A DNA stretch of 64,000 nucleotides from NCBI RefSeq assembly GCF_037948395.1, contig NZ_CP149940.1, positions 1,488,001-1,552,000 on the forward strand, in the 5' to 3' direction. Positions 1 through 64,000 of the stretch are shown here, one piece after another. This stretch comes from Serratia nevei. GTDB taxonomy: Bacteria > Pseudomonadota > Gammaproteobacteria > Enterobacterales > Enterobacteriaceae. Position 1 is the first letter of the stretch. The number at the start of each line of letters is the position of its first letter. The notes beneath the pieces are model-generated. The model was not told where the DNA came from and made no database searches. It saw nothing but the letters and a program-made list of their open reading frames with translations. The position numbers and the translations under genes were made by a program.

Positions 1-518
1 TACTGCACGGCGAATTTCAGGCCGTCAACCAGACCGAAGAAGTTGTTATTACGGTAGGTGGCAACGCCGTTGGTGCGGCCGTTCATGAAGTTGTCGGTCT
101 TGACGTAAGCATCGTCGCCGAATTCAGGCAGCATATCCGTCCAGGCGCCGACGTCGTAAATAATGCCGTAGTTGCGACCGTAATCGAAAGAGCCGAAGTC
201 TTTATATTTCAGACCGGCGAAGCCCAGACGCGTTTTAGTGTCTTTAGTGCCGTCGGATTCAGAATGGTTGGCGGCGATCTGATATTCCCACTGGCCGTAA
301 CCGGTCAGCATGTCATTAATCTGGGTCGCGCCTTTAAAGCCGATACGGACGTAAGTTTTATCACCGTCGTTGCCGGCATCATCGGAGAAATAATGCAGGG
401 CTTTCACACGACCGTAAAAATCGAGTTTGTTGCCGTCTTTATTGTAGATTTCTGCTGCCTGTGCCGCTTGCGCAAGTAAAAGTGCCGGAATAATAACGGC
501 CAGAAGATTACGTTTCAT
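1..518 (-). CDS. OmpC-type general porin, N-terminal part (cut by window edge)
   Basis: Reading leftwards from an ATG at 518, the frame is open to the window edge and gives about 172 residues. It begins [21 protein letters not shown], a typical signal peptide cleaved before [12 protein letters not shown], the standard mature start of OmpC/OmpF/PhoE trimeric porins. Later motifs ([40 protein letters not shown]) are classic beta-strand and L3-loop signatures. Such porins form 16-strand outer-membrane trimers for passive diffusion of small hydrophilic solutes. The sequence looks closer to OmpC than OmpF, but the paralogue cannot be fixed from a third of the protein. The upstream 240 bp, shared with the divergent GST gene, is AT-rich and probably holds the promoter; no specific OmpR site was assigned. 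Confidence 0.93.
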
Positions 519-759
519 GAGTTACCCTGCTTTATTCGATTGAAAGACGCTTATCATCAGTTGCATTGCTGTTTTACTTTGCCGCCTGATTGTTTGCGGC
601 GGAGAATTTTTACCGTAGTAATGTGATCTATTTATGACAAAAAATTCATTTTCATGTCGAACGATTAAAAAAGTCGCGCAAAGGGTGAATTTTTTCTTCA
701 GCCGATGGTCGGCGGCTGGTCTACAGTTACCGATACCTTGTTCCGCTGCGGGAGGAATC

Positions 760-1416
760 ATGCACGATACTTATACTTTGTTCGGTACGCAGGGCTGCGG
801 CTCGACGATCGTGGCCGCCGCGTTGGCGTTGACCGCTTTCCCCTGGGGCTATGAGGAAGTGGACTACACGCAGGACGGCCCGGAGCGCGATCGCCTGCTG
901 GCGCTGAACCCGCTGGGTCAGGTGCCTACCTTGGTGTTGCCCAATGACGAAGTGATGACGGAGAGTGCGGCGATTATTCTGCTGCTGCACGATCGCGCAC
1001 CGCATGCCGAGCTGGCGCCGCCCGGCGGTTCGCCGCTGTTGCCGCGTTTTCTGCGCTGGCTGCTGTTCATCAACGCGGAGATTTACCCCACCTTCACCTA
1101 TGCCGACCATCCGCAGCGCTGGCAGCCGCAGGCGGCGGGGGCGGAACAGCTGAAAAACGCGGTAATGGCTTATCGCGAGCGTTTATTGCAGCAGCTGAAC
1201 GCCGCCGCCGGCGCAGCGGGCCCGTGGTTTCTCGGCAAGAGCTTCAGCGCGTTGGATCTGTACGTGGCGGTGATGTGCCACTGGCGGCCGGGCCGCGCGT
1301 GGTTCCGGCAACACTGTCCGCGGCTGTACGCCATCGCTGAGCGGGTGGAACAGCGGCCGGAGCTGAATGCGCTGCTGAGCGCGCAGTTCGACGGCGTTGC
1401 CCCGCTGGAATCCTGA
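760..1416 (+). CDS. Glutathione S-transferase family protein
   Basis: 218 residues. The N-terminal half is a thioredoxin-like GST domain (TLFGTQGCGSTIVAAAL, then NPLGQVPTLVL with the cis-proline and TESAAIILLL, the ESxAI motif that binds the glutathione gamma-glutamyl group). The C-terminal half is the helical GST domain, including FLGKSFSALDLYVAV, the usual N-capping/hydrophobic staple region. Such enzymes conjugate or isomerise electrophiles with glutathione in the cytoplasm. I chose the ATG at 760 because GGAGGAA lies just upstream; an in-frame start at 634 would add residues with no GST similarity. The gene is monocistronic and divergent from the porin. Substrate is unknown. Confidence 0.88.
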   Translation: MHDTYTLFGTQGCGSTIVAAALALTAFPWGYEEVDYTQDGPERDRLLALNPLGQVPTLVLPNDEVMTESAAIILLLHDRAPHAELAPPGGSPLLPRFLRWLLFINAEIYPTFTYADHPQRWQPQAAGAEQLKNAVMAYRERLLQQLNAAAGAAGPWFLGKSFSALDLYVAVMCHWRPGRAWFRQHCPRLYAIAERVEQRPELNALLSAQFDGVAPLES

Positions 1417-1421
1417 ATCCT

Positions 1422-1439
1422 CCCCGCCGCCCGGCGGGG
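1422..1439 (+). terminator. GC-rich hairpin after the GST gene
   Basis: CCCCGCCG and CGGCGGGG form a perfect 8-bp inverted repeat with almost no loop directly after the GST stop. A T-run (GTTTTTC) follows only about 10 bases later, so termination efficiency is uncertain. Confidence 0.4.
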
Positions 1440-1540
1440 AACCTTCCCGTTTTTCTGAACCGAGACTGCCGAAAATCCCGATTTTCACTCGCTGCGGCGG
1501 CGGGTAGCGTAAGGCTATCCGCAACTGACAGGAGAGTGTG

Positions 1541-1873
1541 ATGCCATCAGAATCCCAGGCCGGGCAACAGGCGTTCGGCGATATTGCCCCCAAGCTGGCG
1601 CAGCTCAGCGACCGAGTGTTGTTTGACGATATTTGGCAGCGGCCGGCGCTGAGCCCGCGCGAGCGCAGCCTGATTACCGTCGCCGCGCTGGTGGCGCTCA
1701 ACCGCGTGGAACAGCTGCCGTTTCACCTGCAGCTGGCGCAGCGCAACGGCGTGACGCGTCAGCAGCTGGCCGAGCTCATCACCCATCTGGCGTTCTACGC
1801 CGGCTGGCCCGCGGCGGCGTCGGCCGTGGCGCGCCTGCGCGAGCTGGAACAGGAGGCCAATCATGCCGTTTAG
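1541..1873 (+). CDS. Carboxymuconolactone decarboxylase (CMD/AhpD-like) family protein
   Basis: 110 residues, a single alpha-helical CMD domain. ERSLITVAALVALNR and LAELITHLAFYAGWPAA are the two conserved helical segments of the gamma-carboxymuconolactone decarboxylase family. There is no CxxC pair, so it is not an AhpD-type peroxidase; a role as a small decarboxylase or related cofactor-free enzyme is likelier. The ATG at 1541 has AGGAGAG 5-10 bases upstream; a GTG at 1538 is an alternative one codon earlier. The gene overlaps the following tautomerase gene by 11 bp, so the two are translationally coupled and probably act on the same small oxo- or aromatic-derived acid. Confidence 0.85.
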   Translation: MPSESQAGQQAFGDIAPKLAQLSDRVLFDDIWQRPALSPRERSLITVAALVALNRVEQLPFHLQLAQRNGVTRQQLAELITHLAFYAGWPAAASAVARLRELEQEANHAV

Positions 1874-2255
1874 CCGTATCGCCCTGCTTCAGGGCAAGTC
1901 CGCCGACTATCTGCAAACCCTGTCCGACAGCCTGCATCAGGCGCTGGTGGAGGCCTTTGAGGTGCCGCCGACGGATAAATTTCAGGTGATCGATCAATAC
2001 CGCCCCGGTGAGCTTATCTACGATCGCGACTATCTCGGCGGGCCGCGCAGCGCGGATTTCGTGCTGTTTTATATCACCGCCGGGCGGCCGCGCGACACCG
2101 ACACCAAGCGGCGTTTCTACGGGCGGCTGGCGGCGCTGCTGGCGGAAAACCTGCGGCTGCGCCCCGAGGATGTGATGGTGGTGATCACCACCACCCAGTT
2201 GGACGAGTGGTCGTTCAGCGCCGGGCGCGCCTCGATGATCGATCCGCAGACGTAA
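1863..2255 (+). CDS. Tautomerase family protein
   Basis: 130 residues. After removal of Met-1 the chain begins with Pro, the catalytic base of 4-oxalocrotonate tautomerase/MIF superfamily enzymes. The length of about 130 residues, two beta-alpha-beta units in one chain and the end pattern DVMVVITTTQLDEWSFSAGRAS match the longer Tautomerase_2 type rather than 62-residue 4-OT. The start lies inside the 3' end of the CMD gene, indicating an operon. Reaction class (keto-enol tautomerisation or dehalogenation/decarboxylation of small oxo acids) follows from the family; the substrate is not deducible. Confidence 0.85.
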   Translation: MPFSRIALLQGKSADYLQTLSDSLHQALVEAFEVPPTDKFQVIDQYRPGELIYDRDYLGGPRSADFVLFYITAGRPRDTDTKRRFYGRLAALLAENLRLRPEDVMVVITTTQLDEWSFSAGRASMIDPQT

Positions 2256-2321
2256 CTCGGGCTGACGCCGCGGGCGGTCTGTGGGACAATAGCGCCATCA
2301 TTTCGTTTAGATAAGAGTTGA

Positions 2322-4520
2322 ATGGCGCTCTCCTCCGCAGTTAAAGATCAGATTGGCCAGTGGTACAAAGCCCTGCAGCAGCAAATACCGGATTTTATTT
2401 CCCGCGCGCCCCAGCGCCAGATGATCGCCGAGGTGGCGAAGACGCTGGCCGGTGACTACCCGCGCCATCTGGCGATCGAGGCGCCGACCGGCGTCGGTAA
2501 AACGCTGTCTTACCTGATCCCGGGTATCGCCGTCGGGCGGGCGGAGAGCAAACCGCTGGTGGTCAGCACCGCCAACGTGGCGCTGCAGGATCAGATCTAC
2601 AGCAAGGATTTGCCGCTGCTGAAGAAGATTATCCCCGATCTGAAATTTACCGGCGCCTTTGGCCGCGGGCGCTACGTGTGCCCGCGCAACCTGGCGGCGA
2701 TGAGCACCGACGTCAGCCAACAGGGCGATCTGACGCTGTTCCTCGACGACGAGCTGGCGCCGTCCAGCGGCGAAGAGCAGGCGCTGTGCCAGAAGCTGAC
2801 CAAGGCGCTGGCCCGCTTCGAGTGGGACGGGCTGCGCGATCACTATCAACAGAGCATCGACGATCCGCTGTGGGCCAAGCTGAGCACCGACAAGGCCAAC
2901 TGCCTGGGTCGCAACTGCCACTATATTCGCGAATGTCCGTTCTATATCGCCCGCAAAGAGATCGAGAGCGCCGACGTGGTGGTGGCCAACCACGCCCTGG
3001 TGATGGCAGCGCTGGAGACGGAATCGGTGCTGCCGAACCCGAAAGAGTTGCTGCTGGTGCTGGACGAAGGCCACCATTTGCCGGAGGTGGCGCGCGATGC
3101 GCTGGAGATCGACGGGGAAATCACCGCGCTCTCGACCAACCTGCAGCTGGACATGATCGTGCGCCAGGTTGAGCAGTGCATGACGCAGTACCGGCCGAAG
3201 AATCCGCCGGGGCTGGCCAACAGCGAGCGGCTGAAGAACCATTGCGAGGAGCTGCGCGAGCTGGTGCAGATCTTCGAGCATCAGGTCAGCGCTTACCTGC
3301 CCGGCGACAGCGTGGCGGCCGAGCACCGTTTCGAGATGGGCGAGCTGCCGGCGGAGATGGTGGAGAGCTGCGCGCGGCTGTTCAAACTGACCGATGCGCT
3401 GCGCGGGCTGGCGGAGTTCGTGCTTAACGATCTCACCGAGCAGACCGGCAAGCACGACATCGTGCGCCTGCACCGGTCGATCATTCAGATGAGCCGCACG
3501 CTGGGCTATCTGGAAGCGATGAGCAAGCTGTGGCGGCTGGCGGCGCTCGACAAGTCGTCCAACGCGCCGATCTCCAAATGGGTCACGCGCGAGCTGCGCG
3601 ATAACGTTACCCATCTCTACCTGCACTGCGTCGGCATCCGCGTCAGCGACCAGCTGGAGAAGCTGCTGTGGCGCAAGGTGCCGCACGTGGTGGTCACCTC
3701 GGCCACGCTGCGTTCGCTGAACAGCTTCGCGCGTTTGCAGGAGATGAGCGGGTTGAGCGAGAAGGCCGGCGATCGCTTCGAAACGCTCTCTTCGCCGTTC
3801 AATCATGTCGAACAGGGCAAGATTGTCATTCCGCAAATGCGCTATGAACCGGCGCTCGCCAACGAGGCGGAGCACCTCGAGGAGATGGCGCGATGTTTCC
3901 GCGCCGAGCAGGCGAGCGGCAAACACAAAGGCATGCTGATCCTGTTCAGCAGCCACCGGGCGATGCAGACTTTCCTCAGCTACGTGACCGATCTGCGGCT
4001 GATGCTGCTGGTGCAGGGCGACCAGCCGCGCTACCGGCTGGTGGAAGAACACCGCAAGCGGGTGGAGAAGGGCGTCGCCAGCGTGCTGGTGGGGCTGCAA
4101 TCGTTCGCCGAAGGGTTGGATCTGAAAGGCGAGCTGCTGACCCAGGTACACATTCACAAAATTGCGTTCCCGCCGATCGACAGCCCGGTGATCATTACCG
4201 AAGGCGAGTGGCTGAAATCGCTGAAGCGCTATCCTTTCGAAGTGCAGAGCCTGCCGAGCGCTTCGTTCAACCTGATCCAGCAGGTCGGCCGCCTGATCCG
4301 CAGCAACCAATGCTACGGCGAGATCGTGATCTACGATCGTCGGCTGTTGACCAAAAACTACGGTTCGCGGCTGTTGGCGTCGCTGCCGGTGTTCCCGATC
4401 GAACAGCGCGCGGTGCCGGAGGCCGACAAGGCGCATCTGGCGGCGCTGAAATCCGCCGCCGACGCGGCCAAAAAAGAGAAGAAGCGCGGCAACCCGTTTG
4501 CCCGCAAGCGGCGGCGTTAA
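2322..4520 (+). CDS. dinG: ATP-dependent DNA helicase DinG
   Basis: 732 residues, slightly longer than E. coli DinG (716), with near-identical N-terminal sequence. This is an XPD-like 5'-3' SF2 helicase that unwinds D-loops, R-loops and forked DNA during replication-transcription conflicts and DNA damage. Visible motifs: Walker A APTGVGKT at 54-61; the four iron-sulfur cysteines at 120, 194, 199 and 205, at the same positions as E. coli; Walker B-like DEGH at 248-251; and the C-terminal QQVGRLIRS motif VI. ATG 2322 matches the family start, with a weak AAGAG ribosome site. Unlike E. coli, no CTG-N10-CAG LexA box is visible in the 66 bp upstream. In E. coli ybiB follows directly; here it lies about 11 kb away. 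Confidence 0.97.
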   Translation: MALSSAVKDQIGQWYKALQQQIPDFISRAPQRQMIAEVAKTLAGDYPRHLAIEAPTGVGKTLSYLIPGIAVGRAESKPLVVSTANVALQDQIYSKDLPLLKKIIPDLKFTGAFGRGRYVCPRNLAAMSTDVSQQGDLTLFLDDELAPSSGEEQALCQKLTKALARFEWDGLRDHYQQSIDDPLWAKLSTDKANCLGRNCHYIRECPFYIARKEIESADVVVANHALVMAALETESVLPNPKELLLVLDEGHHLPEVARDALEIDGEITALSTNLQLDMIVRQVEQCMTQYRPKNPPGLANSERLKNHCEELRELVQIFEHQVSAYLPGDSVAAEHRFEMGELPAEMVESCARLFKLTDALRGLAEFVLNDLTEQTGKHDIVRLHRSIIQMSRTLGYLEAMSKLWRLAALDKSSNAPISKWVTRELRDNVTHLYLHCVGIRVSDQLEKLLWRKVPHVVVTSATLRSLNSFARLQEMSGLSEKAGDRFETLSSPFNHVEQGKIVIPQMRYEPALANEAEHLEEMARCFRAEQASGKHKGMLILFSSHRAMQTFLSYVTDLRLMLLVQGDQPRYRLVEEHRKRVEKGVASVLVGLQSFAEGLDLKGELLTQVHIHKIAFPPIDSPVIITEGEWLKSLKRYPFEVQSLPSASFNLIQQVGRLIRSNQCYGEIVIYDRRLLTKNYGSRLLASLPVFPIEQRAVPEADKAHLAALKSAADAAKKEKKRGNPFARKRRR

Positions 4521-4955
4521 TCAGAGCAGCGGCGGCAGGCGGCGTTTGACCGGCGTGGTTTTCACGATCGAGGTGTTGCTCTGCGCATGCTCGGCCAGCC
4601 GATCGAGGGTGTGGTCGAGCTGTTCCATCGAGTGCGCCACCAGCCGCACGATAAAGCAGTCTTCGCCGGTCACCTTATCGCACTCGACCACTTCCGGGAT
4701 CGCCTGAATCAGCTGTTCAACCTTCTTCAGCATGCTCGGCAGCGGCTTGATACGCACCAGTGACTCGAAGGCGTAGCCCACCGCCTGCAGATTGACGTTC
4801 AGGGTATAGCCCTGGATCACGCCGCTTTCCTCCAGCCGCCGCAGCCTTTCCGACGTGCTCGGCGATGACAGCCCCACCTGCGCGCTCAGCGTCTTCAACG
4901 ACGCGCGTGCGTCCTGCGCCAAAAGAGTCAGGATCTGGCGATCGATATCATCCAT
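4521..4955 (-). CDS. Lrp/AsnC family transcriptional regulator
   Basis: 144 residues. The N-terminal helix-turn-helix reads MDDIDRQILTLLAQDARASL...LSSPSTSERLRRLEESGVI, followed by an RAM (amino-acid-binding) alpha-beta domain with the conserved VTGEDCFIVR segment. Such proteins form dimers to octamers and respond to amino acids. The start at 4955 is preceded by GGAGG on the minus strand; longer upstream readings lack Lrp similarity. The gene abuts the end of dinG (adjacent stop codons, convergent). It is divergent from an EamA/DMT exporter across 136 bp, the usual arrangement when an Lrp-type protein controls a neighbouring amino-acid exporter. That pairing is inferred. Confidence 0.93.
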   Translation of the reverse strand: MDDIDRQILTLLAQDARASLKTLSAQVGLSSPSTSERLRRLEESGVIQGYTLNVNLQAVGYAFESLVRIKPLPSMLKKVEQLIQAIPEVVECDKVTGEDCFIVRLVAHSMEQLDHTLDRLAEHAQSNTSIVKTTPVKRRLPPLL

Positions 4956-5091
4956 AACGCCTCCGTTAGGTATTTTCTTTATTATAGCTACGAGAAAAAG
5001 GCAGTTAAGCATATCTGCCTTTTTTATGCTATGGAAAGCCGTCCCACGAAGCCGCAAGCTATGCCTCTGGGCAAGTTTGGAGGAACGCAGG

Positions 5092-6000
5092 ATGAATGCA
5101 GAGATAAAACGCGGCTCGCTGGAGATGACGGCGGCGATGCTGATTTCCGGCTCCATCGGCTGGTTTGTGCTGATGTCCGGCCAGCCGGTGGTCAACGTGG
5201 TGTTTTGGCGCTGCGCGGTGGGGGCGCTGGTGCTGCTGGCGGTGTGCGGCGCGCTGGGGCAGCTGCGGCGCGATGCGCTGACGCGCGCCACGCTGCTGCT
5301 GGCGATCGCCGGCGGCGTCGCGCTGGTGATCAACTGGCTGCTGCTGTTTGCCGCCTATTCCTATGCCTCTATCTCCATCGCCACGGCGGTGTACAACACC
5401 CAGCCGTTTATACTGGTGGGGCTGGGGGCGCTGTTTCTGGGGGAGCGGCTGACCGCCCGCAAGCTGCTGTGGCTGGGGCTGGCGTTCGGCGGCATGATGC
5501 TGGTGGTGCTGGCGCAGCCGCGGCAGGCGGGGGAACAGAGTCATTATTTGGCGGGCATCGCGCTGGCGCTCGGGGCGGCGTTTTTCTACGCCCTGATGGC
5601 GCTGGCGGCCAAGCGGCTGAAGGGCACGCCGCCGCATCTTATTGCTCTGATCCAGGTGGCGGTGGGGGCGGTGATGCTGTTGCCGCTGGTGGATTTCCAC
5701 GTTTCGGCCAGCGTTGGGCAGTGGGGAATGCTGGCGACGCTCGGCGTGCTGCACACCGGCCTGATGTATGTGTTGATGTACGGCGCCCTGCAGAAGCTGC
5801 CGACCAACCTGATCGGCTCACTGTCGTTCATCTACCCGGTCGCCGCCATGCTGGTGGATCGCCTGGCGTTTGGCCACCGCCTGTCGGCGTGGCAGCTGCT
5901 GGGCGCGGCGATCATTCTGCTGGCGGCGGCGGGCATGAACCTGCTGGGCGAGCGGCGAGCGCGGCTGCTGCCGGCCTCGGACGGCCGGCGCGCCGGCTGA
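5092..6000 (+). CDS. DMT superfamily (EamA) transporter
   Basis: 302 residues made of two EamA repeats, about ten predicted membrane helices (such as VVNVVFWRCAVGALVLLAV, ALVINWLLLFAAYSYASIS, SLSFIYPVAAMLVDRLAFG, LLGAAIILLAAAGMNLLG). These are inner-membrane exporters of amino acids or other small metabolites, driven by the proton gradient. ATG 5092 has GGAGGAACGCAG upstream; longer in-frame starts would run through the regulatory region of the divergent Lrp-type gene. Control by that neighbour is likely but unproven. The C-terminus overlaps nothing; the gene is convergent with prpR, three bases away. Substrate unknown. Confidence 0.9.
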   Translation: MNAEIKRGSLEMTAAMLISGSIGWFVLMSGQPVVNVVFWRCAVGALVLLAVCGALGQLRRDALTRATLLLAIAGGVALVINWLLLFAAYSYASISIATAVYNTQPFILVGLGALFLGERLTARKLLWLGLAFGGMMLVVLAQPRQAGEQSHYLAGIALALGAAFFYALMALAAKRLKGTPPHLIALIQVAVGAVMLLPLVDFHVSASVGQWGMLATLGVLHTGLMYVLMYGALQKLPTNLIGSLSFIYPVAAMLVDRLAFGHRLSAWQLLGAAIILLAAAGMNLLGERRARLLPASDGRRAG

Positions 6001-6003
6001 TGC

Positions 6004-7593
6004 TCAGTTCGTTTTTTTCAGCCGGCGCCATAACGTGGTGCGGCTGATCCCGAGCAACCGGGCGGCGGCGGCGTGGTCGCCCCCGCACCGCGCCAGCGCT
6101 TCATGAGCGGAGAGGGGCGCTACCGGCGTCTCGGGCTGAGTGCCCGTCGCCAGCTCCGGCAGCAGCCAGCGTAGCGTCTCGCCGCTCGGTGCGGCGCCGG
6201 TGCTCAGCATCAGCGCCACCCGCTCCATCATGTTGCGCAGTTCGCGCAGGTTGCCGGGCCAGGCGTAATGACTCAGCGCGGCGTAACAGCCGGCCATGGC
6301 GGCGCGCAGCGGCTCCGTCAGCGGCACGTCGAGCGCCGCCAGTGACCGTTTCAGAAAGTGTTCCGCCAGCATCGCGATATCGTCGCCGCGCGCCCGCAGC
6401 GGCGGCAGCTGCAGCCGCAGGGCGCTCAGGCGGTAGAACAGATCGGCGCGAAAGTCGCCCCGTTGAATCGCCTGCTCCAGGTGGTTGTGGGTGGCGCTGA
6501 TGACGCGAAAGTCGACCGCCACCGGCTGCTGCCCGCCGACCCGGGTGACGGCCTTCTCTTCCAGCGCACGCAGCAGCCGGGTTTGCAGGTGCAGCGGCAT
6601 TTCGCCGATCTCATCCAGAAACAGGGTGCCACCGTTGGCGGTTTCCAGCAGCCCGCGTCGGCCGCCGCGCCGTGAGCCGGTAAAGGCGCCTTCCTCATAG
6701 CCGAACAGCTCCGCCTCCAGCAGCGATTCGGCGATGGCGCCGCAGTTGATGGCGACGAACGGCGGTGTCGCGCCCCTGGCCGGTGCGCCGCGCCGGGAAA
6801 AGTATTCCCGGTGGATCGCCTGCGCCGCCAGCTCCTTGCCGGTGCCGGTTTCTCCTTCAATTAATACCGCCGCCGGCGAGCGGGCGTACAGCATGATGGT
6901 GCGCCGCATCTGCTCCATCTGCGGGGACTTGCCCTGCAAATCGCCCAGCCCGTAGCGCGGTTGCAGGGTATTGCGCGTGGCGTAATCGCCGCCGCGTTTG
7001 CCGCCGCCCCGCATCAGGCGCGTCACGTCCAGCGCATCGCTGAAGGCGGCGCGCAGGGTGGCGGCGGAATAGAGAAAAATGGCGGTGAGCCCGGCCTCTT
7101 CCGCCAGATCGCTGATGAGGCCGGCGCCGACCACGGCCTGAATGCCGGCGGCTTTCAGCTCGGCGATCTGGCCGCGCGCATCCTCTTCGGTGACGTAGCT
7201 GCGCTGCTCCAGCGGCAGATCGAAGGTTTGCTGGAACTCCATTAGCGCGGGCAGAGGGGTCTTATAGGTGATGACGCCGATCCGATCGGCGGTTCTGCGC
7301 GCCTTGCTCAGCGCCTGCAGCAGATCGAAACCGCCGGGCTTGACCAGGATGACCGGCACCGACAGGCGGCTTTTCAGGTAGGCGCCGTTGGAGCCGGCGG
7401 CGATGATGGCGTCGCAAGGCTCGGTCGCCAGTCGGGCGCGGATGTGCTGCACCGCCTCCTCAAAGCCGAGGCGGATCGGGATGATGGTTGCCAGATGGTC
7501 GAACTCGAGGCTGATGTCCCGGAACAGATCGAACAGGCGGGTGATGGAGACGGTCCAGATCACCGGTTTGTCCGGCGTGACGTGATCGCTCAT
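6004..7593 (-). CDS. prpR: Propionate catabolism operon regulator PrpR
   Basis: 529 residues, sigma-54-dependent activator. An N-terminal PrpR sensor domain (about 1-200) binds 2-methylcitrate in this family. The AAA+ domain has Walker A GETGTGKE at 247-254, the sigma-54 contact loop GAFTGS at 302-307 and Walker [12 protein letters not shown] at 321-331. A Fis-type helix-turn-helix closes the protein ([20 protein letters not shown]). The loop ends in Ser rather than the usual Ala. The gene is divergent from prpBCD, and the intergenic region carries both a -24/-12 promoter facing prpB and repeated PrpR-type half-sites, so it activates the operon when methylcitrate accumulates. Confidence 0.95.
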
Positions 7594-7633
7594 GGTGGGT
7601 TACCGAATGGAAGTGGCTGCATTAGGTGTAGCC

Positions 7634-7696
7634 CGGTTTCAGTGATGTTTCAAATTTACTGTGTGAAACAACGATTGAAACGTTAACTGAAACGTT
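7634..7696 (+). promoter_or_regulatory. Putative PrpR upstream activating sites
   Basis: Five GTTTCA/TGAAAC half-sites lie within about 60 bp. TGTTTCA at 7646-7652 and TGAAACA at 7664-7670 form a perfect inverted repeat with an 11-bp spacer; a further GTTTCA sits at 7636-7641, and two direct TGAAACGTT copies start at 7676 and 7688. The cluster lies roughly 100-150 bp upstream of the sigma-54 element, the usual distance for an enhancer bound by PrpR. Assignment to PrpR is inferred from position. Confidence 0.65.
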
Positions 7697-7787
7697 TTTT
7701 ACCCCTTTGCCAGGCTAATGGCGCTGAAGGTGTTGTAACTCACTTATTTTTATCGCGTTTAATTTTTCCCCTTACCGAAGTACAACC

Positions 7788-7803
7788 TGGCCCGCCCCTT
7801 GCT
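7788..7803 (+). promoter_or_regulatory. Sigma-54 promoter of prpBCD
   Basis: TGGCCCGCCCCTTGCT matches the -24/-12 consensus TGGCAC-N5-TTGCW with the invariant GG and GC at the right 10-bp spacing. It lies 35 bp upstream of the prpB start and faces it. Confidence 0.85.
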
Positions 7804-7838
7804 CTGTCTGTTTCATCTGGCTAATCGGAGAAAACGTC

Positions 7839-8729
7839 ATGACGCTGCGCTCACCCGGGCTCGCCTTTCGTCAGGCCCTGAGTAAAGAAAAACCCCTGCA
7901 AATCGCCGGCGCGATCAACGCCAACCATGCGCTGCTGGCCCAGCGGGCCGGATTCCAGGCCATCTACCTTTCCGGCGGCGGCGTGGCGGCCGGTTCGCTG
8001 GGGCTGCCGGATCTGGGCATTTCGACCCTGGACGATGTGCTGACCGACATTCGCCGCATCACCGACGTTTGCCCGCTGCCGCTGCTGGTGGATGTGGACA
8101 GCGGTTTCGGCGCTTCGGCGTTCAACGTCGCCCGCACGGTGCGATCGGTGAGCAAGGCCGGGGCGGCGGCGCTGCATATCGAAGATCAGGTCGGCGCCAA
8201 GCGCTGCGGCCATCGGCCCAATAAGGCCATCGTCTCCACCGAAGAGATGGTGGATCGCATCAAGGCGGCGGTGGATGCGCGCAGCGATCCGGACTTCGTG
8301 ATCATGGCGCGCACCGACGCGCTGGCAGTGGAGGGGCTGGAGGCGGCCATCGAGCGCGCTCAGGCTTACGTGGCGGCCGGGGCCGACATGCTGTTCCCGG
8401 AAGCGATCACCGAACTGAGCATGTACCGCCGCTTCGCTGAAGCGACGCAGGTGCCGATCCTGGCCAATATCACCGAGTTCGGCGCGACGCCGCTGTTTAC
8501 CACCGACGAGTTGCGCAGCGCTCAGGTGGATATGGCGCTGTATCCGCTGTCGGCCTTCCGGGCGATGAACCGCGCGGCGGAGCGGGTATACCGCGCCCTG
8601 CGCGAGGAGGGCACGCAGAAAAGCGTCATCGACACCATGCAGACCCGCAACGAGCTGTACGAAAGCATCAACTACTATTTGTTCGAAGAGAAACTCGACG
8701 CTCTGTTCGCTCGCCAGCGCGACGAATAA
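7839..8729 (+). CDS. prpB: 2-methylisocitrate lyase
   Basis: 296 residues, isocitrate lyase/PEP mutase superfamily TIM barrel. It splits 2-methylisocitrate into pyruvate and succinate, the last step of the methylcitrate cycle. The family signature KRCGHR is at 121-126 with the catalytic cysteine at 123; the Mg-binding stretch DVDSGFG lies at 85-91. Length and sequence agree with E. coli PrpB. First gene of the prpBCD operon, with prpC 33 bp downstream. Expression should depend on sigma-54 and PrpR from the upstream sites. Confidence 0.97.
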
Positions 8730-8762
8730 GCGCCATTCACGCAGAAGCCAAACGAGGACAGT

Positions 8763-9926
8763 ATGAGCCAAGCGATCCCCCCGCAAAGCCCGACTGGCGA
8801 TAAGCCGAAAAAATCCGTGGCGTTATCCGGCGTGCCCGCCGGGAATACCGCGCTGTGCTCCGTAGGGCGCAGCGGCAACGATCTGCACTATCGCGGTTAC
8901 GACATTCTCGATCTCGCGCGCCACTGCGAGTTTGAAGAGGTTGCCCACCTGCTGATCCACGGCAAATTGCCCAACCGCGATGAGCTGCAGGCCTACAAAC
9001 ACCGTCTCAAAGCGCTGCGCGGCCTGCCCGCCAGCGTGCGCACGGTGCTTGAGGCATTGCCTGCGGCGTCTCACCCGATGGACGTGATGCGCACCGGCGT
9101 CTCGGCCCTAGGCTGCACGCTGCCGGAAAAAGAGCAGCACGGCGCGGCCGGCGCGCGCGACATTGCCGACCGGCTGCTGGCCTCGCTGGGATCGATGCTG
9201 CTGTATTGGTATCACTACAGCCACAACGGCGAGCGCATTCAGCCGGAGACCGACGACGATTCCATCGGCGGCCACTTCCTGCACCTGCTGCACGGCGAAG
9301 CGCCTTCCGCCAGTTGGGAACAGGCGATGCACGCTTCCTTGATCCTGTACGCCGAGCATGAATTCAACGCCTCGACCTTCGCCGGCCGGGTGATCGCCGG
9401 CACCGGATCCGACGTCTATTCGGCGATCGTCGGCGCCATTGGCGCGCTGCGCGGGCCGAAACACGGCGGCGCCAACGAGGTGTCGCTGGAGATCCAGCAA
9501 CGTTATGAAACGCCGGACGAAGCGGAAGCCGACATTCGCCGCCGCATCGACAACAAAGAGGTGGTGATCGGCTTCGGGCACCCGGTGTACACCGTTTCCG
9601 ATCCGCGCCATCAGGTGATCAAAGAGATCGCGCTGCGCCTGTCGCAGGAAGCGGGGGCGATGAAGCTGTATGACATCGCCGATCGGCTGGAAAGCGTGAT
9701 GCGCGACACCAAAAAGATGTTCCCCAACCTCGACTGGTTCTCGGCGGTGTCTTATCACCAGCTGGGGGTGCCCACCGAAATGTTCACGCCGCTGTTTGTC
9801 ATGGCGCGGGTGAGCGGCTGGTCGGCGCACATCATCGAGCAACGGCAGGACAACAAAATCATTCGCCCGTCCGCCAACTATACCGGGCCGGAAGCGCGGG
9901 CGTTCGTACCGCTGGATCAGCGCTGA
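8763..9926 (+). CDS. prpC: 2-methylcitrate synthase
   Basis: 387 residues, short (Gram-positive-like) citrate synthase family. It condenses propionyl-CoA with oxaloacetate to 2-methylcitrate. Active-site segments are visible: GPKHGGANE (first catalytic His region), [13 protein letters not shown] (second His) and [11 protein letters not shown] (catalytic Asp). The N-terminal [15 protein letters not shown] and LHYRGYDI sections are typical of PrpC. It lies between prpB and prpD in the same direction with short gaps, consistent with one transcript. Confidence 0.97.
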
Positions 9927-9963
9927 GCGCCGGTCGTTATTCACTATGGAGCCTTTGGGAATC

Positions 9964-11418
9964 ATGATGCTTGAGTCTGCCAATACCCGCCGTCCGCCGT
10001 TCGATCGCGAAATGGTCGATATCGTCGATTATGTGATGAAAGAGGCCGTCGATACCCCGGCGGCGTACCGCACCGCCCACTATTGCCTGCTCGATACCCT
10101 CGGCTGCGGGCTGGAGGCGCTGAGCTATCCGGCCTGCAAGAAACTGATGGGGCCGGTGGTGCCGGGCGCCGAGGTGCTGAACGGCAGCCGGGTGCCGGGC
10201 ACCCGCTTCCAGCTGGATCCGGTGCAGGCGGCGTTCAATATCGGCGCCATGATCCGCTGGCTCGACTTCAACGACACCTGGCTGGCGGCGGAGTGGGGCC
10301 ACCCGTCGGACAACCTGGGCGGGATCCTGGCGGTGGCCGACTGGCTCTCGCGCCAGGCGGTGGCGGCGGGCAAGGTGCCGCTGACCATGCGGCAGGTGTT
10401 GATCGCCATGATCAAGGCGCATGAGATCCAGGGTTGTCTGGCGCTGGAAAACGCCTTCAACCGGGTGGGGTTGGATCACGTGCTGCTGGTGAAGGTGGCG
10501 TCTACCGCGGTGGTGGCGCAGCTGCTCGGCCTGAGCCGGGCGGAGATCCTGAATGCGGTGTCGCTGGCGTGGGTGGACGGGCAGTCGCTGCGTACCTATC
10601 GCCACGCGCCGAACGCCGGCACCCGCAAATCCTGGGCGGCGGGGGATGCGACCGCCCGCGCGGTGCGGCTGGCGCTGATGGCCGCCACCGGCGAGATGGG
10701 CTACCCCTCGGCGCTGACGGCGCCGACCTGGGGGTTCTACGACGTCTCTTTCAACGGCAAGCCTTTCCGCTTCCAGCGGCCGTACGGCGCGTACGTGATG
10801 GAGAACGTGCTGTTTAAAATTTCGTTCCCGGCGGAGTTCCATGCCCAGACCGCCGTGGAGGCGGCCATGACGCTGCACCGCTTGATGCAGGCCGCCGGTA
10901 AAACCGCCGCCGACATCGCCAGGGTGAGCATCCGCACTCACGAGGCTTGCCTGCGTATTATCGACAAGCAGGGGCCATTGGATAACCCGGCGGATCGCGA
11001 TCACTGCATTCAGTATATGGTGGCGATCCCGCTGCTGTTCGGCCGGCTGACGGCGGCGGACTACGAGGATCGGGTGGCCGAGGATCCGCGCATCGACGCG
11101 TTGCGCGGCAAGATCCACTGCCATGAAGATCCCGTCTTCACCCGCGATTATCACGATCCGGAAAAACGCTCGATCGCCAATGCGCTGACGGTGGAGTTCG
11201 CCGACGGCAGCCGCCTGGATGAGGTGGCGGTGGAGTACCCTATCGGCCATGCGCGGCGGCGCGAAGAGGGCATCCCACTGCTGATCGAGAAGTTCAAAAC
11301 CAACCTGGCGCGCCAGTTCCCGGCCCTGCAGCAGCAGCGTATTCTCGAGGTGTCGCTGGACCGGCAGCGGCTGGCGCAGATGCCGGTCAACGAGTATCTC
11401 GATCTGTGGGTGATCTGA
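9964..11418 (+). CDS. prpD: 2-methylcitrate dehydratase
   Basis: 484 residues, MmgE/PrpD family, matching E. coli PrpD (483) almost end to end: [52 protein letters not shown] and the C-terminal [15 protein letters not shown] end. It dehydrates 2-methylcitrate to 2-methyl-cis-aconitate. Two adjacent ATG codons (9964 and 9967) are both possible; a third at 9946 sits on the likely ribosome site. The next gene on this strand is an unrelated exporter, so the operon stops here: no prpE (propionyl-CoA synthetase) follows, unlike E. coli and Salmonella. Confidence 0.97.
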
Positions 11419-11498
11419 CGCGAGGCGGCGCTGACAAGCCACGTCGGCGTCGCTATGATGGATGCTTCATTCCCCTCCATCTTCTTATCAGGTGATTC

Positions 11499-12128
11499 AT
11501 GATTGATGCCGCAACGCTGTTGTTGTTTTCCGGTGCCTGCGTGGCGCTGGCGCTGACCCCCGGCCCGGATATGCTGTTGATCGCTTCGCGCAGCGTCAGC
11601 CAGGGGCGGCGCGCCGGTTTCGCTTCGCTGGCGGGCATTCAGCTCGGCACGTATTGCCACGCGTTGGCGGCGGCGCTGGGGTTGTCGCAACTGTTCGTCG
11701 CCGTGCCGCTGGCCTACGACGCGGTAAGAATGCTCGGCGCCGCCTATCTGCTCTACCTGGCGTGGAAAACGCTGCGATCCGGCAGCAGTTTGCAGGCTTC
11801 CGCCGGGTTGCAGGCGGTGCCGACGGCGCGCATCTTCCGCCAGGGGCTGTTCACCAACATCCTCAACCCGAAAATGGCGCTGTTCGTGCTGGCGCTGTTC
11901 CCGCAGTTTATCGATCCGCGTTCAGGCTCGGTGGTGGTGCAGATGCTGGCGCTGGCGACGGTGCTGAATCTGGTGGGGTTGCTGATTAACGGCGGGGTGA
12001 TCCTGGCGGTCAGCGGCATGAAAAGCCGCTTCGCCGGCCGCCGCTTCAGCGCCCGCTGGCCGAACTACCTGCTGAGCGGGGTATTCGCTGGGCTGGCCTG
12101 CAAGCTCATTTTCGACAGCCGCCGCTAA
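11499..12128 (+). CDS. LysE/RhtB family amino-acid exporter
   Basis: 209 residues with about six hydrophobic helices. The N-terminal LALTPGPDMLLIASRSVSQGRRAG is the conserved LysE/RhtB signature, as is FRQGLFTNILNPKMALFVLALFPQFI in the middle. Family members export amino acids or homoserine lactone-like compounds across the inner membrane. The gene lies 80 bp after prpD and its end overlaps by 4 bp the end of the convergent XRE-type regulator. Substrate cannot be predicted from sequence alone. Confidence 0.9.
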   Translation: MIDAATLLLFSGACVALALTPGPDMLLIASRSVSQGRRAGFASLAGIQLGTYCHALAAALGLSQLFVAVPLAYDAVRMLGAAYLLYLAWKTLRSGSSLQASAGLQAVPTARIFRQGLFTNILNPKMALFVLALFPQFIDPRSGSVVVQMLALATVLNLVGLLINGGVILAVSGMKSRFAGRRFSARWPNYLLSGVFAGLACKLIFDSRR

Positions 12129-12964
12129 CCCTCGCGCAGCAGCGCTTCAAATGCCGCGCTGGCCGGTTCGTCCGGCAGCGCGCTGTACATCACCAGCCGC
12201 AGGTGATTCTCTTCGTCGACGATGAAAGAGGCGTGGTCAAAGGTGACCGGGCCGATCTCCGGGACGATGAAGCTGCGCCGCCCCTGGCAGCGCCCGTGGA
12301 TATCGTGCTGCCGCCAGAGCCGGCGGAACGGCGGCGATACCCGCTCCAGCGCCTGTACCCGTTGGCGCATTACCTCATCCTCCGGCGCGCGGGCATAGTC
12401 GCGGCGGAAGCTGGCCAGGATTTGCGGCGCCTGCGCCTCCCACTCCAACAGGCGTTCATTGAGCTGCGGATCGGCAAACAGCATCCACAACATGTTGCGC
12501 TCTTCCGCCGGGCGTTCACCGATGGCGAACAGCCGCTGCGCCGCCGGGTTCCAGGCGATGATGTCCCAACTCAGGTTCATGACGTAGGCCGGCCGCAGCA
12601 CAAGGTCGTCCAGCAGCCGCTGCACCAGCAGTGAGACCTGGCACCACTGATGGCCGACCGGCACCGGCGGCCGCTGATGCGCCAATAAAAACAGGTGGTA
12701 GCGGCCGGCGGCGTCGAGCTGCAGCACCCGCGCCAGGTTCTCCAAAAATGCCACCGACGCATTGATTTCCCTGCCTTGTTCCAGCCAGGTGTACCAGGTG
12801 AGGCCGACGCCGGCCAGCGCCGCGACCTCCTCGCGCCGCAATCCCGGCGTGCGGCGGCGGCTGCCGCTCGGCAAACCGACCGCCTCCGGCGACAGCTGTT
12901 CTCGCTTTTGACGTAGAAAATCCGCCAGTTCGTGGCGGGTGCGCTCGAGGGTACGTGGGGGCAT
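12125..12964 (-). CDS. XRE-family regulator with MmyB-like ligand-binding domain
   Basis: 279 residues. An N-terminal helix-turn-helix (about 1-75) contains the family hallmark GSRRRTPGLRREEVAALAGVGLTWYTWLEQGR. It is followed by an MmyB-like PAS-fold domain (VMNLSWDIIAWNPAAQRLFA, NMLWMLFADP, FDHASFIVDEENHLRLVMY), which in relatives binds fatty-acid-like ligands. I prefer the ATG at 12964; a longer form beginning at 13072 would run across the promoter region and the start of the divergent gene. The gene is divergent from a DHA2-type MFS exporter, suggesting ligand-responsive control of that pump. Confidence 0.9.
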   Translation of the reverse strand: MPPRTLERTRHELADFLRQKREQLSPEAVGLPSGSRRRTPGLRREEVAALAGVGLTWYTWLEQGREINASVAFLENLARVLQLDAAGRYHLFLLAHQRPPVPVGHQWCQVSLLVQRLLDDLVLRPAYVMNLSWDIIAWNPAAQRLFAIGERPAEERNMLWMLFADPQLNERLLEWEAQAPQILASFRRDYARAPEDEVMRQRVQALERVSPPFRRLWRQHDIHGRCQGRRSFIVPEIGPVTFDHASFIVDEENHLRLVMYSALPDEPASAAFEALLREG

Positions 12965-12980
12965 GGCGGCCGTCCTGTTG

Positions 12981-13016
12981 CTGTTAGTAATAGTATAAAT
13001 GGCTATATAGTAACAG
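12981..13016. promoter_or_regulatory. Candidate operator between XRE regulator and MFS pump
   Basis: CTGTTA at 12981 and TAACAG at 13011 are complementary outer arms, with TAGTA/ATAGTA repeats between them, in an AT-rich stretch that stands out from the GC-rich surroundings. Position in the 99-bp divergent gap suggests an operator and overlapping promoters. Confidence 0.35.
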
Positions 13017-13063
13017 TTTAAACCCTGTTCCATACTGCGGCCATCATAATCGCTGGAGGTGGT

Positions 13064-14488
13064 ATGGAACATTCATTGTCTCGTGAACGGCGGGCATTGC
13101 CCGGCCTGCCGGTGCTGTTGTTGGGCGGTTTTGTCACTGTGTTCGATCTGTTTGTGGTCAACGTGGCGGCGCCGGTGATCCAGCGGCAGTTCGCCGCCGA
13201 TTTCGCCGGTGTCGGTTTGATCGTCGCCGGTTATGAACTGGCGTTTGGGGTGCTGCTGATCGCCGGCGGGCGTCTGGGCGATCGTTTCGGGCGCCGGCGT
13301 CTGTTCAGCCTCGGCATGTTGGGATTTGCGCTGAGCTCTCTGCTGTGCGGGCTGGCGGGATCGCTCAACCTGCTGATCGCGGCGCGTATCCTGCAGGGGG
13401 CGGCGGCGGCGCTGCTGTTCCCGCAGATCTACGCCTTGATGCGGGTGCTGTACGCGCCGCAACAGCGGCGGCGCGCCTTTGCCTGGCTGGGCATGATGCT
13501 GGGATTGGCGGCGATCTTCGGCCAGATCCTCGGCGGGTTTATCATCGAGGCCAACCTGTTCGGCAGCGGCTGGCGCATGATCTTTTTGATCAATTTGCCG
13601 ATCGGCGCGCTGGCGCTGTGGGCGGCGCGGCGCATTCCCGAATCGCGGGTGGCGCAGGCGCAGCGGCTGGACGGCGTAGGCCTGTGGCTGGCGGCGATCG
13701 GCCTGTCGCTGTTGCTGCTGCCGCTGCTGGAAGGGCCGGCGCGCGGCTGGCCGTGGTGGATAGCGCCGATGCTGGCGTTGGCGATGGTGACGCTGTGGGG
13801 CTTCCTGCGGTGGGAGCGCCGTCTGGCGCGGCGCGGCGGTGATGCGGTGCTCGATCCGGCGCTGTTACGCCAGGCAGGCTTCGCGCCGGGCATGGCGGTG
13901 GTGCTGGCGATTTATGCCACCGCCTCCTCGTTTTTCTTGTGCTTCGCGCTGCTGCTGCAGGCGGGGGCGGGGCTTACGCCTTTTCAGGCGGGCAGCCTGT
14001 TCGCCCCGGCCAGCGCGGCCTTTATGCTGGCGTCGATGCTGGCGCCCCGGCTGGCGCTGCGTTGGGGCAATGGCGTACTGAGCGTGGGCGTAGCGATTTA
14101 CGCCGCCGGGTTGGCGCTGTTAATGGCCCAGGCGCTGTGGGGCGCGGCACTGGCGCATCCGCTGCGGCTGCTGCCGGGGTTGGTGGTGCTGGGATTCGGC
14201 CAGGCGCTGAGCATGACGCCGCTGCTGAATCTGGTGCTCGGTTTGGCGCAGGAGCGGCAGGCGGGCATGGCGGCGGGCCTGGTTGCCACCGTGCAGCAGG
14301 TGGGAGGTGCGCTGGGCATCGTGGTCAGCGGCGTCGGCTTCGTGCCGCTGCTGGCAAACGGCGGCGCGGCGGAACGCTATGCGCAGGCCTTTGCCGGCGC
14401 CATGGTATTTAATCTGTTGGCGATGGGCATTGCCCTGATCTTGTTAAACCGGATCACTCGAAATAGTCAGAAAGCGGATCTTAAGTAG
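13064..14488 (+). CDS. MFS transporter, DHA2 (EmrB/QacA-like) family
   Basis: 474 residues and about 14 membrane helices. Motifs: FDLFVVNVAAPVIQRQFAAD (motif D1 type), GGRLGDRFGRRRLF (motif A between helices 2 and 3) and RILQGAAAALLFPQ (motif B). DHA2 proteins are proton-coupled drug or metabolite exporters in the inner membrane. GGAGGT precedes the ATG at 13064. No membrane-fusion partner gene lies next to it, so it probably works alone rather than as an EmrAB-TolC type pump. The divergent XRE regulator is the likely controller. Confidence 0.93.
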   Translation: MEHSLSRERRALPGLPVLLLGGFVTVFDLFVVNVAAPVIQRQFAADFAGVGLIVAGYELAFGVLLIAGGRLGDRFGRRRLFSLGMLGFALSSLLCGLAGSLNLLIAARILQGAAAALLFPQIYALMRVLYAPQQRRRAFAWLGMMLGLAAIFGQILGGFIIEANLFGSGWRMIFLINLPIGALALWAARRIPESRVAQAQRLDGVGLWLAAIGLSLLLLPLLEGPARGWPWWIAPMLALAMVTLWGFLRWERRLARRGGDAVLDPALLRQAGFAPGMAVVLAIYATASSFFLCFALLLQAGAGLTPFQAGSLFAPASAAFMLASMLAPRLALRWGNGVLSVGVAIYAAGLALLMAQALWGAALAHPLRLLPGLVVLGFGQALSMTPLLNLVLGLAQERQAGMAAGLVATVQQVGGALGIVVSGVGFVPLLANGGAAERYAQAFAGAMVFNLLAMGIALILLNRITRNSQKADLK

Positions 14489-14544
14489 GCCGCCGGCGGG
14501 TGCTTTACTGTGGTCATCATGAGAGAGCGTAAGGAGCCACACTG

Positions 14545-15174
14545 ATGTTTCAACCCGCCGCATTTTGCGAAGACGATCTGGATGCCCAACTGGCGCTGGT
14601 GCGCGCCCACCCGTTGGGGCTATTGGTCAGCCACGGTGAGCAGGGATTGACGGCCGATCCGCTGCCGTTTCTGGCCGATGTCGAACAGGGGCAGATCCGG
14701 CTGCGGGCGCATCTGTCGCGCGCCAACGCGCACTGGCGGCGGCTGCAGCAGGCGGCGGAATGCCTGGTGATTTTTCAGGGTTTGGAAGGTTATGTGTCGC
14801 CCGGCTGGTACCCGAGCAAGCGCCAGACCGGCAAAGTGGTGCCGACCTGGAATTACAGCGTGGTGCAACTGTATGGCGTGCCGACGGTGATGGACGACCC
14901 AGCCTGGCTGCGCCGCCAGCTGATCGACCTGACGGCGCAACAGGAAGGGCGCCGCCCGGCGCCCTGGCAGCTCGACGACGCGCCGGCCAACTACATCGCC
15001 GCGCAGCTAAAAGGCATTGTCGGTATCGAGATCGCCGTCACCCGGCGCGAAGGCAAATGGAAGATGAGCCAAAACCGCAGCGCCGACGATGCCGATGGGG
15101 TGATCGCCGGGCTGCGCGAAGGGGATGAAACGCAGCGGCGGCTGGCGGCGGAGGTTGAGCGGCGGCGCGGATAG
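14545..15174 (+). CDS. PaiB-like FMN-binding protein
   Basis: 209 residues, PaiB family with a split-barrel flavin-binding fold. Conserved blocks: HPLGLLVSHGEQGLTADPLPFL, VIFQGLEGYVSPGWYPSK, VPTWNYSVVQLYGVP and GIEIAVTRREGKWKMSQNR. In Bacillus PaiB is linked to repression of sporulation and degradative enzymes, but most proteobacterial members have no tested function. The gene lies 56 bp after the MFS gene and 38 bp before ybiB on the same strand; whether it is co-transcribed with either is unclear. Confidence 0.9.
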   Translation: MFQPAAFCEDDLDAQLALVRAHPLGLLVSHGEQGLTADPLPFLADVEQGQIRLRAHLSRANAHWRRLQQAAECLVIFQGLEGYVSPGWYPSKRQTGKVVPTWNYSVVQLYGVPTVMDDPAWLRRQLIDLTAQQEGRRPAPWQLDDAPANYIAAQLKGIVGIEIAVTRREGKWKMSQNRSADDADGVIAGLREGDETQRRLAAEVERRRG

Positions 15175-15212
15175 GGTATGCTAACCGAAGAGTGAGCAAG
15201 GGGAACCTTCGG

Positions 15213-16172
15213 ATGGATTACACCAAAATTATCAAAGAAATAGGCCGCGGCAAAAATCATGCGCGCGACCTGGACCGGCAGACCGCTTTTGAGCTGTATC
15301 AGGCGATGCTGGCCGGGGCGGTCCCCGAGCTGGAGCTGGGCGGCATTCTGATCGCGCTGCGCATCAAGGGTGAGGCCGAAGAGGAGATGCTGGGCTTCTA
15401 CCAGGCGATGCAGCAGCAGGTGTTGCCGCTGCAGGCGCCGCAGGGGCGGCCACTGCCGGTGGTGCTGCCGAGCTACAACGGCGCGCGCAAGCAGGCCAAC
15501 CTGACGCCGCTGCTGGCGCTGCTGCTCGCGAAAGTGGGCCTGCCGGTGGTGGTGCACGGCGTGCTGGACGACAGTACCCGCGTGACCAGCGCCGAGATTT
15601 TTCGCGCCCTGGGGCTGCCGTGGTCGGAACAGGCCGCTCACGCCCAGCAGCGTCTCGATAACGGCGAGGCGGTATTCATGCCGGTTTCCACGCTGTCGGC
15701 GCCGCTGGCGCGGCAGCTCGGGTTGCGTTGGCGCATGGGGGTGCGCAACAGCGCCCATACGCTGGCCAAGCTGGCGACGCCGTTTGGCGAACAGGATGCG
15801 CTGCGCCTCGCCAGCGTCTCACACCCGGAGTATGTCGGCCGGGTGGCGTCGTTTTTCCGCCAGATCGGCGCCCGCGGGCTGTTGATGCACGGCACCGAAG
15901 GCGAGGCCTACGCCAACCCGCTGCGCTGCCCGCAGATTCATTATATTGCCGGCGGCGAACAGCGCGTGTTGCTGGAGCGCACCTTGCAGGATGAAACGCC
16001 GACGTTGCCGGCGGCGAAAGACGCGGAAACCACCGCGCGCTGGACCGAGCGCTGCCTGGCGGGCGAGGTGGTGATCCCGCAGGCCATTCAGCAGCAGATC
16101 GCCTGTTGCCTGGTGGCCGCCGGCGAGAGCGAGACGCTGGAACAGGGGCTGCAGCGCCTGCATCAGGCCTGA
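15213..16172 (+). CDS. ybiB: YbiB, TrpD2-type DNA-binding protein
   Basis: 319 residues, the same length as E. coli YbiB and with near-identical blocks (MDYTKIIKEIGRGKNHARDL, SYNGARKQANLTPLLALLL, RWRMGVRNSAHTLAKLATPF). The fold is that of anthranilate phosphoribosyltransferase, but family members bind nucleic acid non-specifically and are linked to the SOS response; the ortholog is usually next to dinG. The ATG at 15213 matches the E. coli start; an earlier in-frame GTG at 15192 is less likely. No dinG is adjacent here, because an insertion of the prp block separates them. Confidence 0.95.
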   Translation: MDYTKIIKEIGRGKNHARDLDRQTAFELYQAMLAGAVPELELGGILIALRIKGEAEEEMLGFYQAMQQQVLPLQAPQGRPLPVVLPSYNGARKQANLTPLLALLLAKVGLPVVVHGVLDDSTRVTSAEIFRALGLPWSEQAAHAQQRLDNGEAVFMPVSTLSAPLARQLGLRWRMGVRNSAHTLAKLATPFGEQDALRLASVSHPEYVGRVASFFRQIGARGLLMHGTEGEAYANPLRCPQIHYIAGGEQRVLLERTLQDETPTLPAAKDAETTARWTERCLAGEVVIPQAIQQQIACCLVAAGESETLEQGLQRLHQA

Positions 16173-16218
16173 GCGCGACTATACTGGGATATTTCCTCAT
16201 CGGCTGAGAAGGACGGTT

Positions 16219-18075
16219 ATGCAACAGGCTCTCGATTACTTCAATCAATTGAACCAGGATTACCTCGACGTACACCGCGCCAAAGAAGAGCTGTTCTGGC
16301 AAAACTACATGGGCACCGGCGGTGACGACGTGTCGGCGCGCTTTTCCGCCGCGGAAAGCGCCTATAAGCGCTTTATCGCCGAACCGCGCCGGCTGGCGGA
16401 GATCCGCAATCTGCTGGCCGGATTGGAAACGCTGTCGCAGGAGGCGCAGCGCGATGCGCTGATCCACGGCCTGCAAGGCTGGCTGCGTTTCTTCGACTGT
16501 AACGCCATTGAAGATCCGCAGGCGCAGGCGCTGTTGGATCAGATCATCCACGCCGAATCCGATCTCTACTCGCGCCGCAAGGGCTACCAGGTCACGCACC
16601 TGAACGCCGAGGGCCAGCGGGTGGCTGCCTCGCTCGGCGAGCTGCTGACCAACCAGGCGACCAACCCGAACGAAGACTACCGCCTCAGCTCGCAGCAGGC
16701 GCTGCGCGACCTGGAGCAATGGCTGCTGCATAACGGCCTGCCGGAGCTGATTGGCCTGCGCAACCGCTTTGCGCGCCAGATGGGCTATCGCAACTATTTC
16801 GACTACAAGGTGAACAAAACCGAGCGCATGACGCCGGAGCAGCTGTTCGCCATTCTGGATCGTTTCGAGCGGGAAACCCGCGAGGCCAACGCGCGCAGCC
16901 TGCAGCAGCTGGCGGCCGACAAGGGCAGCCAGGCGCTGGAGCCGTGGAACGTGCGCTTCGCCAGCGCCGGCGACGTCACCCGCCAACTGGATCCTTACTT
17001 CCCGTTTTCGCGTTCGCTGGAACGCTGGGTCGACAGCTTCAAACGCCTGCACATCGGCTTTGGCGGCGCCGAGATGAACCTCGATCTGCTGGTGCGCAAA
17101 GGCAAGTATGAGAACGGCTTTATGCACGGCCCGGTGCCGCCGTTTGTGCGCCAAGGGGAATGGGTGCCGGCGCGCATCAACTTCACCAGCCTGGCGCAGC
17201 CGGGGCAGGTGGGCAGCGGGGCTTACGGGCTCAACACGCTGTTCCACGAGGGCGGCCACGCGGCGCATTTCGCCAACATTCGCCAGAATGCGCCGTGCTT
17301 CTCGCAGGAGTTCCCGCCGACCTCGATGGCCTATGCCGAAACCCAGTCGATGTTCTGCGACAGCCTGCTGGACGACGCCGACTGGTTGAAACGCTATGCG
17401 AAAAACGCCGCCGGCGAAGCGGTACCCGATGCGCTGATCGAAGCCGGCATCGCGGCGCGCCAGCCGATGCGCGCGTTTAACGAACGCCATATCCTGCTGG
17501 TGCCGTACTTCGAGTGGGCGCTGTACCAGTGGGATGACGCGCAGCGAACGCCGGAAGCCATCACCGCGCTGGCGCGCGAGGTCGAGCAAAAGATCCTCGG
17601 CATCAGCGGCAGCCCGCGCCCGACGCTGGCGATCCCGCATCTGCTGTCGCTGGAGTCTGCCTGCTCTTACCAGGGCTATCTGCTGGCGATGATGGCGGTG
17701 GAACAAACCCGCCAGTTCTTCCTGCAGCGCGATGGTTACCTGACGGACAACCCGGCCATCGGCCCGGATCTGGCGCAACACTACTGGTTGCCGGGCAACA
17801 GCGTCAGCCATGACGACACGCTGCGCAGCCTGACCGGCGAAGGGTTCAACCCGGGCTCTCTGGCGCAGGCCTGTAACCAGACGGTGGCGCAGGCGTGGCG
17901 CGAGGCGCAGCAGACGATGGCCGCCGCCGCCGCGCGCCCGCAGCCGCCGGCGGATTTCGATTTGGAGGCGCACATTCGGGTGGTGGACGGCGAGACGGTA
18001 TTGGCGGATAACGCCGACGGTGACGAACGGATGTGCCGCGACTTCGCCGCGGCGATAGAGGCGCGTTTGGTTTAA
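16219..18075 (+). CDS. M3-type zinc metallopeptidase
   Basis: 618 residues. The zinc-binding motif FHEGGHAAH gives HExxH at 343-347, and downstream ETQSMFCDSLLDD supplies the expected glutamate ligand of oligopeptidase F/thimet-type (M3) enzymes. No signal peptide, so it is cytoplasmic and likely to trim short peptides. It is smaller than OpdA or Dcp (about 680) and resembles the broad M3 family of PepF-like enzymes. It starts 46 bp after ybiB on the same strand and is followed by a strong terminator. Confidence 0.88.
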   Translation: MQQALDYFNQLNQDYLDVHRAKEELFWQNYMGTGGDDVSARFSAAESAYKRFIAEPRRLAEIRNLLAGLETLSQEAQRDALIHGLQGWLRFFDCNAIEDPQAQALLDQIIHAESDLYSRRKGYQVTHLNAEGQRVAASLGELLTNQATNPNEDYRLSSQQALRDLEQWLLHNGLPELIGLRNRFARQMGYRNYFDYKVNKTERMTPEQLFAILDRFERETREANARSLQQLAADKGSQALEPWNVRFASAGDVTRQLDPYFPFSRSLERWVDSFKRLHIGFGGAEMNLDLLVRKGKYENGFMHGPVPPFVRQGEWVPARINFTSLAQPGQVGSGAYGLNTLFHEGGHAAHFANIRQNAPCFSQEFPPTSMAYAETQSMFCDSLLDDADWLKRYAKNAAGEAVPDALIEAGIAARQPMRAFNERHILLVPYFEWALYQWDDAQRTPEAITALAREVEQKILGISGSPRPTLAIPHLLSLESACSYQGYLLAMMAVEQTRQFFLQRDGYLTDNPAIGPDLAQHYWLPGNSVSHDDTLRSLTGEGFNPGSLAQACNQTVAQAWREAQQTMAAAAARPQPPADFDLEAHIRVVDGETVLADNADGDERMCRDFAAAIEARLV

Positions 18076-18085
18076 GGCTGACAAT

Positions 18086-18111
18086 AAAATCCACGCGGCA
18101 GCGTGGATTTT
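18086..18111. terminator. Bidirectional terminator between M3 peptidase and carbonic anhydrase
   Basis: AAAATCCACGC, loop GGCA, GCGTGGATTTT: an 11-bp perfect stem with A-run and T-run on both sides, placed between convergent genes. Confidence 0.9.
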
Positions 18112-18138
18112 ATTTAATGATTAAAACCGGGCGTTATT

Positions 18139-18774
18139 TTATTCGAAATAGACGTCGGGATTATCGGCGAGGGACACGAAGCTCTTGGTGTTTCTGTCCA
18201 GCGTACGAATTTCGCCGCTTTCGATGTCGTACACCCAGCCGTGCAGGCGCAGCCCGCTGTTGCGCAGACCCACCGCAACAGAAGGGTGGGTTTTGATATT
18301 ATTTAGCTGGGCGATAACGTTCTCTTCCACCATAGCGTTAACTTTGTCTGTTTCGCTATTCCAGGTTTTCTTCTCGACCACCGCTTTGGCCGCATCCGCG
18401 TAGTGCAGCCAGTGGGCAACGGCAGGCATAGGGTCGAGGCATTGGCAGGACGCGATAGCCTTCATGGCGCCACAGTTCGAGTGGCCACAAATCACGATAT
18501 CAGTCACGCCCAGCGCCACCACCGCGTATTCGATAGTCGCAGAAACCCCACCCGGCTCCGGGCCAAAGGAAGGGACGATGTTACCGGCGTTGCGGATAAC
18601 GAACAGTTGCCCAGGCTCTTGCTGCGTCACCAGCTCGGGCACCAGGCGGCTGTCAGAACAGGAGATAAACAGCGCTTTAGGATTTTGGCTGGAGGCCAGG
18701 CTGCGAAAGAGTTCCTTACGCTGCGGGAAAATCTCTTTCTGGAAACTGAGGAAACCTTCAATAATATGTTGCAT
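18139..18774 (-). CDS. Beta-class carbonic anhydrase (CynT-like)
   Basis: 211 residues. It interconverts CO2 and bicarbonate. Zinc ligands and active-site residues are visible: CSDSR with C39 and D41, and ICGHSNCGA with H98 and C101. The sequence aligns best with E. coli CynT ([40 protein letters not shown] end) rather than Can. In E. coli cynT is in an operon with cyanase cynS; no cyanase lies next to it here, so it probably serves general bicarbonate supply. The ATG at 18774 fits the family start; the gene is followed by the shared terminator at 18086-18111. Confidence 0.93.
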
Positions 18775-19155
18775 ACAACGCTCTCTGCATCTGTAGTCTG
18801 CGTAACATGATAATCATCCTCTCCCGTTAGTCCAGCAATGGGGTGGTAAAAAAATGTGTGCTCATCCCCCCTGTAAACCCCATTAAATACGGGGTTTCTA
18901 CCCGTTTTCGGCAGCATTGTCCGGTTCGTTTACGCGTGGAGTGCTGAAGAAGCAGACGGTAAGAAACCAGTTACCTTACTTATTCAAAGAATAAATATAT
19001 TTTATTTAGTCCATCATAAATAAAAATTTGTTCCGCAATAACGAGGGGAGACCATCAATTTTTCCGGGAGAATTATCCCAAACTATCAGGGCATTCCCGT
19101 ACAAGGTGGCTATTTATGCTAGGGTATGCTTTCACTTGTCAATGGAGCTGGCGAT
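18775..19155. other. Intergenic region, carbonic anhydrase to HExxH gene
   Basis: About 380 bp without a convincing gene. It becomes AT-rich from about 18960, marking the left border of the lower-GC island. It should hold the divergent promoters of the two flanking genes; TATTTATGCTAGGGT at about 19110 resembles a -10 region for the HExxH gene, but no matching -35 was assigned. Confidence 0.5.
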
Positions 19156-19695
19156 ATGATTACGGCTAAAGGAATGGCGCGAAAGCTCACCGTGGGTGAG
19201 ATAGGAATTGCCCAGATCATTTTTAAGAATGCTATCGATTACTCGAGGGTGAGTGTGCATAACGCGGGTTATTTCCCTTTTGGTTTGCAAAATGACAATA
19301 CGGCCGTTACACCGAACGGCGAAATTTATTTCACTCCAAAGAATTTTCGTGAAGATTATTCAAGAGAGAGCGCGGGTTTTCAACATTGGTTTATCCATGA
19401 AATGGCGCATGTTTGGCAGTATCAAATGAAGATGAATGTGTTGCTCAGAGGCACCATGAGCTGGGCGGCAACTTATGAATACTCTCTTCCCAACTATAAC
19501 ACTCTCGCTGATTACGGAATGGAGCAGCAGGCCTCCATCCTTGCCGACTACTTTTTACTTATTCGTTTTAGTCGAGAAGAGTGGCGTCGTAACAAACGGA
19601 TGGCTGGCTTGGAAGGGCCAGATCTTAAAACTCGCTATGAAACCGTGTTACGGTTGTTCATCCAAGAGCCGCGTAACCCTAAGGCAATGAAATGA
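19156..19695 (+). CDS. Small HExxH zincin-like protein, candidate secreted effector
   Basis: 179 residues with no signal peptide or membrane helix. FIHEMAHVWQYQ contains HExxH (HEMAH), the zinc-binding and catalytic motif of zincin peptidases; the following VWQYQ resembles DUF4157/vgr-related proteins found near Rhs and type VI secretion effectors. A later YGMEQQASILADYFLL could supply the third ligand. ATG 19156 has TGGAG 8 bases upstream; an earlier in-frame ATG at 19126 has no room for a ribosome site. The stop overlaps the start of the lipoprotein gene (ATGA), a toxin-immunity type coupling. Base composition is AT-richer than the neighbours, suggesting transfer. Function is inference only. 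Confidence 0.7.
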   Translation: MITAKGMARKLTVGEIGIAQIIFKNAIDYSRVSVHNAGYFPFGLQNDNTAVTPNGEIYFTPKNFREDYSRESAGFQHWFIHEMAHVWQYQMKMNVLLRGTMSWAATYEYSLPNYNTLADYGMEQQASILADYFLLIRFSREEWRRNKRMAGLEGPDLKTRYETVLRLFIQEPRNPKAMK

Positions 19696-20108
19696 AAAAA
19701 CTGACTTTTTTAGTGGCGTTGGTATTACTGAGCGGCTGTGTGCAGGAGCGTCCCTGGTTCTATCCGGCAAATGTCAGCGTTAAAAACAATCGCGTATGCA
19801 TTAGCGTGCCGGACGATATTGCCGGAAAACGCGAGCTGGTGGGCATCGGAATTTATCAACCGGGGGGCGGCGGGAAGGCGGAATGGTCCACTTCTGTTGC
19901 GCCAGGTCAGCAACCGATAGCGGTGATGCCAGGCGAATGCTTGGCGGTGGTTTTCGACGGGTTCCAGATTGGGCATAGCTATTCGGTTGAGATTGCGACG
20001 GTCGGCAATGCGTCAAATGAGGTGCCGCGCAAATATTGGACTGAATTTACATTGGTTGCTGACAAAGCGGACGGTAAAAAACCCGCTGTCGTACCCATTC
20101 AGCGCTAA
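19692..20108 (+). CDS. Periplasmic lipoprotein, candidate immunity protein for the HExxH protein
   Basis: 138 residues. The N-terminus MKKLTFLVALVLLSGC is a lipoprotein signal with lipobox LSGC (Cys-16); residue +2 is Val, so outer-membrane sorting is expected. The rest is a small predicted beta-rich periplasmic domain (VSVKNNRVCISVPDD, VGIGIYQPGG, SYSVEIATVG). It resembles lipoproteins annotated as putative type VI secretion immunity proteins. Its start is nested in the stop of the HExxH gene, so the two are made together. A bidirectional terminator follows. An immunity role is inferred from this context. Confidence 0.7.
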   Translation: MKKLTFLVALVLLSGCVQERPWFYPANVSVKNNRVCISVPDDIAGKRELVGIGIYQPGGGGKAEWSTSVAPGQQPIAVMPGECLAVVFDGFQIGHSYSVEIATVGNASNEVPRKYWTEFTLVADKADGKKPAVVPIQR

Positions 20109-20122
20109 TGCACTTGAACATA

Positions 20123-20158
20123 AAAAAGCCCGCCGGGGTGATAGCCGGCGGGCTTTTT
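20123..20158. terminator. Bidirectional terminator (lipoprotein / ybiJ-like)
   Basis: AAAAAGCCCGCCGG and CCGGCGGGCTTTTT form a 14-bp perfect stem with an 8-base loop, serving the convergent lipoprotein and YbiJ-like genes. Confidence 0.93.
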
Positions 20159-20175
20159 GACGTCTGGGGCGGTGA

Positions 20176-20436
20176 TTATTTGTAGATAACTGCGGTGGCG
20201 TGCATCAGGTTGTTACCGCTGGTGGAGGTGATGGTGAAGGCCTTGGCGCCTGCCGCATCGGCTTTGGCGGCCAGCTGCGACTTCAGGCTGCTCAGGTCGG
20301 TCGCGCCGCTGGCGACGATCACGCCGGCTTTTTCGAATTGGGCGGCATCCTGGGCGCTGACGTGCTCAGCGGCGAAAGTGGTGAAAGAAACGGTGGCCAG
20401 GGCGATAGCAGTAGCAAAAGTTTTGATGGTTTTCAT
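20176..20436 (-). CDS. YbiJ-like DUF1471 (BhsA/McbA/YhcN family) periplasmic protein
   Basis: 86 residues. Signal peptide MKTIKTFATAIALATVSFTTFA is followed by a single YdgH/BhsA-like domain (DAAQFEKAGVIVASGATDLSSL, AGAKAFTITSTSGNNLMHATAVIYK), the usual size for this family. Such proteins are stress-induced periplasmic factors that affect biofilm, copper or acid tolerance. The ATG at 20436 has AGGA at a suitable distance; an in-frame ATG at 20445 sits too close to it. Position between the ybiB and rlmF regions matches E. coli ybiJ, but assignment among paralogues (ybiJ, mcbA, bhsA) is not certain. Confidence 0.88.
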   Translation of the reverse strand: MKTIKTFATAIALATVSFTTFAAEHVSAQDAAQFEKAGVIVASGATDLSSLKSQLAAKADAAGAKAFTITSTSGNNLMHATAVIYK

Positions 20437-20566
20437 GTTCGTCATTCCTGTCAAAGTGAATTAGGGAGAAAGGGGGTTGCCTTTCGATGGGAAGATTATT
20501 GCGCAGTGACAGGCGGGATGAAATCGGAGAGTGTTGATGGTTTTGTTCAGATTTTTTGATTGTTTA

Positions 20567-20600
20567 CTCCCCCGTTCATCTTCTGCCTAAACGGGGGGAG
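20567..20600 (-). terminator. Hairpin after flavin reductase gene
   Basis: CTCCCCCGTT and AACGGGGGGAG pair around a 13-base loop just past the stop on the minus strand. There is no T-run directly after it, so it may be a weak or Rho-assisted terminator. Confidence 0.4.
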
Positions 20601-20604
20601 ACGA

Positions 20605-21234
20605 TCAGCGCGTCGGGCGCGCCAGATCGAAACGGTGCTGTTCGGAAATGCCATAGTAGGCGGTCGGGCCGCCGGCACGCAGGATAGGTTCGGCGGCGGC
20701 GGTCTGGTAGACGCCGTGTTCGTCCAGCAGCGCCGGATCGAGGTGCACCGCCACCACCTCGCCCAATACCAGCCAGGTTTCCACCTGTTCACCGGCGGCG
20801 GTTTGCAGCTGAATGCACTGGGTCAGGCGGCATTCGAAGTTCACCGGGCTTTCGGCCACGCGCTCGGCTTTGACCCGGCGCCCGGGCAGCGGCGTGACGC
20901 CGGCGAAGGCGAATTCATCCTCGCCGCGCGGCAGGTTGATGGCGCTGTTGTTCATCGCTTCCGCCAGCGGGCGCGTCGCCAGATTCCAAACGAACTCGCC
21001 GGTTTCCACGATATTCGCCACGCTGTCTTTCCAGCCGGTGCTGGCGAAACCGATGATGGGCGGGCGATAGTTGAAGCAGTTGAAAAAGCTGTAGGGCGCC
21101 AGATTGCGCAAGCCGGCGGCGCTGCGGGAGGAGATCCAGCCGATGGGGCGCGGGCCGACGATGGCGTTCAGCGGATCGTGCGGCAGGCCGTGGCCGGCGG
21201 CGGGTTCATAATAATAACGAGATTCACGGCTCAT
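20605..21234 (-). CDS. Flavin reductase family (flavoredoxin-like) protein
   Basis: 209 residues, FMN-binding split-barrel. Conserved: [51 protein letters not shown] and [10 protein letters not shown]. These proteins either reduce flavin with NAD(P)H or hold FMN for a partner oxygenase. No partner gene is adjacent. ATG 21234 is used because GGGTCCCCC precedes it and upstream codons in frame do not resemble the family. It is divergent from rlmF with a gap of about 120 bp. Confidence 0.88.
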
Positions 21235-21352
21235 GGGGGACCCTGTGGCAATCGATGAAGCTTTCATTGTGCCGGGTTTCCCGCCGCTGCGCCATTGCGG
21301 GCCGGATGTGTTATCTTACGCGTCGGAAATACCTTCAAGAGAGCCCGTCACG

Positions 21353-22318
21353 GTGGAAAAAAAGAAAACCTTCCCGCAGCAGAAAAGCGGCCTGCATCCG
21401 CGCAACCGTCATCGTTCGCGCTACGACTTCCCGGCGCTGATCGCCAGCTGCCCGGCGCTGGCGCCGTTCGTGAAGCCGAACGCCTGGGGCGATGTCTCGG
21501 TGGACTTCGCCGATCCGGCGGCGGTGAAAATGCTCAACCGTGCGTTGTTGCAACACTTTTACGGCATTGAACACTGGGATATTCCGGCGGACTACCTGTG
21601 CCCGCCGATCCCCGGCCGCGCCGATTATCTGCACCACCTGGCGGATCTGCTGGCGACCAGCAACGGCGGTGAGATCCCGCGCGGCAAGGGTGTGGCGATC
21701 CTCGACGTCGGCGTCGGCGCCAACTGCATCTACCCGATCGTCGGCCTGCGCGAATACGGCTGGCGTTTCACCGGGTCTGAAATCGATCCGGTGTCGCTCA
21801 ACTCGGCCAAGATGATCGTCGAGATGAACCCGACGCTGCGTAACAGCGTGCGCCTGCGGCTGCAAAAACAGCCTGAGCTGATTTTTAGCGGCATCATCGG
21901 CGCGGCCGAGAAATTCGACGCCACCCTGTGCAACCCGCCGTTCCATGCGTCCGAGCAGGAAGCGCGCGCCAGCACCCGCCGCAAGCTGCACAAATTGGGC
22001 AAAGGGGAAGTGGCCGCCAAGCCGGTGCAAAACTTCGGCGGCAAGAACAACGAGCTGTGGTGTGAAGGCGGCGAAGAAGCCTTTGTGCGCAAGATGGTGG
22101 AAGAGAGCGTCGGCAAGGCCAATAACTGCCTGTGGTTCACTTCGCTCATCTCGAAAAACACCACGCTGCCGGCCATCTACCATGCGCTGAAGGTGGCGGG
22201 CGCGGCCGAGGTGCGCACCATCGAGATGGCGCAAGGGCAGAAGATCAGCCGCTTCGTCGCCTGGACCTTCCACGACGCCGAGCAACAGGCCGCCTGGGCA
22301 GCCGAACGCTGGCGCTAA
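21353..22318 (+). CDS. rlmF: 23S rRNA (adenine-1618-N6)-methyltransferase RlmF
   Basis: 321 residues. Core sequence matches E. coli RlmF (YbiN): [36 protein letters not shown]-binding [13 protein letters not shown], catalytic NPPF, and the near-identical ELWCEGGE and [16 protein letters not shown]. It methylates A1618 in 23S rRNA using S-adenosylmethionine. A GTG at 21353 gives a start near the family's; the ribosome site is weak (AGAGAG about 13 bases upstream). The ORF is open further upstream to 21233 but that stretch has no family similarity. Conserved position between ybiJ and ybiO as in E. coli. Confidence 0.95.
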
Positions 22319-22325
22319 CCCTTCC

Positions 22326-22349
22326 GGCGCCGGTTATCCTGCCGGCGCC
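22326..22349 (+). terminator. GC hairpin after rlmF
   Basis: GGCGCCGG, loop TTATCCTG, CCGGCGCC directly after the rlmF stop. It is followed by GACAAAAAT rather than T residues, so it could be a terminator or only an RNA-stabilising hairpin. The rest of the 295-bp gap to the next gene is AT-rich with no other feature seen. Confidence 0.45.
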
Positions 22350-22613
22350 GACAAAAATCCGCATTTTACCTTTCAATTTTCATCACTTACGTTATTCTCA
22401 ATACGGGTTTGGTAATAAAAATCTTAGGCTGTTGGTTTATTTAAATTCTAATAATTACTTTACTGAATAAATAAATTTAATCCGGTTAATAGCAATAACC
22501 AGAAGGAACGGCGCTGCCCGTTCCTTCCGCGATGGCACGTCTGCGTGTGGGCGCGGCATGTGGCCAGGCAAAAATAAGAAAAGCGCCATCATCTGCCACA
22601 AGGACTACACCTT

Positions 22614-23918
22614 ATGCTGTTACGATTCAGTCAGTTAACTACCCACAAAGGCGCCGAGCTGAGCGCGATAGAACACGCCGTTCCGATGATCGTCTTCTCG
22701 CCCGACGGCACGGTATTGCGCGCCAACGATCTTTTCCTCAGCACGCTGGGATTTCAACGCGATGATGTGATTGGCCGGCATCACCGTATTTTCTGCGATC
22801 CGAACTATGTCGCCAGCCCGTTATATCGCAAGCATTGGGAGACGCTGAATAAGGGGCAACCCATCACGGACACCATAAAGCGCATCGCGAAAAACGGCGA
22901 GGCGGTATGGCTGCAGGGCACCTACGCGCCGGTGCTGAATAAACAGGGTAAGGTGGTGGAAATCGTCAAGATCGCCAGCGAAGTGACCGAGCGAGTGACC
23001 CAGGCGCAGGAACACCGCAGCCTGCTGGCGGCGCTGAATCGATCGATGGCGATGATCGCTTTCACGCCGCAGGGCACCATTGTCAGCGCCAACGACAATA
23101 TGCTGGCGCTGATGGGCTATCGGCTGGAAGAGGCGTGCGGGCAGTCGCATGCGGTGCTGTGCCCGCCGGCGTTCGCCGCTTCCGACGATTATCGGCGGCA
23201 TTGGCAGCGCCTGGCGCGCGGCGAGTTCATCACCGGGCGTTTTGAGCGCCTCAACCGGCGCGGCGAACGGGTATGGCTGGAGGCCAGTTATAATCCGATC
23301 CTCGACAACGAAGGCCAGGTGGTGAAAGTGGTGAAGATTGCCCAGGACATCACCCGGCTGATGCAACAGCAGCAGCATGAAGAAGAGATGGTGCGCAACG
23401 CGCATCATCTGTCGCTCGATACCGATCGGCAGGCGGCGCAGGGCGCGATCATCGTGCAGCAGGCGGTGAAAGGCATGCAGCAGGTCGAAGCGGCGGCGCG
23501 CGAAACCTCGGACGTGGTCACCGAGCTTGGTAAGTGTTCTCAGCAGATCGGCACCATCGTCGAAGCCATTCGTAAAATCGCCTCCCAAACCAACCTGCTG
23601 GCGATTAACGCCTCGATCGAAGCCGCCCATGCCGGTGAGCACGGGCGCGGTTTTGCGGTGGTCGCCAACGAAGTGCGCACGCTGGCGGAACAGTCGCGCA
23701 AGGCGGCGACCGAGATCGAACGCATGACCAAGTCCATTCAGCAAGGCGTGGCGGCGGCGATTGCCGGCATGGCAACCTGCGTAGAGCAGGCCGGCGGCGG
23801 CGTGGCGCTGACCCACGATGCCGGGGAAGTGATCAACCAGGTCAACATCGGCATGCACGACGTCGTGAAACTGATGCAGGCGTTTACGTCGGTGAAGCAG
23901 GGCGACGCGCTGCACTGA
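22614..23918 (+). CDS. Soluble PAS-PAS methyl-accepting chemotaxis protein (BdlA-like)
   Basis: 434 residues with no membrane helix. Two tandem PAS domains (about 15-130 and 135-255), each with the same pattern ([50 protein letters not shown]) and a PAC end ([20 protein letters not shown]), are followed by a short MCP signalling domain including the hairpin [39 protein letters not shown]. This architecture and length match Pseudomonas BdlA, a biofilm-dispersion sensor acting on c-di-GMP rather than on classic chemotaxis. No methylation partner or GGDEF/EAL gene is next to it. Redox or haem/flavin binding by the PAS domains is possible. A hairpin terminator follows. Confidence 0.9.
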
Positions 23919-23929
23919 GTTTTCACCAC

Positions 23930-23961
23930 GCCGCCCGCCGAAAACGGGGGCGGCATTTTTA
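23930..23961 (+). terminator. Terminator after the PAS-MCP gene
   Basis: GCCGCCC and GGGCGGC form a stem followed by ATTTTTAT, 12 bp after the stop. Confidence 0.75.
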
Positions 23962-24028
23962 TCTTCCCGCCGATTCACACGCCGTTGAGCCGCGGTTCAA
24001 TTTTACCGGCCTATGCTATCCTTAAATG

Positions 24029-24046
24029 TGAACGAACGTTCGTTCA
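24029..24046. promoter_or_regulatory. Perfect 18-bp palindrome, TetR-type operator
   Basis: TGAACGAACGTTCGTTCA is a perfect palindrome 55 bp before the TetR gene start, in an AT-rich promoter-like context. TetR regulators commonly bind such sites, so autoregulation of the operon is likely. Confidence 0.75.
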
Positions 24047-24101
24047 TTAATATTTATTCGATGGCGCCAGGCGCCCCCCTTCACCGTTTCGGGAGTTGTC
24101 G

Positions 24102-24671
24102 ATGGGAAATCGAGAAAAGATTGTCAAGGCCGCGCTGCACAGCTTTACCCATAAGGGATTTCACCAGACCAGCATGCGGGATATCGCGCAGGCGGCGGGC
24201 GTCAGCGTCGGCAACCTCTATAACCACTTTACCGGCAAGGAGGCGTTGATCGGCGAGATTGCGCTGCTGGAAAACGGCGTATTCACCGAGTTTGCCGCCG
24301 GATTGCGGGCCGAGAGAAAGCGGCCGAAGCAGGCGCTGTCGGCCTTTTTTACCGCCTATCACGCTTTTGTCGCTGAGCCGGCCAATGTGCAGCTGTCGGC
24401 GGAGATCGTGGCGGAGGTGGCGCGCAACCCGGCGTTGGCCGAGCCGTTCGGCGCTAACCAGCGGCAGCTGATTGAGGCGCTGGCGACGGTTATCGCCGAG
24501 GCTCAGCAAACCGGTGAGATTGCACCGGCGATAGCGCCGTTACCGCTTGCGCAGCTGGTGTTGGACGTGATCGAAAGTCAGGCCTGGCGGCAGGCGATCT
24601 TTGCGTCGTCCGCGCCGGAGGAGACCACGCCGGTGCGGCTGTTGGAACAGCTGCTCTACCGGCATCCCTAG
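24102..24671 (+). CDS. TetR family transcriptional regulator
   Basis: 189 residues. N-terminal helix-turn-helix: KIVKAALHSFTHKGFHQTSMRDIAQAAGVSVGNLYNHFTGKEALI, a textbook TetR DNA-binding domain at about 5-50; the rest is the helical ligand-binding domain. ATG 24102 has GGGAG at good spacing; a TTG two codons earlier is less likely. The 18-bp palindrome upstream is its probable operator. Two genes follow on the same strand with short gaps (GNAT acetyltransferase, then alpha/beta hydrolase overlapping it), making a three-gene operon likely to be derepressed by an unknown small ligand. Confidence 0.93.
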   Translation: MGNREKIVKAALHSFTHKGFHQTSMRDIAQAAGVSVGNLYNHFTGKEALIGEIALLENGVFTEFAAGLRAERKRPKQALSAFFTAYHAFVAEPANVQLSAEIVAEVARNPALAEPFGANQRQLIEALATVIAEAQQTGEIAPAIAPLPLAQLVLDVIESQAWRQAIFASSAPEETTPVRLLEQLLYRHP

Positions 24672-24682
24672 TCGAGGTGGAT

Positions 24683-25321
24683 ATGCTGCACATTGAGCCG
24701 TACCACGATGCTGACCGCCTGCAAACGGCGGCGCTGATCTACGCTGCGTTCTGCGACAAGTTCCAGCGCGCGCGCCGTCTGAGCCCCCGCCTTCAGTGGC
24801 GTCTGTTCTATCGGCTGTGGCGTTGGAAGCAAGGCGGCAGCCGGGAGCGCAGCTTCGTGGTGAAGCAGGATGAACAGGTGGTGGCGGCCTTTGCCCTCAA
24901 TGCGGCCGCTGGCGAGAACAACGCCGGGCGGCGTCCGCATGCCTTGCCGATTTGGCGGCTGTGCCGCCGCTATGGTTGGCTGAACGTTTGGCGCATGTAT
25001 CTGCAAATGGCGGTGTTGCGGCACACCCCGGCGGCCGATGAACTGTATCTCTCTTACCTGGCGGTGGCCGAGAATCAGCGCGGCAAAGGGGTGGGCAAGC
25101 GGCTGCTGCAGTGGATGAACGACTACGCTGCCGGGCAGGGTTCGGGGCGGCGCCTGAGCCTGCACGTCAGCCGGCGCAACGTGGATGCGCTGCGCCTGTA
25201 TCGGCGCTGTGGTTTTCAGGTGCGGCGAGAAGAGCATTACGCTGCGTTGGGATGGCTGTTCGGTCAGGCCGACTGGGTGTTGATGGAGAGACTCTGCGGG
25301 GAGGCGACGTGCGCAAAATAG
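24683..25321 (+). CDS. GNAT family N-acetyltransferase
   Basis: 212 residues. The acetyl-CoA-binding motif A is clear: LAVAENQRGKGVGKRLLQW (Q/RxxGxG/A), followed by SLHVSRRNVDALRLYRRCGF (motif B). A Cys- and Arg-rich N-terminal region (about 1-90) is not recognised. It begins 11 bp after the TetR stop with GAGG just upstream; its 3' end overlaps the next gene by 13 bp. Substrate unknown; a detoxifying acetylation fits the operon. Confidence 0.88.
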   Translation: MLHIEPYHDADRLQTAALIYAAFCDKFQRARRLSPRLQWRLFYRLWRWKQGGSRERSFVVKQDEQVVAAFALNAAAGENNAGRRPHALPIWRLCRRYGWLNVWRMYLQMAVLRHTPAADELYLSYLAVAENQRGKGVGKRLLQWMNDYAAGQGSGRRLSLHVSRRNVDALRLYRRCGFQVRREEHYAALGWLFGQADWVLMERLCGEATCAK

Positions 25322-26316
25322 GACTGTGCAGTGTGGTGCTGTTTCTGCTGGCGCTCGGGTGGGTCATTTTCGTCAACGACTTTCGCTTCGTCACCGAACC
25401 GATCACGGTGATCGCCGGCGGCAACCGGCTGACCGGCACGCTGGTGTTGCCGCAGCATGCGCCGGTCAAGCCCGGCGTGGTGGTGTTCGTGCACGGCGAT
25501 GGGCCGGCTAACGCCAGCCGCGACGAAGGCTATTTCGGCATTTGGGAGGCGATGGCGCAGCAGGGCTACGCGGTTTTATCCTTCGATAAGCCGGGCGTTG
25601 GCGGCTCGGGCGGCAACTGGCTGCATCAGACCATGGCGGATCGTGCGCGGGAAACCGCCGATATCATCGACTGGGCCCGGCGAGACGGGCGCTTCGATGC
25701 GCGCTGCGTGGGGCTATGGGGCACCAGCCAGGCGGGGTGGGTGATGCCGGAGGTGGCGCGTTTACGCCCCGATATCGCCTTCACGCTGGCGCTGGCGCCG
25801 GCGATCAACTGGCTGCGGCAGGGGCGTTACAACACCCGCGCGGCGATGGCGGCGGCGGGGGAAGATGAAGCGAAAATCCAGGCGCGCGAAGCGCACTGGC
25901 GCCATATCCAGACGCTGCTCGAGCAACCGGACGGCTACGCGCAGTACCGCCGCGAGTATGGCTCCGCCGCATTGAGCGCCGACCGCTGGCGCTTTATCCG
26001 CGCCAACATGGCCAGCGACGCGACGGCGGGATTGCGGAATTTCAACACGCCGGTGCACCTGATCCTGGGCGGGCGCGACGTCAACGTGGACGCGGACGAA
26101 ACCGAGCGCGTGTATCGGCAAACGATCCCGGCCTCGCTGCTGACGGTAACGCGCATCGACGAAGCCGACCACGTGATGATCAAACCGCTGTTCGCCCGCC
26201 ATCCGTGGCTGATCAACGTGGTGGGCCTGTTTGCGCCGCGCTCGGTGCAATACGACGCCTACCGACAGGACGTGGCGGCCTTCCTGGCCGCTCAGCCCTG
26301 CGGGCGCGGGCGCTAA
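25309..26316 (+). CDS. Alpha/beta hydrolase with N-terminal membrane anchor or signal
   Basis: 335 residues. The N-terminal RKIGLCSVVLFLLALGWVIFV is a signal anchor or uncleaved signal peptide. The hydrolase core has VVVFVHGDGPAN (oxyanion region), LWGTSQAGW (GxSxG nucleophile), GGRDVNVDADE (acid) and DEADHVMIK (His): a complete Ser-Asp-His set. The GTG at 25309 is chosen because GGGGAGG lies immediately upstream and it begins just before the hydrophobic segment. It overlaps the end of the GNAT gene and closes the TetR operon; its own end overlaps the convergent ybiO stop. A periplasmic esterase or peptidase-type acyl hydrolase is likely; the substrate is unknown. Confidence 0.88.
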   Translation: MRKIGLCSVVLFLLALGWVIFVNDFRFVTEPITVIAGGNRLTGTLVLPQHAPVKPGVVVFVHGDGPANASRDEGYFGIWEAMAQQGYAVLSFDKPGVGGSGGNWLHQTMADRARETADIIDWARRDGRFDARCVGLWGTSQAGWVMPEVARLRPDIAFTLALAPAINWLRQGRYNTRAAMAAAGEDEAKIQAREAHWRHIQTLLEQPDGYAQYRREYGSAALSADRWRFIRANMASDATAGLRNFNTPVHLILGGRDVNVDADETERVYRQTIPASLLTVTRIDEADHVMIKPLFARHPWLINVVGLFAPRSVQYDAYRQDVAAFLAAQPCGRGR

Positions 26317-28538
26317 CTGCCGGGAGCCGCGGGCGGTGCCTGTTCTTCGTGCGGCTGCGGCGCGCGGGAGATCTGCATCGCCTGCTGAGGCATGCTGATG
26401 CCGGCCCGATCGAAATGGATTTTCACCAGCCGATCGAGGGCGTATTGCACCACCCACTGTTTCAGCGCCTGCGTACGCACCGTCACGCGGGTGGTGAACG
26501 AGCGGTCGCCCAGCGCCACCACGCCGTTGAAGGCCGGCTCGCCAATCAGGAAATGCTTCACCTGCTCATCCTGCTTCAGCGCCGCGACGGCCTGATGCAG
26601 CACCTCATTGACCCGATCGATATCCTCGTCGCGGCTGACGGTGTAGTTGGCGCGATACACCCCGAACTCACGCGCATAGTTGGCCAGCGTAGTGATCGAG
26701 GAGTACGGCACGATGTGGTAGACGCCGTAGTCGTCGCGCAGGCCAATCGAGCGAATGGTCATGCGCTCCACGGTGCCGGTGATGCCGCTGACGGTGACGT
26801 ATTCGCCGGTGTTCATGCCGTTTTCGAACTGGATGAATACGCCGGTAATCACGTCTTTCACCAGCGTCTGGGCGCCGAAGCTGATAGCCAGCCCCAGCGC
26901 GCCGGCGCCCGCCAGCAGCGGCGCGATGTTCAGCCCCACCTGCGACAGCACGATCATCACGGTAATGGTGCTGATAACGATAGCCAGCACGTTGCGAAAC
27001 AGCGTCAGCAGCGTGCGTTCGCGCGCGCTCGGCCGCACGCCGTTGCTGAGCTCCAACGCCAGGCGGTGCTCGATGATGCTGGCCATCAGCGTCCAGCTGA
27101 AGACGGCGATCAGCAGGATCAGCAGGATATGCACCAGCCCGCCGAGCGTCCGCTGGCCATTTTCGCTGCCTGCCCACTGGTACAGATTAATCAGGTGCCA
27201 GGCGTCAAGCAGGAACAGCGTCACCGCCAGCACCACCATCACCCGCAGTATCTTCAACCCGTTGGGAATATAGGAGTTGATGCGCCGCTCAAGCATCGGA
27301 TAGCGCAGATTGACGTCGGTCGGCAGCGAAATGCGGCGGAAAATCCAGCGGGTCAGCATGCCGGACAGCAGAGCGCCGACGCCGACTACCAGCAGGCTTT
27401 TCACCGTGGCGCTCATCATAAAGCGCAGGCTGTTGCCGATGTCGAACTGGGACAGCACGAACAACACCAGAAAATAGGCGATCGCCAGCAGGTGCCAGAT
27501 ATGCCCCAGGCCGCGCAGGATCACGCTGAAAAACGCCATCGACCGTTCGGCCAGCAGGTTGATCTGTTGCTGTATCGGTTTGCGGTTGTGCAGGATCAGC
27601 CAGATGGCATACAGCGTCAGCGCCAGCATGACCACCAGGTTGACGGCGGCGGCTGCCGGGTAGCTGATCTGCACCGCCACCACCGGCACCACCACCATCA
27701 GGCCGTAGCCGATCAGCCCGCTGAGCCAGGCGAGACGCGTGTTCCAGTAGCGCGCGCTCGGGTCGCTGAAGGGGAAGGGGCGCAGGTAGTCGAAGTTGGG
27801 GGCGAAAATCAGCCGCAGCACCGCCTTGAAGAACTCAATCACCGCGAAGGCGCTGAGAAACAGGGTCTGCAACCGCAGAATGGTGGCGCTGTCGGCGTGG
27901 ACGTGGCGGGCGAACAGGTTGCCCGCCGCCAGCGCCAGCAGCAGCACCAGCAGATCGACGGCGAAAGCGCCGAGAATGGCGGCGGGGCGTTTATACCACG
28001 GGCCACGCTGCAGCCGGGCGTTGTGCCCCCAACTGCCCATGCGCTTGTACAGCGGCGCGATCAGCCGCCGGATCAGGTGGAACAGCGCAAAGGTGACCGC
28101 CACCGTCAGCAGAAAGTAGCCCAGCGCGCGGAAAAAGCCGGCGGGATTGAAAACGCGCTTCGGGCCGGAATCGATCAGCTTTTGCAGCGCGCCGAGCTTC
28201 TGGTTAAAGGTGCCGATGCCTTCCTGCGCCAGCGAGTTCAGGCTGTCGCTCAGCGTCGCCGGCGTTGATTCCACCGGCGTTGCCGGGGCGGTGGCGGGGG
28301 CGTCGCCGGCGGCCTGTTTCAGGTGGTTGATGAGTTCCGCGCGCGCTTTGTCGTCCTGCAGCAGATCGGCCAGCGCGGCGTAGGCGGCTTTCTGCTGATC
28401 GCTTTTGTCGGTGGGCGCGGGCGGTGCGTTTTGCGCCAGGGCCGGTGGTGCGAAGACGTTCAGGGTCAGCAACAGCAGCAGGAAAAGCAGGTGTTCTCGC
28501 AGATGAGAACCTCGTCGGGAGTCTGCGTTTGGCGGCAT
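26313..28538 (-). CDS. ybiO: Mechanosensitive channel YbiO
   Basis: 741 residues, the same length as E. coli YbiO. A signal-like N-terminus (HLLFLLLLLTLNVFA) and a periplasmic domain are followed by about ten membrane helices, then the MscS pore and beta domain: VLSQVGLNIAPLLAGAGALGLAISFGAQTLVKDVITG is the conserved pore-lining helix, followed by GTVERMTIRSIGLRDDYG. It gates under membrane tension to release solutes after osmotic down-shock. The start at 28538 (AGAGGA upstream) gives the E. coli length. Order rlmF - ybiO - glnQ is as in E. coli. Confidence 0.95.
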   Translation of the reverse strand: MPPNADSRRGSHLREHLLFLLLLLTLNVFAPPALAQNAPPAPTDKSDQQKAAYAALADLLQDDKARAELINHLKQAAGDAPATAPATPVESTPATLSDSLNSLAQEGIGTFNQKLGALQKLIDSGPKRVFNPAGFFRALGYFLLTVAVTFALFHLIRRLIAPLYKRMGSWGHNARLQRGPWYKRPAAILGAFAVDLLVLLLALAAGNLFARHVHADSATILRLQTLFLSAFAVIEFFKAVLRLIFAPNFDYLRPFPFSDPSARYWNTRLAWLSGLIGYGLMVVVPVVAVQISYPAAAAVNLVVMLALTLYAIWLILHNRKPIQQQINLLAERSMAFFSVILRGLGHIWHLLAIAYFLVLFVLSQFDIGNSLRFMMSATVKSLLVVGVGALLSGMLTRWIFRRISLPTDVNLRYPMLERRINSYIPNGLKILRVMVVLAVTLFLLDAWHLINLYQWAGSENGQRTLGGLVHILLILLIAVFSWTLMASIIEHRLALELSNGVRPSARERTLLTLFRNVLAIVISTITVMIVLSQVGLNIAPLLAGAGALGLAISFGAQTLVKDVITGVFIQFENGMNTGEYVTVSGITGTVERMTIRSIGLRDDYGVYHIVPYSSITTLANYAREFGVYRANYTVSRDEDIDRVNEVLHQAVAALKQDEQVKHFLIGEPAFNGVVALGDRSFTTRVTVRTQALKQWVVQYALDRLVKIHFDRAGISMPQQAMQISRAPQPHEEQAPPAAPGS

Positions 28539-28653
28539 TGTTCCTCTCTTTGGCGTTCTGTGATCGGCGGATGTAAAAGCAATACGATGAAAAACAATCA
28601 ATATAGTAGGAAAGATGGCGCGCTGGGGCGTGGGAGAGCGTGCGGAATGAAAG

Positions 28654-28678
28654 CGGCGGGCGCGTGGCGCGCCCGCCG
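28654..28678 (-). terminator. Hairpin downstream of glnQ
   Basis: CGGCGGGCGCG, loop of 3, CGCGCCCGCCG: an 11-bp GC stem 14 bp past the glnQ stop, with GCTTTCATT after it on the minus strand. Confidence 0.65.
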
Positions 28679-28692
28679 TTAAACCGCCGGGA

Positions 28693-29415
28693 TCAGGACA
28701 CGTGCTGCAGGAACTCCTGCAGACGCGGGCTTGGCGGATGGTTGATCAGATCGTGCGGGTTGCCGTCTTCGGCAATCCGGCCCTTATCGATAAAGATCAG
28801 GCGCGACGCCACTTTTTCGGCAAAGCCGACTTCGTGGGTGACGATGACCATCGTCATGCCTTCCTCGGCCAGATCCTGCATTACCTTCAGCACTTCATGG
28901 CGCAGCTCCGGATCGAGCGCGGAGGTCGGCTCGTCGAACAGCATCATTTTCGGCTTCACCGCCAGCGCGCGCGCAATGGCCACGCGTTGCTGCTGGCCGC
29001 CCGACAGTTCGGACGGGTAGTGGTGGGCACGCTCCGCCAGACCGACCTTGGCCAGCAGCTCGCGCGCCAGCTTTTCCGCATCGGACTTCTTCGCGCCGCG
29101 CACGCGGATCGGGCCGAAGGCGACGTTTTCCAGCGCCGTCAGGTGCGGGAACAGGTAGAACTGCTGGAACACCATGCCGGCTTCCTGGCGGATCAACCGA
29201 TCGTCAACTTTCGGATCGTTGGCTTTCAGGCCGTCGACGATCAGATCGCCGCTGGTGACTTCTTCCAACTTGTTGATGCAGCGCAGCAGGGTGGATTTAC
29301 CGGAGCCCGACGGCCCGATGATCACCACCACTTCGCCTTTGTCGATCTTCAAATCGATGTTGTGCAGCACCTGGGTTTGGCCAAAATGCTTGGAGACGTT
29401 TTTAAATTCAATCAC
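28693..29415 (-). CDS. glnQ: Glutamine ABC transporter ATP-binding protein
   Basis: 240 residues, the standard length. Walker [10 protein letters not shown] at 34-42, signature LSGGQ at 137-141, Walker B MMLFDEP at about 157-163, followed by D-loop SALD and the switch His ([11 protein letters not shown]). It powers high-affinity glutamine import with GlnP and periplasmic GlnH. The gene overlaps glnP by 4 bp (stop/start), last of the glnHPQ operon. Confidence 0.97.
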
Positions 29416-30071
29416 AGGATTTTCATCCTTCTTTCCAGACGACGCAGCACGAAGCTCAGCACCAGGGTAATAATCAGATAGATAACCGCCACGGCGCTCC
29501 AGATTTCCAGCGCGCGGAAGTTACCGGCAATAATTTCCTGACCCTGACGGGTCAGCTCCGCCACGCCGATCACGATGAACAGCGAGGTGTCTTTGATGCT
29601 GATGATCCACTGGTTGCCCAGCGGCGGCAGCATGCGGCGCAGCGCCAGCGGCATAATGACGTAGCGGATGGTTTCGCGGCGCGACAGGCCGAGCGCCAGG
29701 CCGGCCTCGCGGAAACCGTTATGAATCGACAGCACCGCGCCGCGGGTGATTTCCGCGATGTAGGCGCCGGAGTTGATCATGATGGTCACCACCGCCGCGG
29801 TGAACGGATCGATGCGCAAGTCGCTAAATGCCATCGGCAGGGCGAAGTAGATGAACATCACCTGTACCACGATCGGCGTGCCGCGAATTACTTCGATAAA
29901 CACCAACGCGATGTGGTTGGCGATCCAACCGCCGTAGGTGCGGGCAAAGCCGGCGACGAGGCCGATGATCAGGCCGCCAATCAGACCGAGGACCGAAATC
30001 CACAGGGTCATTTTGGCGCCCTCTAACAAGATAGGAATGGCGGGCCAGATGGCGCTCCAGTCGAACTGCAT
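29412..30071 (-). CDS. glnP: Glutamine ABC transporter permease
   Basis: 219 residues, equal to E. coli GlnP, with five membrane helices and the EAA loop ([35 protein letters not shown]) that contacts GlnQ. The ATG at 30071 (MQFDWSAIW) agrees with E. coli; longer in-frame starts fall inside the intergenic hairpin region. It forms the inner-membrane channel for glutamine. It overlaps glnQ and is separated from glnH by a 103-bp gap with a strong hairpin. Confidence 0.97.
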
Positions 30072-30115
30072 GATATTTCTCCCGGTGATCCCAAACGTGG
30101 GTATCAGATACAACG

Positions 30116-30147
30116 AAGCGCAGGGGGTTAAGCGACCCCCTGTGCTT
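30116..30147 (-). terminator. Intra-operon hairpin between glnH and glnP
   Basis: Arms AAGCGCAGGGGGT and ACCCCCTGTGCTT make a 13-bp stem (one G-U pair) with a 6-base loop. No T-run follows, so it is likely an RNA-stabilising or attenuating structure that leaves more glnH than glnPQ message, as is usual for binding-protein genes. Confidence 0.6.
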
Positions 30148-30174
30148 AAGTTAATAGCTTGCCAAATTCACAGC

Positions 30175-30945
<771 letters not shown>

Positions 30946-30976
30946 TTACCCATTTTTTATATTGCAGTTGGTGCCA

Positions 30977-30992
30977 TGAAAAAATCGTGCCA
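30977..30992 (-). promoter_or_regulatory. Sigma-54-like promoter of glnHPQ
   Basis: On the minus strand TGGCACGATTTTTTCA matches the -24 element exactly (TGGCACG). The -12 element has TC where the consensus has GC, a weak form that depends on a strong activator. It lies about 60 bp upstream of glnH, facing it. Confidence 0.7.
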
Positions 30993-31064
30993 TGTTTTCA
31001 ACTACTATAAAAACAAAGAGTTAGTGCGTGATGTTGTGCCGGAAAGGCGAATTGTTATGGTTGT

Positions 31065-31092
31065 GCACCAAGGTGAGGCACCAAAATGGTGC
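31065..31092 (-). promoter_or_regulatory. NtrC (GlnG) enhancer sites upstream of glnH
   Basis: GCACCA-AAA-TGGTGC at 31078-31092 is a perfect NtrC dyad. It overlaps a weaker site (GCACCA-N3-TGAGGC) at 31065-31079; a further TTGGTGCAC half-site lies at 31105. They are about 90 bp upstream of the -24/-12 element, the usual enhancer distance. The rest of the roughly 340-bp gap between glnH and ybiI is AT-rich without another clear feature. Confidence 0.8.
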
Positions 31093-31256
31093 GTAAGAAT
31101 TATCTTGGTGCACGGGGCTATCATTAACCAAATTTTGGCTGTGAAACAACCGTTCTTTAACGTTTTTGCTTCAATATTGATAACTAACTCTAACTTTCAT
31201 GATGCACTGACGGTGCAAGCGGGGCCGCGAGGGTGCAAAAGGGGGAGCAGATAATG

Positions 31257-31523
31257 CTAGCGCAACTGGCTGTCTTTGCTGCCGCGCCGATTGTACAGGC
31301 TGGCGGCCGCGTGTTTTTTGTCTTGTTCGGTCTGGCAGGCGAGGCAAAAACGCACGCCCGTTAACGCCTTGCGTCGCGCCTCGGGGATCGCCTCTCCGCA
31401 TTCCTGGCAATAGCGTTCGCTCTCGCCGTGCCCGAGCGCTTCACGCGCGCGCTGCACCGCATCGTCGACGGTGGAATCAATCTGATCTTGTACGGCGCCG
31501 TCCGCCGCCCAGCCGCTGGCCAT
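31257..31523 (-). CDS. ybiI: DksA/TraR-type zinc-finger protein YbiI
   Basis: 88 residues, the same length as E. coli YbiI, with the C4 zinc finger CQECGEAIPEARRKALTGVRFCLAC and the identical end YNRRGSKDSQLR. It lacks the coiled-coil tip of DksA, so an effect on RNA polymerase is uncertain. Two adjacent ATGs exist; the one at 31523 has AGGAGGT at ideal spacing and gives the E. coli length. Confidence 0.95.
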   Translation of the reverse strand: MASGWAADGAVQDQIDSTVDDAVQRAREALGHGESERYCQECGEAIPEARRKALTGVRFCLACQTEQDKKHAAASLYNRRGSKDSQLR

Positions 31524-31599
31524 CATTACCTCCTGACAAGGGAACCTTACCGTTTAATATGGGCCGTTTTTTGTACAATGCAACGGTCGCGCAAAAGAA

Positions 31600-31626
31600 A
31601 ACAGGCCGGGCAAAGCCCAGCCTGTT
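31600..31626 (-). terminator. dps terminator
   Basis: On the minus strand AACAGGC...GCCTGTT with an inner GGGC/GCCC stem, then TTTTCTTTT. It lies about 40 bp past the dps stop. Confidence 0.88.
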
Positions 31627-31663
31627 CTGCCCGGAACGACGGGCGCTCTGCAACGCTTTCGCG

Positions 31664-32167
31664 TTATTCGATATTGGATTCGATAAACCACAGGAACTTG
31701 TCCAGATCGCGCGAGGCGGCGGTGAACATGTCGGCGGTGTCTTCGTCTTCCACTTCGGTAATCGCCTTGCGGATGTCATTCGCTACCGCGCCGTAGCGAT
31801 CGGCCAGCGCCTTCAGGTGCTCCTGCACGCTGTGGATATTGGTCGGATAGCTTTTCAGCGGTGTGCGATCGTTGACCACCTGTACGGTGCCCAGTGCGAC
31901 GCCGCCCAACTGCACCACGCGCTCGGCGAAGGTGTCCTGATGCTCGATGATGGCGGTGCGGAAGCCGTCCAGCATTTCATGGACCGCGATGAAGTTCGCG
32001 CCGCGCATGTTCCAGTGCGCCTGTTTGGTGATCAGCGAAAGATCGATAAATTGCACGACCTGATGGTTCAGCGCCTTGATGGCGGCTAGTTTGACTTTTT
32101 CGTCCAGATCGTTACGGGTATACAGCAGATCAGAAGATTTCGTTTTCACCAGTTTAGCGGTACTCAT
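31664..32167 (-). CDS. dps: DNA starvation/stationary phase protection protein Dps
   Basis: 167 residues, same as E. coli. The ferroxidase residues are all present: H51, H63, D67, D78 and E82. The Lys-rich N-terminus ([15 protein letters not shown]) can bind DNA. The 12-mer stores iron by oxidising it with H2O2 and condenses the nucleoid. An OxyR-like site lies upstream; stationary-phase control by sigma-S and IHF is known for E. coli but not read here. Confidence 0.97.
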
Positions 32168-32243
32168 ATCAGATATCCTCTTGATTAGTCGTTGTCCTAT
32201 TTCGTTACGGGATCAATTATAGCAGGGGTATTTATTTTTGCCG

Positions 32244-32280
32244 TACGAAAATGGCTATTGCACAAATAGGATTAGCCTAA
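32244..32280. promoter_or_regulatory. OxyR-like tetrad site upstream of dps
   Basis: On the plus strand TACG-N7-CTAT-N7-ATAG-N7-CTAA fits the OxyR pattern of four tetranucleotides spaced by seven bases. The two central elements are perfect. It lies about 80-110 bp upstream of the dps start. Apart from this site the 367-bp gap between dps and the P-loop gene is AT-rich and holds no gene I can see. Confidence 0.7.
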
Positions 32281-32534
32281 TGGCAATATTTTAATGTGGC
32301 TTTTGTTTTTGATTAATGAAATTGATTTTTATTGGTTTTTTTATTTTTTGTTGCAGATTTATTATTTACCGCAGTGACGGTTTATCCCTGTTATTTTATT
32401 TTCATTGAGCATGCCGGCCTCAGAAGAATATCCACTTTGTTATCGCGGTGTTAATTTTAAGCCTATTCAGATTGATAGCCGTAATTGATGCAGTTACAGT
32501 AGGGAGATTATCCCCTCTCTATGAGTGGCGAGTG

Positions 32535-33080
32535 ATGAAAATTAACGTCGTCGGCACCAGCGGCAGCGGTAAAAGCACCCTGGCGCGTCAACTGGCAGAA
32601 CGGCTTGACGTGCCCTATATCGAGATGGACAGGCTCTATTGGCGGCCCGAGTGGCAGGGAACGCCCGATGATGCATTCCTGGCGCGGCTTGAGCAGACGC
32701 TGGCCGAAGCGGGCGAAGGCTGGGTGCTGGACGGCAACTACAGCCGCACGCAGCCGATCAAGTGGCGCGAGGTCGACTATATCCTGTGGCTGGACTACGG
32801 TTTTGGGCGCACGCTGTGGCAAGCCGTGCGCCGCGCGTGCCGACGCGCGGCCAGCAAACGTGAGCTGTGGCCGGGCACCGGCAACCGGGAAAGTTTTCGC
32901 CGTTCTTTCTTCAGCCGCGAGTCGATCGTACTTTGGACGATCCGCACCTACGCCAAAAATCGGCGAAAATACTTGGCGGAAATGGCCGGCGCCGGGCGCT
33001 GCTTCATACGCTTGCGCTCTCCCCGCCAGGCCGCCGATTTTTTACGGGCGTTGCCGCAGGGTCACAGCAGCAGGCGGTGA
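32535..33080 (+). CDS. P-loop NTPase (adenylate kinase/FlaR-like)
   Basis: 181 residues. A Walker A motif GTSGSGKST at 7-15 and an NMP-kinase-like core (YIEMDRLYWRPEW, WVLDGNYSR, DYILWLDYGFGRTLW) mark it as the topology-modulation/AAA-type small kinase family. The substrate of this family is not established. ATG 32535 is chosen because the Walker A then lies at the standard distance from the start; upstream frame-open sequence is not family-like. Its end overlaps the convergent YhcH-type gene by 19 bp. Confidence 0.85.
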   Translation: MKINVVGTSGSGKSTLARQLAERLDVPYIEMDRLYWRPEWQGTPDDAFLARLEQTLAEAGEGWVLDGNYSRTQPIKWREVDYILWLDYGFGRTLWQAVRRACRRAASKRELWPGTGNRESFRRSFFSRESIVLWTIRTYAKNRRKYLAEMAGAGRCFIRLRSPRQAADFLRALPQGHSSRR

Positions 33081-33529
33081 TGGATCCTCACCACTGCTTT
33101 CTTGATGTGCTGCGGCCGCTGCCACAGGCAGCCGGTTTTGTGCGGCTCCATTTGGAAAAAGATCGCGAACATGCCGTGCGTCATGTGCAGCGTTTGCGGA
33201 TGGCGTTTGATGTCCAGCAGCAGAAGGTCGCTATTTTCTGCGTGGGGCTGTTCGCGATGCCCGTCGCCCGCCAGACCGTATTCGATGCGCTCTTCACCGC
33301 TGATCAGCAGATGGAGCGCGATGTACTCCTGATGCATCTCGGCGCGCTTCTGCGCCGCCGGCGTAGTGGTCAGCGTCATGACATCCATAAAGATGTTATC
33401 GCCGTCGATCGGGTGATGGCCCGGGGCCAGTTCGGGCAGGTCGCATCGACGCAACTCGGTCAGGGTTGAAACCAGCGCCGGCGCGAGTCCGCGGCCGAAG
33501 CGTGGGTTGAACAGGCTGTTGTGAATCAC
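33062..33529 (-). CDS. YhcH/YjgK/YiaL family protein
   Basis: 155 residues, a single DUF386 cupin-like beta-barrel: GDNIFMDVMTLTTTPAAQKRAEMHQEYIALHLLISGEERIEY and AIFFQMEPHKTGC are the family's conserved segments, including candidate metal ligands H and E. E. coli relatives are tied to sialic-acid or sugar-acid metabolism and biofilm (TabA). No sugar gene is adjacent here. It overlaps tail-to-tail with the P-loop gene and lies between dps and rhtA, where E. coli has nothing. Confidence 0.9.
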   Translation of the reverse strand: MIHNSLFNPRFGRGLAPALVSTLTELRRCDLPELAPGHHPIDGDNIFMDVMTLTTTPAAQKRAEMHQEYIALHLLISGEERIEYGLAGDGHREQPHAENSDLLLLDIKRHPQTLHMTHGMFAIFFQMEPHKTGCLWQRPQHIKKAVVRIHHRLLL

Positions 33530-33614
33530 TGTTATTCTCCATGTGAGCGAAAGTCCAAAGTGCCTGCGGTACAGGCTAAGGGGAAGTATGCCGACTTGTC
33601 ACGAGGAAAACAGT

Positions 33615-33656
33615 TAACCCGCCTGCATTCCGGCGTTGCGGTCGGCAGGCGGGTTA
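33615..33656 (-). terminator. rhtA terminator candidate
   Basis: TAACCCGCCTGC and GCAGGCGGGTTA form a 12-bp perfect stem with an 18-base loop directly after the rhtA stop; the T-run beyond it is weak (AACTGTTTTCC). Confidence 0.65.
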
Positions 33657-33660
33657 GCGA

Positions 33661-34548
33661 TTAGGAAAGGCTTTCGAGGCGCGGTTTAGGGCGGATGGTC
33701 AGGGCGGAGCCCATGGAGGCGGCGATGATGGCCGCCAGCGCCAGCCATTGCACGCCGCTCAGGTGTTCGCCGAGGAACAGCATGCCGGATAGCGCCGCCA
33801 TTGCCGGTTCCAGGCTCATTAAGGTGCCGAAGGTGCGCGCCGGGATTTTGGGCAGCGCGATGATCTCCAGTGAATAAGGCAGCGCGGTGGAGAGGATCGC
33901 CACCGCCAGCGCCACCGGCAGAATATCGAGGTTGAACAGCACGCTGCCGGTTTGCCAGGCGCCGATCGGGCAGAACACCAGCGCGGCGATCAGCGAACCG
34001 AGCGCCACCGTGCCGGGGCCGTGATCGCCGCCGGCCTTCTGGCCGAAGATGATATAGACCGCCCAGCAGGCGCCGGCGCCGAGCGCGCAGGCGGCACCGA
34101 ACGGATCGATCCCCCCCACGCCGTGGCCGAGCGGCAGCAGGAACCACAGCCCGGCGATCGCCAATGCCACCCAGAGGAAGTCGATCGGCCGCCGCGAGGA
34201 GAACATGGCCACCGCCAGCGGGCCGGTAAACTCCAGCGCCACGGCGATGCCGAGCGGCACGGTGCGCAGCGACAGGTAAAACAGGTAGTTCATCGCGCCG
34301 AGCGACAGGCCGTAAATCAGCAGCGGCAAGCGGCTGCCGGCGGCGAGGCGCATGCGCCACGGGCGGAAGATGATGAACAAAATCAGGGTGCCGATGAAAA
34401 GGCGCAGCGTGGTGATGCCTTCCGCGCCCACGATCGGGAACAGACTTTTGGCCAACGAGGCACCGCTCTGGATAGACACCATGGCGATGATTAACAGACA
34501 GATAGGCAGCAGCGCGGAGGGCGCTCTGCCGGAAGTAGGTAACGACAT
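33661..34548 (-). CDS. rhtA: Threonine/homoserine exporter RhtA
   Basis: 295 residues, the E. coli length, two EamA repeats with ten helices. Blocks such as SIQSGASLAKSLFPIVGA, GMNYLFYLSLRTVPLGIAVALEFTGPLAVAMFSSRRP-type sequence and AILSTALPYSLEIIAL match E. coli RhtA. It exports threonine and homoserine, driven by protons. The ATG at 34548 matches the family start; an earlier in-frame ATG at 34656 lies in the divergent promoter region. The gene is divergent from ompX, as in E. coli. Confidence 0.95.
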   Translation of the reverse strand: MSLPTSGRAPSALLPICLLIIAMVSIQSGASLAKSLFPIVGAEGITTLRLFIGTLILFIIFRPWRMRLAAGSRLPLLIYGLSLGAMNYLFYLSLRTVPLGIAVALEFTGPLAVAMFSSRRPIDFLWVALAIAGLWFLLPLGHGVGGIDPFGAACALGAGACWAVYIIFGQKAGGDHGPGTVALGSLIAALVFCPIGAWQTGSVLFNLDILPVALAVAILSTALPYSLEIIALPKIPARTFGTLMSLEPAMAALSGMLFLGEHLSGVQWLALAAIIAASMGSALTIRPKPRLESLS

Positions 34549-34947
34549 CCTTAACGGGCCTTTTATGCGCCGTTCCTCAGCCTTGAGAAAACGGTCGAAA
34601 CGGGGATGCGAGCAGTGTAAATGAAATGCGAAAATCTGTCTGAGAAAAGCGCGCATCGCGGTGAAATCCGCCGATCCTCGGATGAGATGTGGCGGATTTG
34701 GTCAAAAAGTGCGCTTTTTCTTAAGAATTATCTGGATATTAAATAGGTGATTTTTGTCACAGAAAGCCGTAGAATACGGCCGAAAATAGAGCGAAAAGAA
34801 GAAGATACACTGTTCTTGAAATCTTCTGTTACACGATATAAAGCATTAGACACTCATTTCAAGGCAGAGTTTCACGCTAATTTTTGTTATATTTTCAAAG
34901 CATGAACAAATGGATGTACTTAATAATAAAACGCGTTTGAGGTGGTT
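34549..34947. other. rhtA-ompX intergenic region
   Basis: 399 bp of AT-rich sequence between divergent rhtA and ompX. It should contain both promoters and the long 5' leader typical of ompX, but I could not assign a well-spaced -35/-10 pair or a regulatory box. No small RNA or open reading frame of interest was recognised. Confidence 0.5.
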
Positions 34948-35466
34948 ATGAAAAAAATTGCATGTCTTTCCGCAGTAGCAGCTTGCGTATTAGCAGTTAG
35001 CGCAGGTACCGCATTCGCTGGTCAGAGCACCGTATCCGCTGGCTATGCGCAGGGTGATTTCCAAGGCGTTGCTAACAAGGCCGACGGTTTCAACCTGAAA
35101 TACCGTTACGAGTTCGACAACAACCCACTGGGCGTAATCGGTTCCTTTACCCACCTGGAAAAGGACGGTTCTCAGGACGGTTTCTACAACAAAGCTCAGT
35201 ACAACTCTATCTCTGCCGGTCCAGCATACCGCATCAATGACTGGGCGAGCATCTACGGTCTGGTTGGCCTGGGTTACGGTAAATTCACTACCAACGCTCA
35301 GAACGGTACTTCTCGTCACGACACCGCTGACTACGGCTTCACCTACGGTGCCGGTCTGCAGTTCAACCCAATCGAGAACGTTGCCCTGGATGTCGGTTAC
35401 GAGCAGAACCGCATTCGTAGCGTTGACGTTGGCACCTGGAACGTTGGCGTAGGCTACCGCTTCTAA
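34948..35466 (+). CDS. ompX: Outer membrane protein OmpX
   Basis: 172 residues, one longer than E. coli OmpX. Signal peptide KKIACLSAVAACVLAVSAG... ends before GQSTVSAGYAQ, then an eight-stranded beta-barrel with alternating aromatic strands and the C-terminal GVGYRF end signal for BAM-dependent insertion. OmpX affects adhesion, invasion and complement resistance. ATG 34948 follows GAGGTGG; a GTG two codons earlier is part of that ribosome site. Codon use is strongly biased to preferred codons (AAC, GGT, CTG), as for highly expressed genes. A strong terminator follows. Confidence 0.97.
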   Translation: MKKIACLSAVAACVLAVSAGTAFAGQSTVSAGYAQGDFQGVANKADGFNLKYRYEFDNNPLGVIGSFTHLEKDGSQDGFYNKAQYNSISAGPAYRINDWASIYGLVGLGYGKFTTNAQNGTSRHDTADYGFTYGAGLQFNPIENVALDVGYEQNRIRSVDVGTWNVGVGYRF

Positions 35467-35517
35467 GTGTGTTCGTGCCTGCGGGCATGAACCTGCGGCA
35501 GATTTTGCCGCACCGAT

Positions 35518-35547
35518 AAAAAATCCGCCTCCGGGCGGATTTTTTTT
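35518..35547 (+). terminator. ompX terminator
   Basis: AAAAATCCGCC, loop TCCG, GGCGGATTTTTTTT: a classic intrinsic terminator; the A-run also lets it work for the converging nitrilase gene. A second hairpin (TGCGGCA-N5-TGCCGCA) lies just upstream. Confidence 0.93.
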
Positions 35548-35552
35548 ATCTG

Positions 35553-36536
35553 TTATCGGCCGCCGCGCCCCGTCGGCTGCGTTGAAAAGCGTGCGCTGCG
35601 GGCATCGCGCTCATAGCCTTGTGGTTCGGTCAATAGCCCGTACAGCTCGGGGCGGCGTCCGTAAATCCAGCGACGGCCAGTGCTGAGCGGGATCAGCGTC
35701 AGATCGAGTTCGGCGCTGACCATCCGGTCTTCCGCCGCCCAGGTCTCTGCCACGATGCGGCCGTAAGGATCGAGGATCATCGCGTTGCCGGTGCGTATCT
35801 CATCGTCATCGCGACCTACGCCGTTGCTGAACAGCAAGAACAGCCCGTTGTCGTGAGCGCGCGACGGCAGCCAGCGCATCAGCCAGCCGCGGCCGTGTTC
35901 GCCGCGAAAGGCGGCTTCTATCGCCTGCGGATCTTCCACACGCCGTTGCCACAGCGTCTGCCGGATCGGCTTCATGCCGTGCGGGCTGCGCGAATGGGTG
36001 CCGCCGGTCTGATGCGGGGCGATCAACACCTCCGCGCCCAGCAGCGCCGTGGCGCGCACATTCTCCACCAGATTGTTGTCCCAGCAGATCAAGACGCCCA
36101 CGCGCACGCCCCAGGGGGTATCGAACACCGTGTAGCGGTCGCCGCTGGCGATAGCCGGGTGTTCGAAGGCGTGCAGTTTACGGTGCACATGCAGCTCGCC
36201 GTCCGGCAGACAAACGGCATAGGCGTTGTAGCAACGGCCGTCGTCGCCCAGCTCGATCAGCCCGACGCCGATCGCCATGTTGTAACGCTCCGCCAGCGGG
36301 CGAATACGCGCCAGAGAAGGGCTGCTCGCGATCGGCTCCGCCAGCGCGCGCACCTCGGCGTCGGACAGATGGCGCACGTGCCAATAGCCGGTGATGCACA
36401 TTTCCGGGAAGGCCAGCAGCTGTATCTGCTGCTCGGCCGCCTCCGTGATAAAGCGTTCCATGGTCGACAGGTTGTAATTCTTATCGTTGGCGCGATGCTG
36501 GAATTGCACCGTGGCGGCGCGAAGTGAAGGGGTCAT
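35553..36536 (-). CDS. Carbon-nitrogen hydrolase (nitrilase superfamily)
   Basis: 327 residues. The Glu-Lys-Cys triad is readable: E45 (LAFPEM), K120 (HVHRKLH) and C151 (VLICWDNN). The superfamily cleaves amides, nitriles or carbamoyl groups via a thioester. The ATG at 36536 starts the protein just before the first conserved strand (AATVQFQHRAND); the frame is open further upstream but through the operator region. It is divergent from a LysR regulator with a perfect palindrome between them, so it is likely induced by its substrate or a related nitrogen compound. Substrate not identified. Confidence 0.9.
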   Translation of the reverse strand: MTPSLRAATVQFQHRANDKNYNLSTMERFITEAAEQQIQLLAFPEMCITGYWHVRHLSDAEVRALAEPIASSPSLARIRPLAERYNMAIGVGLIELGDDGRCYNAYAVCLPDGELHVHRKLHAFEHPAIASGDRYTVFDTPWGVRVGVLICWDNNLVENVRATALLGAEVLIAPHQTGGTHSRSPHGMKPIRQTLWQRRVEDPQAIEAAFRGEHGRGWLMRWLPSRAHDNGLFLLFSNGVGRDDDEIRTGNAMILDPYGRIVAETWAAEDRMVSAELDLTLIPLSTGRRWIYGRRPELYGLLTEPQGYERDARSARFSTQPTGRGGR

Positions 36537-36578
36537 GGTGTCTCTCCGGTTGGGGTCTGCGTTGATTACAGCAGGTGG

Positions 36579-36599
36579 ATTGATTACTGTATAATCAAT
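36579..36599. promoter_or_regulatory. LysR-type operator between nitrilase and LysR genes
   Basis: ATTGATTA-N5-TAATCAAT is a perfect inverted repeat with 8-bp arms; it also contains the T-N11-A LysR pattern. It lies 29 bp upstream of the LysR gene and 43 bp from the nitrilase start. Confidence 0.75.
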
Positions 36600-36627
36600 T
36601 AAATTCCTTATTCGATAACCTGATGGA

Positions 36628-37500
36628 ATGGATATAAAACAACTGCGCGCCCTGGTGGCGCTGGCCGAACAGGGCAACTATCGGCAGGCGGCGAGCCTGC
36701 TGTGCATCAGCCAACCGGCGCTGAGCAAGCAGATTCAAGCGCTGGAAACCCAGCTCGGCGTTCGGCTGTTCGAGCGTGGCCGACAGGGGGCGGTGCTCAC
36801 CGCCGGTGGGCAGCGGCTCTACCCGGAGGCGCAGGCGCTGGTGGAACAGTACCAGCAGTTTCAGCGGCGCGCCCGGCGGGTAGCGCTCGGGGAAGCGGGG
36901 CGGCTGGCGCTGGGATTTGGCCTCTCCAGTTTTCATCTGGCGCCGCAGCTGGTGGCCGCCTTTCGCCAGCGTTTTCCCGAGGTGATCATTGGGCTGGAGG
37001 ACATGCCGTCGGAGCGGCAGTATCAGCTGTTGCTGCAGGGCGAGTTGCAGGCGGGGTTCGTGCGCTTACCGGTCACTACGCCGCTGTGCGGCGTGGCATT
37101 GCTGAGCGACCGGCTGGTGCTGGCCGCGCCGGGCGCGCTGGCGCTGCGGGCCGACGACCTGATGGCGCGTTTCAATCAGCTGCCGCTGTTGCAGCTGACG
37201 CCGAAACGCGGGCGCGGGCTGAGCGATCAGTCGCTGCGGTTTATCGCTGCTCACCGGTTGACGCCGAACGTGGTGCAGCAGGCCGGCGATATCCAGACGC
37301 TGCTGGCGCTGGTCGCCGCCGGCGTTGGCGTCGCGCTGCTGCCGCACAGCATCACGCACATCGCACCGGTTGGCATCGACATTCTGCCGCTGAGCGGCGA
37401 AGAGACGGAGTGGCAGGTCGGTATCGCCTGGGATCCGCAGCGCGCGGACGCGCTGCGGGACAACTTCATTCAGACGGCGTTGGCGGTGCAACGCGCTTAG
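36628..37500 (+). CDS. LysR family transcriptional regulator
   Basis: 290 residues. The N-terminal winged helix-turn-helix (1-60) reads MDIKQLRALVALAEQG...AASLLCISQPALSKQIQALE; the rest is the periplasmic-binding-like effector domain (FGLSSFHLAPQLVAAFRQRFP, LVAAGVGVALLPHSI). Divergent from the nitrilase gene across 91 bp holding a perfect palindrome, so it is the likely regulator of that gene and of itself. Effector unknown. Confidence 0.93.
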   Translation: MDIKQLRALVALAEQGNYRQAASLLCISQPALSKQIQALETQLGVRLFERGRQGAVLTAGGQRLYPEAQALVEQYQQFQRRARRVALGEAGRLALGFGLSSFHLAPQLVAAFRQRFPEVIIGLEDMPSERQYQLLLQGELQAGFVRLPVTTPLCGVALLSDRLVLAAPGALALRADDLMARFNQLPLLQLTPKRGRGLSDQSLRFIAAHRLTPNVVQQAGDIQTLLALVAAGVGVALLPHSITHIAPVGIDILPLSGEETEWQVGIAWDPQRADALRDNFIQTALAVQRA

Positions 37501-37504
37501 GCAT

Positions 37505-38035
37505 TCAAAGCGGGCAGTGCATCACGACGATCGGGCTCTGGTGATACTCGCTGCGGTGGCTTTCGCAGAAACCGACCTTTTTCGCCAGCGCCAGCGAAGC
37601 CTGGTTTTCCGGCGAGATGATGCAGACGGTTTTCTCGCCCGGCAGGTGCGTTTTACCCCAGGCCAGCGCCGCCCGCAGTGCCTCGGTGGCGTAGCCTTTG
37701 CCCTGCGCCGAGCTCACCAGCGTCCAGCCCATTTCCGGCGCATCGAGCGCCGGGGTAATGTCGCGCAGGAAGTTGGAAAAGCCGATGCTGCCGAGGTAAT
37801 CGCCGCTCAGTTTGTCACGCACCGCCCAATACCCGTATCCCAACAGCGCCCAGTGGCCGACGTAGCGCATCAGGCGCCCCCAGGAGTCCTCCCGGTCGCG
37901 CGGCGTGCCGCCGATGTAGCGCACCACCTGCGGATCGGCCCACAATGCGGCCAGCGACTCGAAGTCGTCCAGCGTGTGCGCGTCCAGCCGCAGACGTTCG
38001 GTGATAAGCGTTGGCGCGGTGTTGATTACGGTCAT
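37505..38035 (-). CDS. GNAT family acetyltransferase (RimJ/RimL type)
   Basis: 176 residues. Family blocks: ITERLRLDAHTLDDFESLAALWADPQVVRYIGG at the N-terminus, the acetyl-CoA loop SSAQGKGYATEALRAAL and the end block PENQASLALAKKVGF. Related to RimJ/RimL acetyltransferases that modify ribosomal proteins, peptides or antibiotics. GGAGC precedes the ATG at 38035. It is convergent with the LysR gene, stop codons four bases apart. Substrate unknown. Confidence 0.9.
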   Translation of the reverse strand: MTVINTAPTLITERLRLDAHTLDDFESLAALWADPQVVRYIGGTPRDREDSWGRLMRYVGHWALLGYGYWAVRDKLSGDYLGSIGFSNFLRDITPALDAPEMGWTLVSSAQGKGYATEALRAALAWGKTHLPGEKTVCIISPENQASLALAKKVGFCESHRSEYHQSPIVVMHCPL

Positions 38036-38263
38036 GTTGCTGCTCCTGCACAGGGTGAAAGGCGATGAAAAACAACGGCGTTCAGTATGCCAGAGAAATC
38101 ACATCGCCAGCCACAACGGCCGGGTGAACAGAAAGCCGCTCAAGACCGAGCAGGGTGGTCAGCTTCGTCCAGGTCTTGGGGCCAGCCGCCGCCGCACAAG
38201 AGGCCATCGAGCAGGCGGGGCTTGGGTTGCTGACGGCAGGGGAAGAGGAAATACGAACCGGAA

Positions 38264-38458
38264 TCAGGATGAAAGTTCGCTATCGATGCCACTGGCGGGC
38301 GCTTCACTGGCTTCAGCACCGCCGCGTTCACGCCATTCGCGGCGCCTTTGTTCAGCCCATTCTTCGTGGAAGGTTTGCATTTCTCTTTGGTGCCGTTCCT
38401 TTATGCTCATAGGAGTTGGGTGGGATTCTGCCGTTAACAGGCGGTATTTCGATGACAT
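38264..38458 (-). CDS. Short hypothetical protein overlapping the next ORF
   Basis: 64 residues, not recognised. It is charged and predicted helical (SIKERHQREMQTFHEEWAEQRRREWRERGG). The ATG at 38458 is preceded by GAGGA at fair spacing. It overlaps the 3' end of the 191-residue gene by 107 bp in another frame, so either the two are truly overlapping genes or a frameshift has split one protein. Between its end and the GNAT gene start (38036-38263) I see no gene; that 228-bp stretch may be remnant sequence. Confidence 0.35.
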   Translation of the reverse strand: MSSKYRLLTAESHPTPMSIKERHQREMQTFHEEWAEQRRREWRERGGAEASEAPASGIDSELSS

Positions 38459-38927
38459 ATAATCTGTCCTCAATAAGCCCTTGGTTGTACAAATAATGTA
38501 CGCGATGCGCATGTTTTTTCAAGAGCGAGTCATAAATTCTGGCTAACGCTGGCCTGAGCGGTACGCTGAAAAGCAATCTCGCTTGGTATTGCGCCACAAA
38601 AGTGACGATCGCCTGGCCGATGCCATTAATGAATAGCTGTTCTCGTTCATCTCGGGTGTATGCCATCCTGGTATAGGTATCAAATAAGGATTTGGTTACT
38701 TCGGCGCGGGTTTCCAACGCCCTTACATCGTACAGTTCCATGCCGTAAGCATTGTCCAATACTTCCGAGGCAGGGTAAGCCCCAGTAAGCCATTGACGCA
38801 TCCTTAACGTCGCTTTTTTAAAATCAAGGTAATATGCAGCAACGCTGCTGGCTTTTTTAAAAACCGTTATTCGGTACCTATATTCCGTGACAGGTCGTGC
38901 ATTGATCTCCCTCACATCAATCTCCAT
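38352..38927 (-). CDS. Hypothetical protein, 191 residues
   Basis: Not recognised. No signal peptide or membrane helix; the protein looks mixed alpha-beta and soluble, with segments such as YRYRITVFKKASSVAAYYLDF and LFINGIGQAIVTFVAQYQARLLF. Base composition is lower in GC than the surrounding genes, and it sits between a GNAT gene and the oxidoreductase module, so horizontal acquisition is plausible. Its last 36 codons overlap a second reading frame (38264-38458) with a fair ribosome site, raising a frameshift as an alternative. No function is offered. Confidence 0.6.
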   Translation of the reverse strand: MEIDVREINARPVTEYRYRITVFKKASSVAAYYLDFKKATLRMRQWLTGAYPASEVLDNAYGMELYDVRALETRAEVTKSLFDTYTRMAYTRDEREQLFINGIGQAIVTFVAQYQARLLFSVPLRPALARIYDSLLKKHAHRVHYLYNQGLIEDRLYVIEIPPVNGRIPPNSYEHKGTAPKRNANLPRRMG

Positions 38928-39050
38928 GATAAAATCCTTTTTTACTATTATTTTTCCTATAGTTATCCCCGTTGTGACGAACAGATTATTAACCGCGGCG
39001 GAGAAGATCCTCCAGCCGCCGATGAGGCTTATGCGCAGCGCCGCGCAAAA

Positions 39051-39818
39051 CTAAATGCCGCTGAACCAGTTGTAGCCCTGATCTTCCCAATACCCGCCCG
39101 GATTGACGTCGCTGACGAAGATCGCGGCGATATGTTTGGCGTTTTTGAACCCCAGTTTGGTTGGCACCCGCAGCCGCAGCGGGTAGCCATAGTCCGCCGG
39201 CAGCGCCTTGCCGCCGAAATCCAGCGCCAGGATGGTCTGCGGGTGCAGCGCGGTGGCCATGTCGAGGCTGGAGTAGTAGCGATCGGCGCATTTGAAGCCG
39301 ACGTAACCGGCATTGAGATCCGCGCCGACGTGCTGCAGAAAGGTGCGTAGCGGCACGCCGCCCCATTGGCCGATCGCGCTCCAGCCCTCAATGCAGATCA
39401 GACGCGTGATCTGGCTTTGCTGCGGCAGCCGCTGCAGCTGTTCCAGCGTCCAGGGGGCTTTTTTCTCCACTTTCCCGGCGACCTCAAGCCGGTAGCCGGC
39501 GAGATCGATCTCGGGGACGTTGTATTCCGGGTAAAACGCGTTGAAGGGGAAAGGGTGGGTAATCTGATCGGGCCGGTAAGTTTGCGCCAGCCGCTGGCCG
39601 CTGAACAGCCAGGCCTGCACGCGGTCGTTCCAGCGCGACATGGCCCACAGCACCTTATCCACCCGATCGCCGTCTTGCAGGTTGCAACCGGTGAGCATGG
39701 CGATACCACCCAGCGTCAGGCCGGAACGCAGCATCAGGCGGCGCTGCAGATTGACCAACTGCTTTTTTTGGTCCGGTTCCAGTTTTGGCGCGGTTGCCCG
39801 CGGCTTTTTCTCATTCAT
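39051..39818 (-). CDS. Tat-type molybdopterin-dependent oxidoreductase lipoprotein (first copy)
   Basis: 255 residues, sulfite oxidase/MsrP-like fold. The N-terminus has a twin arginine (RR at 26-27) followed by LRSGLTLGGIAMLTGC, i.e. a Tat-like signal ending in a lipobox (Cys-45). The molybdenum-ligand cysteine is C142 in CIEGWSAIGQWGG, equivalent to the conserved Cys of MsrP. Downstream KCADRYYSSLD, LRLRVPTKLGFKN and PGGYWEDQGYNWF are family segments. ATG 39818 overlaps the cytochrome b gene end by 8 bp, so both are coupled. It probably receives electrons from that cytochrome and reduces or oxidises an envelope substrate. Paralogue of the gene at 55036-55812. Confidence 0.88.
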   Translation of the reverse strand: MNEKKPRATAPKLEPDQKKQLVNLQRRLMLRSGLTLGGIAMLTGCNLQDGDRVDKVLWAMSRWNDRVQAWLFSGQRLAQTYRPDQITHPFPFNAFYPEYNVPEIDLAGYRLEVAGKVEKKAPWTLEQLQRLPQQSQITRLICIEGWSAIGQWGGVPLRTFLQHVGADLNAGYVGFKCADRYYSSLDMATALHPQTILALDFGGKALPADYGYPLRLRVPTKLGFKNAKHIAAIFVSDVNPGGYWEDQGYNWFSGI

Positions 39819-40416
39819 GTTTGCCACCCGTTATCATCGCCCACAGCGTTTTGGGCACGATGATCACCATAAAGACGTGGATCGCCACGAACAGGCCGAT
39901 GCCGGCCATGGCGAAGAAATGCACGTAGCGCGCGAAATCGAAGCCGCCAAACAGGGCGACCAATCCCTGCAGCTGAACCGGCTTCCAGATCGCCAGGCCG
40001 GACAGCACCAGCAACAGGCCCAGCGCCAGTACGCCGAGGTACATCAGCTTCTGAATGGCGTTGTAGTGGCCATGCCGGTGGCGCAGGCGCAGCGTCAACG
40101 CCAGCCAGATATCCTGCCGCAGCGCGCCAACGCGCAGCGGCAACAGATCGCGGCGAAAATGGCCGCTGAACAGGCTCCACAGCAGATAGCAGACGGCGTT
40201 GAGCGCCAATAGCCACATCACCGCCAAATGCCAACCAATCGCGCCGCCCAGCCAACCGCCCAGCGTCATCTGCGGCGGAAAGCGGAAATCGAACAGCGGC
40301 GAGGCGTTATAGATCTCCCAACCGCTCATAAACATGCACACCATGGCGAACAGGTTGATCCAATGAGTGATTCGAACCGGCCAGCGATGCACCGGCCGCG
40401 ACGCGTTGGTTTTCAT
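39811..40416 (-). CDS. Cytochrome b561-type membrane subunit (first copy)
   Basis: 201 residues with four to five membrane helices and haem-ligand histidines placed as in Ni/Fe-hydrogenase or MsrQ-like b-type cytochromes (RITHWINLFAMVCMFMSGW, ARYVHFFAMAGIGLFVAIHVFM). Such proteins move electrons from the quinone pool to a periplasmic partner. The adjacent oxidoreductase gene is translationally coupled (8-bp overlap) and is the obvious partner. A near-identical layout recurs at 54414-55025 with the order reversed relative to strand. It is second in an operon that starts with the DUF5666-like gene. Confidence 0.9.
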   Translation of the reverse strand: MKTNASRPVHRWPVRITHWINLFAMVCMFMSGWEIYNASPLFDFRFPPQMTLGGWLGGAIGWHLAVMWLLALNAVCYLLWSLFSGHFRRDLLPLRVGALRQDIWLALTLRLRHRHGHYNAIQKLMYLGVLALGLLLVLSGLAIWKPVQLQGLVALFGGFDFARYVHFFAMAGIGLFVAIHVFMVIIVPKTLWAMITGGKHE

Positions 40417-40428
40417 GGCTTTCTCCGG

Positions 40429-41055
40429 TTACATCGGCGGCACGGTGCCGTCTTTGCCGGCGGAGATGCGGGTGGCGATGCGCTCGCCCTTATCGTTGAC
40501 GGCGGAGAACAGCACGATGTGTACGCCAGGCTTCAGCAGGCTCAAATCGCCCGGATCCAGCGTCACGATCGGCACGTCTTCCGGCACGATGACGGTTTTC
40601 TGCTGGTTGCCGTAGGTGACGGTCAGGGTGCGACCGTTGGATTTCACCAGTTTGCCGACGGTGCCGTTGGTCATGGTGTCCACTTTGCCGTCGGCGGATT
40701 CCCAGGCCGAGTGCCCTTCGCCGGTGCCGCGCAGGCTGGCGGCGAATACGTGCACCTCCAGCGCTTTGAGCGTGCCGTCCGGCTGCGGCACGGCGGCGGT
40801 GCCGATAAAGCTGTCCGGTTTGATGTCGTCCAGCGTGGCTTTGGACACGCTGAGCACTTTGGTCTGATCGTTCAGCTTGACGCTGAGTGTCTCGCCTTTG
40901 CGATCGGTCAGCTGCAGATTGCCGTCGGCCACCTGGCTGATGGTGCCGCGCAGCGGCGCGATGACTTTGCCCGGCGTTTGGGCGGCGGCGGCCAGGCCGC
41001 TGGACAGCAGCAAGGTGGATAACAGTAAACCGGCTATACGATGACGAGTAATCAT
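40429..41055 (-). CDS. Periplasmic DUF5666-like protein
   Basis: 208 residues. Signal peptide ITRHRIAGLLLSTLLLSSGLAAAA then repeated small beta units resembling DUF5666 (LRGTISQVADGNLQLTDRKGETLSVKLNDQTKV and later GTVGKLVKSNGRTLTVTYG), a fold seen in metal- or oxidant-linked periplasmic proteins. No catalytic residues are evident. It is first gene of the operon leading to the cytochrome b561 and molybdopterin genes, 12 bp upstream of the former, and starts 66 bp from the CusR-type palindrome. Function unknown; a chaperone or ligand-binding role is possible. Confidence 0.75.
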   Translation of the reverse strand: MITRHRIAGLLLSTLLLSSGLAAAAQTPGKVIAPLRGTISQVADGNLQLTDRKGETLSVKLNDQTKVLSVSKATLDDIKPDSFIGTAAVPQPDGTLKALEVHVFAASLRGTGEGHSAWESADGKVDTMTNGTVGKLVKSNGRTLTVTYGNQQKTVIVPEDVPIVTLDPGDLSLLKPGVHIVLFSAVNDKGERIATRISAGKDGTVPPM

Positions 41056-41121
41056 AACGTTCTCCTGAAATAAGTTTGCCGGTTAAGCATGGTTGAGCCA
41101 TTGGGTCAGCGCCATGGCCGT

Positions 41122-41143
41122 TTGATGACATTAATGTCATCAA
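41122..41143. promoter_or_regulatory. Perfect 22-bp palindrome, CusR/CopR-type box
   Basis: A 22-bp perfect palindrome whose core is TGACA-TTAA-TGTCA, matching the TGACA-N4-TGTCA pattern of CusR/CopR/PcoR boxes. It lies between the divergent response-regulator gene (41196) and the DUF5666-cytochrome-oxidoreductase operon (start 41055), so it could control both. Confidence 0.8.
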
Positions 41144-41195
41144 GTTTGTCCGCCGAAGCTGCTAGTATTTTTGCAGACGTAACGAGGTGGCGAGC

Positions 41196-41867
41196 ATGCG
41201 AATACTGGTAGTTGAAGACGATATCGGCACAGGGGATTACCTGAAGAAAGGGCTGGGGGAAGCGGGGTACGGCGTCGATTTGGCGCGCAACGGCACCGAC
41301 GGGCTGTTTCGCGCGTTGGAGCAGGATTACGATGCGATCGTGCTCGATGTGATGCTGCCGGGGCTGGATGGCTGGCAGATTATCGAGGTGCTGCGCAAGA
41401 AAAGCGACGTGCCAATTCTGTTTCTCACCGCCCGCGACGGCGTGCAGGATCGCATCCACGGCCTGGAGCTGGGCGCGGACGATTATCTGATTAAACCGTT
41501 TTCGTTTACCGAACTGGTGCTGCGTTTACGCACCTTGCTGCGCCGCGGGCCGGCGCGCGAAGCCGATCATTACGCCATCGCCGATCTGCAGCTGGACGTG
41601 TTGCGTCGCCGGGCGGTGCGCCAGGATCAGGTGATCCCGTTGACCAACAAGGAGTTCATGCTGCTGCATCTGCTGGTGCGGCGCGAGGGCGAAGTGCTGT
41701 CGCGCACGCAAATAGCCTCTCAGGTGTGGGACATGAATTTTGACAGCGACACCAATGTGGTTGACGTGGCCATCAAACGCCTGCGCGCCAAAATAGACCG
41801 GCCGTTCGACGTCAAGCTGATCCACAGCGTGCGCGGTATCGGCTATGTTTGCGAGCCACGCTCGTGA
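41196..41867 (+). CDS. Response regulator, CusR/HprR type
   Basis: 223 residues, OmpR family. Receiver domain with phosphorylation site D51, T/S at LTARDG and K100 (IKPFSF), then a winged helix-turn-helix DNA-binding domain ending in [11 protein letters not shown]. It is closest to heavy-metal/redox regulators CusR, PcoR and HprR. ATG 41196 has GAGGTGG nine bases upstream; a GTG at 41187 lies within that site. Its stop overlaps the kinase start (GTGA). The palindrome upstream fits a site it binds. Confidence 0.93.
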
Positions 41868-43285
41868 GCGGGCGCACGTCACGTCGGCCGGTATCGCTGA
41901 CGCTGCGCACCGCCACGCTGTTCGCGCTGGTGGCCGCGTTGGTGGTGAGCGGGACGGGCGGGTATCTGTATAGCGCCATGCGCCAGGAAATGACGCTGCG
42001 CAGCGATCTGCAGGTGACCGGGCGCGTAGAGTATTTCCGCCATCTGCTGGGACAGCGCTTTCCTTTGGCTCGCCTGACCGCCAATAACGGCCTGTTTGAA
42101 AACATGCTGGGCAATGAACAGGACGTGCTGATTTTCCAAATCCCGGGACAAAAACCGCTCATCAACGTGAACCCGGCCGGGGTGGCATTGCCGCCGATCG
42201 TGCCGACGCCGGCCGGTCAGGCGCAGACGTTGGCCGCCGTGCGCGGCGGGGAAACGGCGCAGGGGGTGCCGCTGCGCGCGGCTTCCGCGATGGTGCGCCT
42301 GGAAGACGGCAGCCTGTTGCAGATCTCCGCCGCGCACGTGATGGTCAACGAACAGAAGATGCTGGCGCGCTACCTGTGGCGCATCGTCGCGGCGGTGGCG
42401 GTGGCTTTCCTGCTGATTGCGCTCCTGGGGTATGGGGTCATGCGCCGAGGATTGAAGCCGTTATGGCGCATGGCGGCGCAGGCGGCGCAGATTGCACCCA
42501 ATACGCTGTCGACACGCCTGAGCGAGCAGGGGGCGCCGAAGGAGTTGCAGCAGCTGACCCGTTCGTTCAATGCGATGCTCGATCGGTTGAATGAAGGCTA
42601 TCAGCGGCTGACGCAGTTTTCCGCCGATCTGGCCCATGAGATCCGCACCCCGGTAGGGGCGTTGATGGGCCAGTGCCAGGTGGCGCTTTACCAGCCCCGC
42701 AGCGTGGAGGAGTACGAAACCCTGCTGTCGAACAATATGGATGAGCTGGAGCGCATTTCCCGCATGGTGGAAAATATCCTGTTCCTGGCGCGCGCCGGCG
42801 AGGCGCAGTCTGCGCTGAACTACAGTCGGCTGGATGTGGCGCTGGAGCTGCGGCGGGTGGCGGATTATTTCGAGGTGCTGGCGGAAGAACGCGGCATCGC
42901 GCTGAGCTGCGCAGGTGAGGGAACGCTGAAGGCGGACGCGATGCTGTTCCAGCGCGCGTTGAGCAACCTGGTGGCTAACGCGGTACGTTATGCCGACGAG
43001 AACAGCCGGATCGTCCTGCGGGCTGAACGGCGCGCCGATGCCTGGTGGGTACAGGTTATCAATCAGGGGCCGCCGATCGCGCCGGCACAGCTGGAAAAGT
43101 TGTTCGATCGCTTCTATCGCGCCGATCCCGCGCGCAGCGCCGGCAATCATGCCAGTGGGCTGGGGCTGTCTATCGTGCGCGCCATCATGACGCTGCACGG
43201 CGGTGAAGTTCGCGCGCAGTGTTCCGATGGCCGGGGTTCTGCTTGCTTGACCTTTAGCCTGATATTCCCCTCATCAGTTCAATGA
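41864..43285 (+). CDS. Heavy-metal-type sensor histidine kinase
   Basis: 473 residues. Two membrane helices (about 17-38 and 165-190) bracket a periplasmic sensor domain, followed by HAMP, the H-box [15 protein letters not shown] with the phospho-accepting His, an N-box ([12 protein letters not shown]) and G-box [11 protein letters not shown]. The layout and length match the CusS/heavy-metal sensor kinase family. The start is a GTG overlapping the regulator stop, so the pair is coupled. Stimulus is not readable: copper, other metals, or oxidants such as hypochlorite (as for HprS) are all plausible, given the oxidoreductase module next to it. Confidence 0.92.
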
Positions 43286-43804
43286 GCTACCGCGAATGTT
43301 TTCGCCTGTTGCGGAAAACGCGACAGGCGCCATTCGTAAGTTTTTCCTTTCATTATTGTTTCCCACCGCCTTGGCTGAACCCAAAATTTAACATTTGCGA
43401 CGCGGCAAACGCGTTAATTCATCGGGCTAATGCGGATGGACTGCGGTCTGTGATTACGCTCAACATTCACGTGTTATTATTTTTTTATTAAAATTTAGTT
43501 CTGCGGTCTTTTTTTGAGATGATTTTCCTTAAAATTGATAATTTGCGACACAAAAAACTAACTTTGTGGTTTTTGTCGCGTCAATATATCAATGAATGAG
43601 GTGATTGGTTAACCTTTGGTTATGGTTTGCAAGAAAAATCCTATATAAACGATGGTGAGGTGACAAAGCGTATTTCGTGGCGTTAATTGAGTGGTTTTTC
43701 TTGCCTGTGCTTGGGTATTTTCGCGAATTACCTGATTAAATATTTATTTAATATTTCATTAACATTTGACGCCAAACTATAAATGATCGCTATAGTGAAA
43801 ACAT
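43286..43804. other. AT-rich intergenic region before the ToxR-like gene
   Basis: About 520 bp without a convincing gene, sharply AT-rich, marking a border to the following pilus locus. It contains repeated TTTGCGAC motifs; GCGACACAAAAAAC at 43545 and GGTTTTTGTCGC ending at 43579 make an inverted repeat. This could be a binding site for the ToxR-like regulator. Short coding-like frames here have no family features. Confidence 0.45.
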
Positions 43805-44653
43805 GTGAATAAAATGAAATATAGATTTAATGACCATATTCTCTTTGACGCAGACACCAGAACCCTTAGCCCAACAGATTTTTCTGACGATCCCATATCC
43901 ATATCCAGTCCTTCCAAACGGTTGTTGTTGCTGTTGATTGCCCACCATGGCGAGGCCGTAGGGCGTGAACTGATATTCAAGAAGGTCTGGGACGATTACG
44001 GCATGGTGTCCAGCAATAATAATCTTAATCAGTGCGTCAGCAAATTGCGTCGGGTGATTAAAAACCTTGGCGTCGAGGATGAGGTCATTGTTACGGTTCC
44101 TAAAGTGGGCTTTATGTTGCGTGATGAGATTACCATCGAGTCTTATGAGGACGCGGAAGATATTCACGACGCGGAGCCTGCCGCGGCTGTGCCGGGATCT
44201 GCGGCCGCAGCGACGGTCAATCTGGCGTCCGACACCGTCATCGACGGGGCCTCTTCTCATCTTGGTTATTCCCGCCGTGGGTGGCTGATGTTCAGCGCGA
44301 TGGTTCTGGGGGGGATCCTCATGGCTATTGCTGTCACGGCCTATTTCAGCGGCTCGGGGGCCCGGCAGGAGAGCTACCTGGGAAAGTCGGGCAACTGTAA
44401 GGTTTTCATGTCGTTGCCTGATGCCTCGGCGACGGTCAACGCCAGCCTGAATCGGGACATTCTGGCTTACGCCGCGCACCAAACGGGAGAATGCAGCGGC
44501 GATGAGTTTTTGCTGGTGGTGCGCAGCAATCAGGTCAGGGCTTACATTTCCGGCATTTCCCGCTTATTCCTGCTGCGCTGCAAGATCTTGCGCGAACATA
44601 AAATGGAGATCTGTTCAGGATTGGAAAGCGACAATGCCGAGTTTATTAATTGA
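43805..44653 (+). CDS. ToxR/CadC-like membrane-bound winged-helix regulator
   Basis: 282 residues. N-terminal OmpR-type winged helix (about 5-105: LLLLLIAHHGEAVGRELIFKKVWDD, NNLNQCVSKLRRVIKNLG, IVTVPKVGFML), an acidic/Ala linker, one membrane helix at about 160-182 (WLMFSAMVLGGILMAIAVTAY), then a roughly 100-residue periplasmic domain with four cysteines (198, 230, 259, 270), suited to disulfide-based sensing. This is the CadC/ToxR one-component design, with DNA binding while anchored in the inner membrane. Start: GTG 43805 or ATG 43814; neither has a strong ribosome site. It lies directly upstream of the ecp locus on the same strand and is a likely regulator of it, by position only. Confidence 0.85.
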   Translation: MNKMKYRFNDHILFDADTRTLSPTDFSDDPISISSPSKRLLLLLIAHHGEAVGRELIFKKVWDDYGMVSSNNNLNQCVSKLRRVIKNLGVEDEVIVTVPKVGFMLRDEITIESYEDAEDIHDAEPAAAVPGSAAAATVNLASDTVIDGASSHLGYSRRGWLMFSAMVLGGILMAIAVTAYFSGSGARQESYLGKSGNCKVFMSLPDASATVNASLNRDILAYAAHQTGECSGDEFLLVVRSNQVRAYISGISRLFLLRCKILREHKMEICSGLESDNAEFIN

Positions 44654-44818
44654 CCATTGATAGCCGCTGCCCAACGCGATTGAAGGGCGGTGGATATGAC
44701 AAAAATATTACAGTGTTGAAATAGAACGTTCGACTTTCATTTGGCGGGTTGCCGTGTGGCGCTTACGAGAGGTATTTCCCTTTCTCTACCGCTTTCTACC
44801 TCATTATGGTGATTATGT

Positions 44819-45448
44819 ATGGTTAAAGCCGATTTCGGTGATGCGCTGCTATTTTTTGAACCCAGCTATTTAGTGAGAAGAGGAATGGAAGCATTTCTCG
44901 TTACCCAATCAAGTGACAGCTATTTTATCGACACCTTGAGGGAGCTGGAGGGGGTATTGAAAGAGGGAAAGCCTCGCGCGCTTATTATGGAGTTATATCA
45001 TCAGAGAGAATATTTGTATGATGTATTACGGTTCGTTCTGACGGCAAAAAATGTTTGGCCGGAAATTCCCTTGGTGATTTTCACCGCGGTAGAACACCCC
45101 GGTATATTAGCGTTGTTGGCGGCGGATGCGCGCATAGCGATAGTGGCAAAGGAGGAGCCATTGCATTGCCTGAATGACGCCATTGCGGCTGCGGGTGAGT
45201 TCTCCGGCTATCGTTCCCCGCATATTCGCGCCCGGCTGGTGCATTCGGCAGCCGCATTATCTGACAGTGAATGGCGAGTTTTGGCCATGATGGTTGCCGG
45301 TGCATCTCCAGGCAGCATCGCCAACGTGACCCGGCGAAGTTACAAAACCATAAGCTCCCATAAACTGAATATTATGCGAAAACTGGGCCTCAATCAGGCC
45401 GGCTTTATGCGGCTTATTCTTTCCCTGAGAACCCGATACCCTTCCTGA
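44819..45448 (+). CDS. LuxR-type regulator in the ecpR position
   Basis: 209 residues. N-terminal receiver-like domain (1-130) in which the usual phospho-acceptor position carries Glu-58 (ALIMELYH) rather than Asp, so it is probably not phosphorylated in the normal way. The C-terminal LuxR helix-turn-helix is clear (LSDSEWRVLAMMVAGASPGSIAN, RRSYKTISSHKLNIMRKLGL). It occupies the place of E. coli ecpR (matA), the activator of the ecp pilus operon, but the remembered sequence is quite different. It is about 430 bp upstream of ecpA. Confidence 0.82.
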   Translation: MVKADFGDALLFFEPSYLVRRGMEAFLVTQSSDSYFIDTLRELEGVLKEGKPRALIMELYHQREYLYDVLRFVLTAKNVWPEIPLVIFTAVEHPGILALLAADARIAIVAKEEPLHCLNDAIAAAGEFSGYRSPHIRARLVHSAAALSDSEWRVLAMMVAGASPGSIANVTRRSYKTISSHKLNIMRKLGLNQAGFMRLILSLRTRYPS

Positions 45449-45877
45449 CACAGGGCGAGAAGCCCCCCCTTTTTCTCTACAGCGGCCGATCTGGATTGGC
45501 TGCTGCCCCCTGCGTAAATCCAATCAATCTTTTCCCTCAGCGAACAACGCCGACGCTGAAATTTTGCACGGCCATGGGAAGGGCGAACAGAGCGTACTTG
45601 TGGTTAAACAATACCCGCCTTGCCGGGGTTAAACCACAATGTGATTGTGCTTTCATCAAAGGCTTAACCCGCTTTTTAATGTGATTGATGGGGGTTAAAA
45701 CATTAACGGCGGGATTTAAATCTAAATATTTGAACTTTAATAGTTAATGATTCTTTTTTGATCGGCCGGGGATATTCTTGTGGCGTCAAGCAGACTGGCT
45801 AAACGCAGTGATGCAAACGGCTGGCTGAGAATGGACGAAAGAAAGAAAACATATTCAACATTGAAGGGAGTTATACC
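45449..45877 (+). promoter_or_regulatory. ecp operon upstream region with a candidate regulator-binding repeat
   Basis: About 430 bp between the LuxR-type gene and ecpA with no gene. GTGGTTAAAC at 45600 and GTTAAACCAC at 45628-45637 form a 10-bp inverted repeat (one mismatch) around a GC-rich hairpin, and further GGGGTTAAA-like motifs follow to about 45715. The 3' half is AT-rich and should carry the ecpA promoter; AAGGGAG precedes the ecpA start. Confidence 0.45.
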
Positions 45878-46465
45878 ATGAAGAAAATGACACTGGCTCT
45901 GGCGATCGTTTCCGCCTTTGCAGCGGTCAGCACTGCTCAAGCCGCCGACGTTACCGCTCAGGCGCTGGCAACCTGGTCTGCGACCGCCAAGAAAGACACC
46001 ACCAGCAAACTGGTTGTGACGCCGATTGGCAGCCTGGCCTTCAACTATGCAGAAGGCATTAAGGGTTTCAACAGCCAGAAAGGCCTGTTTGACGTCACCG
46101 TGGAAGGCGATACCACGGCCACCGCTTTCAAACTGACCTCAAAACTGGTCTCCAATACGCTGACTCAGCTGGATACTTCCGGTTCTACGCTGGAAGTCGG
46201 GGTGAACTATAACGGTGCGGTGGTCGGGAAAACGGCTGAAACCACCATGATCGACACCACCGCCGGCATTTTGGGCGGCAATCTGAGCGCCCTGTCCAAC
46301 GCCTACAACCAGGCCGGCCGCACCAGCGCGCAGGATCAGTTCACCTTCAGCATCATCGGCGCGACGTCAAACGGCACCACCGCCGTCACGGATTTCAGCA
46401 CGCTGCCGGAAGGTATCTGGAGCGGCGACGTCAGCGTCGAGTTCAACGCGACCTGGACTTCCTAA
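45878..46465 (+). CDS. ecpA: Common pilus major pilin EcpA
   Basis: 195 residues. Signal peptide [22 protein letters not shown] and mature start [20 protein letters not shown], then blocks nearly identical to E. coli EcpA (MatB): [46 protein letters not shown]. It is the structural subunit of the alternate chaperone-usher pilus used for adherence and biofilm. AAGGGAG upstream of the ATG. First structural gene of ecpABCDE. Confidence 0.96.
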
Positions 46466-46542
46466 TCCCCCGAACGATCTGCATCTGGCAGGGGGGAGAC
46501 CTCCTGCTATTTATCGCTCATCAACGCCAGTGGAATACCGCA

Positions 46543-47211
46543 ATGACACGCTTTTCTCTCGCCGTCACCCTGATGTTAATGCTGCTGCGGCCGGCTTTGG
46601 CGCTCGATGTGGGTGAGATCAGCGCCTTCATGCCTGGCGACAGCGCGCGCCTGAGCAAGGAAATCAAAAACACCACCGACAGCGGCCGGCTGGTGACCAT
46701 CAAGATCGAACGCATTTCCAGTCCCCTGGCCTCCGGCACGGTGATCCCGATGAGCAGTCGGGATGAAATGCTGCTGTCGCCCGCCAGCCTGATCTTGCCG
46801 GCCAACGCCAGCGATGTGATCCGCTTTTACTACAAGGGGCCGAATGATGCCCAAGAGCGTTACTACCGCATCGTTTGGTTCGATCAGGCGCTGAGCGAGG
46901 CGGGGCAAAACTCGGCTCGGCGTAATGCCGTGGCCACCACGTCGGCGCGCATCGGCACCATTTTGGTGGTGGCGCCTCGGCAGGATCGCTTCGCCTATCA
47001 GTTCGCCAACGGACGGATCAAAAACACCGGCAACGCCACGTTCAAAGTGGTGGCCTACGGCAATTGCAGGAACAAGCAAGACGGCAGCGACTGCAAGGAA
47101 AACTATTTTGTGATGCCGGGGAAGGATCGCGCCTTCAGCAAGGTTGACGTCAACGATAAAAAAGGACGCGTCGCGCTGTGGCACGGCGAACAGTTTATCC
47201 CGGTGAAGTAA
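46543..47211 (+). CDS. ecpB: Pilus chaperone EcpB
   Basis: 222 residues, alternate chaperone-usher (CS1/ECP class) periplasmic chaperone. Signal peptide ending at [12 protein letters not shown]; two immunoglobulin-like domains with [25 protein letters not shown] and the [12 protein letters not shown] segment typical of this class, and a C-terminal disulfide ([11 protein letters not shown]). It keeps EcpA/EcpD subunits folded before the usher. Its stop overlaps an in-frame ATG of ecpC by one base. Confidence 0.94.
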
Positions 47212-47261
47212 TGCGCGCGTTATCCACGATGGATGCAAAACAATCACGCAAGGAGTGGCAT

Positions 47262-49781
47262 GTGAACGCTGTGCTGTTGAGAACGCTTTTGGCTGCCGGT
47301 GCGCTGGCGCTCCCGACGCTGTTGCCTGGCCGGATGGCGATGGCGGCCGGTTTGACGCAGATTAACGGCGTGCTGATCCCGCACACTTTCAGCCTGGCGT
47401 TGCGCGAGGGGATGAGTATTCCGCTGTTGTTGCATTATGAAAAGAGCGATGGCGTCAAAGACGACAGCCGCATCGGCCATGCCTTTCTCTACCTGGATCA
47501 GGACCGGCTAAAGATTCGTCGGGTGACGCTGGAGGATAACGACGACGGCGCCCGGCTGACGGCGGCGATTGCCGGCCAGCTGCAGGCTTTGCAGGATGCG
47601 CCATTCGATCGGCAGCAGCATATTCGGATCGCGGACGACGCCTGGCTGGCGCTGGATTTCCGGCAGCTCAACCTGCAGCTGGTGGTGAAGGAATCCGCGT
47701 TGGGGACGGTGCTGCGCGCCCGCTCCAGCGACATCGGCGCGTCCAGCGTGGATGCCGTAAGCAGCACGCTGGATTATAACCTCGGGGTCTACGATAACCG
47801 GGCCCGCGCCAGCGAAGGCAATACCTCCAGTTATTTATCGCTCAACAGCGTCACGGCGTTGCGCGAACACCACGTGGAGTTGAACGGTTCCATCTACGGT
47901 ATCGGCAGCGGCGATGAAAACGCCACGCTGTACAAAGCAATGTACGAGCGTGATTTCGCCGGCCGCCGTTTCGCCGCCGGCATGCTGGACAGCTGGAACC
48001 TGCAGTCGCTGGGGCCGGTCACGACCATCAACTCGAGCAAGATTTATGGCCTGTCCTACGGCAACCGCGCCAACTCGACGGTATTCGATAATTCCCAATC
48101 GCTGACGCCGATCGTGGTTTTTTTCCCCTCGGCCGGCGAGGTGCATCTGTCGCGCGACGGGCGGCTGCTCAGCGTACAAAACTTCACGATGGGCAACCAT
48201 GAAGTGGACACCGGCAGTTTGCCCTACGGTATCTATGACGTAGAGGTGGAGGTCGTGGTCAACGGCAAAGTGGTCGATAAACGCATGCAGCGAGTGAATA
48301 AATTGTTCAGCCCCAATCGCGGTGCGAATGCGCCGCTGGCCTGGCAATTCTGGGGTGGGATGCTGCGCATGGACGACTGGCGCGGCGAAAGGGAACGCCA
48401 CCGCCCGGCAAAGGACTCTTATTTGCTTGGCGCTTCGGCTAGCGGCAATCTGCAAACGCTTAATTGGGCGCTGTCGGGGTATTCGTTTGACGGCAACGCC
48501 GTCGGCGAGAGCCGCGTCAGCCTGCCGGTGACCGAGTCGATTCAGATCAACCTGCAAAACATGGCGGCCTCCGATCGCTCCTGGAGCCTGGTCAACAGCG
48601 TCAGCGCCGCGTTGCCCGGCGGCTTCAGCAGCGTATGGATCAATCAGGAGAAAACGCAGATTGGCGATCGTCTGTTGCAAAATGACGCCTATAACCGCGC
48701 CGTTGGCGGCAGCCTTAATCTGGGGGCGCTGTGGTCTCCGCTGGGCACCCTGAGCGCCAGCTACAACGACGATAAGAAGAACGACAGTCACTATTACAAC
48801 GCCGACTATTACCAGAACATCTTTACCGGCCGCTTCGGCACGCTGGGCGTCCGGGCGGGCGTGCAACGCTACAACAACGGCAGCAGCAACGCCAATACCG
48901 GCAAGTACATCGCGCTCGATTTTTCACTGCCGATGGGCAACTGGCTCAGCGCCGGCGTTTCCAATCAAAACGGTTACACCACCGCCAACCTGGCGGCGCG
49001 CAAGGACATCAAGGACGGGCCGATCCGCACCCTGGGCGCCAACCTGTCGCGGGCGATTTCCGGTGATACCCGCGGCGACAATCGCTTCAACGGTGGTGGC
49101 TATGCGCGCTTCGACACCAAGTATTCGGCCGGCACGCTCAACGTCAGCAGCTCCGCCGACGGCTACGTTAACAGCAGCCTGACCGCGAGCGGCAGCATGG
49201 GTTGGCAAGGGCGTGATATTGCCATCAGCGGCCGCAACGAAGGCAACGCCGGGATTATCTTCAATACCGGCATTGAAAACGACGGCCTGCTGACCGCACG
49301 GGTTGACGGCCGGATGGTGAAGCTGAGCGGCAATAAGAATTACCTGCCTTTGTCGCCTTACGGTCAGTACGACGTTGAGCTGATGAACAACAAAAACTCG
49401 GCGGAGAGCTTCGACATCGTCACCAAGCGCAAGAGCAAGCTCACCCTGTATCCGGGCAACGTGGCGGTGATCTCGCCGGAGATAAAACAGATGGTGACGG
49501 TGTTTGGCCGCATCAAAGCGGAGGACGGCACGCTGCTGGCCAACGCCTATATCAAGAACCATATCGGCCGCACCCGCACCGATGAGAAAGGCGAATTTAT
49601 CATGGACGTCGACAAGAAATTCCCGGTTATCGATTTTACCCACGGCGGCAATCAGACATGCGAAGTGGATTTGGATCTCAGCAAGGCGCAAGGCGCCGTG
49701 TGGGTCGGCGACGTGATCTGCACCGGGCTGAAAACCTATGCAGGCAATATGTCATCCGGGGAGTCTGACCATGAGAGCTAA
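47262..49781 (+). CDS. ecpC: Outer-membrane usher EcpC
   Basis: About 839 residues with a signal peptide ([22 protein letters not shown]) from GTG 47262, which has AAGGAG at ideal spacing. An alternative ATG at 47211 lies on the ecpB stop. The protein matches E. coli EcpC through most of its length ([63 protein letters not shown], the terminal [21 protein letters not shown]). It forms the beta-barrel export and assembly platform of the pilus. It overlaps ecpD by 11 bp. Confidence 0.95.
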
Positions 49782-51405
49782 CGTTGCGCTGTTGTTGTTG
49801 GCGCTGGTCGCCCCCGCGCTGCAGGCGGCGGTCAGCCAGACCAACTGGCCGGATGCGGCGGTCATGAAATTTGTCTTCGTGGAGAACAACGCCGACGACA
49901 ACTTTTTCGTCACGCCGGCCGGCGGGCTGGATCCGCGCATGACCGGCGCCAATAAGTGGACCGGGCTGAAATACGGCGGTTCCGGCACTGTCTATCAGCA
50001 GAGCCTGGGGTACGTGGATAATGGTTATAACACGGGGCTGAATGCCAACTGGCGCTATGACATGTGGCTGGAAAATGCGCCGATAAAGAATCCGTTCCTC
50101 GGCCTGCGCTGCATCAACTGGTATGCCGGTTGCAATATGGATACCAGCTTGATTCTGCCGCAGACCACCGACGAAAAGGGATTTTACGGCGCCGTGGTTA
50201 CGCCCGGCGGCGCAAAATGGATGCACGGCATGATGTCGCCGAGCTTCTATCAGTATCTGAAGCAGATGGCGGCGGGCGAAGCTTTCAGCATGCAGATCAA
50301 CGGCTGCCAAACGTCGGTGGCTTATGACGCCGCGGCCGGCGGCCGCTGTCGGGATCAGGCCAGCGGCAGCTGGTACAAGCGGACCGTCACGCACAGCAAG
50401 GCGGCCCACCTGCGCTTTATCAATACCAACGCCGTATCGGAGGTGTTCGTCAATAGCGATGGGGTGCCGATCATCGGCGAGGGCAATGCCGATTGCAAGA
50501 ACCAGACCATCGGCGCTCGCTCAGGCATCATGTGCAAGATGGTCAGCTACGATTTGCAGACCGACGGCAGCGTGAGCAATACCTCGATTCATATTTTCCC
50601 GGCGATTAACCATGCGGCGCTGTCCTCAGCGGTGAACGCCGCCGATCTGCAGTTCAGTCTGAACGGCAACACCTGGAAAAACACGTCGGGCACCGGCAGC
50701 TACTATACGTTTAACGAGCTGAAGAGCAGCAACGCCGTCTATGTGTTCTTCTCCAGTAACTTCTTCAAACAGATGGTCGCGCTGGGGATTTCCGACAGCG
50801 GCACTCGCGATCTGATCAATTTCCGTTTTCAGAACACCACCTCGCCGGAGTCGGGATGGTATGAGTTTTCCACTTCAAACCAGCTGATTATCAAGCCGCG
50901 CGATTTCAGCATCAGCATTATTTCCGATGATTACGACAACAGCCCACACCGTGAAGGCTATGTCGGCCCGGCGGAGCCGGCGCTGGAGTTCGGCTACTTC
51001 GTGACCACCAGCGGCAAAACCGCCGCCGATCAGGTGAGGGTGATGGCGACCGGGCCGACTCAGGCGATCAATGGGGTGAACTATTGCCTCTTTTCTTCTG
51101 CGGATAACACTACCCAGGTGCCGTTCCCCGCCACACTCGGCATCACCACCAGCACCAACGGTCAGCAGAGCTTCGCCGCCGGCTGCGATGGCCAGTGGCA
51201 CGACATGACCAATGCGCTCTGGAGCAGCACGCCGTGGAATGATATCTCCGGTGAAGTGGGGGTGCTGAACAAGACCCACGTGACCTTTAGCATTCCGATG
51301 AACAATCCGATCTCACTGAGAACCGTCGACGGCAACGGTTGGTATGGCGACGTCAGCGCCGCCGGTGAAATTCATGTCGAAGCCACCTGGCGCAACATCA
51401 ATTAA
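49771..51405 (+). CDS. ecpD: Pilus tip adhesin EcpD
   Basis: 544 residues (E. coli EcpD about 547). Signal peptide [19 protein letters not shown]. The long, Cys-containing beta-rich body ([20 protein letters not shown]-type turn regions, [23 protein letters not shown]) and a pilin-like C-terminus ([26 protein letters not shown], echoing the EcpA end) fit the polymerising two-domain tip adhesin. It starts inside the ecpC 3' end. It binds host or surface glycans at the pilus tip in E. coli. Confidence 0.93.
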
Positions 51406-51414
51406 GGGCAGGGC

Positions 51415-52083
51415 GTGAAACTTGTGCTGATAGGGTTGCTGTGTTTGTCCTTCCCCTTTACCGCCGCCGCGATCAATGTCGGTACCCTGACGTTTGCCAT
51501 GGATCAGGATCGCTCATTCACCGCCAAGCGGGTGTTGAATAACAACCGCAGTGCGCGCCTGTATCAGGTGAGCATTCGCGCCATCGATCGGCCGGGAGAG
51601 CGCGAGGTGCGCAGCCGGCCGGCGGACGGCGAGCTGCTGTTCGCACCGCGCCAGCTGACGCTGCAGGCCGGGCAGGCGGAGTACTATAAGTTTTTCTATC
51701 GCGGGCCGCAGGATAATCGCGAGCGTTATTACCGGGTATCATTTCGCGAAGTGCCGACCCGACTGTTCGAGCCGGGGCCGCGTCGGGGCGCCGGCGTCAA
51801 CCTGGAGCCGATCGTGGTGATGGACACCATTCTGGTGGTGCGCCCGCGTCAGGTAAACTTTGCCTATCGGCTCGATACCCAGCGCGGTACGCTCACCAAC
51901 ACCGGCAACACCTACTTCAAGTTCCTGCTCAAGCCGGGCTGCAACAGCACGGATGAAGAGGGCGTCACCGAATACCTGCGCCCCGGCGATACGCTGACCC
52001 ATGCCGGTATTCGGCTGAAGGGGCAGAAATTCATTATCTATAACGACAAATTTATCAGCGTCGATCGCAGCTGCCTCGATTAA
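51415..52083 (+). CDS. ecpE: Second pilus chaperone EcpE
   Basis: 222 residues, paralogue of EcpB with the same class features: signal KLVLIGLLCLSFPFTAAAI, LFAPRQLTLQAGQAEYYKFFYRGPQDNRERYYRVSF and a NTGNTYFKFLLKPGC end region. The start is a GTG nine bases after the ecpD stop. In E. coli the last ecp gene is a second chaperone likely dedicated to EcpD. Its stop overlaps that of the convergent histidine kinase gene by 4 bp, so the two units face each other with no terminator between them. Confidence 0.92.
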   Translation: MKLVLIGLLCLSFPFTAAAINVGTLTFAMDQDRSFTAKRVLNNNRSARLYQVSIRAIDRPGEREVRSRPADGELLFAPRQLTLQAGQAEYYKFFYRGPQDNRERYYRVSFREVPTRLFEPGPRRGAGVNLEPIVVMDTILVVRPRQVNFAYRLDTQRGTLTNTGNTYFKFLLKPGCNSTDEEGVTEYLRPGDTLTHAGIRLKGQKFIIYNDKFISVDRSCLD

Positions 52084-53546
52084 CGCGGCGGAATGGCAAA
52101 GCGGAAGCAGGCGCCGCTTTGCGCTTGTTCGATCAGCTGAATATCGCTGTCGTGCAGCTGCAGAATGCGCCGCACGATCATCAGGCCCAGTCCGCCGGAA
52201 GGGCGCCGGGCGCCGCTCAGGACAGACGGGCGCACGAACAGATCGGCGCGCAGCGTCTGCGGAATGCCGGGGCCGCTGTCGCTGACCTGCACCATCACTC
52301 GATCGTCCTGCCGCCACAGCCGCACGCCGATGTCGCCGCCGGGCGGCGTATGGCGAATGGCGTTGTCCAACAGGTTGGTCAGCACCCGCTCAATCATGCT
52401 GAGATCGGCGAACACCGGCGGAATGCCGGGGGGAATGTCGGCATGCAGCCGCTGGTTGCGCGCCTCCGCCGCCAGCTCGAACTTTTGGAACACGTCCTGC
52501 AACAGCTCGCTGAGGGAAAAAGGCTCTTTCTGCGGTTTCACTACGCCGTACTCCAGCCGCGCCAGCTCGAACAGCTCCTGTGCCAGCTTGCCCACTTTGC
52601 GGCTCTGCGCCAGCGCGATCTCCAGATAGCGCCGCCGATCGGCTTCGCTCAGGGTGGCGGACTTGACCGACAGCGTCTCCAGATAGCCGTGCAGCGAGGT
52701 GAGCGGGGTGCGCAGATCGTGCGAGACGTTGGCGATGAACTCACGCCGCAGCCGATCCTGCTGCGCCAGCGTTTGCCACTGTTCGGCAAGGCGCTGCGCC
52801 ATGCGGTGGAAGGCCTGCTGCAGCTGGCTGACTTCGTCGCGCCCGGCCCGTACCGCCGGCAGCGCCGCGTAGGCCTGCACCGCCTCGATGCCGCCGCTGT
52901 CCAGCGCGCTGACCTGCCGGGTCAGGCGACGGATAGGGCGCGTTACCCAATAAAACGCGAAGCCGCCGGCCAGCAGGCTGAACAGCACCATCAGCCCGGA
53001 GGTCCACAGCGCCATCCTGACCGCCGAGTTGAACTGGGCGTTGCTGGCCAGCGCCGTGTACTCTTCGCCGAGCAGCACCACGTACAGATAGCCTTCGATC
53101 CGGCCATCGACCTTAAGCGGCGCGACGCTGAACACCTTACGCCCGTCCACGCTGCGCGGATCGTCGCCATACACCGGCATCGGCGCGCCGCCGAGCAGCG
53201 CCTGCAGCGGCGGCAACGCGACCCGCTGCCGCTTCAGATGCCCGGCCGGCGCGGCGTTGCCGATAATCGCGCCCTGCTTGTCGAGCAGGTAAACCTCAAC
53301 GCTGGGGTTCACCGCCATCAGTTGATCGAACAGGGTATGCACCGCCTGCGGATCCGGCCCGTTCACCCCCAGCAGCGGGTTGCTGTCGGCGATATGCTGC
53401 GCCAGGTTGCCGGACAGGCGCTGGATCACCGCCTGGCTGTACTGGGTGCTGCTGCGCACCTGCATCCAGCCGGAAAAGGCGCAGCCGATGACGATCAGCA
53501 GCGCGAAGATCAGCGTGAGGCGCTGCGCTAACGTAAGGTTTTTCAT
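52080..53546 (-). CDS. Sensor histidine kinase (second module)
   Basis: 488 residues. N-terminal helix (LTLIFALLIVIGCAFSG), a periplasmic domain of about 140 residues, a second helix (WTSGLMVLFSLLAGGFAFYWV), HAMP, then the H-box FIANVSHDLRTPLTSLHGY with the phospho-accepting His, N-box (LTNLLDNAIRHTPPGG), and G-boxes DSGPGIP and GGLGLMIVRRIL. The regulator gene ends 3 bp before its start, forming a pair. It is convergent with ecpE and faces the second cytochrome/oxidoreductase operon, which is divergent from its regulator. Stimulus unknown. Confidence 0.92.
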   Translation of the reverse strand: MKNLTLAQRLTLIFALLIVIGCAFSGWMQVRSSTQYSQAVIQRLSGNLAQHIADSNPLLGVNGPDPQAVHTLFDQLMAVNPSVEVYLLDKQGAIIGNAAPAGHLKRQRVALPPLQALLGGAPMPVYGDDPRSVDGRKVFSVAPLKVDGRIEGYLYVVLLGEEYTALASNAQFNSAVRMALWTSGLMVLFSLLAGGFAFYWVTRPIRRLTRQVSALDSGGIEAVQAYAALPAVRAGRDEVSQLQQAFHRMAQRLAEQWQTLAQQDRLRREFIANVSHDLRTPLTSLHGYLETLSVKSATLSEADRRRYLEIALAQSRKVGKLAQELFELARLEYGVVKPQKEPFSLSELLQDVFQKFELAAEARNQRLHADIPPGIPPVFADLSMIERVLTNLLDNAIRHTPPGGDIGVRLWRQDDRVMVQVSDSGPGIPQTLRADLFVRPSVLSGARRPSGGLGLMIVRRILQLHDSDIQLIEQAQSGACFRFAIPPR

Positions 53547-53549
53547 GGC

Positions 53550-54263
53550 TCACTCTTGCGGCGCGGCCGCGAATTTATAGCCCATGCCCCACACCGTGAG
53601 GATGCGCTCGGGTTCCGCCGGGTTGCGCTCGATCTTGATGCGCAGCCGGTTGATATGGGTGTTGACGGTGTGCTCATACCCCTCGTGCTGATAGCCCCAA
53701 ACCTGATTCAACAGGCTCAGGCGCGAGAATACCTGGCCCGGGTGGCGGGCGAAAAAGTACAGCAGGTCGAATTCGCGCGGCGTCAGCTCGACCGGCTGCT
53801 GGTGCAGGTGCACTTCGCGGGCGATGGGGTCGATGGTCAGATCGTTGAAGCTGAGTACGCCGGCGTCCATGCGCAGGTTGCGGCTCATCGCTTCCTGGCG
53901 GCGAAACAGCGCCTTGACCCGCGCCACCAGCTCCAGCATGGAGAAGGGCTTGGCCAGATAGTCGTCGGCGCCCAGCTCCAGCCCCAGCACGCGGTGCACC
54001 TCGCTGGAGCGCGCGCTGGTGATGATGATCGGCGTGTAGCGCGTCATGGTGCGCGCCCGGCGGCAAATCTCCAATCCGTCCACGCCCGGCAGCATCAGAT
54101 CGAGGATGAGGGCGTCCCAGCCGCCCTGTTCCAGCATCGCCATGCCCCGGTTGCCGTCGGCGGCGTGGCTGATGGCGTAACCCTCGTCGCGCAGATGCAG
54201 CTGCAGCAGTTCGGCGATGTCGCCGTCGTCCTCGACGATCAAAATTCGTTTTGGCTTGTCCAT
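53550..54263 (-). CDS. OmpR-family response regulator (second module)
   Basis: About 237 residues from ATG 54263 (MDKPKRILIVEDD); an ATG two codons earlier is also possible. Receiver with phosphorylation site D55 and the lysine in LAKPFSM, then a winged helix (LTPREFDLLYFFARHPGQVFSR, TVNTHINRLRIKIE, LTVWGMGYKFA). It is divergent from the cytochrome b561/molybdopterin operon across about 150 bp. No TGACA-N4-TGTCA palindrome like the one at 41122 is present there, so the two modules are probably controlled differently. Confidence 0.93.
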   Translation of the reverse strand: MDKPKRILIVEDDGDIAELLQLHLRDEGYAISHAADGNRGMAMLEQGGWDALILDLMLPGVDGLEICRRARTMTRYTPIIITSARSSEVHRVLGLELGADDYLAKPFSMLELVARVKALFRRQEAMSRNLRMDAGVLSFNDLTIDPIAREVHLHQQPVELTPREFDLLYFFARHPGQVFSRLSLLNQVWGYQHEGYEHTVNTHINRLRIKIERNPAEPERILTVWGMGYKFAAAPQE

Positions 54264-54413
54264 TCTCATTACCGCTGATTGCCCGTTTCTCTCTGAAGTC
54301 TACACAACCCCCACCGGCGGAGTTATCACATTTTATTTAACTTTGCGTGAGGTCTTGGGGAACAAATCCGGGGAATACTCGGCTCATCGCCTCATTGGTC
54401 GCCAGGAGTTCGC

Positions 54414-55025
54414 ATGAGCCTCACTCTCACCCCGGAACAACGCCAGACGGTGCATCCGCTGTGGCTGCGGTTGACGCACTGGCTGAATGCGCTGGCGATG
54501 CTGATCATGGTGACCAGCGGCTGGCGCATCTACAACGCCTCGCCGCTGTTCAACTTCAGCTTTCTCAATGAGCTGACGCTCGGCGGTTGGCTGGGCGGCG
54601 CGCTGCAGTGGCACTTCGCCGGCATGTGGCTGTTCGGCGTCAACGGGCTGTGCTACCTGCTGATCAACCTGGCCAGCGGGCGTTTCAAACGCAAGTATTG
54701 GCCGCTCAGCCCACGGCAGTTTCTCGCCGATATAGGTGCCGCGCTGCGCGGCAGGCTGCAACACGCCGACCTGCGCCACTACAACATGGTGCAACGCGTG
54801 GCCTATCTGTCGGTGATGATCCTCGGCGTGATGAGCGCGCTGTCCGGGCTGGTGCTGTGGAAATCGGTGCAGTTTCCGCTGCTGCGCACGCTGCTCGGCG
54901 GTTATGAGGCGGCGCGCTATATCCACTTTTTTGCCATGTCGGCGCTGGTGGTCTTCGTCGCGATTCACCTGGTGATGGTGGCGCTGGTGCCCCGGACGCT
55001 GCTGGCCATGCTGCGCGGACGCTAA
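54414..55025 (+). CDS. Cytochrome b561-type membrane subunit (second copy)
   Basis: 203 residues; paralogue of the protein at 39811-40416 with the same blocks (RLTHWLNALAMLIMVTSGWRIYNASPLFNF, TLGGWLGGALQWHFAGMW, ARYIHFFAMSALVVFVAIHLVMV) and conserved haem-ligand histidines. It should pass electrons from quinol to the oxidoreductase encoded next. Seven bases separate the two genes and AAGGAG lies between them. It is the first gene of a four-gene operon ending in the DoxX-like gene. Confidence 0.92.
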   Translation: MSLTLTPEQRQTVHPLWLRLTHWLNALAMLIMVTSGWRIYNASPLFNFSFLNELTLGGWLGGALQWHFAGMWLFGVNGLCYLLINLASGRFKRKYWPLSPRQFLADIGAALRGRLQHADLRHYNMVQRVAYLSVMILGVMSALSGLVLWKSVQFPLLRTLLGGYEAARYIHFFAMSALVVFVAIHLVMVALVPRTLLAMLRGR

Positions 55026-55035
55026 GGAGTGAATG

Positions 55036-55812
55036 ATGGAAAAGGATAAACAGATCATGACGATCATTGAAGGGCAGGCGATCGTCAAAGAAGCGCAGCG
55101 GCTGTTGAGCGCGCCTTCGCGCCGCCGCTTTCTGCGCAACGGCCTGACGCTGGGCGGCATCGCCATGCTCACCGGCTGCGATCTCAGCGATAACGCCAAC
55201 GTCGAACAGGCGCTGAACCGCATCTCGCGCTTCAACGATCGGGTACAGGGCTGGCTGTTCAATGGCGATCGCCTGGCGCCGGTCTACCCGGAATCGATGA
55301 TCACCCGGCCGTTCCCGTTCAACGCTTTCTACGCCGAGGAGGACGCGCCGGACATCAACGGCGACGATTACCGGCTGGAGGTGGCGGGACTGGTGCAGGA
55401 CAAACGCGCCTGGAGCCTGCCGCAGCTGCACCGCATGGCGCAGGTCAGCCAGGTGACGCGCCATATTTGCGTCGAGGGCTGGAGCGCCATCGGCAAGTGG
55501 GGCGGCGTGCCGTTCGCGACCTTTCTCAAGGCGATCGGCGCGGATCTGAGCGCCCGCTACGTCAGCTTCAAATGCGCCGACGATTACTACACCAGCATCG
55601 ACATGGCCACCGCGCTGCACCCGCAGACGATTATTGCGCTGACCTATGACGGCCAGATCTTGCCGCGCAAGTACGGCTACCCGATGAAACTGCGCATGCC
55701 GACCAAGCTGGGTTACAAGAACCCGAAACACATTCAGGTGATCGAGGTCACCAACCGCTTCCCGGGCGGTTACTGGGAAGACCAGGGTTACAACTGGTTT
55801 GGCGGCAGCTGA
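55036..55812 (+). CDS. Tat-exported molybdopterin oxidoreductase lipoprotein (second copy)
   Basis: 258 residues. A canonical Tat motif SRRRFLR (28-34) followed by GLTLGGIAMLTGC (lipobox Cys-48) predicts Tat export and lipidation. The Mo-ligand cysteine is C145 in CVEGWSAIGKWGG; KCADDYYTSIDMATALHPQT and MRMPTKLGYKNPKHI-type blocks match the first copy closely. Of two adjacent ATGs, 55036 has better spacing to AAGGAG than 55033. With its cytochrome b561 it forms an MsrPQ-like electron chain to the periplasm. Substrate (methionine sulfoxide or another S/N-oxide) is inferred. Confidence 0.9.
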   Translation: MEKDKQIMTIIEGQAIVKEAQRLLSAPSRRRFLRNGLTLGGIAMLTGCDLSDNANVEQALNRISRFNDRVQGWLFNGDRLAPVYPESMITRPFPFNAFYAEEDAPDINGDDYRLEVAGLVQDKRAWSLPQLHRMAQVSQVTRHICVEGWSAIGKWGGVPFATFLKAIGADLSARYVSFKCADDYYTSIDMATALHPQTIIALTYDGQILPRKYGYPMKLRMPTKLGYKNPKHIQVIEVTNRFPGGYWEDQGYNWFGGS

Positions 55813-55871
55813 GGCGGCCGCCTGCCATTCTCCGGCACCCCGGTGCCTTTGACATGACGGAAGGAAATACC

Positions 55872-56147
55872 ATGAAAAAGTTATTCGCAATGATGATGTG
55901 CAGCGCGCTGATGCTGGGCGTGGCCGGTGCCAACGCCGCCGATGGCATGAGCAAAGACGCGATGAAAAAGGACGGCATGAGCCAGATGTCGCACGACGGC
56001 ATGAAGAAAGCGTGCATGGGCAAGGACTGCATGAAGAAAGACAAGATGGGCAAAGACGCGATGAAAAAGGATGGCATGGCGAAAGACGGTATGGCCAAAG
56101 ACGGCATGAAGAAAGACGAAATGAAGAAGGACGCGATGGGGCACTAA
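55872..56147 (+). CDS. Secreted pentapeptide MXKDX repeat protein
   Basis: 91 residues. Signal peptide KKLFAMMMCSALMLGVAGANA, then an almost pure repeat of Met-X-Lys-Asp-X units (such as MKKDG, MAKDG, MGKDA), about a dozen copies, with two cysteines (KACMGKDCMKK). Such MXKDX repeat proteins are known only as an uncharacterised family. The dense Met/Asp/Lys content could bind copper(I) or serve as a sacrificial methionine-oxidation substrate for the adjacent oxidoreductase; both are conjecture. AAGGAAA precedes the ATG at 55872. Confidence 0.88.
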   Translation: MKKLFAMMMCSALMLGVAGANAADGMSKDAMKKDGMSQMSHDGMKKACMGKDCMKKDKMGKDAMKKDGMAKDGMAKDGMKKDEMKKDAMGH

Positions 56148-56212
56148 GCCGCCGCACCCCGCGGCCGCAAGCGGGCGATCCGCGGCGGCCGTGGGCAACA
56201 TAAGGAGAGAGG

Positions 56213-56683
56213 ATGATGCTGGCGACATGGCTGCGGCGCTTTCAGCGCTCGAACGGGGACGTTATCTTTATGCGCGCGGCGCTGGTGGTGATCTTCGCCG
56301 CCTTCGGTTACGCCAAGTGGTTTGATTACGAGGCGCAGGGGCTGGTACCGCTGATCGGCAACAGCCCGCTGCTGAGCTGGATGCATCAGGCGTTCGGCAT
56401 CCGCGGCGCCAGCTATGCGCTGGGCGTCGCCGAGTGGAGCTTCGGCTTGCTGCTGCTGGCGGGATTCTGGTCGCGGCGGCTGGGGTTGCTGGGGGCGATC
56501 GGTTCGACGGTAACCTACCTAACTACGCTGACGCTGATCTTTTCCACGCCGGGGGCCTGGGAGCCTTCCGCCGGCGGTTTTCCGGCCATGGCCGGCGCCA
56601 CCAGCTTTTTAATCAAGGATCTGGTGTTGCTGGCCGGTTCCCTGGTGCTGCTGAAAGCCGACTTGCCGGCCGAGCAGGCATAA
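56213..56683 (+). CDS. YkgB/RclC-like DUF417 membrane protein
   Basis: 156 residues, four membrane helices, DoxX/DUF417 family. RAALVVIFAAFGYAKWFDYEAQGLVPLIGNSPLLSW and WSFGLLLLAGFWSRRLGLLGAIGS match E. coli RclC (YkgB), which protects against reactive chlorine species. It ends the second module operon, 66 bp after the MXKDX gene, with AAGGAGAG upstream. The pairing with a methionine-sulfoxide-type oxidoreductase points to an oxidant-defence operon. Confidence 0.88.
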   Translation: MMLATWLRRFQRSNGDVIFMRAALVVIFAAFGYAKWFDYEAQGLVPLIGNSPLLSWMHQAFGIRGASYALGVAEWSFGLLLLAGFWSRRLGLLGAIGSTVTYLTTLTLIFSTPGAWEPSAGGFPAMAGATSFLIKDLVLLAGSLVLLKADLPAEQA

Positions 56684-56708
56684 AAAAGGGCGTAGCCTGG
56701 CTACGCCC
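56682..56708 (-). terminator. betT terminator
   Basis: GGGCGTAGC, loop of 3, GCTACGCCC followed on the minus strand by TTTTTTA: a strong terminator for betT; the plus-strand side lacks a T-run but also closes the DUF417 operon. Confidence 0.9.
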
Positions 56709-56727
56709 TCTCGTGATTTATCGATCG

Positions 56728-58767
56728 TCACATATCCGGGAAGGTCAGGGTGCCCCCCGGCGCTTCGCGATGAATGTGCAGGAAGTTCAGGTGCTTCTCG
56801 TACTGGTCGAGGATATCGCCAATCACCTGTTCCTTGCTGTAGTCCATCAGGTCGTTGCCCTGGGTGCCTTCCATCAGGAAGGTTTCCAGCCGGTAGTAGT
56901 GCGACTTGCCGGAGCGGGCGCGGTAGGTGAAGCCCGGCACCGAGTAGCGCATCGGCCAGATCTGATAGATAAAGTTCTGTTCCTCGCCCAGGCGCACCAG
57001 CAGCTCCAGGTGGTTCAGACGCTCGTCTTCGGTCGGCGGCACTTCGCTGAACTCCACTTTCGCGCCGCGCAACTCCAGCTCGCGCGCCACGTCCTGCATC
57101 GCCGGACGGCAGACTTTATCCAACATTTTCTGCGTGTACTGGGTGCCCGGATAGTTCATCACCCGCGACAGGCGCTGTTTCCAGTTGAGCACGTCGTGGC
57201 TGGAGACCGGCACCGGCGCCAGGGTGCTGAGCGCGCTGGCCTTGCGGTAGTCTTCCACCCGCAGCGATTTGTACAGCCCGGCCATCACGAAGAAGATCAC
57301 GAAGCTGAACGGCAGGCCCATGATCACCGTGGTTTTCTGCAGCGCCGGCACGCCGTCGGTCATCAGCATGCCGATGGTCAGCAGGCCGATGGCCACCGAC
57401 CAGAAAATCCGCAGCCAGTTCGGCGCATCATTATTGATGTCGGCCAGGCGCGAGGTGAAGTTGCCCAGCACCAGCGAGCCGGAGTCCGCCGAGGTGACGT
57501 AGAACAGCAGGCCGGTGATGGTGGCCACCGAGGCGCTGAAGGTGAAGCCGGGGTATTGCGCCAGCAGACTGTAGAAGCCGCGCTCCGGGAACTGCATCAC
57601 TTCCTGCGCAAACTCGGCGTTACCGTGAATGATCTGGTACAGCGCGCTGTTGCCGAAGATAGACAGCCACAGCAGGGTGAACACGAACGGTATGATCAGC
57701 GTGCCGACCACGAACTGGCGAATGGTGCGCCCGCGCGAGATTCGCGCCAGGAACAGACCGACGAACGGCGACCACGCCACCCACCAGGCCCAGAAGAACA
57801 GCGTCCAGTTGTTCATCCATTCCACCGGCCGATCGAAGGCGAAGCTGTTGAGCGTCATGCCCATAAAGCGATTGACGTAATCGCCGACGTTGAGCACCAG
57901 CGCGTTGAGCAGGAACTCGGTGTCACCGAAGAACAGCACGAACAGGATCAGGCCCAGCGCCAGCAGCACGTTCAGCTCGGACAGGATGCGGATGCCCTTG
58001 TTGACGCCCGAGGTGACCGAGATGGTGGCCATGATCACCGACAGCAGGATCAGCGAGCCCTGCACCGTCAGGTTTTCCGGGATCTCGAACAGCACCTTGA
58101 GGCCGTAGTTGAGCTGCACCACGCCGATGCCCAGCGTGGTGGCGATGCCGAAGATGGTGCCGAGCACCGCGGCGATGTCCACGCTGTGGCCGATCGGGCC
58201 GTTGATGCGCTTACCGAAGATCGGGTACAGCGCCGAGCGGATGGTCAACGGCAGATTGTAGCGATAGCTGAAGTAGCCGAGGGCGATGCCCATCAGCGCA
58301 TACATCGACCAGCCGGTCAGGCCGTAGTGGAACAGCGTCCAGACCATCGCCTGGCGCGCGGCTTCCAGCGTTTGCGCGTCACCTTCCGGCGGCATCATGT
58401 ACTGGGTTACCGGCTCGGCGACCGAGAAGAACATCAGGTCGATGCCGATGCCGGCGGCGAACAGCATCGCCGCCCAGCTCATCAGGCTGAATTCCGGCTT
58501 GGACTGCTCCGGCCCGAGCTTGATCGAACCGAAGCGCGAAGCGGCGATAAACACCACGAACACGATGTACAGCGTCGCCGCCAGCAGGTAGTACCAACCG
58601 AAGGTGGCTGACACCCAATTCAGCGTGCGGGTGATCCACTGCCCGGAGAAGTCGGTGAAAAAGATGGTCATCAGCGAGAAGGCCAGGATCAGCCCCGCCG
58701 AGGTGAAGAAAACCACAGGGTTGAGGCGGTCCTGCTGCGGTTTGGAGGCGGTTTCGTGGGTTGTCAT
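56728..58767 (-). CDS. betT: High-affinity choline transporter BetT
   Basis: 679 residues (E. coli BetT 677), BCCT family with twelve helices. The substrate-site helix region with WVAWSPFVGLFLARISRGRTIR and the WTLFFWAWW segment are family hallmarks, and the long C-terminal cytoplasmic extension is typical of BetT. It imports choline by proton symport for conversion to glycine betaine. Of two nearby ATGs (58773, 58767), the latter has AGAGG at better spacing. Divergent from betIBA, as in E. coli, with BetI palindrome in the gap. Confidence 0.96.
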   Translation of the reverse strand: MTTHETASKPQQDRLNPVVFFTSAGLILAFSLMTIFFTDFSGQWITRTLNWVSATFGWYYLLAATLYIVFVVFIAASRFGSIKLGPEQSKPEFSLMSWAAMLFAAGIGIDLMFFSVAEPVTQYMMPPEGDAQTLEAARQAMVWTLFHYGLTGWSMYALMGIALGYFSYRYNLPLTIRSALYPIFGKRINGPIGHSVDIAAVLGTIFGIATTLGIGVVQLNYGLKVLFEIPENLTVQGSLILLSVIMATISVTSGVNKGIRILSELNVLLALGLILFVLFFGDTEFLLNALVLNVGDYVNRFMGMTLNSFAFDRPVEWMNNWTLFFWAWWVAWSPFVGLFLARISRGRTIRQFVVGTLIIPFVFTLLWLSIFGNSALYQIIHGNAEFAQEVMQFPERGFYSLLAQYPGFTFSASVATITGLLFYVTSADSGSLVLGNFTSRLADINNDAPNWLRIFWSVAIGLLTIGMLMTDGVPALQKTTVIMGLPFSFVIFFVMAGLYKSLRVEDYRKASALSTLAPVPVSSHDVLNWKQRLSRVMNYPGTQYTQKMLDKVCRPAMQDVARELELRGAKVEFSEVPPTEDERLNHLELLVRLGEEQNFIYQIWPMRYSVPGFTYRARSGKSHYYRLETFLMEGTQGNDLMDYSKEQVIGDILDQYEKHLNFLHIHREAPGGTLTFPDM

Positions 58768-59165
58768 CGTCATCCTCTGAACTGAGAAAATCGTGCCGCT
58801 CCGCATTCCGGGGCGCGTTGGCCTCTGGAAAACGGGCGAATGAAGGCGGCGGCCGTCTCCGTAGAGGAGGGCCTGAATGATGCCGCTTTCGCCTGTTAAT
58901 GAAGCGCCGGCGCGCTTCGCGGCGGGAACCGCTTACAGCCACTGATTTTGGTCAGATTCGTTAATTACCTCACAAAAATCAGCCAGTTCCACAACCAGAT
59001 AGTACAAATTTTTAACCAGGCGGCAATAAAATATATGCAATTTTTATTGAACGTTCAATCAAAAAAAAGTTTAATAGTCCTCATGATGACCTGAATCACG
59101 GGCGAAACGGCAGTGAAATTTGCCCGCTGAGATAAGGCCGAAGTCGGTTTTGTGAGAGTCGAAAT
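58768..59165. promoter_or_regulatory. betT-betI divergent promoter region with BetI operator
   Basis: About 400 bp between betT and betI. ATTGAACGTTCAAT at 59046-59059 is a perfect 14-bp palindrome identical in form to the BetI operator of E. coli; surrounding AT-rich sequence from 58970 should hold both promoters. No gene is seen in the rest. Confidence 0.8.
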
Positions 59166-59768
59166 ATGCCAAAGGTAGGAATGCAGCCAATCAGAAGGCA
59201 GCAGTTGATTGATGCCACGCTCGCCGCGGTAAACGAAGTGGGAATGCATGACGCCACCATCGCGCAGATCGCGCGGCGGGCCGGCGTTTCCAACGGCATC
59301 ATCAGCCATTATTTCAAGGACAAGAACGGCCTGCTGGAAGCCACGATGCGCTATCTGATCAGCCATCTGGGCGAGGCGGTGAAGCTGCGCTTGCAGGCGC
59401 TGACCGATAACAGCCCGGCGGCGCGGCTGCAGGCGATCGTCGCCGGCAACTTCGACGACAGCCAGATCAACAGCGCGGCGATGAAGACCTGGCTGGCCTT
59501 TTGGGCCAGCAGTCTGCACCAACCGCAGCTCAACCGGCTGCAGCAGGTGAACGGCCGCCGGCTCTATTCCAACCTGTGCGCCGAGTTTCGCCGCGTCATG
59601 CCGCAGCCGCAGGCGCGGTTGGCGGCCAAGGGGCTGGCGGCGCTGATCGACGGACTGTGGCTGCGCAGCGCGCTGCGCGGCTCGGCGTTCAATCAGTCGC
59701 AGGCGCTGGCGCTCACGACCGAATACATCACGTTCCAACTCCGGGGGCAGACGCCGCCCGGAGGATAA
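59166..59768 (+). CDS. betI: Choline-responsive repressor BetI
   Basis: 200 residues, TetR family. Helix-turn-helix at about 10-55 ([53 protein letters not shown]) and conserved ligand-domain block [25 protein letters not shown]. Represses betT and betIBA without choline. ATG 59166; betB starts 14 bp after its stop with AAGGAG between. Confidence 0.96.
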
Positions 59769-59782
59769 CCCAAGGAGATCCT

Positions 59783-61255
59783 ATGTCCCGTTTTGGCTTG
59801 CAGAAGCTCTATATTCATGGCGCCTATGTAGACAGCACCGCTGGAAAAACCTTCAACGCCATTAACCCGGCGAACGGCGAAGTTCTGGCTGAAGTCCAGG
59901 CCGCCGGCGCTGAAGACGTCGATCGTGCGGTGGCCAGCGCGGCCAGCGGGCAGAAGGTGTGGGCGGCGATGACGGCGATGGCGCGTTCGCGCATCCTGCG
60001 TCGCGCGGTGGATATTCTGCGCGAGCGTAACGATGAGCTGGCGGCGCTGGAAACGCTGGATACCGGCAAAGCGATGTCGGAAACCACCGCGGTGGACATC
60101 GTCACCGGCGCCGACGTGCTGGAGTATTACGCCGGCCTGATCCCGGCCATTGAAGGCGAACAGATCCCGCTGCGCGAAACCTCATTCGTTTACACCCGCC
60201 GCGAACCGCTGGGCGTGGTGGCCGGCATCGGCGCCTGGAACTACCCGATTCAAATCGCGCTGTGGAAGTCCGCGCCGGCGCTGGCGGCGGGCAACGCGAT
60301 GATCTTCAAACCGAGCGAAGTCACGTCGCTGACGGCGCTGAAGCTGGCGGAAATTTACACCGAAGCCGGCTTGCCGGACGGCGTGTTCAACGTGGTGACC
60401 GGCAGCGGCGCGGAGGTGGGGCAGTACCTGACCGACCATCCGGGCATAGCCAAAGTCTCTTTCACCGGCGGGGTGAAAACCGGCAAGAAGGTGATGGCCA
60501 ACGCGTCGGGGTCGACGCTGAAGGAAGTCACCATGGAACTGGGCGGCAAGTCGCCGCTGATTATTTTCGACGACGCCGATCTGGATCGCGCCGCCGATAT
60601 CGCCATGATGGCCAACTTCTACAGCTCCGGCCAGGTGTGCACCAACGGCACCCGCGTCTTCGTGCCGGCGGCGCTGCAGGCGCAGTTTGAGGCGAAAATC
60701 CTCGAGCGCGTGAAGCGCATTCGCCTCGGCGATCCGACCGACCCGCAGACCAACTTCGGGCCGCTGGTCAGCTTCGCGCATATGGAGTCGGTGCTGCGCT
60801 TTATCGAGAGCGGCAAGAACAGCGGCGCGCGCCTGCTGTGCGGCGGCGAACGCGTCACCCACGGCGAATTCGGCAAGGGCGCTTACGTGGCGCCGACGGT
60901 ATTCAGCGACTGCCGCGACGACATGGAAATCGTGCGCGAGGAGATCTTCGGGCCGGTGATGAGCATTCTCAGCTACCAGAGCGAAGAGGAAGTGGTGCGC
61001 CGCGCCAATGACACCACCTTCGGCCTGGCTGCGGGCGTGGTGACCAACGATCTGGCTCGCGCACACCGCGTGATCCACCAGCTGGAAGCCGGTATTTGCT
61101 GGATCAACACCTGGGGCGAGTCGGCGGCGGAAATGCCGGTCGGCGGCTACAAGCAGTCCGGCGTTGGCCGCGAGAACGGCCTGACGACGCTGGAACACTA
61201 CACCCAGATCAAATCGGTGCAGGTTGAGCTGGGCGAATACGCCTCGGTATTTTAA
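59783..61255 (+). CDS. betB: Betaine aldehyde dehydrogenase BetB
   Basis: 490 residues, same as E. coli. NAD(P)-dependent ALDH fold with [30 protein letters not shown] (cofactor binding), [18 protein letters not shown] (catalytic Glu) and [13 protein letters not shown] (catalytic Cys). Oxidises betaine aldehyde to glycine betaine. ATG 59783 follows AAGGAGATCCT; longer in-frame readings overlap betI and are spurious. Normally directly followed by betA; here a 224-bp gap with a repeat intervenes. Confidence 0.97.
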
Positions 61256-61269
61256 CTATCCCCGTCGTC

Positions 61270-61370
61270 TTTCAAGCTACAGCGTTGTTGGCTGCGAGCG
61301 CAGACCCCAGTCACTTACTTGAGTAAGCTCCTGGGGCTCTGCGCCCTTGCCGCCTAGCTGTAACTCGAAA
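61270..61370. repeat. Interspersed palindromic repeat between betB and betA
   Basis: A 101-bp imperfect palindrome: outer arms TTTCAAGCTACAGC and GCTGTAACTCGAAA, then inner arms around GCGCAGACCCCAG/CTGGGGCTCTGCGC, and a central CTTACTTGAGTAAG hairpin. I recall similar intergenic palindromes in Yersinia and Serratia (unlike ERIC). It would fold into a long RNA hairpin between the two operon genes and may stabilise or attenuate the transcript. Confidence 0.75.
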
Positions 61371-61479
61371 TCCATAGGGGATATATCTTTTTCGCATCCA
61401 AAACTGCCTTGTTATATTCAGCATGCGGAATTCAAGCCATTCGCATCATTCAGGCATACGAATATTTAGGAGATAATGA

Positions 61480-63147
61480 ATGGAATTTGACTACATCATT
61501 ATCGGTGCCGGTTCCGCCGGCAACGTGTTAGCCACCCGATTGACCGAGGACGCCGACGTCAGCGTCCTGCTGCTGGAAGCCGGCGGCCCGGATTACCGGA
61601 TGGATTTCCGTACCCAGATGCCGGCCGCGCTGGCGTTTCCGCTGCAGGGCCGCCGCTATAACTGGGCGTATGAGACCGATCCTGAGCCGCACATGAACAA
61701 TCGCCGGATGGAATGCGGCCGCGGCAAAGGGCTGGGCGGTTCGTCCCTGATCAACGGCATGTGTTACATTCGCGGCAACGCGATGGACTTCGATAACTGG
61801 GCCAAGGCGCCGGGTCTGGAAGACTGGACCTATCTGGACTGCCTGCCGTATTTCCGCAAGGCGGAAACCCGCGATATCGGCCCGAACGATTACCACGGCG
61901 GCGAGGGCCCGGTGAGTGTCACCACGCCGAAAGCCGGCAACAACGAACTGTTTCACGCCATGGTGGAAGCCGGCGTGCAGGCGGGCTACCCGCGCACCGA
62001 CGATCTGAACGGTTACCAACAAGAAGGCTTCGGCCCGATGGATCGCACCGTGACGCCGAAAGGGCGCCGCGCCAGCACCGCCCGCGGTTATCTGGATCAG
62101 GCGCGTTCGCGGCCGAACCTGAAAATCGTCACCCATGCGCTGACCGACCACATCGTGTTCGACGGCAAGCGTGCGGTGGGCGTCAACTATTTGCAGGGCG
62201 ACAGCAATCAGCTGACCCACGCCAAAGCGCGGCGCGAAGTGTTGCTGTGCGCCGGCGCCATCGCCTCGCCGCAGATCCTGCAGCGTTCGGGCGTCGGCCC
62301 GGCGGCGCTGCTGAAAAGTCTGGATATCAACGTGGTGCACGATCTGCCGGGCGTCGGGGAAAACCTGCAGGATCACCTGGAGATGTACCTGCAGTACGCC
62401 TGTAAGAAACCGGTGTCGCTGTACCCGGCGCTGCAATGGTTCAACCAGCCGAAGATCGGCGCGGAATGGCTGTTCAACGGCACCGGCATCGGCGCCAGCA
62501 ACCAGTTCGAGGCCGGCGGTTTCATCCGCAGCCGCGCAGAGTTCGCCTGGCCGAATATTCAGTATCACTTCCTGCCGGTGGCGATTAACTACAACGGCAG
62601 CAACGCGGTGAAAGAGCACGGCTTCCAGGCGCACGTCGGCTCGATGCGTTCGCCGAGCCGCGGCCGGGTGCAGGTGAAATCAAAAGATCCGCGCCAGCAC
62701 CCGAGCATTCTGTTCAACTACATGGCGACAGAGCAGGACTGGCAGGAGTTCCGCGACGCTATTCGCATCACGCGCGAGATCATGGCGCAGCCGGCGCTGG
62801 ACGAATACCGCGGCCGCGAGATAAGCCCGGGGCCGGAGGTGCAGACCGACGAGCAGCTGGACGCTTTCGTGCGCGAGCACGCCGAAACCGCCTTCCACCC
62901 GTCCTGCTCGTGCAAGATGGGTGAGGATGAGATGGCGGTGGTCGATGGGCAGGGCCGGGTGCACGGCATGGAAGGATTGCGGGTGGTGGATGCGTCGATC
63001 ATGCCGCTGATCATCACCGGTAACCTGAACGCCACCACCATCATGATCGCCGAGAAGTTAGCCGATCGCATTCGCCAGCGCGCGCCGCTGCCGCGCAGCA
63101 CCGCCGACTATTACGTCGCCGGCGATGCGCCGGTGCGCAAGCAGTAA
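61480..63147 (+). CDS. betA: Choline dehydrogenase BetA
   Basis: 555 residues, GMC oxidoreductase family. FAD-binding [15 protein letters not shown] at the N-terminus and C-terminal GMC signature with catalytic His region ([11 protein letters not shown] and [28 protein letters not shown]). It oxidises choline to betaine aldehyde at the membrane. AGGAG precedes the ATG at 61480. Last gene of betIBA. Confidence 0.97.
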
Positions 63148-63154
63148 CCGACAC

Positions 63155-63230
63155 GCCCTCTCGCCGTTGAGGGGGAGGGCCGCCGTAGCAAGCAACCCCT
63201 CTCCATATGCTCTTCCCCAAGGCGAGGGGG
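63155..63230. repeat. REP-like inverted repeat after betA
   Basis: CCCTCTCGCC near 63157 is complementary to GGCGAGGGGG ending near 63230, with nested CCCTC/GAGGG hairpins between them. It lies in the convergent gap after betA and before the glutamate-synthase-like gene and may act as a terminator for both. Confidence 0.4.
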
Positions 63231-63255
63231 CAACTCCCTTTTATACCTTATCCCA

Positions 63256-64000
63256 TCATGCCGCCGGCAGCGAGATCGCCTGATCGAAACTGGTGGGCGT
63301 CGCCATACGCCACATGCGGGCATAGAACTCGCTTTTGATCTCCGGCTGCAGCAGCGCGCCCGGCTCCAGGTAGTAATAGATATCGGCGTACACCTTGATC
63401 TCGGTCGGCGTGATGCGGCGCAGCATATGGTGCGAGGTCAGCTGCTCCGGGCGGCTGACGCCGGCCGCCGCCAGCATGTCCGCCAGCGCTTTCACCGTAT
63501 TTTGATGGAAGTGGTAGACGCGTTCCGCCTTGTTCGGCACCACCAGCGCCTTTTGCCGCAGCGGATCTTGCGTCGCCACGCCGGTCGGGCAGTGGTTGGT
63601 GTGGCAGCTTTGCGACTGGATGCAGCCGACGGCGAACATAAAGCCGCGCGCCGAGTTCACCCAGTCGGCGCCGAGCACCAGCACGCTGGCGATGTCGAAG
63701 GCGCTGATGATCTTGCCGCTGGCGCCTACCTTGATCTGGTCACGCAGGCCGCAGCCTACCAGCGTGTTATGCACGAACAGCAGCCCTTCGCGCAGCGGCA
63801 TGCCCATATAGTTGGAAAGCTCGAGCGGCGCGGCGCCGGTGCCGCCTTCCTTGCCGTCTACCACGATGAAATCCGGCAGGATGCGGGTGTGCAGCATCGC
63901 CTTGACGATGGCGACAAACTCCCACGGATGGCCGATGCACAACTTGAAACCGACCGGCTTGCCACCTGACAGCTCGCGCAGCTGCTGGATGAAATGCATC
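63256..64000 (-). CDS. FMN-binding glutamate synthase-like protein, C-terminal part (cut by window edge)
   Basis: The frame is open to the right window edge; about 248 residues of the C-terminus are present. KLCIGHPWEFVAIVKAM, FIVVDGKEGGTGAAPLELSNYMGMPL (FMN/TIM-barrel signature of GltB's synthase domain), KIISAFDIASVLVLGADWVNSARGFMFAVGCIQSQSCHTNHCPTGVATQ (Fe-S type cysteine cluster) are visible. Such stand-alone GltB-like proteins lack the amidotransferase domain; their reaction is unclear. The true start lies outside the window. Confidence 0.9.
   Translation of the reverse strand, partial: MHFIQQLRELSGGKPVGFKLCIGHPWEFVAIVKAMLHTRILPDFIVVDGKEGGTGAAPLELSNYMGMPLREGLLFVHNTLVGCGLRDQIKVGASGKIISAFDIASVLVLGADWVNSARGFMFAVGCIQSQSCHTNHCPTGVATQDPLRQKALVVPNKAERVYHFHQNTVKALADMLAAAGVSRPEQLTSHHMLRRITPTEIKVYADIYYYLEPGALLQPEIKSEFYARMWRMATPTSFDQAISLPAA

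Follow-up and report, generated by a model that had tools for sequence, protein, structure and literature searches.

Two probable methionine-repair modules, likely of separate origin, on either side of the ecp locus in Serratia

Overview

The window (the whole 64-kb stretch of Serratia DNA analyzed here) contains two modules, A and B, both of which are real gene sets, and both of which probably serve, by our analysis, in the repair of oxidized envelope methionines. The likely explanation overall is that A and B belong to one type of module but differ in origin, with B being the counterpart of the OrhKR system and A a reductase driven by a CusR/HprR-type regulator and combined with a DUF5666-like protein. 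The observations behind this reading are gene content, homologies, conserved promoter sites, phylogeny, and methionine invariance. Re-annotation upheld the gene content and coordinates of both modules given in the first-pass annotation, together with its statement that their regulators and accessory genes differ, and its proposal of an envelope redox-repair role agrees with the homology to MsrP and to the published OrhKR, MrpX, and BcrXQP systems. Its description of the system as undescribed fails for module B, whose architecture is that of OrhK/OrhR c3564-c3568, the regulator site included, and which is, as judged by sequence comparison, a further member of a published oxidant-response system. 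The components are as follows.

Module A
39051 to 39827, minus strand: catalytic subunit, a Tat-type lipoprotein molybdopterin oxidoreductase (PF00174; Cys motif ICIEGWSAIGQWGG; lipobox LTGC followed by Asn)
39811 to 40416, minus strand: membrane cytochrome b561, the presumed electron donor (PF01292)
40429 to 41055, minus strand: accessory DUF5666-like protein with a presumed signal peptide (M128 and M208 are its only methionines thereafter)
41122 to 41143, no strand assigned: perfect 22-bp palindrome TTGATGACATTAATGTCATCAA in the divergent promoter region (CusR-type half-sites; compared with the K-12 cus site)
41187 to 41867 (ATG at 41197 also possible), plus strand: response regulator of the CusR/HprR type (TIGR01387)
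41849 to 43285, plus strand: sensor kinase of the CusS/CopS type (TIGR01386)

Module B
52080 to 53546, minus strand: OrhK-like sensor kinase (49% identity to CFT073)
53550 to 54269, minus strand: OrhR-like response regulator (67% identity to CFT073)
54326 to 54350, plus strand: predicted OrhR site TCACA-N15-CGTGA in the divergent promoter region (comparison with the CFT073 site and promoter survey)
54414 to 55025, plus strand: membrane cytochrome b561 (PF01292)
55033 to 55812, plus strand: catalytic subunit, a Tat-type lipoprotein molybdopterin oxidoreductase (domain and sequence comparison)
55854 to 56147, plus strand: Met-rich MXKDX-repeat peptide, MrpX-like (presumed mature part of 69 aa with 14 Met)
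56213 to 56683, plus strand: DUF417/RclC-like membrane protein (in 16 of the 24 B loci of the genus by tblastn)

Regulator binding, methionine-sulfoxide activity, the signals, the electron path, and the copper link are steps that we infer. In each module, the Tat-exported Mo-lipoprotein (MsrP superfamily) would receive membrane electrons via the b561 cytochrome, the module's own divergently encoded two-component system would act as the on-switch, and its own methionine-bearing periplasmic protein would be the partner of the reductase. For module B, an oxidant signal would activate the kinase and the regulator would then bind TCACA-N15-CGTGA; the operon would supply both a Met-rich sacrificial peptide and the reductase that regenerates this peptide and other envelope proteins. 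For module A, the CusR/HprR-type regulator and the CusR-type palindrome would lead to expression of the reductase with the DUF5666-like OB-fold protein.

Oxidoreductases and cytochromes

Identity between the two oxidoreductases is 65% over 229 aa, and they have in common the twin Arg, the LTGC lipobox, and the Cys motif IC[IV]EGWSAIG[KQ]WGG, in keeping with the shared stretches noted in the first reading of this DNA; the figure for the b561 proteins is 51% over 198. Both oxidoreductases score below the MsrP model cut-off of 207 (89 and 79.6 bits), and a canonical MsrP/MsrQ pair is encoded elsewhere in the same genome (514 bits for MsrP and 212 for MsrQ). The heme partners in both modules belong to PF01292 rather than to the Ferric_reduct family (PF01794) of canonical MsrPQ, and a b561 gene lies near all 80 named relatives considered (the best 80 of 575).

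Regulators and promoter sites

The module A regulator passes the CusR/CopR model TIGR01387 (331 bits against a cut-off of 279.2) and is alone in exceeding the cut-off among the genome's 37 matches, while its kinase passes the CusS/CopS model TIGR01386 (483 bits against 292.6). On the CusR/CopR and CusS/CopS models, the module B regulator and kinase reach 171 and 148 bits, and neither passes. A search by sequence recovered no solved relative of the module A sensor domain. TGACA-N4-TGTCA, as found at K-12 cus, is present in 33 of 34 module A promoter regions, and the OrhR-type site is present in 31 of 34 module B promoter regions (24 of the 34 in each set being from the window's own genus). There is no cross-occurrence of the two types between the 34 A and the 34 B regions, and each type has a single place in the 64-kb window when both strands are searched. 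Beyond module B, the DUF417/RclC-like gene is followed by a BCCT transporter gene on the other strand; hlyCABD was not found directly downstream of the module.

The DUF5666-like protein of module A

M128 and M208 are invariant in all 46 close and all 23 divergent module sequences (window included), and the same two methionines are invariant in 23 of 23 DUF5666-like proteins located away from the enzymes. Because these separate copies keep the same methionines, the invariance is not module specific and therefore does not need the reductase; the idea that the conservation is due to the neighboring reductase is thus unsupported. A sample of 398 genomes of the phylum contains 39 with matches to such proteins, and only 13 of these 39 have one at 3 kb or less from an oxidoreductase match.

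In a structural comparison with VIA-align 2, the top five rows were CusF (four entries) and SilB, with SilB, at 8.7, tying with unrelated rows at 8.2. Foldseek searches with the model of the protein returned nothing at an E value of ≤0.001, and CusF was absent among the best 50 rows; the model itself is middling (pLDDT 77.8), with M128 falling within its least certain stretch, and OB folds are common. CusF membership by sequence is not supported, with no match in a PF11604 (CusF) search at an E value of ≤10 and an hhalign P of 0.07. Any likeness to CusF is one of predicted fold only. The PF11604 search of the whole genome found no CusF, and a sequence search found no solved relative of the DUF5666-like family. 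The M-x-M Cu(I) ligand pair of CusF is not present in the protein, M128 and M208 being its only methionines after the signal peptide.

We infer that module A has the role of guarding a protein that depends on methionine and perhaps binds copper. Its two invariant methionines would serve as Cu(I) ligands or as redox sites, and the module would hold them reduced; this would mirror the action of MsrPQ on CusF in E. coli, where CusSR induces msrPQ and MsrPQ repairs CusF methionines (PMC9302797). A fuller version, which is possible but rather doubtful, would make module A a self-contained copper-methionine redox unit. Its switch would be of the CusR type, its copper chaperone or sink would be the DUF5666-like protein, an OB fold without sequence relationship to CusF, and a Mo/b561 reductase dedicated to this protein would hold the two invariant methionines reduced; the wider enzyme family would swap in a Met-rich sacrificial peptide at the same genomic slot.

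Alternative explanations

The modules had been called paralogous. Alignment of the protein pairs shows the enzymes to be homologous but does not bear out paralogy of whole modules, as the response regulators (39% identity) and sensor kinases (25%) fall in different subfamilies; judged from these comparisons, the two-component systems are just generic OmpR/HisKA relatives and not specific paralogs. The identity of the enzyme pairs and the mirror-image placement of the modules would suit a local duplication in an ancestral Serratia with later specialization, as had been proposed, but an AU test rejects a Serratia clade of A and B (p = 2.3e-8). In the tree, the module B enzyme groups with copies from E. 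coli, Buttiauxella, Polaromonas, and Caballeronia, and the module A enzyme sits among copies from other genera plus a single copy from another family; furthermore, the A and B modules are found separately in other genera. With the regulators also coming from different subfamilies, we regard such a duplication as exceedingly improbable and favor separate origins. Between the modules, and outside both, lies the following insert.

43805 to 52083, plus strand: ToxR-like gene, LuxR-type gene, and ecp pilus genes (annotation and locus survey)

A single functional unit for adhesion, made up of the modules and the ecp pilus, would accord with their physical adjacency in 15 of the 22 genomes in which both modules occur (a count within the genus that includes the window's own genome) and with the arrangement of the module A kinase and ToxR-like genes, which share a strand, the kinase gene lying upstream at a distance of 519 bases. 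The two-module layout with ecp in the middle is variable within the genus, ecp being a presence/absence insert that is missing in 7 of the 22. None of the 14 loci of other genera has ecp alongside, neither type of regulator site occurs at ecp (64-kb window, both strands), and both enzyme operons are transcribed away from it. The tie to surface adhesion suggested earlier is not seen, because ecp is a presence/absence insert with no regulator site of either kind, and a joint adhesion unit is very unlikely. Two ecp-less loci (L055 and L058) have beside the kinase gene a short string resembling the end of ecpE, too short to decide between gain and loss.

With regard to function, the oxidoreductases might act on another S- or N-oxide, or as sulfite dehydrogenases, and not on methionine sulfoxide. 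Weak matches to SorA/SoxC models accompany the MsrP match, and the PDB matches of the module B enzyme include several sulfite oxidases and sulfite:cytochrome c oxidoreductases, yet the best matches are the MsrP model and the "bacterial sulfite oxidase" 1xdq, which we take to be E. coli YedY/MsrP. Moreover, a Met-rich ORF recurs within 3.5 kb in 74 of the best 80 of 575 relatives (a scan without shuffle control), and E. coli c3566 and c3567 deletion mutants are described as growing more poorly with tert-butyl hydroperoxide (PMC8550376); other substrates appear unlikely. That the DUF5666-like protein lacks a copper or redox role, being an OB-fold envelope protein co-expressed for some other reason and with structural methionines, is a serious possibility, if somewhat short of even. 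The invariance of the same methionines in homologs away from the enzymes and the failure of the sequence profile to match CusF fit this alternative, whereas the CusR-type promoter site and regulator and the place of CusF at the top of the VIA-align 2 list argue against it. So do the complete separation of DUF5666-like protein and Met-rich peptide, which never share a locus (n = 72, a raw count with relatedness ignored), and a homolog (L166) with additional Met-containing repeats of the conserved MTNGTV motif.

Comparison with known systems

Literature searches, with most subscription journals outside their reach, found no paper joining the oxidoreductase, b561, and copper (so that module A may be published), no paper containing MXKDX in the search with molybdopterin/b561, and no title on module A among those on DUF5666. 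Module B has the same gene order as OrhK/OrhR and c3566-c3568 of uropathogenic E. coli CFT073 (PMC8550376), i.e., a kinase and an OmpR-type regulator divergent from b561, oxidoreductase, and Met-rich peptide genes, the last likewise present in both. The kinases are 49%, the regulators 67%, and the oxidoreductases 64% identical. The OrhR site (TCACA-N15-TGTGA) and that upstream of the module B b561 gene (TCACA-N15-CGTGA) have equal spacing and differ by one half-site base. The b561 gene is intact in module B, whereas the CFT073 record marks its counterpart as frameshifted, and the next neighbor is the hemolysin operon in CFT073 but the DUF417/RclC-like gene in module B; an OrhKR-type repair system is thus now placed in Serratia without an adjoining hemolysin operon. 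For a module of this type, inducibility by H2O2 and activation by the regulator itself in a direct manner have been published only from CFT073 (PMC8550376).

Two further reports describe a Met-rich peptide and an MsrP-like enzyme in the hypochlorite response, namely, MrpX-YedY1 of Azospira suillum (PMC5748585) and BcrXQP of Brucella (PMC8315932). As described there, these systems are under sigma/anti-sigma control, whereas the Serratia modules have two-component systems. The DUF5666-like protein is about twice as long as the Cu(I)/Ag(I) chaperones CusF and the SilB C-terminal domain and differs from them in having neither a sequence-profile match nor an M-x-M pair.

Module A has the same type of divergent regulator and kinase as the K-12 systems HprSR-hiuH-msrPQ and CusSR-cusCFBA, a palindromic site of the same class, and, likewise, an accessory gene and a reductase. 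Its regulator is 52% identical to HprR and 56% to CusR, and its kinase is 32% identical to HprS. K-12 MsrQ belongs to PF01794, whereas the module A partner is a PF01292 b561 protein, and the accessory genes are hiuH or cusF in K-12 but DUF5666-like in module A; MsrP, unlike the module oxidoreductases, is not known to be a lipoprotein. HprR and CusR have been reported to recognize the same DNA sequence (PMC8249747). If our reading is right, DUF5666-like proteins would gain a first testable role, and module A would be a five-gene pack of a link that in E. coli is spread over the CusSR, CusF, and MsrPQ operons.

Gene content of the two modules

The genes that the first-pass annotation had assigned to two modules were confirmed in the window at their claimed positions:

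39.0-43.3 kb, module A: oxidoreductase (39051-39827), b561 cytochrome, DUF5666-like protein, CusR/HprR-type regulator, and CusS/CopS-type kinase
43805-52083, insert with the ecp pilus genes
52.1-56.7 kb, module B: OrhK-like kinase, OrhR-like regulator, b561 cytochrome, oxidoreductase (55033-55812), Met-rich MXKDX peptide, and DUF417/RclC-like protein

The modules had been read as paralogous. This holds for their enzyme core, with 65% identity between the oxidoreductases (229 residues aligned) and 51% between the b561 proteins (198 residues), but not for the modules as wholes, because the response regulators share only 39% and the kinases 25% identity, and the CusR/CopR and CusS/CopS models are passed by the regulator/kinase pair of module A and failed by that of module B. 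The residue following the lipobox Cys bears on the membrane destination of a lipoprotein. At the N termini of the oxidoreductases, it is mostly Asn in the A group (33 of 37 rows) and mostly Asp in the B group (42 of 55 rows), and the two groups may be sorted differently with respect to the membranes.

The 5.46-Mb genome containing the window also carries a canonical msrP-msrQ pair, and none of the ORFs in the 10.5-kb stretch fetched around that pair is a two-component gene; modules A and B are therefore supplements to the housekeeping repair system. Two weaker PF00174 matches lie elsewhere in this genome (L004, C1:5119643; L005, C1:4473562).

Relationship of module B to OrhK/OrhR

The locus had been proposed as an undescribed envelope redox repair system, a description that module B does not bear out: as judged from its sequence, it is an additional member of the already known OrhK/OrhR-type systems. 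It has the gene order of c3564-c3568 (orhK/orhR; PMC8550376) of Escherichia coli CFT073, including the Met-rich peptide, and its kinase, regulator, and oxidoreductase are 49%, 67%, and 64% identical, respectively, to those of that record. The published CFT073 inverted repeat, TCACA-N15-TGTGA, corresponds to TCACA-N15-CGTGA in module B, and the same report describes H2O2 induction, direct regulator binding, and resistance via c3566/c3567 (PMC8550376). The CFT073 b561 gene (L261:2334-2932) is annotated as frameshifted. Partial matches to module B occur in 355 of 5,426 E. coli genomes (blastn, 60 to 80% identity, all spanning less than 80% of the query), and each of the 15 matches listed has all four genes. 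MrpX and BcrXQP are reported as related systems (PMC5748585, PMC8315932).

Among 80 named oxidoreductase relatives, the best of 575, ranked by likeness to module B and some on short contigs, a b561 gene adjoins the oxidoreductase in all 80, a Met-rich ORF lies within 3.5 kb in 74 (a raw count without a shuffle control), and a DUF5666-like gene is nearby in none. One of the loci examined, from Bordetella genomosp. 2 (L210), matches the oxidoreductase twice and b561 twice and has a Met-rich ORF of 226 aa. The DUF417/RclC-like gene ending module B (56213-56683) recurs in 16 of 24 module B loci of the genus.

Regulators and promoter sites

The module A regulator is 56% identical to K-12 CusR and 52% to HprR, and it alone among 37 matches in its genome exceeds the TIGR01387 cutoff. 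A perfect 22-bp palindrome lies between the divergent operons of module A, and its half-sites, TGACA-N4-TGTCA, correspond to those of the cus site in K-12. This site was found in 33 of 34 module A promoter regions (the exception being L078, a Rhizobium plasmid locus) and in 0 of 34 for module B; conversely, the OrhR-type site was found in 31 of 34 module B regions (all but L120, L143, and L147) and in 0 of 34 for module A, with 24 of the 34 in each set coming from the window's own genus. Each site type being restricted to the promoter regions of its own module, the two modules appear, on this sequence evidence, to be separately wired. With both strands searched, each type occurs at one place in the 64-kb window. 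Genome-wide, the module A palindrome core is unique with up to one mismatch; the module B core matches exactly at one site and with three mismatches at two others.

A Rhizobium plasmid carries the five genes of module A in unchanged order. At L075, L078, L119, L120, and L151, the regulator adjoining a CusS-type kinase (at other loci, this label and OrhK-type denote the best BLAST hit to the two window kinases) is closer to the module B regulator (35 to 39%). L118 and L120 have a B-group oxidoreductase followed by a DUF5666-like gene, L120 also having a CusS-type kinase and a near miss to the CusR-type site; accessory gene and regulator have apparently been exchanged here.

The DUF5666-like protein of the window is 98% identical to a database protein labeled Serratia marcescens. 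In a DUF5666-like protein at L166 (4040-4867), the conserved MTNGTV motif occurs three times and the reading frame encodes 15 Met, a pattern resembling amplification of the segment with the Met residues. In two congeneric genomes (L304 and L305), a DUF5666-like gene 60 to 63% identical to that of the window has no enzymes or two-component genes within about 5 kb, and module B lies elsewhere in both.

Origin and genomic layout

Duplication followed by specialization had been proposed for the modules. Homologs were sought in 119 genomes of the genus, family, and order, 369 of the class, and 398 of the phylum, each set including the window's own. In a quick oxidoreductase tree (84 rows, canonical MsrP as the outgroup), the A and B proteins of Serratia occupy separate regions, with other families and other classes of the phylum between them. 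The 39 rows of the B side form a starred branch (98); support is lower (87) for the branch uniting the Serratia A rows with their relatives, and some rows of a third group are long-branched. A constraint grouping the 11 A and B rows of Serratia cost 267 log-likelihood units and was rejected (AU P = 2.3 × 10−8, one model). Duplication within Serratia is thus contradicted, and we infer from these sequences that A and B separated before the family arose.

An A or B match is present in 25 of 29 same-genus relatives, the four without one all being ≤3.6 Mb. Across the 26 genus genomes with a match, the window's included, and with ecp scored in the fetched stretches around the modules, the A-ecp-B order was recovered in 15; 7 have A adjacent to B without intervening ecp, 2 have A alone, 1 has ecp and B without A, and 1 has B alone. 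At 14 loci of other genera (L062 to L075), A or B stands alone in the fetched 9 to 14 kb, with no ecp seen there; in three of these genomes, the drafts G053, G060, and G063, both modules are present on different contigs. Hence, the layout exists but is variable, the adjacency of A and B was observed solely inside the genus, and ecp, present between the modules in some genus genomes and missing from that position in others, is a variable insert. The suggested tie to adhesion found no evidence at the locus or in the layout survey.

At two ecp-less loci (L055 and L058), the kinase gene of module B adjoins a short string resembling the ecpE terminus, possibly a deletion scar. A 191-aa gene adjoining module A (38352-38927), with no convincing Pfam match, has copies of 48 to 92% identity in many genus loci.

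Comparison of module A with known systems

The locus is real, with module B a known system and ecp an insert between the modules. For module A, homologies and promoter sites were observed directly; its chemistry, regulator binding, and signals are inferred. In K-12, HprSR is divergent to hiuH-msrPQ; HprR and CusR are reported to share a DNA recognition sequence and to respond to H2O2 and copper (PMC8249747, PMC10920338), and msrPQ is described as also induced by CusSR, with MsrPQ repairing the methionines through which CusF binds Cu(I) (PMC9302797). CusF was not found in the window's genome. In module A, the CusR-type regulator would be the switch, the b561 cytochrome would feed the Mo-lipoprotein, and the DUF5666-like protein has two invariant Met and a predicted CusF-like fold. 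Module A looks like the HprSR/CusSR/MsrPQ/CusF logic compacted into five genes of other protein families, and it is likely a variation on an already known type of system.
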